Assembly (NCBI GenBank): GCA_964017155.1
Contig: OZ024854.1
Coordinates: 68,145,254 to 68,209,253 of the forward strand
Length of the DNA: 64,000 nt
Reading direction: 5' to 3'
DNA from: Oasisia sp. SBJ-2009
Taxonomy: Eukaryota; Annelida; Polychaeta; Sabellida; Siboglinidae
Shown: piece after piece, positions 1 to 64,000 of the stretch
Layout of the letters: each line of letters opens with the position of its first letter
How positions within the stretch are numbered: the first letter of the stretch is position 1
Notes under the pieces: generated by a model
The model's database searches: none
Seen by the model: the letters and a program-made list of their open reading frames with translations, nothing else
What the model was told of the DNA's origin: nothing
Position numbers and translations under genes: made by a program

Positions 1-187
1 CGACACCGTGACACTGTAGAGCGAAGTAGAGCACCGCCACGGCGATGTGCTCCGGGCTGTACTCTAGACACACGTTGCCATGGTAACTGTCTCTAAGGAT
101 GGCCCATGCTGTCGTGGCAATGGGAACTTTCTGCTTGACAACAGGATCCAGCCAATCGTAAACCGACTTGAGATAGTGAAGAAGAAA
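1..187 (-). CDS. CCNQ: CCNQ exon 5, partial (runs off the window)
   Basis: Starts after tctccag and encodes FLLHYLKSVYDWLDPVVKQK, then VPIATTAWAILRDSYHG and EHIAVAVLYFALQCHGV, the second cyclin fold of cyclin-Q. The reading frame is open at position 1, so the remaining C-terminus is outside the window. Confidence 0.92.
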
Positions 188-3100
188 CTGGAGATAGAAC
201 AAGTGGGGTTGTTTAGTAACACTGTTCTCTTGCAGTAAAGTCACAAGTTTCAACTGCTGCAGTAATGTATACACAGGAGTAATGATGTAAACATTCATGA
301 CACCATTGTTGAGTCCAGCGGATCAATGATCGTTTCATTTGTGAGCATTCAGAAACTGAGCTTGTGAAATGAGGGTCCCTATTATATGAGAAAATAAGAG
401 GGTCAGTTACAACATAACGACTGCTGTTTTGGTCACATAGTTGGACTAGGTATAACCTACAAATACAAAAAATGTAGACCATGTTTGTGAAAATATCAAC
501 AACAAACACTGTTGGAAAGATTAAACACATAATAAGTTAGGAAATAAAATTACTGTCCTCAATTTTTTCTAAAAAGAATAATTTTAAACACTGCAGGTCT
601 TTACAAATCTGGATTTTAGTTACATAAGAATCACAGAAACTAGACACAACAAAACAATTGTAAGTTAACTATTAAACTGCAACAGAATATTGAGTTAAGG
701 ACAGATGCCTGTAAGTGAAGCGAAGAAGGACTACACATCTCATGTGGGTGAGTGAAGGATTACAAATCTTATGTAGGTGAGTGAAGGACTACACATATTA
801 TGTAGGTGAGTGAAGGACTACACATCTTATGTAGGTGAGTGAAGGACTACACACCTTGTGTGGGTGAGTGAAGGACTACACACCTTGTGTGGGTGAGTGA
901 AGGACTACCCACCTTGTGTGGGTGAGTGAAGGACTACACACCTTGTGTGGGTGAGTGAATGACTACACACCCTGTGTGGGTGAGTGAAGGACTACACACC
1001 TTGTGTGGGTGACTGAAGGACTACACACCCTGTGTGGGTGAGTGAAGGACTACACACCTTGTGTGGGTGAGTGAAGGACTACACACCTTGTGTGGGTGAC
1101 TGAAGGACTACACACCCTGTGTGGGTGAGTGAAGGACTACACACCCTGTGTGGGTGACTGAAGGACTACACACCCTGTGTGGGTGAGTGAAGGACTACAC
1201 ACCTTGTGTGGGTGAGTGAAGGACTACACACCTTGTGTGGGTGAGTGAAGGACTACACACCTTGTGTGGGTGAGTGAAGGACTACACACCTTGTGTGGGT
1301 GAGTGAAGGACTACACACCTTGTGTGGGTGAGTGAAGGACTACACACCTTGTGTGGGTGAGTGAATGACTACACACCCTGTGTGGGTGAGTGAAGGACTA
1401 CACACCTTGTGTGGGTGAGTGAAGGACACATGGAACTTGAGTGCGCGGATGATGTACAGTTCACACTGGACGAGGTTCTCGCGTTGACACCAGTAGGACA
1501 CGCCCATGTCCAGGGGAGGCTGGTCCTTGTTAAATGTCCTGTTGCAAATGTCCAACACATGGATCAGTATTTCTTTCTGATTAACAAATTCATATCAAAT
1601 TAGCACAATACAAAATTAATATAACAACTGTCTATTTAACAATAATGTATTATTATTAAGTTTTTTAGAAGATAGAATGTTTGTCAATGTATACAGTGAT
1701 CAATAACAAATGACTTCAGCCAACATCATGTTGTTTGATACCAATTAACACATACCTACATCAGCCTGAGAATGACAAAAGTTTAATAATTATTTTTTTT
1801 AATAAATAAATATTTTTTACACAAAATCTACGTTCCTAATGTGACATATGTGTAAAATCTAGGTACAAAATTTGAGTGATTGTTTGATTTGCATCAAACA
1901 ATCACTGTAGTGATACAAACTTGCCTGTAGCAGACATTGATGATGTCCGTCAGTCTCAGATGTTCCTCTTCCAACTTTGCAGCTAAATACAGAGACGTTG
2001 TTGCAATCAGCTGAAAACAAAACATCATACGTGTTTAGATAATCCAACTGAAACACAAAAAATATACGATTTGTTATTAAAAATAATGTAACAGGAATAA
2101 CAAGTCAACAACCAGTGCATATTTCTCAAGACAGCGAAGATTACCTGGGACCAGTTTGAAGAAGCTTGCTTATGACATTGTAGTGGTCGATAATTTGTCG
2201 GAAGCCTAAAACATTGTAAAGCTACAGTAGTTGCATTTCATGAGTCTCCTCAGCAGGCATTCTTAGCTGTACCTTGAAATTAGGAGGCGAAAGTTTATGT
2301 TACTTGAAATATTTACGGGATGCTCCCGGCATGTCCACTCTCAATATAATGATTTCTAAGTAGTGAGAGACTGGTATCGTCGGTACTCACATAAGGGTCC
2401 CAGGTGGAGGGATGGAAGTGTGTAGGTACTCACGTAAGGGTCCCAGGTGGAGGGGTGGAAGCGTGTAGGTACTCACGTAAGGGTCCCAGGTGGAGGGGTG
2501 GAAGCGTGTAGGTACTCACGTAAGGGTCCCAGGTGGAGGGATGGAAGTGTGTAGGTACTCACATAAGGGTCCCAGGTGGAGGGGTGGAAGTGTGTAGGTA
2601 CTCACGTAAGGGTCCCAGGTGGAGGGGTGGAAGTGTGTAGGTACTCACATAAGGGTTCCAGGTGGAGGGGTGGAAGCATGTAGGTACTCACGTAAGGGTC
2701 CCAGGTGGAGGGGTGGAAGCATGTAGGTACTCACATAAGGGTCACAGGTGGAGGGGTGGAAGTGTGTAGGTACTCACATAAGGGTCCCAGGTGGAGGGGT
2801 GGAAGCGTGTAGGTACTCACATAAGGGTCCCAGGTGGAGGGGTGGAAGTGTGTAGGTACTCACGTAAGGGTCCCAGGTGGAGGGGTGGAAGCGTGTAGGT
2901 ACTCACGTAAGGGTCCCAGGTGGAGGGATGGAAGTGTGTAGGTACTCACATAAGGGTCCCAGGTGGAGGGGTGGAAGTGTGTAGGTACTCACGTAAGGGT
3001 CCCAGGTGGAGGGGTGGAAGCGTGTAGGTACTCACGTAAGGGTCCCAGGTGGAGGGGTGGAAGTGTGTAGGTACTCACGTAAGGGTCCCAGGTGGAGGGG

Positions 3101-4677
3101 TGGAAGTGTGTAGGTACTCACGTAAGGGTCCCAGGTGGAGGGGTGGAAGTGTGTAGGTACTCACATAAGGGTCCCAGGTGGAGGGGTGGAAGCGTGTAGG
3201 TACTCACGTAAGGGTCCCAGGTGGAGGGATGGAAGTGTGTAGGTACTCACATAAGGGTCCCAGGTGGAGGGGTGGAAGTGTGTAGGTACTCACGTAAGGG
3301 TCCCAGGTGGAGGGGTGGAAGCGTGTAGGTACTCACGTAAGGGTCCCAGGTGGAGGGGTGGAAGTGTGTAGGTACTCACGTAAGGGTCCCAGGTGGAGGG
3401 GTGGAAGTGTGTAGGTACTCACGTAAGGGTCCCAGGTGGAGGGGTGGAAGTGTGTAGGTACTCACATAAGGGTCCCAGGTGGAGGGGTGGAAGCGTGTAG
3501 GTACTCACGTAAGGGTCCCAGGTGGAGGGATGGAAGTGTGTAGGTACTCACATAAGGGTCCCAGGTGGAGGGGTGGAAGTGTGTAGGTACTCACGTAAGG
3601 GTCCCAGGTGGAGGGGTGGAAGCGTGTAGGTACTCACATAAGGGTCCCAGGTGGAGGGGTGGAAGCGTGTAGGTACTCACGTAAGGGTCCCAGGTGGAGG
3701 GATGGAAGTGTGTAGGTACTCACATAAGGGTCCCAGGTGGAGGGGTGGAAGTGTGTAGGTACTCACGTAAGGGTCCCAGGTGGAGGGGTGGAAGTGTGTA
3801 GGTACTCACATAAGGGTCCCAGGTGGAGGGGTGGAAGCATGTAGGTACTCACGTAAGGGTCCCAGGTGGAGGGGTGGAAGTGTGTAGGTACTCACGTAAG
3901 GGTCCCAGGTGGAGGGGTGGAAGCATGTAGGTACTCACGTAAGGGTCCCAGGTGGAGGGGTGGAAGTGTGTAGGTACTCACGTAAGGGTCCCAGGTGGAG
4001 GGGTGAAAACGCTGGAAGAACTTGTGGTAGATGGTAGCTGCGGAGGCGAGGGGCACGGCCTCCATGGTCAACTTGGTGGCTGCAACAAGCAATAGAACGT
4101 ATACCACATCATCTCGTCCTCTCACTATGAACTTTGCCCTATTTCACTTACAAGGTTTCATCCAGGCAGATACGCCAATATGATGAAACTACTCGCACAG
4201 GTAAGTTCTTACATAGCGCAGTATCCAGTCCTCAGGACTGTTCAAGTCAAAGCGCTTTTTTACTTCCCTGGTAGACCTGTTCAATCAAACACCATCTTAA
4301 TGTCTCTGGGAAGCATCCAGTCATGCTGCAATTAATGCGCTAAGGCTGCTCATACAAATATCCACTGCTGTCTATAGCCAGATACTTATTCATACAGCTG
4401 AGTGAACTGGAGCAATGTAGGGAAAAAACTTGCCCACGGTTTTACCACTGCAGTACAAGATTTGAACCCGGTTCTCGTAGTCGAGTGTCTGAATCTCTAC
4501 CCCTGTGCCACTGCGTTCTACATAGCACTCATGTATTTATTAACACAGTCACTGATTACACAGCCTAGTGAGCCTACCATATTTACAACAACAATATTGC
4601 ATTAACATAGGGAATAACTTACCAGCTTCAGTCATGAACCGAATCACTTTGAAGTGAAGCTTCTTAATGTTGGCCAT
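1..4677 (-). CDS. CCNQ: Cyclin-Q (CDK10-activating cyclin), 5' part, five exons
   Basis: Cyclin-Q (FAM58, cyclin M) binds and activates CDK10, a nuclear and basal-body kinase. The exons join as complement of 4623-4677, 3982-4079, 1925-2010, 1406-1538 and 1-187, giving 559 coding bases in one frame. Family hallmarks appear in order: an N-terminal HFKVIRFMTEA, the cyclin-box helices with TIYHKFF, LAAKLEEEHLR with the Lys and Glu that contact the kinase in cyclins, LVQCELYIIRALKF, SFTHPHK, LLHYL, and TAWAILRDSYHG followed by EHIAVAVLYFALQ. Order and spacing match human cyclin-Q as I remember it (about 250 residues), so about a quarter of the protein is missing off the left edge. The start is the first ATG of exon 1 and gives MANIKKLHFK. 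Introns 2 and 4 begin with arrays made from the exon junction, and intron 3 uses a GC donor. Confidence 0.93.
188..726. other. CCNQ intron 4, non-repeat part
   Basis: AT-rich intron sequence between the exon 5 acceptor and the 29-bp array. I see no coding similarity, RNA gene or transposon signature. Confidence 0.5.
727..1430 (-). repeat. 29-bp minisatellite built on the CCNQ exon 4 donor, about 24 copies
   Basis: Units of 29 bp continue directly from exon 4 into intron 4. On the coding strand each reads CTTCACTCACCCACACAAG then gtgtgtagt, so the codons for SFTHPHK and the donor are duplicated about 24 times. Copies farthest from the exon (727-840) are more diverged, as expected if the array is homogenised near the exon. 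Confidence 0.93.
1406..1538 (-). CDS. CCNQ: CCNQ exon 4
   Basis: Encodes TFNKDQPPLDMGVSYWCQRE, then NLVQCELYIIRALKFHVSF and THPHK. The Glu-containing LVQCELYIIRALKF is the conserved third or fourth helix segment of the cyclin box. The acceptor is gcaacag and the donor CACAAG|gtgtgt. It ends in phase 0. The last 20 coding bases plus the donor are the repeated unit of the neighbouring 29-bp array. Confidence 0.93.
1876..1905. other. Perfect 13-bp hairpin in CCNQ intron 3
   Basis: A 13-base arm (1876-1888, gtgattgtttgat) and its exact reverse complement (1893-1905) are separated by four bases. It begins 20 bases after the GC donor of exon 3. One arm and flanking bases recur at about 7008-7033, so it may be part of a dispersed element. 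Confidence 0.85.
1925..2010 (-). CDS. CCNQ: CCNQ exon 3, with a GC donor
   Basis: Encodes LIATTSLYLAAKLEEEHLR and then LTDIINVCY, the core of the cyclin box; human cyclin-Q has LIAMSSIYLAGKVEEQHLR here. The acceptor is gttttcag. The donor is CTACAG|gcaagt, a GC-AG intron, with the otherwise ideal context that GC donors usually need. The exon starts in phase 0 and ends in phase 2. Confidence 0.92.
2011..2384. other. CCNQ intron 2, end next to exon 3
   Basis: Unique AT-rich sequence between the exon 3 acceptor and the 43-bp array. No coding potential was recognised. Confidence 0.5.
2385..4006 (-). repeat. 43-bp minisatellite built on the CCNQ exon 2 donor, about 38 copies
   Basis: About 38 near-identical 43-bp units run without interruption into the 3' end of exon 2. 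On the coding strand each unit contains the end of exon 2 (CACCTGGGACCCTTAC or ...TTAT) followed by gtgagtacc, so every copy carries a consensus donor. Units differ mainly at CpG-type positions (cgtaagg/cataagg, gcgtg/gtgtg). A marker variant (ggagggatgg) recurs at 2922, 3223 and 3524, exactly 301 bp or seven units apart, which shows duplication of blocks of units. Confidence 0.95.
3982..4079 (-). CDS. CCNQ: CCNQ exon 2
   Basis: Encodes the first cyclin-box helices, including AVPLASAATIYHKFFQRF and ending in WDPY. The acceptor is gttgcag and the donor TTAC|gtgagt; the exon starts in phase 1 and ends in phase 0. Its last 24 coding bases and the donor are the template of the 43-bp array that fills the start of the following intron. 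Confidence 0.92.
4200..4535 (-). mobile_element. tRNA-headed SINE, copy 1 (in CCNQ intron 1)
   Basis: On the minus strand the element starts with a tRNA-like promoter: an A-box-like GTGGCACAGGGGTAGAG and a B-box-like GGGTTCAAATC about 35 bases later. It then has a body ending in a GCGCTTTGACTTG-like segment and 'actgcgctatgtaag'. The same element, about 330 bp and in the same orientation, lies at about 41505-41815. Two full-length diverged copies, one in each gene, identify it as a retroposon family rather than a tRNA gene. Confidence 0.8.
4623..4677 (-). CDS. CCNQ: CCNQ exon 1 (start codon)
   Basis: Fifty-five coding bases encode MANIKKLHFKVIRFMTEA plus one base of the next codon. The donor reads GCTG|gtaagt, a strong consensus. 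In human cyclin-Q the matching segment is also N-terminal and precedes the first cyclin-box helix. No further upstream in-frame ATG with similarity was seen. Confidence 0.9.
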
Positions 4678-4939
4678 TCTGAATCTTTTACTGCCAGTGT
4701 GTCATTCGCTGCACCAAGTCCATGTCTGACAAGTTCTGACACATAAACCACAAACATCAGGATGGTGTTTATATAACAAATATGGTGTTTGTATAAACAA
4801 CATGATGCCTACTCATTCACATGGAATTAGTCAACATAGATACAAAAATTAGACTATTTTATTATATTTCATTTTTATAATTTTAACTACACTGTACTAA
4901 GTTTTATATTGCATTTTAAATTTAATAAAATATTATTAA

Positions 4940-5480
4940 TTTAATAAAATTTATTATTATGTCAAATTTGAAAGCTTCGTCGCGTCGGGATAGTAGCCAA
5001 CCAACATTTTCAACCACTTCTACGAGACACTCTGTCCCACAGCCCAGTGACACTGTTGGACACGAAAACGTAACTCTCCATTTATCGCGACATATCCCAC
5101 TACACTGACAGCGCACCGATTATGTTGCGTCGTAGACCACCCATATTATCGCCCACTACTTCACGCGCAAACATCCAGGCACCGCCTAGTTACAAGTACT
5201 TACAACAAACGCAACTCTACCGCAAAGTTATCTATGTTATGTTTATATATTCAACAAATTACTTTGTGAAGGAATGTCACATCGATGTTGATAGTGTTGC
5301 GCGCTCATTTACTCGAGCCGTTTCGAGCTCAGGTGCTAGTTCGGAGTTGTCATGGAGCGTTTTTGAACTTTCCGCCGCACTAGCACCAAAACGTACCCTT
5401 TCTGATCGCTGGCAGAAGCGGCGTAAACATGTCAGAACAGTTGGCAGTGTGTATGAAGGGAACGCTGTCAAACCAATGGC
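4940..5480. promoter_or_regulatory. CpG-containing region upstream of CCNQ, candidate promoter
   Basis: This stretch has many CpGs (tcgcgac, gcgcaccg, ttgcgtcgtag, tcgagc, ccgccg) in otherwise CpG-poor AT-rich DNA, and lies 260-800 bp upstream of the CCNQ ATG. That would suit a promoter or a 5' UTR exon. A plus-strand reading frame of 149 codons (5122-5571) crosses it but has no recognisable similarity. The call rests on composition and position only. Confidence 0.35.
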
Positions 5481-7079
5481 AGTGGGTGGAAACTATGTAG
5501 TTGAGGGTTGGTGCTATATCGGAAGAAGAAATTACACAATAACTCAAAATTTATGTAAACATAATCACTAGAAAACAGCACTCCTTGTCCTATCTTATCC
5601 CTCGTTCCAGAAATATTAATTATTACTTGTATCCTTTTCCCCATGCTATCATTTGACGTGTTGTAAATCAGAATAGTCGGGACACATTTTAGAACAATAT
5701 CCAGACTTTGCACTATTCAACTGTTATACATAACTATTTCTTCTGTATGTATAATTATTACTGTTATATGCACTAATTACTATTCTTATATATGCTTTGT
5801 TTTCCAATTCAGCTGACATATCCTTCCACCGGTATTCTAAGCAAATTGATCTGCCTTTTTATTTCCAGGTGGCACACATTTTGTGTCCCGACATGGCGTA
5901 GGACCTATATGCTTCTTCAGAACTGGGACAGAAGGGGTTTGGGAATGCTGAGTCTTCAATAGTTAGGGAGGGGGGGCTGGAGATATCATTAACCCCCAGT
6001 ATTTAGGAAAGTTCGTGCATTTTGGGTGCACCAACATTTCTGGACAGCCTGAAGGTTGTTTCTTGATTGGAACCAACAGAACACAAGATGTGGAGTGGTG
6101 TTGACTCAGACCCCCAATATGAACCTGTTCCAACGCTAGTGCATCCCTGGGAGTAAAACAGACACCAGATCTTAACACAAATGTCTCTATATATTGTAGA
6201 TGGGGTTATTATTTTTAAATCCTATTAAAAAACAGTTCAAGCTTGTGAGTACAGTAACACTTTATTTTGGACCTGAGGTCCACAGTACTTGAACACAGTA
6301 AAACATAGTTATATCACTATAACTAAACGGAAAATACACCATGCTGCCATGAAGAGTATTTCCAAATATACCCATAGTATCTTAGTAATAATGCTAGCAA
6401 TGGTGAATACTACCATGTCTATGAGAATTTGCTCAGGTTTCTTGCATAATCTATGAACCTGTGACACCTCGTGACTGCTCCGTGGGAAGATCTTGGCTCA
6501 AGCATTGTCCTACAACCACGTGGGCCAAACACTAGATGATCCTGATGAAATGTTGTGCTTTACAATAATCAAATATGGCAGGTGTTTATGAAATTGCACC
6601 AGTGGAAAAACGAAAGTGAATAAGAAACAAGATCACAGGTAGACTTGACCAAGTATGACATATCAGGTGTGTGGATTATTGGTGATGTTACAAAACAGAA
6701 CTGTAATTGAAGCACACACGATACCCGAGTTCTGTTTTTATCTCTGATTCAGTGACTTTGAGCAGAATGTAACAAACAGAATAAACACCACAACCTCTGT
6801 GCTAATTTGCATTAGCTATTTACAAATAGTAAATAATGCTAGTTTCTTTACATAAAAAAGACTACTTACAAAATCAAGCCCTGCTATGTATATAGGCAAT
6901 GATACTATAATTCGCAAATCGTGTTGTCTTCTAGCTACAGAACTGGACACGTTGTACCAAGTCTTGCTGTCTTCTGATTGGTCCAGTGCTGTATTGAGTG
7001 ATTTAAATCAAACAATCACTGTAGTGATACAAAATCAAACAAAAACATGTAAATTTGACTGTGTTTTGTGGATGTGTGT
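5481..7079. other. Intergenic, nothing recognised
   Basis: AT-rich unique sequence between CCNQ and the 3' end of the ANKRD26-like gene. Short open frames exist on both strands but show no similarity, codon bias or splice structure. A 26-base segment at about 7008-7033 repeats part of the CCNQ intron 3 hairpin. Confidence 0.45.
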
Positions 7080-7148
7080 GGCTGTCCTGTGTCAGAGCTG
7101 TCCTGTGTCAGGGCTGTCCTGTGTCAGGGCTGTCCTGTGTCAGAGCTG
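7080..7148. repeat. 15-bp tandem repeat, about 4.5 copies
   Basis: Consecutive units of ggctgtcctgtgtca with a few G/A variants. Confidence 0.85.
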
Positions 7149-7257
7149 TGTCTGTGCCTGTCCTTGTGCATTTTGTGAGAAAGTTGAGAAACCTAAAAAC
7201 CAGTTGATTACACATCCCCAAGAGAAAATTTGCATATCTACATCATTACAATTATTT

Positions 7258-7720
7258 CACATGCACCACCTGGTGACAGCGAATCAGCCAAGAACTGATT
7301 TGCCACCTCGTGACTCAATTGGGAACTGATGCACCACCTGGTGATTCAACTGGGAACTGTTGCGCCACCTGGTGACTCAACTGTGAACTGTTGTGCCACC
7401 TGGTGACTCAATTGGGAACTGTTGCACCACCTGGTGACTCAGCTGATAACTGATGCACCACCTGGTGACTCAGCTGGAAACTGTTGCGCCACCTTGTGAC
7501 TCAGCTGGGAACTGATGCAACACCTGGTAATACAGCTGAGAACTGATGCACCACCGGGTGATTCAGCTGAGAACTGATGCACCACCTGGTGACTCAGCTG
7601 TGAACTGATGCAACACCTGGTGACTTAGCAAAGAACAACTGATATGCCACCTGGTGACTCAGCTGGGAACTGATGCAACACCTGGTGACATAGCAAAGAA
7701 CAACTGATATGCCACCTGAC
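7258..7720. repeat. 31-bp minisatellite with E-box and TGACTCA motifs
   Basis: About 14 units of roughly 31 bp in the intergenic region. Most contain caccacctggtgactcagct: an E-box CACCTG, often a second (CAGCTG), and eight copies contain TGACTCA, the AP-1 consensus. Five of these extend to TGACTCAGC, the core shared with NF-E2 and antioxidant response elements. Units become irregular toward the right end, with a longer spacer containing 'aaagaacaactgatatg'. Confidence 0.85.
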
Positions 7721-9168
7721 ACTGTGTTGGGAGTATAAGAAGGTGGCACGGATGTGTGCGCATTACGTGGTGTTGTAACACGACTGACCAGTCAGTCTCC
7801 CTGGTCTAGCTTGTCCATCCTGCAGGCTGAGGACGTCTCTGACCAACAGTGTCAACCAGTTCCATGTCACTCTCAAGTGCTGTGAGATGCATTCTGTCCT
7901 GGCTCAGCACTGTCAAGTTGCATAAACTGTTGTTTGAATTTGCTACTGCATTCTAAACTCTACAAGTATAAATAAATAAAAAATAATAAATATATAGACA
8001 CTGCTTTATAAATATGGCATTGCAGATAGCCCAAGAACTCCCCCGTTGACTGTCACCTGGCATCAAGTCTGAGACCAGCTGAACCATGTCTCATCAGTCC
8101 AAGACAACATCACAAGCACAAATCATCACCACAACCAGCACTTAGACATTTTCTGTCCTCTTTTGAAAAAATCTTGTAATATTTTTTGCATAATTATATC
8201 AAATGTTATATTGTTTTGTTTGCTATTTCTTCAACACTGTAACCTCCATACCTGTATGCAGGTGAGAGGATTGATCAAGATCTACATGACAGAATAACTT
8301 GTATGTATTGCTGGCAAATGGCAAGTATGGTTATGTCACTGATGCTGTCATTACTGCCATCTCTCAACTCTGTGTTAGGCAAAAACATCTGTGTTCTGCT
8401 ATAATGGTGTTCATATTCATTTCACCAAAACTATGACTGCATATTTGACAATGCCATCCTAATTAGAGTTTGTAACAGGGATTCTTACCTTTACAACATA
8501 TGTCATTTGGCATAATTGAACCCTAATCATAGACAATAGTATCGAAAATACCCTAAATAGGATTCACAATTGACAAAAATGCAAAAAACGAAAAGTGGTG
8601 ACCCAGTGTAGAACACAGAACACAATGTACACAGACACCATCAACAGGTCACCAAGGCTTCCATGGTTCACTGAACCATATTATGAACAATTACATACTA
8701 TCTGTGACAAGGAAACTATGCAAAACAAATATTTCTTAATAAAATTATATTATTTAAAGGTGCATTTCGTCAAAAATATTGCATTTACAACCTTGACCTT
8801 CAGGTCCCGGTTGAGACATGACTCGCATGATGACATCACAAACACAAAACATGACGTGACATGCTGTGTTCACAACATGTTATCGTTTTCACTTTTATAT
8901 AAAATTGATCACAACTGCCGTTTCCAGTTTTCGTACTTTAACTTGTTTTAATTAATTACTCCACATTTTTACTTTTATTTTTTCTTTGCACTTTTAAGGA
9001 TTTCTCGTTTACAAAGTGTCATGCCACAAATGACCTGAAGAAACGTTCAGTTCTTCCATGGTCCCGCAGCAACTGCACAGCCGGAGGCTGATTGGCTGAC
9101 ATGTATCATAAATATAATACTCTGTGTTTTATACACAATGTTGCATGTTCTACGCCATCAGAGGCAGT
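7721..9168. other. Intergenic, AT-rich
   Basis: No gene recognised. Around 7960-7990 there is an A/T-rich 'aaataaataaaaaataataaa' tract that could be a retroposon tail. A 118-codon plus-strand frame (8595-8951) has no similarity I can name. Confidence 0.4.
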
Positions 9169-9183
9169 CCACTAGATGGCAGC
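9169..9183 (+). promoter_or_regulatory. CTCF core consensus match
   Basis: CCACTAGATGGCAGC fits the 15-base CTCF core consensus CCASYAGRKGGCRSY at every position. It lies about 0.8 kb beyond the stop codon of the ANKRD26-like gene, between the two genes. Occupancy cannot be judged from sequence. Confidence 0.5.
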
Positions 9184-9385
9184 ACTGTCACTTCCTGCTG
9201 AGCCGCTGTGGCGCTATACAAAGTAGTTCCGTTTGAGCGTGTTCAAGTATTCTGTGCTCGACTTGTGCAGTTCGCTGTCTGCAAATGAGTGGCCCAGTCG
9301 CTGGGGCACGTCGATGTCAATCTTTGGCTCTGCATCAGATAAACAGCAAGATAGAGATGACACTCAGTGACAACATCAGCTGGGG

Positions 9386-9428
9386 GAGTGAATGAGTGAA
9401 TGAGTGAATGAGTGAATGAGTGGATGAC
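9386..9428. repeat. 8-bp tandem repeat (gagtgaat)n
   Basis: About five copies of gagtgaat, the last decaying to gagtggat. Confidence 0.9.
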
Positions 9429-9544
9429 TGAGCGGCCCTGTCAACTGGCGGCTATGAATGTGAATTTCGTACGGGATGATCTCATAAATTTGCTGTCCAC
9501 AACAGATGTGGTCTCCCTGACCCACCCTTGTAGAAGAATTTGTT

Positions 9545-9550
9545 TTTATT
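9545..9550 (-). terminator. Candidate polyadenylation signal AATAAA for the ANKRD26-like gene
   Basis: A canonical AATAAA on the minus strand, 459 bases past the stop codon at 10009 and the nearest canonical hexamer I see downstream of it. No transcript evidence is available. Confidence 0.35.
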
Positions 9551-9764
9551 TGACCATTTTGTCAACACAATACATACATACACGTTATCCATGTCATACA
9601 TATATAATCTGAATAATACAAACATGAAAATTCTAGCAAACATGGTAATAATGCGTATAATGACATATTGTGTGTGTCATGTTTCACTTCAGATGTCAAG
9701 TGATATAAAATGGTTTAGAAAACAACAGCAAATGAAAGCCAGATCAACCTGACATGTCCTGGTT

Positions 9765-9855
9765 GCCATGACAACCCACCTGATGTGTCAAGACAACCCA
9801 CCTGATATGTCAAGACAACCCACCTGATGTGTCAAGACAACCCGCCTGGTATGTT
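9765..9855. repeat. 22-bp repeat, about 4 copies, in the presumed 3' UTR
   Basis: Repeats of gatgtgtcaagacaacccac with small changes, downstream of the stop codon at 10009. Confidence 0.8.
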
Positions 9856-10008
9856 CTAGTTGCCATGACCACCCACCCCACTACACAGTTCTAGCTGCCA
9901 CAGCAGCATCAGTGTGCATTAATGTTTGTTTCACTGAACACAGTGTAACTTATGCCAGTCTCCACGATGACAACTTAGCCTTCTACCAATATGTCACACT
10001 ATATGGTG

Positions 10009-10186
10009 TTAAGGACTTGTCCCCTGATGTGTTGACCCCTGACCTTTCTCCAGGTGTCGTGTGATGCTGCGGTCAAGTTCTTGCAGCAGCTGCATGTCTA
10101 CAAGGTCAGTGTCGGACTTGGCCATGGCTGGAGCACTGACCGGCGCCCAGCCCACGCCTGTGAACGGAATCGAGTAGCTTGGGAGG
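10009..10186 (-). CDS. ANKRD26: W41, terminal coding exon with stop
   Basis: Starts after gtttgtag, completing a Val codon with W40. Encodes LPSYSIPFTGVGWAPVSAPA, then DMQLLQELDRSITRHLEKGQ and a short tail to TAA at 10009-10011. The QELDRSITRHLEK segment resembles the MQQELEKNITREL motif near the C-terminus of human ANKRD26, where a longer tail follows. A donor-like AAAG|gtcagg at the LEK codons could lead to a further exon, but none was found. Confidence 0.72.
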
Positions 10187-13100
10187 CTACAAACACCGAG
10201 AGGACATGTGTCACACGGGAAACAACAACAACACACTGAGAGGACATGTGTCACACGGGAAACAACAACAACACACAGAGAGGACATGTGTCACACGGGA
10301 AACAACAACAACACACAGAGAGGACATGTGTCACACGGGAAACAACAACAACACACAGAGAGGACATGTGTCACACGGGAAACAACAACAACACACTGAG
10401 AGGACATGTGTTACACGGGAAACAACAACAACACACTGAGAGGACATGTGTCACACGGGAAACAACAACAACACACCGAGAGGACATGTGTCACACGGGA
10501 AACAACAACAACACACTGAGAGGACATGTGTCACACGGGAAACAACAACAACACACCGAGAGGACATGTGTCACACGGGAAACAACAACAACACACTGAG
10601 AGGACATGTGTCACACGGGAAACAACAACAACACACAGAGAGGACATATGTCACACGGGAAACAACAACAACACACTGAGAGGACATGTGTCACACGGGA
10701 AACAACAACAACACACCGAGAGGACATGTGTCACACGGGAAACAACAACAACACACTGAGAGGACATGTGTCACACGGGAAACAACAACAACACACAGAG
10801 AGGACATGTGTCACACGGGAAACAACAACAACACACTGAGAGGACATGTGTCACACGGGAAACAACATCAACACACAGAGAGGACACATGTCACACAGGA
10901 AACCACAACAACACACAGAGAGGACACATGTCATATGGGAACCAACAACAACACACAGATAGGACATGTGTCACACAGGAAACAACAACAATAACACACT
11001 GAGAGGACACATGTCACACAGGAAACAACAACAACACACAGAGAGGACACATGTCACACAGGAAACAACAACAACACACAGAGAGGACACATGTCACACA
11101 GGAAACAACAACAACACACAGAGAGGACACGTGTCACACAGTAAACAACAACAACACACAGAGAGGACACATGTCACACAGGAAATAACAACAACACACA
11201 GAGAGGACACATGTCACATGGGAAACAACAACAACACACAGAGAGGACACGTGTCACACAGTAAACAACAACAACACACAGAGAGGACACATGTCACAGA
11301 GGAAATAACAACAACACACAGAGAGGACACATGTCACATGGGAAATAACAACAACACACAGAGAGGACACATGTCACACAGGAAATAACAACAACACACA
11401 GAGAGGACACATGTCACATGGGAAACAACAACAACACACAGAGAGGACACGTGTCACACAGTAAACAACAACAACACACAGAGAGGACACATGTCACAGA
11501 AGAAATAACAACAACATACAGAGAGGACACATGTCACATGGGAAATAACAACAACACACAGAGAGGACACATGTCACACAGGAAATAACAACAACACACA
11601 GAGAGGACACATGTCACATGGGAAACAACAACAACACACAGAGGGGACATGTGTCACACGGGAAACAACAACAACAACACACTGAGAGGACACATGTCAT
11701 ACAGGAAACAACAACAATACACAGAGAGGACATGTGTCACATGGGAAACAACAACAACACACTGAGAGGACACATGTCACACAGGAAACAACAACAACAC
11801 ACAGAGAGGACACATGTCACACGGGAACCAACAACAACACACAGAGAGGACATGTGTCACACAGGAAACAACAACAACGACACACAGAGAGGACATGTGT
11901 CACACAGGAAATAACAACAACACACAGAGAGGACACATGTCACACAGGAAATAACAACAACACACAGAGAGGACACATGTCACATGGGAAATAACAACAA
12001 CACACAGACAGGACACATGTCACACAGGAAATAACAACAACACACAGAGAGGACACATGTCACATGGGAAACAACAACACACAGAGGGGACATGTGTCAC
12101 ACGGGAAACAACAACAACACACTGAGAGGACACATGTCACACAGTAAACAACAACAACACACTGAGAGGACACATGTCACACAGGAAACAACAACAACAC
12201 ACAGAGAGGACACATGTCACACAGGAAACAACAACAACACACAGAGAGGACATGTGTCACACAGGAAATAACAACAACACACAGAGAGGACACATGTCAC
12301 ACAGGAAATAACAACAACACACAGAGAGGACACATGTCACATGGGAAATAACAACAACACACAGACAGGACACATGTCACACAGGAAATAACAACAACAC
12401 ACAGAGAGGACACATGTCACATGGGAAACAACAACAACACACAGAGGGGACATGTGTCACACGGGAAACAACAACAACAACAACACGCAGAGACAACTCA
12501 CACAGCGGCTGTGACTGGGGCGGTGGTGGTCGCAGGTCTCTTGTCGATGCCCTGGTAGAGCAGTCGGTCGCGACACGTGACCTCCGTCTCGTACAGGTCC
12601 TTCACTCGCAGCAGCTCCCGGTTGCGCTCCTCCAGCGTCGTGATCGTCTCCCGGTACCGCCACTGGAGCTGCTGCATCTCCTCCTGGAGCACAACACACG
12701 CATGATACACACAACACACGCATGACAGCACACAACACATGCATGATAGCACACAACACACGCATGAGAGCACACAACACACGCATGAGAGCACACAACA
12801 CACGCATGAGAGCACACAACACACGCATGACACATACAACACACGCATGACAGCACACAACACACACATGACAGCACACAACACACGCATGACAGAACAC
12901 AACACACGCATGACAGCACACAACACACGTATGACAGCACACAACACACGCATGACAGCACACAACACACGCGTGACAGCACACAACACAAACATGACAG
13001 CACATAACACACGCATGACAGAACACAATACACGCATGACACATACAACACACGCATCACAGCACACAACACACGCATGACAGCACACAACACACGCATG

Positions 13101-16100
13101 ACAGCACACAACACATGCATGAGAGCGCACAACACACGCATGACAGCACACAACACACGCATGACAGCACGCAACACACGCATGACTGCACACAACACAC
13201 GCATGAAAGCACACAACACACGCATGACAGCACACAACACACGCATGACAGCACGCAATACACGCATGACAGCACACAACACACGCATGACAGCACACAA
13301 CACACGCATGACAGCACACAACACACGCATGACAGCCCTCAACACATGCATGACAGCACACAACACATGCATGACAGCACACAACACACACACATGACAG
13401 CACACAACACACGCATGACAGCACGCAACACACGCATGACAGCACACAACACCCGCATGACAGCACACAACACACGCATGACAGCACGCAACACACACAT
13501 GACAGCACGCAACACATGCATGACAACACACAACACATACATGACAGCATGCAACACATGCATGGCAGCACGCAACACATGCATGACAGCACGCAATACA
13601 CGGATGACAGCACGCAACACATGCATGACAGCACGCAACAATCGTCACAGCACACAACACACGCATGACAGCACGCAACACATGGATGACAGCACGCAAC
13701 ACATGCATGACAGCTCGCAACACACGCATGACAGCATGCAACACATGCATGACATCACGCAACACATGCATGACATCATGCAACACACACATGACAGCAT
13801 GCAACAGACACATGACAGCACACAACACACGCATGACAGCACGCAACGTACGCAGGACAACACACAACACATGCATGACAGCCCGCAACACACACACATG
13901 ACAGCACACAACACACGCATGACAGCACCCAACACACGCATGACAGCACACAACACACGCATGACAGCACACAACACATGCATGATTGACAGCACACAAC
14001 ACACACATGACAGAACACAACACACACATGACAGCACACAACACACGCATGACAGCACACAACACACACATGACAGCACACAACACACGCATGACAGCAC
14101 ACAACACATGCATGACAGCATGCAACATATGCATGACAGCATGCAACACACGCATGACAGCACGCAACACACGCATGACAGCATACAACACACACATGAC
14201 CACACGCAACACATGCGTGACAGCACACACAACACACGCATGACAGCACACAACACATGCATGACAGCATGCAACACACGCATGATAGCACACAACAAAT
14301 GCATGACAGCACGCAACACACGCATGATAGCACACAACAAACGCATGACAGCACGCAACACACGCATGACAGCACACAACACACGCATGATAGCACGCAA
14401 TACACTGGTGACAGCACACAACACAAGCATGATAGCATGCAATACACGCGTGACAGCACATGACATGCACGTATGACAGCATTCACAGTACATACATGAC
14501 AGTACATAAAGCATGCACGCATGTTAGCACACACACGACATGTATGCATGACAGAACGCACAACATGCATGCGTGATAGCATGCATAACATAGCACGCAC
14601 AAAGCATACAACATGCACACATGACAAGTTTCAATACCCACTGCTTATGACTGCTAGGACAGCATTGAATGGCAGCCTGTGAATGAACCTGTGCTAAATT
14701 GTAGTTGACATTATATAGCAACATTGTAGCTATCCACAGATGTCACATGATCTCTTTGATAGACTAAGAGGTAGCTTATAAGTATAACTTAGCTGGAACA
14801 AAACAATGCAGTTATTTAGCAAAAGTATGTGAAAATCTATAAATAACATTAACAAGTCTAGGAATAAAAAAATGCTAACATTTTTAAGAAGCAAAAAATG
14901 TTAGACGAGCAATCTTTTGAAAATGTTAATGACAGCCAATCGTCGACAGGATGCGAGTTTGCTGCGAGACTGACCTCCAGGGCTCGTCGTGAGTTCTCAA
15001 AGTTCTTGCGCATGTCAGCTTCGCGACTGTCGCGGAGTCGGTCGATGTCGTCCCTCGCCTTCTCCTGCTCCGCCAGGAAGTTGTTCACCTCCACCAGCTT
15101 CGCATTCAGCTCCAGGCGCATCTGTTTCTCCAGCTCATTCCTGTCGCTGCTGTTGGTCGCCTGCTGACTCTGTCGGGACAAACAGGCTCAGTCGGTCACT
15201 GGCAGCACAAACAGTCTTGGTCAGTCACTGGCTCGTGACAGGCACTTGGCATGTATGGACAATGTCTAGGTAGTTTCCTGTTTTAGAAAATAGTTCCGAT
15301 TGATCTGAAGAGTTTGCTTCGTTAAATGTTAAAAAGACTTTTTGGAAGCCAGTATCAGGTACAACAGTGTACCTGTTTGTGAGCGTGCATGTCTGTATCT
15401 GTGTGTGTGTGTACGTGTGTGTGTGCGCGTGCGTGCATGCACGAATATAATAAAAACATTATAGATTTCTACTTGATCTATATAAATTTATCCTTGTTTT
15501 TAATTGGTTAGTGTTGATAAGAATTGTTAATATTTACTATGGTTGTATGTTTCTGATGTGCTACCTGGCAGGTTAAATATCACCCCAGACTTATCCAATG
15601 GACGTATCTGGATAAATGTTACATCAACGTCAAAGTCTGGTGCTTATCCAACAGTCACAATAACACGTAATTGTGCATCAGAACCTGACACTGACTCACT
15701 GTCTAGCCAACCAATTAGGTACTTCTGAAACAGGCTGTGATATGGTAATCAACACATCAGAGAAGACAGTCTGGCCAAGTAGGTGCCATACTAGGCATGC
15801 TGGCACACACTAGGTGGTAGTCACTAAGCCTGTTGGTACCATACAAGGCATGCTGGCACACACTAGGTGGTAGTCACTAAGCCTGTAGGTGCCATACAAG
15901 GCATGCTGGCACACACTAGGTGGTAGTCACTAAGCCTGTTGGTACCATACTAGGCATGCTGGCACACACTAGGCGGTATTCACTAAGCCTGTTGGTACCA
16001 TACTAAGCATGCTGGCGCCCACAAGACATGTTGATATACCGAAAGCAGAAAGCATGGTCACATGTTACTGTTAAAGATACTTCAACTTCACTGAAACAAT

Positions 16101-19100
16101 GGACTTTAAGCAACATCCTTTTTATGTACTGTACATGATTTATTGGGCAAGACACCTGCTGTGGCCTTGCCTTCATAGGATGCAAGTAATTAATACAGGT
16201 ATAATGCAGGTATAATGCAGGTATAATGCAGGTATAATGCAGGTATAATGCAGGTATATTGCAGGTATAATGCAGATTTAAAGCAGACGGCATCAAACAA
16301 ACCGCAACACATCTATACTTGTGCGTGAATGCAGGCACACATGAATGCAGGCACACACGAATGCAGGCACACATGAATGCAGGCACACGTGAATGCAGGC
16401 ACACGTGAATGCAGGCACACGTGAATGCAGGCACACACGAATGCAGGCACACATGAATGCAGGCACACGTGAATGCAGGCACACATGAATGCAGGCACAC
16501 ATGAATGCAGGCACACATGAATGCAGGCACACATGAATGCAGGCACACATGAATGCAGGCACACGTGAATGCAGGCACACATGAATGCAGGCACACGTGA
16601 ATGCAGGCACACGTGAATGCAGGCACACATGAATGCAGGCACACGTGAATGCAGGCACACATGAATGCAGGCACACATGAATGCAGGCACACATGAATGC
16701 AGGCACACATGAATGCAGGCACACATGAATGCAGGCACACATGAATGCAGGCACACATGAATGCAGGCACACATGAATGCAGGCACACATGAATGCAGGC
16801 ACACATGAATGCAGGCACACATGAATGCAGGCACACATGAATGCAGACACACATGAATGCAGGCACACATGAATGCAGGCACACATGAATGCAGGCACAC
16901 ATGAATGCAGGCACACATGAATGCAGGCACACATGAATGCAGGCACACGTGAATGCAGGCACACGTGAATGCAGACACACATGAATGCAGGCACACATGA
17001 ATGCAGGCACACATGAATGCAGGCACACATGAATGCAGACACACATGAATGCAGGCACACATGAATGCAGGCACACATGAATGCAGACACACATGAATGC
17101 AGACACACATGAATGCAGGCACACATGAATGCAGGCACACATGAATGCAGGCACACATGAATGCAGGCACACATGAATGCAGGCACACATGAATGCAGGC
17201 ACACATGAATGCAGACACACATGAATGCAGACACACATGAATGCAGGCACACATGAATGCAGACACACATGAATGCAGGCACACATGAATGCAGGCACAC
17301 ATGAATGCAGGCACACATGAATGCAGGCACACATGAATGCAGGCACACATGAATGCAGACACACATGAATGCAGACACACATGAATGCAGGCACACATGA
17401 ATGCAGACACACATGAATGCAGGCACACATGAATGCAGGCACACATGAATGCAGACACACATGAATGCAGGCACACATGAATGCAGACACACATGAATGC
17501 AGGCACACATGAATGCAGACACACATGAATGCAGGCACACATGAATGCAGGCACACATGAATGCAGACACACATGAATGCAGACACACATGAATGCAGAC
17601 ACACATGAATGCAGACACACATGAATGCAGGCACACATGAATGCAGGCACACATGAATGCAGACACACATGAATGCAGGCACACATGAATGCAGGCACAC
17701 ATGAATGCAGACACACATGAATGCAGACACACATGAATGCAGGCACACATGAATGCAGGCACACATGAATGCAGGCACACATGAATGCAGGCACACATGA
17801 ATGCAGGCACACATGAATGCAGGCACACATGAATGCAGACACACATGAATGCAGACACACATGAATGCAGGCACACATGAATGCAGACACACATGAATGC
17901 AGGCACACATGAATGCAGGCACACATGAATGCAGGCACACATGAATGCAGGCACACATGAATGCAGGCACACATGAATGCAGACACACATGAATGCAGAC
18001 ACACATGAATGCAGGCACACATGAATGCAGACACACATGAATGCAGGCACACATGAATGCAGGCACACATGAATGCAGACACACATGAATGCAGGCACAC
18101 ATGAATGCAGACACACATGAATGCAGGCACACATGAATGCAGACACACATGAATGCAGGCACACATGAATGCAGGCACACATGAATGCAGGCACACATGA
18201 ATGCAGGCACACATGAATGCAGACACACATGAATGCAGACACACATGAATGCAGGCACACATGAATGCAGACACACATGAATGCAGGCACACATGAATGC
18301 AGGCACACATGAATGCAGGCACACATGAATGCAGGCACACATGAATGCAGGCACACATGAATGCAGACACACATGAATGCAGACACACATGAATGCAGGC
18401 ACACATGAATGCAGACACACATGAATGCAGGCACACATGAATGCAGGCACACATGAATGCAGACACACATGAATGCAGGCACACATGAATGCAGACACAC
18501 ATGAATGCAGGCACACATGAATGCAGACACACATGAATGCAGGCACACATGAATGCAGGCACACATGAATGCAGGCACACATGAATGCAGGCACACGTGA
18601 ATGCAGACACACGTGAATGCAGACACACATGAATGCAGGCACACATGAATGCAGACACACATGAATGCAGGCACACATGAATGCAGACACACATGAATGC
18701 AGGCACACATGAATGCAGGCACACATGAATGCAGGCACACATGAATGCAGGCACACATGAATGCAGGCACACATGAATGCAGGCACACATGAATGCAGGC
18801 ACACATGAATGCAGGCACACATGAATGCAGGCACACATGAATGCAGGCACACATGAATGCAGGCACACATGCAGAACTTATGTCCAACAACAACACAAGA
18901 GAAAAGCAGAAATCCGTGCATGTTATATATGATTGATGCAGGGTCACATGACTCTCCCGCAGAGGAGATAGCAATGTTTCAACATCGCATGTTGACTACG
19001 CTACGTCTGTCATATGATTTACCACGAGACAAAGACAGCATTCAGCAGTGTCAACCAGTGGTACACAAGGCTGCCATCTTTAATGTGTCTGTTATGAACA

Positions 19101-22100
19101 ATTATTGTAGGTATTCTGTGCAAATGTTCTAAATTCATGTACTGATAAAGTAAGTCATAAAATTACCAAAATTGTCTGGATACACCAATCATTAACTACA
19201 ACAATTCAACATTATGCTGTCTTAAAATAATTCTCACCCGTCTTAATAGCATACAACCTTTCAAAATAAAATTTAAAAATTGAAACTTATCATAGACAAT
19301 TACAATATACCGGTACATATGATAATAGTAATTACATCTCAAAAACATTACGTTATATTCTTATAACAATATTTAAACTTGAGGCAACAAATAAAGACCA
19401 AAACAGTTGGCTGAAATAGCCAGGAAGAGAACAGCACTTTTTGAATGCAATTATTGCTATGATTTTGTAGGTACAGAAGTAATTACAACATGAAATGTCC
19501 CATTCCAAGACACTGGAACATAACTTTAAACTTAACTAAATATGAATCAGATCATCAATACAAAACGCCATCATTCGGATGTGGTACAGCTGCTCCAAAC
19601 AACCAAATAAACAAACAAACAGTTGCTGTAACAGACAACAATCCCCTTACACTAATCTTGTAACATAAACATTTAATAAGCAACAATGAATAATGCTTTA
19701 AGTAACAAGGCAGTTGACCATTGATAATGCTCACAGTTTGTCAAAATGTTTATTGTGCCACCAAAACATTTGCTTCATGTCAAGTACTCTACAGTTACAT
19801 TAATTTATCAAATGACCACCAAACTGTGTCGTGTGAATGTTATACTCTCAATATTGCCACATTCTAGAAGATTCCATATTATATACGCCAGCCATATGCG
19901 AGCATGCCAACAACTCCAACCTGCCACACGACAGCTTGTGTCAGGCCACAAGAGTTGTCATGCCAACTGCCATGAGAACACTCAACACTTCAACACCGTG
20001 CGGCATCGATGGGTTAGTAGAACGCAGGAACCAACGCGAGGAGACGTGGCGCGGCTGCATGCTGCCTCCAGTCACTCACATCCAGGTCAGTCTGCAGCTT
20101 AGCGCTGGAGCGCTCGAGTTGTGCGTAGGCCCGCTCCAGACCGCGCAGGTCGCGCTGCAGCTGGTGTTTCGCCGAAGCCTCGGCCCGTCTCATCTCTGCC
20201 AGCCCCAGGAGCTGCTGTTGGCAGGTACCGCCCCCGGCACAGCCCGACCCAAGGATCATTTAGGGGCCACAAATACACACAACCCACATACACAACACAC
20301 CAGACTCAACTCGAAATCACACTATCTCACATGCCACTCATGGTCAACTTGTGTTCAACTCATCACACTAATGCAGACTCTTTCACAGCATGTTGCTGTC
20401 TAGACGTTCCGCCATAGTACAAATACATTATTTACTTTTTGCAGACTATACATACCTTCATTAATATTACCCCTGAATGACCTGTTTACACTTTCCTCCT
20501 GACAATATTACTGTGCTTTTTCCTGAGTACAAATACTGTTATTGCACCTTCTCGTGACAACAAATACTTCATATTACACTTTCCCAAACTACAAATACTT
20601 TTTATTGCACTTTCTCCTAACTAAATATAATGTGCACGTCATTTTTACATTTTGTATCTTTTAAGGCATTCCAACAACTTGTCTACATCACTTACATTGT
20701 GACTACTTATCAATCTGATTAATTACTGACTAAATGCTACACACTTTCAACACCTGTGAAATTCATACATATTTACACTTTTTAGTAGCAAACCACTGTA
20801 AGTATGTGTAAATTAGCACCTTCTGAATTAATTCACACTAACACCAGCACAAGCCTTCATGTAGGGTTAGGCCTGCATTTAATTATAAAAACAAGAGGAA
20901 TTATAACTCACACATTTTGATACAAAACACACCTTACAACCGTTATTTACAATGCCTCAACTATGCAACTGTTACCAGGCTACTCAACCACCGCATTCTC
21001 GATGACAGCATCTCTACCACAAGTTCTCTTACCTGGCGCAAACAGCCTGCATTGTCAGTCTCGTCGCGAGGGTGATTCTCTAGATTATTCGCCTTATCAC
21101 AGCCTCCCGACTGGGCGTCCTACAGACAGCAGGGACGTGCCACTACAGTACTACTTACACACAAACACCAAGACACCAGTGGCACAGACAGTCACAGAGA
21201 CTCCCTGACCACACTACACACAGACACACGGGGCCAGTTCACTTACATTGTTAAGAGCTCTTAAATCCAATTTTGCATTTTAAAATCAATTTTCATCCTT
21301 AGCATTGATCTTGAATACCTGAGAACTGTCAACGCCATGACACGCCAGCTGGACACTGTCACTGGTGTGTCATGGAAATAGTGTCCTCAGTAATATGGCA
21401 GTGGATGATTGCATTTTGTAAAACCTCGTATCATTTAACAATGGATTTCATTGATGGTAAATTTTTAGCTTTTTAATGAAATGGTCCCCAGAGCCATAGA
21501 TGTCTGTGTGGACAGGCAGATGATAACTAACTATAGAGAATTGGAAGGAGTGACTGAGAGATTGAGTGAAGTAGGAGTGACAAAGTCTAACAATAAACAA
21601 TGCTCCACAGTGACACATTCTAAGACTAGGCACACAGAAATTATGAAAATAACAAACAGTGCAGACCAACATAGTTGTATAGCAGAGACTGGAAATGGCA
21701 GAGTTTAAGGCTTCATGCAAACAAGACAACACTTCACTTGGGTCTCACAGGAACAGGAAACATCCTACGTTGTTTTGTGCTCTGAACAACGGTGTTTTGT
21801 ACTACACATTAGGAGATGTGTTTATGTAATGACTCATGAATAAGAGAACATGTGGTCTAATCAGAGCAAGGAGTGCATTAGTTAGCATTAGAGAGCGCGG
21901 GTGGTGTAGTGGTTACCACATCCGCCTGCCACGCCGGCGGCACGGATTCGATCCCCAATACCGGCAGTTGTGATATAAAAATCTGGCTCTCAACATTGGG
22001 GACTGTGTATCCCTCGTGAATCGGAGAATCACGTTAATGTCGGTCCCGTCTCAATTTGGGACGTAAAAGAACCACCGAGGACGACAAGCACCCTGGCAAT

Positions 22101-25100
22101 GACCATCCTCAGTGACTCCTGCGTTAGCCCAAGATTGGGCTGTTTGGAGTAAATAACCTGAGACCTGAGATTAGTTCTTTTTGAGCAAGCACACACTGCC
22201 CAGGGCTGGCAGGTGTGATGTGACACTTGACCAGTCCAGACAAGGTGAAGGTGTCTGGTCTGGTCAAGTATCACGAAGGTGTCTGTGTTTGTCTTTCCGC
22301 AGCAGGAATACACCATCACCTGAGTGCGTGAGATGTGTGCACACCTGACATGCGCGTGCAATGTGTGTGTGACAGTGACAAAGGACATACCCTGGCTTGT
22401 TTCTTGCACGACTTGAGCTGTGTGCGTAAGGTCAACACTTCCCTGTGTAACTGGTTGACTCTGCAGAGAAAACGTGAGACATTCATTGAGGAACAGAGGT
22501 AGGCTGCCCTGGGTCAAATGTGCGCATAGTGCCTTTTATGTGAGAACTCAATATTTGTGAAATTATTTACTTGTCCGGTGGACAAGTACAACCAAAAGTT
22601 CACTTGCCCGTACAACAATTCACTTGTCCCAGTAAAAAGCATGGCATGTAATTAGCTACCAAACTGTAATATTAGATTTATAGACTGAGAAAAGTCTCAT
22701 CACAGTAGAAACATCCTGTATTACAGCAACCAAGATCAGTGATATTTACTGGCTGAATGACAAATAAATATAGTTAGCAGGCTGTCCTAGAAAGGAAACA
22801 CACAAAATGACTTATGTGTCCTACAGAGGTGACCTATAAACTTGACCTATACACTTGACCTACTTCTCCTGGGCTTCACACCCTCGCACTTCTGCAGCCT
22901 TCTTCATCTCCAAGGCTTTCTTCGCCTTCCGTTTCATCTGCAGACGTCATAAAGTATGTCACATGATGACTGTGATGACAGGGTCAAGGGGGAGAGAGAC
23001 AGACAGACAGACAGAGATACAGAGAGTGAGAGAGACATAGAGACAGAGACCAAGAGAGAATGAGGGAGATAGCAGGAGGGAGGGAGGGAGGGAGGGAGGG
23101 AGGGAGGGAGGGAGGGAGGGAGGGAGGGAGGGAGGGAGGGAGGGAGGGAGGGAGGGAGGGAGGGAGGGAGGGAGGGAGGGAGGGAGGGAGGGAGGGAGGG
23201 AGGGAGGGAGGGAGGGAGGGAGGGAGGGAGGGAGGGAGGGAGGGAGGGAGGGAGGGAGGGAGGGAGGGAGGGAGGGAGGGAGGGAGGGAGGGAGGGAGGG
23301 AGGGAGGGAGGGAGGGAGGGAGGGAGGGAGGGAGGGAGGGAGGGAGGGAGGGAGGGAGGGAGGGAGGGGCAGAGATATAAGGAGAAAGGAAGATACAGAA
23401 ATATATAAATAGAGAAAGAAGATAAGGAGAGCGAGCATTGAAAACTGAGGTGGTAGAAGATGAGAGTGACCATACTTGATTTGAGGAGACAGTGGAGAGA
23501 CATTGGAGGGCCAGGTGTGAGAGGGCGAGGGTGGGCAGACATTGGAGAAAACTGAGATAACTGAAGAAAACTCAATGAGAAGATGGAACAGACTAAGAGA
23601 TGAGGACAACACACAAGTTAACAGGAGAAGGAATATACACATATATACACATGTGCATGTACAGTCATGTACACATGTGCATGTACAGTCATGTACACAT
23701 GTGCATACACACTTTTGTAGATACATCAGCCAGTTAGCATCAGCATGTGGTAGACACTCAGTATCAACTACATTGGCTCCTGTCAAAGGATCACCTCACA
23801 CAGCTGACCCTTACCTCCTTCATTACCTCACTTAACTGACCTTACCTCACACAGCTGACCCTTACCTCATTCATTACCTCACTTAACTGACCTTACCTCA
23901 CACAGCTGACCCTTACCTCATTCATTACCTCACTTAACTGACCTTACCTCACACAGCTGACCCTTACCTCCTTCATTACCTCATTTAACTGACCTTACCT
24001 CACACAGCTGACCCTTACCTCATTCATTACCTCACTTAACTGACCTTACCTCACACAGCTGACCCTTACCTCATTCATTACCTCACTTAACTGACCTTAC
24101 CTCACACAGCTGACCTTCAATGTCCTGTTTCTGTTCCTCGAGTTGTGCGATCTGGCAAGTGCATGAGACAGACAGAGTGACAAGAATGTGACAAGCGGGA
24201 CTCATGCAGTGACAGCCGACGGTGCCAGGCGCATGCACAAGGCACATCTACACAGTCCTACCACTGCCTCTAACTAGACAGGGTTCAACAGTTTCAACAA
24301 CAGCTCATTCTCGGTACCAAAATTGATACTTGACAAGACAACAGCGAAATGACCAGTACATCACTGACCTGGAGACTCAGCATACTCCATCAAACAATTA
24401 TATACAGCTGCCTGAATACACGCTTTTCACATTTTTATGAAAATACGTAACTGAGAGTTGCCTGTGTCAGCTCTAGTCACAGTGGTGGTGTCATTCACAT
24501 ACAGCTGTGTTTAGCTGTTTGCAACTCTGTTGTTTGGCAAAGGGAAGGCTTGGTGGCTGTCTCGGCATAAATTCAGCTCATGTAAGATGTTGGTGTATCA
24601 CTATAGATGACCAGTTTATATAGGATGTGAAAGAATGTTACAATCTCATTAATATCAGCGTAGCCTTACCAGCTGTAATATGTCTTGGTATAAATTATTC
24701 ACAAAACCTAAACGTTTATTTTTTGCACTTTTATAAAATCTGTTTGATCAGTCAAGAAAACCTTAGAACCACTGGAGGGAAGAGGCTTGGGCTACTGGAG
24801 GGAAGAGGCTTGGGCTACTGGAGGGAAGAGACTTGGGCTACTGGAGGGAAGAGGCTTGGGCTACTGGAGGGAAGAGGCTTGGGCTACTGGAGGGAAGAGG
24901 CTTGGGCTACTGGAGGGAAGAGGCTTGGGCTACTGGAGGGAAGAGGCTTGGGCTACTGGAGGGAAGAGACTTGGACTACTGGAGGGAAGAGACTTGGGCT
25001 ACTGGAGGGAAGAGGCTTGGGCTACTGGAGGGAAGAGGCTTGGGCTACTGGAGGGAAGAAACTTTGGCTACTGGAGGGAAGAGACTTGGGCTACTGGAGG

Positions 25101-28100
25101 GAAGAGGCTTGGGCTACTGGAGGGAAGAGGCTTGGGCTACTGGAGGGAAGAGACTTGGGCTACTGGAGGGAAGAGACTTGGGCTACTGGAGGGAAGAGAC
25201 TTGGGCTACTGGAGGGAAGAGACTTGGGCTACTGGAGGGAAGAAACACATTTTGGCAACTGGAGTGAAGAGACTTGGACAATTGGAGGGAATAGACTTGG
25301 GCTACTGGAAGGATGAATCTGGGGCTACTGGAGGGAAGGGAAGGGATGCTGTGACTCACTTTGGAGGCGAGGAGGGAGCGAGACTTGTGCTCCGTCTCCC
25401 ACATGTTGCGTGTGTCCTCCACCTCTGTCACTGCCATCGTCTGTTTGGCTGCTGCCTTCTGCAACATGCACCATGCACCAGTGCCTCATGACAGACCACA
25501 TGCACTGAGTGATTGACAGACAACATGCACTGGCATGACAGGTGGACAATATGCACTGACAGACTGACAGACAACATGCAGAGTGACATACAGACAATAA
25601 TGTTGCCCAATAGACAGACAGACTGATGGGCAGATGAACACACAGACAGACAGACAGACAGACAGGCAGACAGACAGGCTTAAAGCATACATTCAGCATG
25701 AACTAACATGTGAAACAATTAACAAGGCCCCACACTGTCACAGTTGCACCTGATACCCGGACAGCCTTGGGCTTGTCAACTTATATTTAAACTTAAACAT
25801 ATTCCCATTCATTGTACTTAGTGGGAACAAATACTTTCTGGTATGTAATCTAAACAGTTCTTTCATTAACAGCTATTTTCTATACTTCAGTCCTAGCATT
25901 TCAGGGCCTGTCATGTCTGTCTAGTACTGCTACAGTCAGGGCCTGTCATGTCTGTCTAGTGCTGCTACAGTCAGGGTCTGTCATGTCTGTCTAGTGCTGC
26001 TACAGTCAGGGCCTGTCATGTCTGTCTAGTGCTGCTACAGTCAGGGCCTGTCATGTCTGTCTAGTACTGCTACAGTCAGGGCCTGTCATGTCTGTCTAGT
26101 ACTGGTACAGTCAGGGCCTGTCATGTCTGTCCAGTGCTGCTACAGTCAGGGCCTGTCATGTCTGTCTAGTGCTGCTACAGTCAGGGCCTGTCATGTCTGT
26201 CTAGTACTGCTACAGTCAGGGCCTGTCATGTCTGTCTAGTGCTGCTACAGTCAGGGCCTGTCATGTCTGTCTAGTACTGCTACAGTCAGGGCCTGTCATG
26301 TCTGTCTAGTGCTGCTACAGTCAGGGCCTGTCATGTCTGTCTAGTGCTGCTACAGTCAGGGCCTGTCATGTCTGTCTAGTGCTGCTACAGTCAGGGCCTG
26401 TCATGTCTGTCTAGTACTGCTACAGTCAGGGCCTGTCATGCCTGTCTAGTGCTGCTACAGTCAGGGCCTGTTATGTCTGTCTAGTACTGCTACAGTCAGG
26501 GCCTGTCATGTCTGTCTAGTGCTGCTACAGCCAGGGCCTGTCATGTCTGTATAGTGCTGCTACACTCAGGGCCTGTCATGTCTGTCTAGTGCTGCTACAG
26601 TCAGGGCCTGTCATGTCTGTCTAGTGCTGCTACAGTCAGGGCCTGTCATGTCTGTCTAGTGCTGCTACAGTCAGGGCCTGTCATGTCTGTCTAGTGCTGC
26701 TACAGTCAGGGCCTGTCATGTCTGTCTAGTGCTGCTACAGTCAGGGCCTGTCATGTATGTCTAGTACTGCTACAGTCAGGGCCTGTCATGTCTGTCTAGT
26801 ACTGCTACAGTCAGGGCCTGTCATGTCTGTCTAGTGCTGCTACAGCATGCACTGCATGACAACATCACAACAACATCACAACAACATCACCAACACACTG
26901 CCAGGGAGTACTGTGCAACTATAGCACACTGTGTTGTCAGCAGTACTGCAGTGTGTTGTACCCATGCCATCAGCTGTACTGCTGCAGTACAACTGACAGC
27001 ACATGACATGACACCACCTGACAGCATCCACCACGTGGCTGAGTGAGACATTCGACAGTGCTGCAGTGAGAGAGAGAGGAGGAGAACGGAGCAAGACACT
27101 GACTCTCACCTGCAGGTTGAACAACACGCCCTGTCTGGGGGTCACGCTGGGTCAATGAGGTCACATGAGTTCACACAATCCAAAGAATGGGTAACATTAT
27201 GTCAGGGTGGTTTGTGGTTCGGTTGTTAATGTGCAAGTGGGTAAATGGCAGCAGTGTGGGGTGGGGCAGGGACACAATGAATCAGTAAGAAATGCTATAA
27301 AAAAAATTGGATTATGTGAACTTGCGATGTGAGACAACTGCCTCCTGTCAACTCACTGTGGACAATGTCCTCGTCACCTTGCTACACTCATGTAACTGTG
27401 CTACACCTGAGGACAACACCTGTTGGTGACCTCAGGTGGTAGACACCTTCACAACTCATTATATCAACACTGAGGCAGTCAGAGGCACTAGTTAATGCAG
27501 CACTTGCTGTCTGAAGTCAACAAACCTCCAGGAAACTACACGGACAATACAACTGCAACTTGGAGTACAATAACAACAATAACATGTAAAATAACAGCAA
27601 CAACAATAACAACAACCAATGTAACTCAAACGTGTCAGTAACATGTTATGAACACAACATGAACCTGTAATTCCACTGGACCTTACATTCATGCGATATT
27701 TGAGCTCAGCGTTAGAGCTCTGGATGTCTTGCAACGCGTCCTGCAACTTGGAATTGTTCTGCAATAAAGGCCGTAGGACCTCAGTGTCTGTCTACAAAGT
27801 GACAGTCAACTACCTCGTTGGCACAAGCAAGTCTTGGTCGGGGACTCAGAGCCACAGAAACATCAGAAAGACACTGAGAAATACAACTTAGGAAACATGA
27901 TAGAAAGGTTTTTAAAGAAAATAATGTGGGAAAGTTGAACTAACATCTGATGAGATAAGTCTTTATTTAGCGGACACAAGGCAACCAGACATCACTGTCT
28001 GTTTCCCCCCACTTTCAACAGCACCGGTCAGTAGGACAACTTAAGGAAACACCTGCCACCATCATGTCAACTGAAGACTGTCACAACTGACCACTGGTGA

Positions 28101-28189
28101 CCGCTGATGACCATCCACAGGGTCAAACTATCCACCCACCACTCCACAGAGACACTTAAACACCTTAACCTTGTCCAGTCTGTCACACA

Positions 28190-28269
<80 letters not shown>

Positions 28270-31200
28270 CTTTGTCCCTCTGCCTTCCAAGGATGTTGTC
28301 TTCATGTCTGACTTGTTCAAACCAGTTCCTTCACAAAGTCTCACTGCCATAAACATCTTTATTGCTACGACACTGGAATTGTATCAGGGATGGTTGACAC
28401 TTAACTTCCAATGTGAGATGATATCAAATGTAAATCAAATTTATATTTTTGAGCTAATAAATTTCTATCACTAATTTGTGATATAAGGAAAAAAAACATA
28501 TTTTTGAGAAACAAATATCAGTTTATTAATATAATGAAGATATTCACAAATATCAAAATAACATAAACCTAATGATCATTGTGATGTCCAGGCATATGCC
28601 ATCATAATGTCCACCATATGGCAGCAGTGTGTGTGTGTGTGACAGCGAACGGACGGACGGACGGACGGACGGACGGACGGACGGACGGACGGACGGACGG
28701 ACGGACGGACGGACGGACGGACGGACGGACGGACGGACTGGTGGACAGGTGACACTTACTGAGAGGTTCTCCTGTAGGATGCCATTAGTGGCGCGGTAGT
28801 TGGACAGTAGTGTCTCCTGAGTCTTCACCACCTGACATCGTCGCCATGACAACAACAACAATGTCATGCATGACCGCTATTGAGCCAGTATAATTGTTGA
28901 CAGACGATGACATGCATATGACACATCACTCACGTCTGACACATGACATGTATGACACATGACATACATATTACAGATGACACATGTCAGTCACAGACAT
29001 ATCGTGACAAATGGATAAATGCAACACTGACAAAAAATGGATACAGAAGGCTAGAGAAGGAAAAACTGACAAATGGATACAAGACACAGCTTGGAGAAGG
29101 AAAACTGACAAATGGATACAAGACACAGCTTGGAGAAGGAAAAACTGACAAATGGATACAAGACACAGCTTGGAGAAGGAAAAACTGACAAATGGATACA
29201 AGACACAGCTTGGAGAAGGAAAAACTGACAAATGGATACAAGACACAGCTTGGAGAAGGAAAACTGACAAATGGATACAAGACACAGCTTGGAGAAAGAC
29301 AGCACTGATAAATGGACACAGAGCACAGCCTGGCAAAGGGAAACTACGACACATGGATTGAGACCTATCTGGATGTTACGACATTTCCAACTAATATTGT
29401 TCTTGTTGACTGAGATGTCCCAAGGAGTCTGGACTGTGCAGGTGATGACACATTAGCAAACAGATGCAGACACGTATCAGTGATGGACCTTACCTTCTTA
29501 GCATCCTCAAGTTCCCGGAACAACATCTCGTTCTTCTTGGACTCGCTGTGGAGGGCGGCGTGGAGGTCAGCCTTCTGCTGCTCCAACTGTTTCAGGGTCT
29601 CCTCCAACTCTGACTGTGACAGACACAAGTCACGGCAACATGAACACAACTCTCACACCCAACCTGCTCAGAACATCTAACTCTCACCTCACATGCAATG
29701 TCTCACAAGTCTCACAAGTCTCATGAGTAACACTGATACAGCAATGGTCCAGAGTTAAAGAGATGTCTACATCAAATCCCACTTCTGACACCAAATGTTG
29801 CAGTGCAAAATGTAGAGTAAGCGTGTCCTGTATACAGCATCTTACACTTTCCTGTAAGCCTAATTTTTCATGACTGCAAAACCAAGAATCTGGAAACTCC
29901 TTTGGAAGTGAACATCAAAGCACCATTAACTGATTAAGAAGCTGTGAGGAACCAAGGTGTGACACATAATACTCCTGCCCAAAGTACGCCAATATTACCA
30001 GGTGACAGTTACAATTTGTTCAGAACTGCCTATGTGGTTGTCTGGCTGTACAGCACCAGTGATACAGTGAGAAGAGAAATGGGTGTACACATTCAGTATT
30101 TCTCTACACAGTCACAACAGCTACACCTACACAGCCACATGTAACATTTACAGACTCTTGGAATCAGTTAGACAAGAGACAGAAGACAGAACTCAAAGAA
30201 TACAAATCATAGAATTATTAGTACTGAATATCTGAACAGCTAACGTCACAAGACAAGACAGATCAAGTGCAAACTCAGCATAAGTGTAGGAGAATTTCTA
30301 AGACATTTTCATAATGGGAAAGACTGGGGAAGTACGGCTGAGAACACTAGATTCTGAACGGGCTTGGCATGAAGGACAACTAAAGATCTGAGTGACAAAA
30401 CAACTGGTCCTACCACAGACAAAACCTGATCCTAGCACAGTCAACAACAAGAATCACCAAAACTACCAACACAATCCTGGTTCTATGCAATATTTTTAAG
30501 CAAAACAAACCTTTTTTTGCAGGATTGTGCACTTAAAACAGTTAATGAAAAGTAACCATTTGCAACTGTGACATCTGTAGGTAAAACAACTTTGTAAGTC
30601 TGTGTGACAGACCCTGTGCAGTCTCCACCGTTTTCAGTGAAGAGAAAGTTGTTTGACAGAAGGGTCAAGGTAAACGAAGCTCTGGACACTCACTGGTCAA
30701 GCATCTGAGGTGTCTCAATATGTCAGCTACTGGAATGGTTGGACTTGACCAACAAACTGCCTCTGAGGACACATATATGCCATGGTAACGTTGACTGTAG
30801 TTGCAAATGGTTGGTTTTCATAAATGTTTTAGTTGCACAGGTACCGCAAAATGTTTTGTTTGTTTTAAAATACCACATGAAACTGTCTGAGTGCAATGTT
30901 ACAACACTGACACCGAGATGTCCACACTTACCTGAGGGTATCGCTGAATCTGCGGCTAATGAGAGAAAGCTAAGATGAGTTCTAGATCACAGGAGGAAAA
31001 AGAGAACATCTGAACCTCTACTGATAACGGGAGAGAAACAGAAATCAACGAGGAATTAAAACTGTCAATGGTCTGGCCGCCTGGCTATGTATGAACACAA
31101 GAGGACTGTTAGAAGTCTGTGCTCTGTGGACCGGGGAGTCAGTAGAGTCTGACTCTGCCACAGGAGCACCATCAGATGAAGATGACAACTGGGACGGGTC

Positions 31201-34200
31201 ATGTGACTAGAGAGGACTGGTGGCAGAGATTAGTGTACCATGGCAGTCTTTTTACAGTACGAGCTAGAAATTAATACTAGTTCAGTATGATAACATTGAC
31301 CGACAGGTGGCAGCACTCACCTTGGTGTATCCAGTCTGAGGCAAAGCAGACAAAAGAAACGAAGGAGAATTTATTTATTATTCACAAACAGAGTACCACT
31401 CATTATTGGTATTATATCAAATATTATAATGTTGATTGGGACTTATATTCTAGTAACACAAATCCTTCCCACACACAAACCTCAGGAATAAAAAACATTA
31501 CAAAACAAACACCACGGGAACAATAAATACACTGCATAATATGTCATTAAAAACATACACCTGTATAAGGAACTACATAAAACAACGATGAAGCATTTGA
31601 AATGTAACTTTTCTTTTTAATACTACACCTACTAATAATTTATTCTACGCGAACACAATCGGAATACTTGAGCTGGAAACACTCTATTACAAACGTGTTC
31701 AACTGAACTCTGCTGACCTTTGTCTTATCGTGTTCGGTGGAGACCTGTTGCGCCACCTGTGCGGCGGCACGCTCAGTGCGCTGGAGCTGCTCCGTGAGTG
31801 AGGAGACAGCGGCCTGACTCTGCACCAGTTTGTCCCTGGCGGCCTCCAGTCTCTCCTCCAACACCTTCACCTGACTCATCCAGTCGTGCTTCTCACTGTA
31901 CGCGTGCTCCCGGTTCTACACAACAGACAGGTGTGAGGTCATAACATCAGACAGGTGTAAGGTCATAACATCAGACAGGTGTAAGGTCATAACATCAGAC
32001 AGGTGTAACATCACACAACAACTCTTAACTGACTGTTCTTAATATTCATTCATACTTGAGCAATCTCGAGGATTGGCTGCTGCCCTATATAATCAGAACT
32101 TAGCTTTAAGAACTTACCTTCTATTCAATGATTCATTATTTATTGACTGCTTTTTTAACAATTACTATTTCATATTCTGACACAAGTAGTTTTATATCTT
32201 TATATATAGTTCAGCTCAGTATTGTTTAGCCAAGCCTTAGCAAATCTTATATCTGTGTCTGTTATTACTGTTTATATTTCAGCATTTTAGTCAATAGTTA
32301 AATATTTCTATGCACCATTTCACTTTGGACATCTATGTATGAATAAAGGTCATTATTATTGTTTGTTCTTGTTAGGTCGTAACTCACGGCCTTCTCCGTC
32401 TGGAGCATGGTCTCTGCGATGGAGAGTTTGTTCTCTAGCTCCGTCATGCCCTTTAATACTCACGGCCTTCTGTGTCTGGAGCATGGTCTCTGCGATGGAG
32501 AGTTTGTTCTGTAGCTCCATCATGCCCTTTAATACTCACGGCCTTCTCTGTCTGGAGCATGGTCTCTGTTATAGAGAGTTTGTTCTGTAGCTCCGTCATG
32601 CCCTTTAATACTCACGGCCTTCTCCGTTTGGAGCATGGTCTCTGTTATAGAGAGTTTGTTCTGTAGCTCCATCATGCCCTTTAATACTCACGGCCTTCTC
32701 CGTTTGGAGCATGGTCTCTGCTATAGAGAGTTTGTTCTGTAGCTCCATCATGCCCTTTAATACTCACGGCCTTCTCCGTTTGGAGCATGGTCTCTGCTAT
32801 AGAGAGTTTGTTCTGTAGCTCCATCATGCCCTTTAATACTCACGGCCTTCTCCGTCTGGAGCATGGTCTCTGCTATAGAGAGTTTGTTCTGTAGCTCCAT
32901 CATGCCCTTTAATAGTCACGGCCTTCTCCGTTTGGAGCATGGTCTCTGCTATAGAGAGTTTGTTCTGTAGCTCCGTCATGCCCTTTAATACTCACGGCCT
33001 TCTCCGTTTGGAGCATGGTCTCTGCTATAGAGAGTTTGTTCTGTAGCTCCGTCATGCCCTTTAATACTCACGGCCTTCTCCGTCTGGAGCATGGTCTCTG
33101 TTATAGAGAGTTTGTTCTGTAGCTCCGTCATGCCCTTTAATACTCACGGCCTTCTCTGTCTGGAGCATGGTCTCTGTTATAGAGAGTTTGTTCTGTAGCT
33201 CCGTCATGCCCTTTAATACTCACGGCCTTCTCCGTTTGGAGCATGGTCTCTGTTATAGAGAGTTTGTTCTGTAGCTCCATCATGCCCTTTAATACTCACG
33301 GCCTTCTCCGTTTGGAGCATGGTCTCTGCTATAGAGAGTTTGTTCTGTAGCTCCATCATGCCCTTTAATACTCACGGCCTTCTCCGTTTGGAGCATGGTC
33401 TCTGCTATAGAGAGTTTGTTCTGTAGCTCCGTCATGCCCTTTAATACTCACGGCCTTCTCCGTTTGGAGCAAGGTCTCTGCTATAGAGAGTTTGTTCTGT
33501 AGCTCCATCATGCCCTTTAATACTCACGGCCTTCTCCGTTTGGAGCATGGTCTCTGTTATAGAGAGTTTGTTCTGTAGCTCCATCATGCCCTTTAATACT
33601 CACGGCCTTCTCCGTTTGGAGCAAGGTCTCTGCTATAGAGAGTTTGTTCTGTAGCTCCATCATGCCCTTTAATACTCATGGCCTTCTCCGTTTGGAGCAT
33701 GGTCTCTGCTATAGAGAGTTTGTTCTGTAGCTCCATCATGCCCTTTAATACTCACGGCCTTCTCCGTCTGGAGCATGGTCTCTGCTATAGAGAGTTTGTT
33801 CTGTAGCTCCATCATGCCCTTTAATACTCACGGCCTTCTCCGTCTGGAGCATGGTCTCTGCTATAGAGAGTTTGTTCTGTAGCTCCATCATGCCCTTTAA
33901 TACTCACGGCCTTCTCCGTTTGGAGCATGGTCTCTGCTATAGAGAGTTTGTTCTGTAGCTCCATCATGCCCTTTAATACTCACGGCCTTCTCCGTTTGGA
34001 GCATGGTCTCTGCTATAGAGAGTTTGTTCTGTAGCTCCATCATGCCCTTCTGCTGTTCCCGCGCCTCCCGGTCCTTGGCGGCCTGTTGACAGGTTGTCTC
34101 CCTCAACTCCTCCTTGAGTTGACTCACAGACTCCATCAGGGACATGTTCCTCTCCTCCAGCACCTTCTGGTTCTGAAGCGAAAGTGAAAGCCAGAAATGA

Positions 34201-37200
34201 AACTGAAAATGTCGTGATCGCAACGAAAATAAAACATAGAATATTTGTTTGGATTAGGGTGCCTCAAATTTGAAAGTATACATTAGATACTGATATTAAT
34301 TTTCAAAATAAATGGGGCAATGGGCAAGGAGTACAAATAAAAAATAGAAATACAAGGACATAATATCTATAAAAAAAACGGTATAGAAAAAAAAGAATGA
34401 AACAACACTTGAAAATGTATATTTTAATCAAAAGTCGAGAGAAAATCTGCGTGATGTAGAAATAGAGGTTAGATCAAGTGACCTTGACCTGGCACTGACC
34501 TTGTCGTAGTCAGCCTGTATGCGGTTAAAGAGCGTGGTGATCTCCGCGTGGCTGCCGGGGTGGGTCTGTTCTTGGATCTGCTCCAGTGCGTGCTTCAAGT
34601 TGACGTTCTCGTGTTGCACGGTCTGTAGTCTGACACCACACAGCAGACAGTGGGTTAGTTGGGATAAAGTATCGCTTAAAATCGCACTCAATTTTTTTAT
34701 TATTATTTACTTATCCAACGGACAAGTAAAATAAAAACTCCACTTGTCAATATTGTAATGTTCTACCTATCAAATCCTACCTAGCCACAATCTATGTTGG
34801 TATAAGGGTGGCTAAAGAGAAATAGGGGCATGCGAGCTAAAACAGTTAGATGGAACAAACTGGACTCTCATGGAAAACATTAGAAGTTCATATTCAATTC
34901 AAATTAAAAAGAAGACATTAGCCAATACAGCACATCAGTTATAATATTCTGTGGCAGTGTAATCACTGTGATCACTGTGTATATAAACTGTGATCATTGT
35001 GATCACTGTGTATATAAACTGTGATCATTGTGACGTGAACTGTGCATATAAACTGTGATCATTGTGACGTGAACTGTGCATATAAACTGTGATCACTGTG
35101 ACGTGAACTGTGTGTATAAACTGTGATCATTGTGATGTGAACTGTGCATATAAACTGTGATCACTGTTACATGAACTGTGTGTATAAACTGTGATCACTG
35201 TTACATGAACTGTGCATATAAACTGTGATCACTGTGACGTGAACTGTGCATATAAACTGTGATCACTGTTACATGAACTGTGCATATAAACTGTGATCAC
35301 TGTGACGTGAACTGTGCATATAAACTGTGATCACTGTTACATGAACTGTGCATATAAACTGTGATCATTGTTACATGAACTGTGTGTATAAACTGTGATC
35401 ACTGTTACATGAACTGTGCATATAAACTGTGATAACTGTTACATGAACTGTGCGTATAAACTGTGATCACTGTTACATGAACTGAGCATATAAACTGTGA
35501 TCACTGTTACATGAACTGTGCATATAAACTGTGATCACTGTTACATGAACTGTGCATATAAACTGTGATCACTGTTACATGAACTGTGCATATAAACTGT
35601 GATCACTGTGACGTGAACTGTGCATATAAACTGTGATCACTGTTACATGAACTGTGCATATAAACTGTGATCACTGTTACATGAACTGTGCATATAAACT
35701 GTGATCACTGTTACATGAACTGTGCATATAAACTGTGATCACTGTTACATGAACTGTGTGTATAAACTGTGATCACTGTGACGTGAACTGTGCATATAAA
35801 CTGTGATCACTGTTACATGAACTGTGCATATAAACTGTGATCACTGTTACATGAACTGTGCATATAAACTGTGATCACTGTTACATGAACTGTGCATATA
35901 AACTGTGATCACTGTTACATGAACTGTGCGTATAAACTGTGATCACTGTTACATGAACTGTGCATATAAACTGTGATCACTGTTACATGAACTGTGCATA
36001 TAAACTGTGATCACTGTTACATGAACTGTGCATATAAACTGTGATCACTGTTACATGAACTGTGCATATAAACTGCAGTACTCACTTCTCCAGGAGAGAC
36101 TCCAGCCTTGTGTTGATCCTGATGTTTTCTTCCTGTGCCGGCAGCGACAGTAAAACACAGAGGATGAGATGAGTCTAGACGTAACATACACTTAGTGCAA
36201 TATTGTTCAGTGTACCGTACCTCAACCCAGTATGCCCCAATTCTCCCCAACCCAGTGTGTCCTAACCCTGCCCACCCAGCCCAAGCCGAGTATACATCAG
36301 CCCAGCCTTGCCTAATGTGCCCAGCCCAGCCCAGCCCAGCCCAGCCCAGCCCAGCCCAGCCCAGCCCAGCCCAGCCCAGCCCAGCCCAGCCCAGCCCAGC
36401 CCAGCCCAGCCCAACATAGTGACAATGTAAAGAAATTAATCATCATTATGAAATTGATTCGTTACTTTACATCAATTTTCGTCAATCTCCATCCCACAAC
36501 GTCAATACTCGGAGCGAACCTTTTCCTTGCGCACCAGGTCGTCCAGCGCCTCCTGGTGGAGGCGGCGTTGGTCCAGTTCTCGCCTCACGATGGTCAGCTG
36601 CGTCGTCCGCTCATTCAACGTCGCATTCGCTATGTGCAACTGACAACAACAAACACACTTTAGACTCACCAATCAACTGACAACAACAAACACACTTTAG
36701 ACTCACCAATCAACTGACAACAACAAACTCACTTTAGACTCATCAATCAACTGACAACAACAAACTCACTTTAGACTCACCAATCAACTGACAACAACAA
36801 ACACACTTTAGACTCACCAATCAACTGACAACAACAAACTCACTTTAGATTCACCAATCAACTGACAACAACAAACACACTTTAGACTCACCAATCAACT
36901 GACAACAACAAACACACTTTAGACTCACCAATCAACTGACAACAACAAACACACTTTAGACTCACCAATCAACTGACAACAACAAACTCACTTTAGACTC
37001 ACCAATCAACTGACAACAACAAACACACTTTAGACTCACCAATCAACTGACAACAACAAACTCACTTTAGACTCACCAATCAACTGACAACAACAAACAC
37101 ACTTTAGACTCACCAATCAACTGACAACAACAAACACACTTTAGACTCACCAATCAACTGACAACAACAAACTCACTTTAGACTCACCAATCAACTGACA

Positions 37201-40197
37201 ACAACAAACACACTTTAGACTCACCAATCAACTGCATTATGTGATTACATTAATGTCAATGACGTAAGTAGCATTTTAATTATTTATGAAATGATCGTTA
37301 AGAGAACTGTCACACGTTGAAACATTAATGATTAAAAGGCTGCCCAACCCTCAATGCAGCGCCTCAGTTCCAAGGCAATGGCAGGATATATTTGGGTACA
37401 TTCCTGAGTCACTTTGTGACCATTCTATGTGACCACGTGAGGTGACTGTCCACTAGTTGAGGAGACTGTCGACTAGTTGAGGTGACTGACCACTAGTTGA
37501 GGTGACTGTCCACTAGTTGAGGTGACTGTCCACTAGTTGAGGGGTTTGTCCACTAGTTGAGGTGACTGTCCACTAGTTGAGGGGTCTGTCCACTAGTTGA
37601 GGGAACTGTCCACTAGTTGAGGGGTCTGTCCACTAGTTGAGGGGTCTGTCCACTAGTTGAGGGAACTGTCCACTAGTTGAGGGGTCTGTCCACTAGTTGA
37701 GGGGTCTGTCCACTAGTTGAGGGGTCTGTCCACTAGTTGAGGGAACTGTCCACTAGTTGAGGGAACTTTCCACTAGTTGAGGGGTCTGTCCACTAGTTGA
37801 GGGGTCTGTCCACTACTTGAGGGGTCTGTCCACTAGTTGAGGGAACTGTCCACTAGTTGAGGGAACTGTCCACTAGTTGAGGGGTTTGTCCACTAGTTGA
37901 GGGGTCTGTCCACTAGTTGAGGGGTCTGTCCACTAGTTGAGGGAACTGTCCACTAGTTGAGGGGTCTGTCCACTAGTTGAGGGGTCTGTCCACTAGTTGA
38001 GGGAACTGTCCACTAGTTGAGGGAACTGTCCACTAGTTGAGGGGTCTGTCCACTAGTTGAGGGGTCTGTCCACTACTTGAGGGGTCTGTCCACTACTTGA
38101 GGGGTCTGTCCACTAGTTGAGGGAACTGTCCACTAGTTGAGGGGTCTGTCCACTAGTTGAGGGGTCTGTCCACTACTTGAGGGGTCTGTCCACTAGTTGA
38201 GGGAACTGTCCACTAGTTGAGGGAACTGTCCACTAGTTGAGGGGTCTGTCCACTAGTTGAGGGGTCTGTCCACTAGTTGAGGGGTCTGTCCACTAGTTGA
38301 GGGGTCTGTCCACTAGTTGAGGGAACTGTCCACTAGTTGAGGGGTCTGTCCACTAGTTGAGGGAACTGTCCACTAGTTGAGGGAACTGTCCACTAGTTGA
38401 GGGGTCTGTCCACTAGTTGAGGGGTCTGTCCACTAGTTGAGGGAACTGTCCACTAGTTGAGGGAACTGTCCACTAGTTGAGGGGTCTGTCCACTAGTTGA
38501 GGGGTTTGTCCACTAGTTGAGGGGTCTGTCCACTAGTTGAGGGAACTGTCCACTAGTTGAGGTGACTGTCCACTAGTTGAGGTGACTGTCCACTAGTTGA
38601 GGTGACTGTCCACTACTCCACTGCCCCAGCTCTGTCCTCACCTCATTCTCCACCTTGTTAGACCTCGTGTCTGTCTCCGCCAGGCGCCGGGTGACGATCT
38701 ACAACACAATGTGTTGTTTACATTACACACTGCATAATAACACACTGAGCACACTCCCAACACACTGGTCAACAACACATGATTACAGTTTTATTTTGTT
38801 GTTAAATCTGGCTGTAGGTACTAGTCTCAGAGAGCACAGATGTCACAAATAATGTACATGTTGCAGACATGTTGAGGCCATGTGAGTGACTACCTCGCTG
38901 TGCCTACCTCTAGGTTCTCCTTCAGCATTGACACTTCCTGGTCTTTTCGCTGCAGTTGAATCCGCAACTCTTCAATTTCACGCTGCTTCATCCTGTCAAA
39001 CATACGTTTACATAAACAGTGCAGTCTCTCGTGGGTGGCCGTCTGGCCGAGGGCTCTAGTCTGACTGAACCGTCCAATCTCCAAGTCTCAGTGGCTCTTT
39101 CAAGGACCCTCAAACCAACACACACTCTACACTCTTCCTGGGATTGTCACCAACATTCCCAACTAACCCACACAACGGTCTAGTTGTCACTAACAGTGCT
39201 ATCTGTCAAATGACATACATCTTACAACTGGCTAACAGATCAAAAATCAAACTGTAAACATTTCTGGCAATTATCATTTAATAACATAAATAATAGTGAA
39301 ATATTACTACTAATAATAACGACATAAATCAAATCAATCAAACAAACAGCAGTGACAGTTTCAACACAAACCAAACAATCACTAAACAAGAACTCAGATT
39401 GTGACGACATTGTTGAGATGAAGTGAGTGACTGAGGACTGTGTGTGAGTGACTGAGGACTGTGTGTGAGTGACTGAGGACTGTGTGTGAGTGACTGAGGA
39501 CTGTGTGTGAGTGACTGAGGACTGTGTGTGAGTGACTGAGGACTGTGTGTGAGTGACTGAGGACTGTGTGTGAGTGACTGAGGACTGTGTGTGAGTGACT
39601 GAGGACTGTGTGTGAGTGACTGAGGACTGTGTGTGAGTGACTGAGGACTGTGTGTGAGTGACTGAGGACTGTGTGTGAGTGACTGAGGACTGTGTGTGAG
39701 TGACTGAGGACTGTGTGTGAGTGACTGAGGACTGTGTGTGAGTGTTTGAGTAGAGCAGAGGTGAACTAACGACTCCGTGTTGTTCCGGGCCTCCATGGCT
39801 CTCTCCAGCTCCACTGTCGTACTCTGGAGTCGCGCCTGAACCAGCTTCAACTGTCAACAGAAAACACAACTTTATTTAAGTTACTTGGATTCGAATATGG
39901 TGAGAATTGACGACATTTCAACAGAGCTGTTTACAAACAAGTCAGTTATCAGGTCTGTATGGTGGATAGTTCCACTAGTTTTCTCTGACTTTATTCCTAG
40001 TACTATATACATGTGTCTCTAGTGTCGCTGTGTTCATGGTCCCTCTCTCTCCCTATGCCTCCATCTCTCCCTCCCTCCCTCACCCTCTCCCTGTCTCTCT
40101 CTCCCACTCTCCCCATCTCTCCCACTCTTTCCCTATCCCTCCCCCTCTCTCTCTGTCTGTCTCTCTATATATATATCTATATATATATATATATATC

Positions 40198-40235
<38 letters not shown>

Positions 40236-43200
40236 TATCTGTTCAGATGTTACTTCCAGTTCCACTTACGTCCGCCTCCAGCTTCTCCCTGTTCATGCTC
40301 TCTGAGTTCAGGCTGTACTCCAACTTGTCATTGTGAGCCTTCAACTGGCTCAGGTCGCGGTTGTATGTGTGACTGGCCTGAGTGAGCGCGTCCTCATTGA
40401 GGCGCTGCAACAACAACACAGCTCATCAACCACTGGCAACAACAACACCTAACAACAACACAGCTTATTCAACCACTGGCAACAACAACACATAACAACA
40501 ACAACACAGCTCATTCAACCACTGGCAACAGCAACATATAACAACAACACAGCTCACTGGCAACAACAACACATAACAACAACAACACAGCTTATGCAAC
40601 CATTGGCAACAACAACACATAACAATAACAAAAATGTGTGGCTCAGCCCCACAATTTTATGGTTTCTCAACTGCATACATAATGAGTCCTTCTGTATGTC
40701 AATATGCTAACTTTGGGACATCATGGTTTGCAATCGTATCTCCTCCCAGGGGACGAGGACCAGTCACTCTTTCTGACCCACCAACTGGGGAGATGTTCAA
40801 AACGTAGGCTTATTGAGATAAGTGCAATTCCTAACCACGACCTCAAAATGAGCAGAAAAAGGACACTTTTTCTCAAGAATGCTGATCAAACTTGCAGGTA
40901 AATAAGAAATAAACAACAGACGGAGAATATCTGTCATCTTTGTTTAGAACTACATGTATATGAGTACTAGAAGGGCACCAACTGGTGGAGGATTGTGCAA
41001 GAGAGGCTAATCTGGAAACACATTGTGAGGCATCTGACTGTTTATTACATTTAAAGTGTTACAAATGAAATAACCTGCAGGCGGTGGAGACTGGTTGTTA
41101 CAAGATCAAATAATACAAAGACATAAACAAACACACTCACAATTTCCACTTTCAGCTCCTCTATCTTGCGAATGAGTTCCTGGTTCTCTGTGCTAAATGA
41201 ATCGTGGTCATCTCGACTTCGCTGTTTCGTTCTATCCAGCTCCATCTGGTGGCAGATATTACAGAATCTTTCAGTTGCTTTTGTCAAAATGAAGTGTACT
41301 GGAACCGGAGGTAACTTGGGAAAGTTGGTAAAGTAAAAGTGTTCCTTTAAAATGTATCTGAATCTTTGCCCAGATCTCTAACAAATACATATCCTTTACA
41401 TGTTCTTCAGACTGACATGATTACATTCCACAGGTGCATTAAAACAACATTTAGAATATATAAATCTGATGTTGTAAAAACAAAACAGTGTACGACAGCA
41501 ATGCTTCAAACTTCTTATATAGCGCAGTCTCCAATCCTCACGACCGTTCAAAGGGCTTTACACTTTACTTCCCTAATAGACCTGTTCCCTCAGACACCTG
41601 GGAGACATCCAGCCATATGCTACAATTAATGCTGCACAAAGGCTGCTCATCCACCACTGTCTACAGCCAGATACTCATTTGTACAGCTGAGTGAACTGGA
41701 GCAATGTAGGGTGAAAAAACTTGCCCAAGTTTTTAACACCACAGCACAGGATTCGAACCCGGGTTCTCGTAGTCGAGATTCTGAAGCTCTACCCCTGAGC
41801 CACTGCGCTCTACAAGAACATAACCCTAACCCTCACACACACAAGTACTTAGGCCTCACTTTGAGTGCGTAGTTTTCCGCCTTCACTCTCTCAACATCCT
41901 TCACATGTTCTTCGACTGACTGGTCCGACTGAGAGAAGCGGTTCAGCAGCTCCACCTAGTGGGAAACACATTAGTTGAGTCACATGACCTGTCTGTCTGA
42001 TCTGCTGTAGTTGTCGTGGTGACATCATGAACAAATTGAGTTGTTGGACTGAGGTGTGTAGTCACTGTGTAGTCACTGTGTAGTCACTGTGTAGTCACTG
42101 TGTAGTCACGGTGGTGTCTCAGTTGTTGTTGGTTCTGAGTGCGGGTGTCAGCAGTGGAACACAACTGTGATGTACATCACAAGTGTACACAACTGTGACG
42201 TACATCACAAGTGTACACAACTGTGGTGTACATCACACGTGTACACAACTGTGGTGTACATCACAAGTGTACACAACTGTGATGTACATCACAAGTGTAC
42301 ACAACTGTGGTATACATCACAAGTGTACACAACTGTGGTGTACATCACAAGTGTACACAACTGTGATGTATATCACAAGTGTACACAACTGTGGTGTACA
42401 TCACAAGTGTACACAAATATGATGTACATCGCAAGTGTACACAACTGTGATGTACATCACAAGTGTATACAAGTGTGATGTACATCGCAAGTGTACACAA
42501 CTGTGATGTACATCACAAGTGTACATAACTGTGATGTACATCGCAAGTGTGCACAACTGTGATGTACATCACAAGTGTACACAACTGTGATGTACACCAC
42601 AAGTGTACACAACTGTGATGTACACCACAAGTGTACACAACTGTGATGTACACCACAAGTGTACACAACTGTGATGTACACCGCAAGTGTACACAACTGT
42701 GATGTACATCACAAGTGAACACAACGGTGAGGTACATCACAAGTATACACAACTGTGATGTACATCGCAAGTGTACACAACTGTGATATACATCGCAAGT
42801 GTACACAACTGTGATTTACATCACAAGTGTACACAACTGTGATGTACATTGCAAGTGTACACGACTGTGATATACATCACACGTGTACATGACGGTAATG
42901 TACATAGCAAGTGTACACAACTGTGACGTACACCACAAGTGTACACAACAGTGATGTACACCACAAGTGTTCACAACTGTGATGTACACCACAAGTGTAC
43001 ACAACTGTGATGTACACCACAAGTGTACACAACTGTGATGTACACCACAAGTGTACACAACTGTGATGTACACCACAAGTGTACACAACTGTGATGTTCA
43101 TCACAAGTGTACACAACTGTGATGTACATCGTAGGTATGCGTATAGTCACCATGACAGGTTGTAACGTGTGCCAGATTTGCTTCAACTTTGTCTGGTTTG

Positions 43201-46200
43201 TACTCATTAACATCATGTTCTTAACACTACGACAAATAAGTAGACGGCAGGTGGCACATAAAATTACATTTAATAAACCTGATGCCATATTGCCAATTTT
43301 AACGTTGCAACCACAAAAGTGTCAAGTGTAACCAAAATATTCAACTAGGAAGCACCAGCCACGACAGAGACAGTGGACCGTCCAGAAGCTCTGAGAACTG
43401 TCCTTTGAAGTTGGGTGTGACCTACCTGGGCCCACAATCAGGTAACTTATGTTAGTAAAGAAACATAAAAGAAGACCACACAGATAGAGTAAGAATGCGG
43501 GGGTCGGGCAGGGGTAATGTAGGGGGTACACTCACCAGCTCGTTTCGAACAGCCTGGGGGGAAGAGAAGAGAAATATTAGTTACCCACACCCTCAAACAT
43601 GTTAGTGCCAGGACTTGACAGACCAGACAGGTTCAGTCTCACATTCTGACTCTACCCTTAGACATTTTAACAAACAGCCTGTCAGTATAACTGCTCTCAC
43701 ACACAGCCATAGGGCCAGTGTTGTCTCTCTAGATTACACTGCACGTAAACAACTCTAAGCACATCTTCAATCAAATAATGATGTACAAAAAGAGTTAAGT
43801 AGAACATTCTTTACTAGACCGCATTTTGTTTCTATTTACATATAATGTCTCTCAACAAGGCATTTATGAAGAACATGTGACCAACAGATTCTGCTAACAA
43901 CACAGCGTAGCTGAAGTAACATTACAAAACCAACGATGCCACTGAATGAGTGGAAGTGAAGAAAGAGGCACTTCTACCGAGAAGTGTCAACGAGGCAGAT
44001 ATCAAGCAGAGTCAACTGACAAGCAGCGAGAGAGCGAGGGACGAGACTGACCGGGTCAGTGAGAGTGAGGGACGAGACTGACCGGGTCAGTGAGAGTGAG
44101 GGACGAGACTGACCGGGTCAGTGAGAGTGAGGGACGAGACTGACCGGGTCAGTGAGAGAGTGAGGGACGTGACTGACCGGGTCAGTGAGAGTGAGGGACG
44201 AGACTGACCGGGTCAGTGAGAGTGAGGGACGAGACTGACCGGGTCAGTGAGAGAGTGAGGGACGAGACTGACCGGGTCAGTGAGAGTGAGGGACGAGACT
44301 GACCGGGTCAGTGAGAGAGTGAGGGACGAGACTGACCGGGTCAGTGAGAGTGAGGGACGAGACTGACCGGGTCAGTGAGTGTGAGGGACGAGACTGACCG
44401 GGTCAGTGAGAGAGGGAGGGACGAGACTGACCGGGTCAGTGAGAGAGGGAGGGACGAGACTGACCGGGTCAGTGAGAGAGGGAGGGACGAGACTGACCGG
44501 GTCAGTGAGAGAGCGAGGGACGAGACTGACCGGGTCAGTGAGAGAGCGAGGGACGAGACTGACCGGGTCAGTGAGAGAGCGAGGGACGAGACTGACCGGG
44601 TCAGTGAGAGAGGGAGGGACGAGACTGACCGGGTCAGTGAGAGAGCGAGGGACGAGACTGACCGGGTCAGTGAGAGAGGGAGGGACGAGACTGACCGGGT
44701 CAGTGAGAGAGCGAGGGACGAGACTGACCGGGTCAGTGAGAGAGCGAGGGACGAGACTGACCGGGTCAGTGAGAGAGCGAGGGACGAAACTGACCGGGTC
44801 AGTGAGAGAGTGGAGGGACGTGACTGACCGGGTCAGTGAGAGAGCGAGGGACGAGACTGACCGGGTCAGTGAGTGAGGGAGGGACGAGACTGACCGGGTC
44901 CGTGCCGGAGTCGTGAGGGGCGGAGCTGATCTTGTGGAGCTGCTGCTGCTGGACCAGACTGTCCGCGTTGAGCTTGTCCTGGAGCTCCCGCGTGGCTCGC
45001 TCGTGGCTCAGCTTGCTCTGGGCGTAGTCCAGCTCCTCCTCCAACTGGAGCCACAGGACATGGTCAGTGCGTGGTCAGACATGGGTCAGTCGCCCTCTTA
45101 TGGTACAGGTCAGTCACCTCATTATGTTACATGTTACAGTCATCTCATTATGTTACATGTTACAGTCATCTCATTATGTTACATGTTACAGTCATCTCAT
45201 TATGTTACATGTTACAGTCACCTCATTATGTTACATGTTACAGTCACCTCATTATGTTACATGTTACAGTCATCTCATTATGTTACATGTTACAGTCACC
45301 TCATTATGTTACATGTTACAGTCATCTCATTATGTTACATGTTACAGTCATCTCATTATGTTACATGTTACAGTCACCTCATTATGTTACATGTTACAGT
45401 CACCTCATTATGTTACATGTTACAGTCATCTCATTATGTTACATGTTACAGTCATCTCATTATGTTACATGTTACAGTCATCTCATTATGTTACATGTTA
45501 CAGTCACCTCATTATGTTACATGTTACAGTCATCTCATTATGTTACATGTTACAGTCATCTCATTATGTTACATGTTACAGTCACCTCATTATGTTACAT
45601 GTTACAGTCACCTCATTATGTTACATGTTTCAGTCATCTCATTATGTTACATGTTACAGTCACCTCATTATGTTACATGTTACAATCATCTCATTATGTT
45701 ACATGTTACAGTCATCTCATCATGTTACATGTTACAGTCACCTCATTATGTTACATGTTACAGTCACCTCATTATGTTACATGTTACAGTCATCTCATTA
45801 TGTTACATGTTACAGTCATCTCATTATGTTACATGTTACAGTCACCTCATTATGTTACATGTTACAGTCATCTCATTATGTTACATGTTACAGTCACCTC
45901 ATTATGTTACATGTTACAGTCATCTCATTATGTTACATGTTACAGTCACCTCATTATGTTACATGTTACAGTCACCTCATTATGTTACATGTTACAGTCA
46001 CCTCATTATGTTACATGTTACAGTCATCTCATTATGTTACATGTTACAGTCACCTCATTATGTTACATGTTACAGTCATCTCATTATGTTACATGTTACA
46101 GTCACCTCATTAGGTTACATGTTACAATCACCTCACTATGTTCATGTTACAGTCATCTCATTGTGTTTGTGTTACAAGTCTTCTACAATATCACACATCT

Positions 46201-49200
46201 CACTACTTTCCAGTGCTAAAATGTGATTGGTTTCTCCGATGAACAAATAACAACAGTTCAAACAGCTCTACACCAGTCACCAGCCACAGTCATGCCTTTG
46301 TTACTCTCATATAACAATGTCAAAGTGAGGCTCCAGTCTGGCTGATACAGACTCTTACTCTTATGAGCTGGGCAGCCTCTGTTAGAGTTGACCTCACTCG
46401 CTTCATGTTTGACCTTAGAGCACTCAGTTGACCTCACCTGCTTCACCTTTGACCTCAGAGTCCTCATCTCCATATCGGTGTTCCTCAGCTGCAGCTCCAT
46501 GTCCTGCTTCCCCTCCAACTCCCTGAAACACACAAGGTCACCTAGGCTGGGCTCATAGACAGGGTCACCTAGGCTGGGCTCATAGACAGGGTCACCTAGG
46601 CTGGGCTCATAGACAGGGTCACCTAGGCTGGGCTCATAGACAGGGTCATCTAGGCTGGGCTCATAGACAGGGTCACCTAGGCTGGGCTCATAGACAGGGT
46701 CACCTAGGCTGGGCTCATAGACAGGGTCACGTAGGCTGGGCTCATAGCAAGGGTCACCTAGGCTGGGCTCATAGCAAGGGTCACCTAGGCTGGGCTCATA
46801 GAGAGGGGTCACCTAGGCTGGGCTCATAGCAAGGGTCACCTAGGCTGGGCTCATAGAGAGGGTCACCTAGGCTGGGCTCATAGCGAGGGTCACCTAGGCT
46901 CGGCTCATAGGGAGGGTCACCTAGGCTGGGCTCATAGAGAGGGTCACCTAGGCTGGGCTTATAGGGAGGGTCACCTAGGCTGGGCTCATAGCAAGGGTCA
47001 CCTAGGCTGGGCTCATAGAGAGGGTCACCTAGGCTGGGCTCATAGGGAGGGTCACCTAGGCTGGGCTCATAGCAAGGGTCACCTAGGCTGGGCTCATAGG
47101 GAGGGTCACCTAGGCTGGGCTCATAGCAAGGGTCACCTAGGCTGGGCTCATAGGGAGGGTCACCTAGGCTGGGCTCATAGGGAGGGTCACCTAGGCTGGG
47201 CTCATATCAAGGGTCACCTAGGCTGGGCTCATAGCAAGGGTCACCTAGGCTGGGCTCATAGGGAGGGTCACCTAGGCTGGGCTCATAGCAAGGGTCACGT
47301 AGGCTGGGCTCATAGCAAGGGTCACCTAGGCTGGGCTCATAGAGGGTCACCTAGGCTGGGCTCATAGCAAGGGTCACCTAGGCTGGGCTCATAGAGAGGG
47401 TCACCTAGGCTGGGCTCATAGCAAGGGTCACCTAGGCTGGGGTCATAGAGAGGGTCACCTAGGGTAGGCTCATAGCAAGGGTCACCTAGGCTGGGCTCAT
47501 AGAGAGGGTCACCTAGGCTGGGCTCATAGAGAGGGTCACCTAGGCTAGGCTCATAGAGAGGGTCACCTAGGCTGGGCTCATAGAGAGGTTCATATAGGCT
47601 GGGCTCATAGTGGCAAGGCTGTCATCTAACAATGCAACCATGGTAACATAGACTGCTCCCCAACAGTGCCACCATGGTGACGTAGACTGCTGTCTGTTAG
47701 GGTCAGAATATCATACAAGTTTGACCGCCGTCCACTCACCGGGTGAGTTGTTCTTCTTTCATGGTGAGCTGGTCCCGTACTTTGGTGAGGAGGATCTCCG
47801 TGCTCTGTCTCTGCTCCATCTCCTTGCTCAAGTCAAACCTACAACACACACCACAGTTGTTGGGGGAACCTACAAAGTTGTCTAAAGGTCAAGTGTGTTT
47901 AGTCCTAAACATGAGGCCACTAGGTTCTCGTTGTCTCATTCATTCCTATCATAAAATATCAAGAATTTTATTTTACACTCTCAAACACTTCCCTTGAACA
48001 TCTCCACATCCAGTCATTTCCCGCTCCATCTTTTCGTCATTTCTATCCTAATCTTCCCTTCCTCCCTCACCCGGGCTGTGTTCCTCAGCCCCCCTCCCCC
48101 TCTGTAATGTCATGAGTCACAGAAGACTGTCCTGACTGACCACTTGACCACTCACTCAAGTCGCCGGATCTTTGCCTCGAGGTCAATCTTGGCCTGTTCC
48201 AGCGACGACTTTGCCTTCGTCACTGTCTCCAGCTTCCTGCAAGCAGCACTGAGTGACAACTGACGCCAACACTGGCAGAAACACAAATGTTTACTAAGAT
48301 GACCAAAGCATTATCCATAATTTAATTACTTTGCATAATCAAACAGTAAACATTGTTTCTCCTTCCATAAAAAGTCCACTGAGAATGCTTAGTTACATTT
48401 CTGTGACAAACAAAACTACAATTATGTTATAAATTGACAACGTAGTTCAGTACTGATTATGATAGATTGAGACAGTTGTCACAGAGGCTGTGACTTTGTT
48501 AATGATGCAACTAGTACAACGTCAACAGGACAGCTCTAGTCAGACTGGAACTGACCGAATCAGTTCAGCCTTCTCCTTCTCAAATGACTTGCGTCTGTTC
48601 TCCAGCGATGTCTTCATGCTACGCTCACGGTCCAACTTGCGCTGAGTCTCCCGCAATTGGTCTTGCAGCCTCGTTGTGCTCGTCATATCTGTAACCATGA
48701 CAACCACTCACTGTTACCATGGCAACCACTGAGAGTACCACGACAATGTCTTGTAACCACGTCATCCACCCACATCAACTGTAATAACAACTCACTGGCC
48801 TATGACAACCCATCACAATCACCATGACAACACACAGCTTCCATGACAACCACTTGCAGTAATCACAGCTTACAACAACCAACACAAATTATTTAAAAAT
48901 ACAGAGATAATGCAAAGTTGGTGTAAGCTATTTGTCTAATAATTTGTCTTTTTCCAGTTTATTAAAATTAATAATAATGCCATAGTTCTTCAACAATGTG
49001 AAGACGTACCATTGGAGATGTTGAAGTTGAAGTGTCCGCCTACACCACCGCTGTAGGGAGTGGTTGGTACGTCCTGGGAGACTTCAGTACTTGTGTACGA
49101 CAGTGCGTCGTCATCAACAACGTTCGTCCGTGACATATCAAACTGGAAGAAAGTTGGGGACACTCCTCGTGGTCTGGAAAGAGCACATGGCATGGTTGTT

Positions 49201-50351
49201 ACACCAATCTATGGGACTATGTGAGCGTGCATTGAAATTTCTTTTAAATTGCAAACTGTCAGTTACAGGCAGTGAAATCATATTACGTAAAACTACCTGG
49301 TAGAATAACCATCTTTTGTACTATGACATAGCAGAACTAATCATGATATAATTAAACATTTGTATTTTATAATGATTTTGACAACAATGGGAACGTTAAT
49401 ATGCTCTCATTATTCATAATTCACACTGCTGGAAAATTATACGTTTAACTACTTATAATAGCTTATATAATAAATATTAATAAAAAAACAATTTTGAGAC
49501 CATGAAATCCGGGACGGCTGACTCATTCATGGGTCTGTACATACAAACCAAGTAACATGCTGTCTTATGGATTATTATGATATATGAGAATGTAGTCACT
49601 ACATGGAAGATGATAGGTGTTGCATATATAATTTGTAATGAATTTTCTAACCAGGGAAAATTCTGGAACATTAACAGGCATATATATATATATAACATGG
49701 TCTAATTAACACTATGAGGTAACTGAAACACAAAGATATAAAAACAGTTCACATTTCAACAGTACTCCTATATGTAGAATACAATGCTAAAACAGCAACA
49801 GTAGATGCCCTAGGTGGAATTAAATGTTGTTGTCTCGACAAATCATTAATGATGTGATATCATAAAGCTACTGTGTGTGTTGGCTCAACTACACATTTCA
49901 ATGTAATCTCAGTTACAAGGACTTATTATGTTGTAATGTGCTGCAAAGCCAAAGCAAAAATTTACTACAACAACAAAATCAACACAAATAATCTGAACAA
50001 CAAAAACTTAACACAAAGAAACTGAAATTGTGAGTTTTATTGTCAAAATGATCCACAATGTAATACAAATGAAAAACATCCTCAAAATATTGTTTAAACT
50101 GATTAATTTTTCAATTTCAGCCAGTTCTGGTCACATTTCTCCTAAGTGTAAATGATGTCTGCACAACCATGTTACAAAACAGTCACAATTACTTTTCATT
50201 TTTCATATTGCTTAGACCATTTCACTATTTAACATTATAATTTATATACATGCATACATGCAATTCATGCATGCATACATATACGTACATACGTACGTAC
50301 GTACGTACGTATGTACGTACGTACGTACGTACATACATACATACACACACA

Positions 50352-50392
<41 letters not shown>

Positions 50393-50411
50393 TTGCATTT
50401 ATATATGCTAT

Positions 50412-50458
<47 letters not shown>

Positions 50459-50466
50459 TGTATATG

Positions 50467-50503
<37 letters not shown>

Positions 50504-53500
50504 CAAAGCTTTACGCATTGAAATCAATTGTTATTTAGCGGTCGGATGTATCTGTTCCAGCTGGCTGCAAGATCTCATTGGAATGTTAGGATGATTGAAT
50601 GTTGTATTTCCGTTGATATAGCAGGTTTTCCCAAGAATAAAATCATAACATACATTTGGTTTTACAACTGATGTAAAATAGGAAACAATGTACATGTTTT
50701 TCCAACGATTACATACTACCCACCTTGGAGTCTGCTGTGATTTACATTTACAGCAACACTGCATCCTGGATGAACGAAACAGGGTCTAAATTTCAGTTTC
50801 AATTGATAACATTGTTTCTAGTAGCAACATATACCTGCACAATAAGCTATGTTTCAAATAATGCCTGATGGTAAACGGAGGATACCTTATATGAGTGTCA
50901 TCTCCTCAGTTTCTCCCTGCACCCCAATGGACACTGCAGAAATCATGGGGAGTGCTGCAGCCTCTGTTTCACACTTTCAGCCTCACGTTGAATATTTGTG
51001 AACCAACTGCAGATTTACTCAAATGCATGCCAAGTTTTACTGTCATATATATGACATTAATCCTATGTGGATGGTGGGAGATGTCACTATAAAGTTAATA
51101 CAGAGACCACCTCCTGCATTCCTATTTCAGACAATTGTTGCCACCGGCAACATGCAACATGGCTGCCACATACAACATTGCAAGGTTGTTTTTATAGGAA
51201 CTATTCTAAGCTGCATATGATTTTGTATTGTTTAAGTATATTGGAATATGTGATGAATTTATGCCACTAGTGCTAGAAATAGTAGCACACTAAAAAGGTA
51301 CATTTTAACTAGGTGTCAAACAGATTAATTTATCTATTATGAGTACTGTATAAATTAACTGCCATTACGAAATCTTATTTGCCTTACTATTATATATATT
51401 TTATTATTTTACTATTTATATAATAATGAAATTTTTTATATTCTGGTGGTCCTCAATAAAAGCCCCTAGGCTTTCTAGAGAATCTCCATGGTTACGTCTT
51501 TAATACTCACTTGTATGCTGTGCATTTATTTCTATATGGTGACCAGAATAAATAAAGTTCAATTCAAAAGAATACACTGCCTATAAAGTATGCATATATA
51601 TTTTGTATTCATTAATATGACAAGCAAATACTGAAGGTGTTTATAATTGTGAAGCTGCCATCATATATGCAGAGCAATTATTAACACATTATCATCATGT
51701 GGTGACTCTTACAGGTTAAATAAATCCAACTTGTCTACTTACATAGTCTAATATTGTTTTTAATTAACATAGTGTAACTTATTTTTCTAATCAGACAGTA
51801 AAGTAAAAAAATTAATCATAAAATACATACCATTTATTCATACTATATCAACACAGTTTCTTATCTTATTAGACACTGTCATGTGAACCAAATTACCAGA
51901 TAATTCTCCTAATTAAAAACTAGCAATATCTTATATACTAGTCATAATTTCAATCTAGATTAATTACACAATTGGCAATGTAGCAGCTACTGAAATATTT
52001 AAAATAACTACTGAAATATTAAAAATAACTATGTGTCTTATACTAATTGTTCGTCATCAGTGGGGCCAGAGTAGTTCTTTGAGTTGACCTAACAACGTAA
52101 ACGTGTGCTGTAAGAACGGAAACACATTCGCATAAATTAATATCAGAATGTGACAAAGTGAAGAAGCGTGGCAGTTGTACGACAACAGATGTAAAAAGTT
52201 AAGTAGATTCCAAACAACCCTTTCACTTGGGAAAATAGTATGAGAAAAACATTGAACGAACCAAAGATGAGAAATAAAGGGAGGAGAGGGGTGGGAGAGA
52301 TTTCTGATTTCATTTGTGAGGTTCATCATCAAAAAAGGCAACAGTGGAGATTTGATCCAAGAGAAAACGATCGCTACCGAAGAAAGCCGGGAGATAGTGA
52401 AAATGAGAGGACTTATTATCTGAGCACAACCAAACAGCTCATGAAAATGTCATCTGTGCTTTTGATACAACCTGCAACATGACACGTCCAAGTGGCAGAA
52501 CCTGTGTAGACACGACTACGTGAGGGTGAGATCTTCACACAGCACGGCCACCACGACACAATGACAGCGAGTGGTCTACTTGAGCTACAAACATGCATGC
52601 ATGCTGCGTGCGTGTCACGGACCGGCAGCTTGACTACGCACTTACTTCTTCGGCGTGTCAAGGTCGGACACATTGACATCGGTGTCATCGTTGGTGTCGT
52701 CACTGTGCTTCGAGCGTCGCGCTGGCACCATCAGTCCAAGCGGTGACTCCGCCTTCTTCTGCTTCTTCTTCTTCGTCTTCCGCGTTCCCCCCTTCCCCAC
52801 CTGTATCCCGGTGGTGTGGGAGAGGGGAGGGGCTGTGGGAAGGAGCTGGGAGCTGTGTCGTGTCTGATCGTGTAGCACCAGCGACGTCGCAAAGTCGAGC
52901 CGGTTGATGTCGGGCGCCGTGGCGATCTGTGGTGGCTGACTCGGCTCCTGCACCTGCGCCCCCTGGTGGCGGGTGTGGATGGTGGTCTGCTGGGCCGTGT
53001 CGCGGTGCTCCGAGTGTGGGTCAGTCTGTAGGCCGGTGGAGCGCTGGTCAGGCCAGTGGCCGGTCTGCTGCAGCACGTGGCGGGCCTCATACACGGGCAG
53101 GGTCTGCATCGTGTCTGTCCGTGTGTCCACTCGCTCCGTCTCCGTGTGGTGGGACGCCAGCAGGATCAACTTCCTGCGCGTCTGAGTCCCCCCGCTGTGG
53201 GCACTGACCACATCGGTCTGCTGGCCCTCTGTCCACACCACTGACCGGTGGGTCTGCTGGGCAGTTGTCTTCTGCGAGACTGTCTTCGGGGCAGTAACGT
53301 TAGGCCTGCCCTCTGTTGGCCAGTCTGGGGGTGACTTCGGTGAAGACATTGTAGACTTTGGCGGGGAGACGTCTGTGCTCCCCAGAGAGAGGGGTGCTGG
53401 TTTGGGGCGATGTTTACGGGGTGACTTCTTCGGGGGCGGCACTACGTCAGTCACGGTGGTCTTTGTGGTACACGTCACCTCGGTGTTGCCCGACGGAGAC

Positions 53501-55368
53501 TTGAAGACCATATTGTGGTTTGGGCTAGTCTTGGGCTTCTTGGGCGGTGACTCCAAAACAATGTCAAAGGTGGTCGTGCCCGACGGGGTGTCAAACACGA
53601 TGTGTTCGTCCCTCCTACAAGTGACACATCACACCCAATCCTCAGTAGACTCGACTGGCTACACAACGTGCCACTAGGGGCACTGAACACATGTAGCAGT
53701 GCCCCTAGTGGCACTCTCACAAACTGCACAGTTTGGAATCATTCTCGCAACTGTCTCCTTGCCATGTCTCCAGGGGACACAATGGAACCAAGGTCAAGGG
53801 TCACACGACCACACACAGTGCTTCCCCATACTTACATATATCTGGTTATTGGCCTTCTCATTGAATACGTATGCAAGTGTAATCACGTGAATGTGTCACT
53901 GGTGTGTAAAGTAGTATGTTCAGAATCTCCCCTTTATTTTATCCATATTATGTTACTTGAAACTCTTCTTAGATAGGTAGAAATCCATATAATAATCAGC
54001 ACTGCTCAACCAATCTGTTGTATTGCGAATGAATGTGGTGATCCCTACTGCTACAAACTATACCTGAGGGTGTGTATCTGAGGGTGTGTATCTAACACAA
54101 TCAGCCTAGTTTGGGTTTCACTTGAAATCTTCACAGCATCAAAACCATCTGCACTTTGACCAACATGTGTCATTTGTTTTCACATTTGTGCGACAAACAG
54201 AATATTTCTATTTGGATCAAAATGGGATGTGACCATATTTCTCCAGACTTAAAAATCAATATTCCATATAGACTGTGGTTTGACGTGTGTTAGTGTTGGA
54301 AACATTACCGTTACATTACGTGGGTCTTAGTTGGACAGCGAAACATACTTTCAAAGCATCCCTCTGTGGAACAAGATGATACAGCTGTACCTAAATATTT
54401 GTTTTTACTGTAAAACTAATGTTTCATTTTGATGCTCGAGATACAACTGCAACACAGCAGTGAAGAGAAAACTACTGATAAATGTTATGCTAGTACTATT
54501 ACTGATATTTATTTATATAGTTATAATCTCTATTGAAAGGTGGCATTTTTCAGCCATCTGTTCTGATTTGTATGAGTCTTTTTATGCCTTACAATATGCA
54601 GCATGCCACATTACATTTAATATGCCCACAGAGTTGCTCACAAGTTAAATATTTCACGAATGAAATGTTCCAAATGAATAAGAAACATTCACATATAATA
54701 AACACCAACAAGTCACTGGGTCATGGGATTGTTCCTTGTGATTGGTGCCTTATGTGTAGACCAGCGATGACAGTAGGTGGATGATACACACACACACACA
54801 CCACACCACACCACACCACACCACACCACACCACACCACACCACACCACACCACACCACACCACACCACACCACACCACACCACACCACACCACACCACA
54901 CCACACCCCCCACACCCCACACCCCCCCCCCCCCCACACACACACACAACTACTTCAGGAGTAGACTGTACAACTACTCAGTCCTCAGTGTGGAGGACAC
55001 AACCAGGACATATCCATAAAATGACCCGATTCACCGGTTGTATACAATGAATAAAATAACAACAAAGACTGACCATTTGTTTTGATTGAGACTGACAGTT
55101 TTTAAAGACTATAAAAACATCTCCTTCCAAACATAATCACTATGTGGCCAACAAAAATAGCACACCCAATCTTCCTCTTGGACACTATTCTTTGAGGGAA
55201 GGACACTTTTTCTTAGTGGTAGGCTAGGGCCTCTCTGCCTGGGCCCTTCTTGGGGGTTTGGGCCCATCATCTCTTGGGGCAGGGGGAGAAACAAACACTT
55301 ACCTATCATCTTCCATCAGCTGCACAGACTTTGGCATTGCTGTCCGCGGGGAAGTGGCTTGGCCAGAG

Positions 55369-55403
<35 letters not shown>

Positions 55404-57113
55404 TTGCTGTTGTTGTTGCTGTTGTTGTTGCTGCTGCAAGATGTCAATGATATTATAAAGTGCAAAACAAAATGGAACAGCCAATATTTTTATAAACCTA
55501 CATTGTTTCATACAGTTCTACCTACCATAAACGTTTTGAAATCAATTTTGTTTCACTATTTTCATATTTTTTTATTTAAACAAACTTGCCTCATTCTCTC
55601 TTTTACCTAACCAACATAGGTGTAATAATTCCACTAATTAAGCGAAACATATTTGATTACCAATTATTTGATTATAGCTACACACCTGAAAACCTTTATG
55701 ACATGATCTAAACAGTCAGTTTTACAAACAGTACTCAAAACATTAAAGTCAACAAGTATCCTATAAACACATTTAAACGGAAATGCCAGAAAAAGATGAT
55801 GTACCTGTTTTGATTGGGAGACCACAACCTCATAGTCAGGCTTCTACAAGAACCAACAGTTTCTTATAACATACCTTCTATAAATGCCAAGCTGTTATCT
55901 GTCCAAATCTCTAGAACATGAGAGGATTTAGTTGTATAGGTTCTGCAAATTACTGCGGTTATGCTTTACCAATATTTTTGGTATGAAATTGTACAACTAT
56001 TGTTGTTGGGTGCTTAGTATTCAACAGAATTAATTCTTATTACATGTCAATGTTACAGATTACATGACTACCCCCGGGGTATGTTCATGTATGGCCGTCA
56101 TTTATTATAATTCAGGACTTTAATCAACAAATTAACTGCAAATATTCCTATTTAAAGATCATGGCAAATTATTATTATAACTAACATCTCCAGGACCAGC
56201 CCATCCATATTATAAAACATACATTGAATCAGTTCATAAAAGTGTCATACAGTGCTATTACAGGGCAGTTCCTCAGTAGTAGTACGTCAGCTTACATAAA
56301 TGTGTTTTAAAGGCAGTCTTGAATCTAGTTAGTGTCTGATTGATGAATTATTTCTGGCAAATTATCATAAGTAAATAAGGCATGCTTCAGCTGCCATTTG
56401 TAATGTATGTACTTCAGCAATATAAATCACTCATTAAATGTCAAAGCAATTAAATTTATAATTAAATTAGATTCATTGGAAGTGAAAAGAACTGCTATTT
56501 ACCTGGTGCAGTCGTGATGGTGCATATCCCTGCAAATACAGAAATTTCATAATTTGTTTTGCTACACAAAAGCACAACTGTTAAATGTGTTCATAATTAT
56601 ATTATGACTTCAGCATGGCAAAAGAGAAAAACCACTCAATAACAAAACAAGTTTTAACTGTAGCCTTGGTTCATGCATTTCTTGCATTACCTTTTTTTGA
56701 AACCACGTAGGTATAAACCTGGTTCCCATTGTTCAAAAAAGGAATAAAATAGAGCTTTCCACACACATGGCCTGAAGGCCTGGTTCCCACAATGCATCAG
56801 TGGTAATTGTAAACAAATCCCAGAAGGATGTTGTGTTTCTGGTAAAAAAAACATTTACAAAACAAATAATTATTATATTTTAACATACACTTGCCATGTT
56901 CACTAAAACATAACTATCACATAATAAACAAACAAAACATGTCCCACATTACTTTAAACTCACATTTAATGTTTACTTGTAATAATTGTATACCTTAATC
57001 ATACCACATATGTATTTATTATCTGATTTTTTTTATTGAAACTAGTAATATATTATTGTAGTCATATACTATTTATTAATTAACTAATGCATAACTACAC
57101 AGTTGTGTGTGTG

Positions 57114-57160
<47 letters not shown>

Positions 57161-60100
57161 TTAATTTCTACTATGTTGATATATAATATAATATACATCA
57201 ATATCCTTATTATTATTATTTTTTTAATTATTAAACGTATATTATTGTTTAAACAAATGATCAAATAAATGAATAATATAATGTTGTAATGTTAACCAAA
57301 CATTTATTTTGCAGATTTATATAACTGTAAAATGTTAACTATATCTAAGATCTAATAGTTTTATCAATTAAAAAATAACACTAATATTTTCACTATTCAC
57401 AGATAACAAATTCATGTCCTCATGTTTACCTCAGATAAGTCACTGCCAGCATCTTCATCAGTATCAACCTCATACATATTTTGCTGTTTCATGGGTTCTG
57501 CTACCTTCTGAAATAAAATTTACATACAAAAGCTGGTCTGTATTATCAATACATAAATAGAAATCCCAAATCTAATCAACAAGGCAATGCCTCCTGGATT
57601 TCACATTATTTATCAGGTTGGTGTATAACATTTGTCAAAAACAACCTGAATATAAACAAATTAATTGCCACTGTGTAGGATTACTGGGTACCTGAATATA
57701 GTATACAGTTCTACACAGTTGTATGCTTCTGTAAGGATCATTGGTTTTCATACAATAACATAAAATTATGGGGGAAAAACACTGTTCATATGGTACAAAT
57801 ACATATGTAACTAGAAATGTATTATCCATATGCAACAAACCACCATTTTACAAGCATTTCATGTGATACAAAAATTTAACTTTAAATAATTATTCATCAT
57901 CATCATAGTGTAGCATTCATAAGAAGACCACAGATAGATCCTTTTTAATACTCTCTAAAGCAGTGAGAAATGGAGTGATAATAATTATGTTGTGCTGTAG
58001 ATGGATGGAAAGGATGAATGAGATCCACTAGTGCCAACCTGAGTCCTTAGAGGGCTGCCGCTGTGTGTCAAGCCTGCAGATGACCCTGTCACATTGACCA
58101 CTTGTCCATTCTGACTGGTCAGTGCTATACCAGCTGGCTGTCTCCTGGGGCTGTCAGTGGGGGACCTACAGACCGGACTGTCCATCGCCTGGTCAGCTGT
58201 CTGTCCACGTGGGCTAGTGAACGGTGAGGAGTGAGCAGACGTCCTCTTTCTCCGTGGACTTGCGACAGGAGACACGTCTACAGCACCTCCAGCATCCTGG
58301 TTCCTTGGGCTGCCCGTGGGCGACCACTGCCCAAAGTCATCTTCCTGCTGGGCATGATCTGCCGTGTGTTTGGGACTAACCCTCCAAGGTACTTCCCCCG
58401 CTGTCCCTGCCCTTGTCTGGCCACCAGTGCTGCCCCCTATGTCCTCCCGCCACCCCATAGGGCTGTCCAATGGGGGAGAGATGGGAACTGAAGAGTTTGG
58501 CTTCCCTTCCATTCCCTGGAAAACCTACAACATAGGCTGGGTATAAACACATAATCACATTAGCAAGTAATGCAAACCACTCTTTTACTGAACTAGTCAA
58601 GCGTTCATTGAAAACAGCGAAATGGGATTGAAAACAAAGTTCAGTGTTAAACATTGTAGAATGTTGCAGCACTAAGCCAAAGAAGATATTTATCAGTTAC
58701 TGCAATCTGACAACTCTGCAATACCACAACAACATGTTGAGTGGGAACTGAAGAGAGAAGTGACAACAAAGTAAAGGAACATCAACCTGTGGACGACAAC
58801 ACTTGACCAACGATCAAAATGAAACTGAAACAACAGATTAAAAGATCTACACAAGCTACTTCACTGTGACTTGTTAGTGGAGGCTTAAAACCAGTTAGGT
58901 TGTTATTTCTGGTCTGTAATCCTACAACAAATGAACAGGAATGTGTGCTTCAAATCAAATTCAAACGCAACGAGACAGTGCAACACTCAGATCCCAGGAC
59001 ACAATGCTAGAACACTCAGTGCTCAGGTCAATGCCAGAACACTCAGTGCTCAGGTCATTGCCAGAACACTCAGTGCTCAGGTCATTGCTAGAACACTCAG
59101 TGCTCAGGTCAATGCCAGAACACTCAGTGCTCAGGTCAATGCCAGAACACTCAGTGCTCAGGTCATTGCCAGAACACTCAGTGCTCAGGTCATTGCCAGA
59201 ACACTCAGTGCTCAGGTTAATGCCAGAACACTCAGTGCTCAGGTCAATGCCAGAACACTCAGTGCTCAGGTCATTGCTAGAACACTCAGTGCTCAGGTCA
59301 ATGCCAGAACACTCAGTGCTCATGTCATTGCCAGAACACTCAGTGCTCAGATCAAAGCCAGAACACTCAGTGCTCAGGTCAATGCCAGAACACCCAGTGC
59401 TCAGGTCAACTGCTTCAAATGATGCTGCTTCAAGCCAAAACAGTGCATAGAAATAATCATTTTCCATTTAAAAAGGCACACAACAATAACATACTGTTTA
59501 AAAACTGTGCTTTAAAAAGCAAAATTCTCTTTCTAATCTGTAACAAATAATGTTATGGCACTTTGGAAAACCAAAAAATGCCTATACGCCTGTATGAGTG
59601 CATAGAAGTTGAGTTTCAAATCTAAGAAAATATAATAGTTTCTTAATTTCTGTTAACAACAACTGCTGGTGTTGAGGATTCGTGCAAATAAACATAATGT
59701 CTGGTGAACACGTGGTGTGTAGACAGTGTCTGTATCGTGTCAGTCCAGGTCACCCAGACAGTCATGCAGAACACATCATCGCGACCGTGCTGCAAACCAG
59801 ACAGAAATGTGCAGAAACGTGCGCAACAAAAAACACACAAAACGTCCCGTGTAAACAGGACACAAACAGAACCCGCTTGGAGGAAGACACAACACCAAGA
59901 CAGTGTGCACAAGGAGAGAGACATCTTAAGTATCTGGCACCTCATCCTGCCTCTGCTCCTCAGCATCCATGGTAGACCCCGCTTGCGTGTCATCGGTAGG
60001 CATAGGGTTAACGTTGCCATCACTAGTGGCTGCTTCGCCCTGGTCTCCAGGAGATGACGGGTTAATAGCTGCCTCAGGTTCAGCTGCTCCGGCTTCAACT

Positions 60101-60262
60101 GGAGCAGCTGTCTCAGTGGAGAGACAAACTGCATCGGGAGTATCTTTGTCTTCTCCATCTTCTTCATCTTCGGACACAAGGTCAAGGTCAGCTCCTGTCT
60201 TGGCTTCAGAAGCTTCAACCTAAATGTCATCATCACTGAACTGTCAACATGTCACCCTTGTT

Positions 60263-60344
<82 letters not shown>

Positions 60345-62821: not shown

Positions 62822-63059
62822 CTGCAGAGTGACCACAGCAGTTGACCACAGCAGTTGACCACATGTCCACACTCACCATACCACTTAACTACACAGTCAC
62901 GTGACAACCACGTCACCACACACGTCCATGCTGACTAACTGACGACACTGCTTGACCACACTGACCACACCACTTGACCACACACATCCACAATGACCAC
63001 AAAACTTGGACTGTCACAAACATAAAAAATTGTGTCTATGTTGCAATGATAAAGAACAC

Positions 63060-64000
63060 GTCCACAAATGTCTTCGTTCTTGACCCTTGACACATGGCTC
63101 AGTCACACGCTGCATGTGTTATAAGTCTTGACACATGGCTCAGTCACACGCTGCATGTGTTATAAGTCTTGACACATGGCTCAGTCACACGCTGCATGTG
63201 TTATAAGTCTTGATACATGACTCAATCACACACACTGCATGTGTTATAAGTCTTGACACATGGCTCAGTCACACGCTGCATGTGTTATAAGTCTTGATAC
63301 ATGGCTCAGTCACACGCTGCATGTGTTATAAGTCTTGACACATGGCTCAGTCACACGCTGCATGTGTTATAAGTCTTGATACATGACTCAGTCACACACA
63401 CTGCATGTGTTATAAGTCTTGACACATGGCTCAGTCACACACACTGCATGTGTTATAAGTCTTGATACATGGCTCAGTCAGACACACTGCATGTGTTATA
63501 AGTCTTGATACATGGCTCAGTCACACACACTGCATGTGTTATAAGTCTTGATACATGGCTCAGTCACACACACTGCATGTGTTATAAGTCTTGACACATG
63601 GCTCAGTCACACACACTGCATGTGTTATAAGTCTTGACACATGGCTCAGTCACACACACTGCATGTGTTATAAGTCATGACACATGACTCAATCACACAC
63701 ACTGCATGTGTTATAAGTCTTGATACATGGCTCAGTCACACACACTGCATGTGTTATAAGTCTTGACACATGGCTCAGTCACACACGCTGCATGTGTTAT
63801 AAGTCTTGACACATGGCTCAGTCACACACGCTGCATGTGTTATAAGTCTTGACACATGGCTCAGTCACACATGCTGCATGTGTTATAAGTCTTGATACAT
63901 GGCTCAGTCACACACGCTGCATGTGTTATAAGTCTTGATACATGGCTCGGTCACACACGCTGCATGTGTTATAAGTCTTGATACATGGCTCAGTCACACA
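63060..64000. repeat. 41-43-bp minisatellite at the right edge, at least 22 copies
   Basis: Units of ataagtcttgacacatggct then cagtcacac and actgcatgtgtt, with tgacac/tgatac alternation and a two-base length variant (cacacg versus cacacacac). It runs off the window in the intron before W1. Confidence 0.96.

Follow-up and report, generated by a model that had tools for sequence, protein, structure and literature searches.

The DNA analysed here (the window, 64,000 nt) holds two neighbouring genes in which tandem arrays, called by TRF, lie across or beside splice junctions. These genes and all junctions listed below are on the minus strand.

1..4677, minus strand: CCNQ (cyclin Q), exons 4677-4623, 4079-3982, 2010-1925, 1538-1406 and 187-1; continues beyond the window
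9217..53614, minus strand: tested part of an ANKRD26-type gene, the coiled-coil part with 30 exons in the model; the ankyrin part lies outside the window

The exons of CCNQ, once spliced, formed a single open frame, and P0001, a 214-aa protein from a relative's 1,146-bp contig, was 94% identical to CCNQ and crossed the joins WDPY/LIA and THPHK/FLLHYL with no residues added. The exon chain of the ANKRD26-like gene was colinear with the Pfam family CCDC144C (residues 72-605 on profile positions 1-529 of 534, 176.5 bits). Protein searches found no relative for this gene, and we therefore placed its exon ends by the Pfam profile together with phase and coding score. Six dubious DP exons (49173, 44823, 30955, 27130, 60194 and 58515) were omitted from the gene model of the window, and Rfam and tRNA scans gave no matches.

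As listed below, five arrays contained an exon end together with its donor, one contained an acceptor, and one further donor junction had a decayed duplicate.

725..1427, minus strand: CCNQ exon 4 donor array, 29 bp x 24.2 (TRF), exon 1538-1406, 22 exon nt inside, GT in 20/24 copies
2382..4005, minus strand: CCNQ exon 2 donor array, 43 bp x 37.8 (TRF), exon 4079-3982, 24 exon nt inside, GT in 38/38
44024..44904, minus strand: W15 donor array, ANKRD26-like gene, 33 bp x 27.2 (TRF), spacings 31, 33 and 34, exon 45044-44895, 10 exon nt inside, GT in 27/27
32382..34049, minus strand: W26 donor array, ANKRD26-like gene, 76 bp x 21.9 (TRF), exon 34172-33984, 66 exon nt inside, GT in 21/22
23793..24115, minus strand: W35 donor array, ANKRD26-like gene, 51 bp x 6.3 (TRF), exon 24151-24101 (coding score low, 4.6), 15 exon nt inside, GT in 7/7
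36637..37234, minus strand: W23 acceptor array, 37 bp x 16.2 (TRF), exon 36639-36520, only 3 exon nt inside, junction word copy 17/24
46396..46449 (ends approximate), minus strand: W14 decayed donor-junction duplicate, exon 46522-46438, junction word at 46438 with a 20/24 nt copy nearby

The unit sizes in the window (29-76 bp) are in the minisatellite range. An earlier note on this DNA had described the five donor arrays as repeats holding both exon end and donor, and TRF returned the sizes and copy numbers that it gave; the 20/24 copy beside 46438 likewise bears out the decayed duplicate it had seen at W14. For W23 the acceptor was indeed contained, in 16 copies of 37 bp, with an exon share of just 3 nt. 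Distal copies were more diverged in 725-1427 and 32382-34049 and not in 2382-4005, 23793-24115 and 36637-37234; in other arrays the repeat register broke, and no conclusion on the polarity of decay was drawn.

Read-through past the spanned donors reached stops within 15-93 nt, and use of the downstream donor copies is therefore unlikely. When the W15 exon was ended at the first donor copy, the fit to the Pfam family was 178.6 bits, compared with 174.2 bits with one extra copy. The spliced proteins, as predicted from sequence, would need only the exon-proximal copy, and both P0001 and the Pfam family fit the first copy, in agreement with undisturbed splicing. The site they need thus stands at one end of a ladder of near-identical sites, as the earlier note had proposed, and GT was kept in most copies (113/118 over the five donor arrays summed). 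This high count might be taken to suggest that extra donors or pyrimidine tracts were selected to reinforce splicing or to give alternative isoforms. The minisatellite unit of human IFI6 (6-16) is 12 bp. According to the available text on IFI6, its units give multiple splice donors at an exon end, as the arrays do here, and downstream units are taken as donors (PMC4526556), whereas here the first copy is the one that agrees with the protein family and with P0001, the only transcript-like sequence. The same stops argue against selected function, and recent homogenisation without selection would suffice for the high GT count. Donor strength did not set the spanned donors below the 22 others (medians 7.7 and 7.5 bits, P 0.93), a result by which we rejected the arrays as backup for weak donors. 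Selection for such a function is thus very improbable, and the arrays are without evident function.

Besides the spanning arrays, nine arrays stopped within a short distance of a junction.

10189..12479, minus strand: intron-filling array, 40 bp x 57, gap of 2 nt to the acceptor (exon 10186-10044) and of 22 nt to the donor (exon 12683-12502)
12690..14481, minus strand: W40 acceptor-side array, 21 bp x 85, exon 12683-12502, gap to acceptor 6 nt, no acceptor inside
24771..25338, minus strand: donor-side array, 23 bp x 24, exon 25458-25360, gap to donor 21 nt
31920..32008, minus strand: acceptor-side array, 24 bp x 3.7, exon 31915-31718, gap to acceptor 4 nt
34974..36075, minus strand: donor-side array, 34 bp x 32, exon 36132-36086, gap to donor 10 nt
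37438..38615, minus strand: donor-side array, 20 bp x 59, exon 38698-38642, gap to donor 26 nt
39423..39744, minus strand: donor-side array, 21 bp x 15 (copies identical), exon 39850-39771, gap to donor 26 nt; donor weak (0.7 bits), exon end less sure
40408..40631, minus strand: acceptor-side array, 46 bp x 5, exon 40404-40270, gap to acceptor 3 nt
46536..47610, minus strand: acceptor-side array, 27 bp x 40, exon 46522-46438, gap to acceptor 13 nt

W40, which had been thought probably to belong with the spanning arrays, only abuts its exon. The array 39423-39744 was tried as junction-spanning and rejected, as the Pfam family fit opposes it (178.6 bits with the exon end used, 164.4 bits when extended into the array). 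AG density in the array 10189-12479 was 6 per kb, against 21 expected, and the acceptor-side arrays 12690-14481 and 31920-32008 were also AG-poor. Purging of AG from acceptor-side arrays was nevertheless not adopted; it is suggestive only, being undercut by the AG-rich acceptor-side array 46536-47610 and by the deep intronic arrays 16326-18871 and 16191-16286, which have no AG at all.

The placement of arrays was compared with 5,000 shuffles under two nulls, in which arrays either must be intronic or may span junctions. The tests took 9217-53614 together with CCNQ, leaving out the arrays at 54.8-64 kb and the intergenic array at 7292, and used a hand list of 26 arrays, the same with the C/T-rich stretch 40040-40165 added (27), and a fully automatic TRF list (27). 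With spanning tolerated, 6/26 arrays spanned a junction where 2.1-2.2 were expected (P 0.015-0.018); the P value was 0.021 with the C/T-rich stretch and 0.036 with the automatic list, so the spanning excess is only moderately significant, with a P value that varies by array list. These numbers leave some room for chance combined with tolerance, that is, dense minisatellites arising by uniform duplication, among which those covering a junction survive since one good splice site remains: about two spanning arrays are expected under this null anyway, and the ANKRD26-like gene alone is compatible with it (4/24, P 0.12, not significant). However, 15 arrays in each list spanned a junction or lay within 30 nt of one, when about 4 were expected with spanning tolerated and about 2 if arrays must be intronic, and neither null reached this in any of 5,000 shuffles. 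The non-spanning arrays were likewise concentrated at junctions (9/20 within 30 nt, P 0.001 under the spanning-tolerated null), and thus the picture in the earlier note is incomplete, as arrays stopping just short of junctions are enriched too. In a test without TRF, the 24-nt junction word had a local copy of at least 17/24 at 6/33 donors and 1/33 acceptors; among control words, such a copy was found for 2.1-2.7% of 1,243 intronic words outside arrays, and for 36-37% of all 1,980 when words inside arrays were included.

In the flanking DNA, three more donor-spanning arrays with units of 30-55 bp were found, one of them in a third gene. There, 13 arrays lay in 10 introns and 3 of them spanned a junction, compared with 0.64 expected (P 0.024), which again argues against chance and tolerance. 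This test used 12/17 predicted exons (4/4 in B1 and 8/13 in B2) and left out B2:19116-20673, which is far from both junctions, one 1.9-copy array, and an array ending 27 nt before exon B1:31805, in an intron for which the model lacks the upstream exon. The claim that random intronic minisatellites would not keep choosing the junction is thus upheld by an excess over shuffled placement in both the window and the flanking DNA, and we regard chance with tolerance as rather unlikely. The related proposal, by which duplication is tolerated only if the exon is kept intact by the first copy, can tell why some junction duplications survive and others do not; it cannot explain the excess over deep intron, because duplications there should be tolerated at least equally.

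When the arrays were pooled (39 in total), 8 spanned donors and 1 an acceptor (binomial P 0.039), while 5 abutted donors and 6 acceptors, one array abutting both; the count omits a 67-bp, 2.5-copy array that lies 10 nt away from the next donor of CCNQ. Just nine arrays underlie the donor bias, and the one acceptor array among them has only 3 exon nt inside. All of them come from a single neighbourhood, close to the end of contig C1. In a further 160 kb from elsewhere, 21 exons were predicted with low confidence, and a single doubtful case of spanning (B3:15406, 1.9 copies, at a low-confidence exon) was left uncounted.

The earlier note knew of no described class of this kind. The available text of two papers does describe one, the lancelet "mirages", tandem repeats spanning exon-intron boundaries in Adh3, the globins BflGb6 and BflGb9, TnC and PGBD5 (PMC3087553; PMC3902484), which occur at both donor and acceptor boundaries (PMC3087553). 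According to these accounts, units are 10-72 bp in Adh3 and 150-160 bp in the globins (3 or 6 units in the globin example), regular mRNA splicing is undisturbed, and length is unstable between alleles or cells. The arrays described here resemble them as minisatellite-like tandem duplications across exon-intron boundaries in several genes of one genome, with many copies keeping intact splice signals and the authentic site at one end (PMC3087553; PMC3902484). Similarly, among the variable internal tandem repeats of human segmental duplications, as far as the available text describes them, some minisatellite expansions lie at exon-intron boundaries and alter gene structure, but they average about 4 copies of 30 bp, belong to recent paralogues and are about half coding (PMC2812944). 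For lancelet globins, such arrays have been proposed to be the remains of intron-creating duplications (PMC3087553, in its available part), and further cases of introns gained through tandem duplication are on record. Here, each array takes up only one end of its intron, next to hundreds of bases of ordinary sequence, which makes intron gain scarcely probable at all. The arrays further differ from lancelet mirages in their 29-76 bp units with up to 38 copies, in the apparently strong donor bias, in their host, and in that many abut the junction without containing it. To our knowledge, mirages have so far been reported only from cephalochordates, and host range is not part of their definition. 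The host here has a mitochondrial gene order of annelid type, and no lancelet name appeared among the CCNQ matches listed. It is probably an annelid and not a lancelet, and these would then be mirage-type arrays outside cephalochordates.

Our preferred reading, which we hold to be somewhat probable, is that the arrays are mirage-type minisatellites seeded by short local duplication at or beside the exon-intron junction and then expanded. Seed duplications would be commoner around junctions, on the donor and acceptor sides alike, and co-transcriptional splicing would then filter them. A donor ladder may be tolerated because the correct donor is transcribed first and can pair before the copies appear; splicing from a later donor copy would in general change the reading frame or introduce a stop. 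In an acceptor ladder, the first acceptors to emerge would be wrong ones, and arrays on the acceptor side would therefore survive chiefly where they end before reaching the AG and the exon. We read the pooled counts, 8:1 for donors among spanning arrays and 5:6 among abutting ones, as two-sided seeding followed by selection against acceptor ladders. More tentatively, it is possible that some process linked to transcription or splicing makes splice junctions hotspots of short tandem duplication throughout the animals. Annelids and lancelets would then have converged independently, with a filter in which the first-transcribed site wins keeping donor ladders and purging acceptor ladders.

If the excess holds genome-wide, it would separate mutation from selection at splice sites: it would point to the places where duplications start, since tolerance of deep-intron duplications should be no lower. 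The asymmetry between donors and acceptors would be a natural experiment on how the spliceosome chooses among near-identical sites, and mirages would be no lancelet peculiarity. Exon ends, here up to 66 coding bases, could then be drawn into minisatellite homogenisation, and the arrays may be a sign that splice sites are, in general, places prone to DNA duplication.

Both genes were located on the minus strand. The five CCNQ (cyclin Q) exons of the window, joined by GT-AG junctions and one GC-AG intron, gave a single uninterrupted frame that matched Cyclin_N and solved cyclins.

1925, minus strand, CCNQ exon 3 donor, a GC donor (CAG/gcaagt) of a GC-AG intron

A 94% identical protein (P0001, 214 aa, from a 1,146-bp contig) aligned to the genome exon by exon, and ran across both array-bearing CCNQ junctions with nothing added. 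The small size of this contig beside the CCNQ gene makes a spliced transcript from a relative its most likely source. The nearest named proteins among the matches listed were nemertean (60%). In the CCNQ tree, which holds no lancelet row, the window sequence fell outside the 86 rows containing all labelled deuterostomes (support 95/94); its position close to rows from nemerteans and annelids was weakly supported. The mitochondrial contig, read from translations, showed the order nad3, nad2, cox1, cox2, atp8, cox3, with atp6 absent between atp8 and cox3, which we take to be the annelid arrangement. An annelid is therefore the most likely host. The second gene probably encodes an ANKRD26-type protein, as suggested by its predicted domains: the coiled-coil part matched Pfam CCDC144C (residues 72-605 against profile positions 1-529 of 534, 176.5 bits), and exons outside the window carried ankyrin repeats (Ank_2, 1.3e-44). 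Each gene also held one intronic copy of a roughly 310-bp dispersed repeat (4203-4522 and 41509-41814, 78% identity), which looks like a short interspersed element.

Tandem Repeats Finder (TRF) recovered the arrays of the earlier note at the unit lengths and copy numbers it had given. Five of them spanned a donor.

725..1427, minus strand, CCNQ donor-spanning array
2382..4005, minus strand, CCNQ donor-spanning array
44024..44904, minus strand, donor-spanning array of the second gene
32382..34049, minus strand, donor-spanning array of the second gene
23793..24115, minus strand, donor-spanning array of the second gene

These arrays held 22, 24, 10, 66 and 15 exon nucleotides together with the donor, and GT was preserved in 113 of 118 copies. 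When the frame was continued past the exon, it ran into an intronic stop codon after 15 to 93 nt, and the unit length was not a multiple of three in three of the five. For exon W15, ending the exon at the first copy fitted the family slightly better (178.6 vs 174.2 bits). The array at W23 included the acceptor, as had been claimed, plus three exon nucleotides, and the decayed duplicate at W14 was found as one copy (20/24 nt). The W40 array (12690-14481), listed in the earlier note as a probable member, stopped six nt short of the exon and left the acceptor outside. An intergenic array between the two genes (7292-7718) bore CAG/GTGG-like motifs in its units, and no exon was found there. Another array (16326-18871; 16 bp, 159 copies, no sense-strand AG) lay deep within a 4.9-kb intron; deep arrays of this kind are counter-examples to junction choice.

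Placement was tested on 26 arrays in 33 introns of CCNQ and the second gene up to 53614 (TRF, period at least 10, span at least 70). On the assumption that arrays grow from within, the shuffles represented each array by a single unit, and these units were positioned at random in 24.4 kb of intron. Fifteen arrays were within 30 nt of a junction, against 2.2 expected under an intron-only null and 4.1 under a null allowing one junction to be spanned (0/5,000 shuffles in both). Under the latter, six spanned a junction against 2.1 expected (P 0.015-0.018; 0.021 with one further C/T-rich stretch, 0.036 when the list was drawn up fully automatically, with 27 arrays), and the 30-nt result was unchanged by either revision. 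Among arrays with at least six copies, 6/19 spanned (P 0.0024); the second gene alone gave 4/24 (P 0.12), which counts against the claim. Selection enters these spanning P values, because the window was passed on for its noticed spanning arrays; it bears less on the abutting arrays and on the flanking DNA. Of the 20 non-spanning arrays, most of them absent from the earlier list, nine were still no more than 30 nt from a junction (expected 1.7 intron-only; 3.1 spanning-tolerant, P 0.001). A TRF-independent test agreed: the 24-nt junction word had a local copy at 6/33 donors and 1/33 acceptors. Among 1,243 control words outside arrays the rate was 2.1-2.7%; with words inside arrays included it was 36-37% of 1,980 random intronic words, because arrays occupy so much of the introns.

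We sampled 240 kb of the 764-Mb genome (33 contigs) and predicted exons there with a finder for which the window had served as training set. Usable multi-exon genes were found in the two flanking blocks, where three further donors were spanned.

Donor-spanning arrays in the flanking DNA
N-terminal part of second gene, 36 bp x3.2, 9 exon nt
N-terminal part of second gene, 55 bp x8.6, 49 exon nt
Nuclear-receptor-like gene, 30 bp x9.8, 14 exon nt

The third gene is putatively nuclear-receptor-like from a zinc-finger motif; the exons submitted had no Pfam match. Among 13 flanking arrays in 10 introns, three spanned a junction (0.64 expected, P 0.024), and four spanned or were within 30 nt (0.7 expected intron-only, P 0.004; 1.3 tolerant, P 0.038). 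In five more distant blocks (B3-B7, 160 kb), 21 exons were predicted with low confidence, with one doubtful spanning row and otherwise no array within 40 nt. The test is therefore confined to a single neighbourhood, close to one end of the window's contig, and is not genome-wide. Locally, the placement tests in window and flanks support a preference of arrays for junctions over random positions. Arrays covered 16.1 of 40 kb in flanking block B1 (68105254-68145253), against 1.7-5.1 kb in B2-B5; its 26 kb next to the window was very array-rich, including a 26-bp array x171. In the other flank, B2, a reverse-transcriptase-like open frame (29456-30003) lay past the exons that encode the N-terminal part of the second gene.

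With window and flanks pooled (39 arrays), eight donors and one acceptor were spanned (binomial P 0.039), where seed coverage predicts 1.5 spanned donors (Poisson P 0.0002), while five arrays abutted a donor and six an acceptor. We read this donor bias as two-sided seeding followed by selection against acceptor spanning: duplications would begin around junctions on both sides, and selection would eliminate most that span an acceptor, since under co-transcriptional splicing the correct donor of a ladder would be the first and the correct acceptor the last. Some acceptor-side arrays were T+G-rich and almost without AG, one was AG-rich, and two deep arrays also lacked AG. A backup function of the extra donors is disfavoured, because spanned donors did not differ in strength from the others (P 0.93).

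The earlier note knew of no described class of this kind, yet lancelet "mirages", minisatellite-like repeats across exon-intron boundaries, have been published with a matching description (PMC3087553, PMC3902484). The former describes them in globins and, citing Adh3, gives units of 10-72 bp, length instability and effects at both boundaries; the latter describes them in PGBD5 and cites Adh and TnC, with no aberrant mRNA. Human IFI6, a minisatellite with multiple donors, offers a comparison (PMC4526556). Among the matches listed in open-licence papers there was no annelid report of splice-junction mirages; the accessible part of PMC12783039 describes intronic minisatellites in an earthworm and gives no splice-junction location. 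All these results indicated that the junction arrays are real and locally backed by statistics, and that their class is already known. Beyond the published mirages, they contribute arrays that abut junctions, a bias towards donors and, probably, an occurrence in a second phylum.
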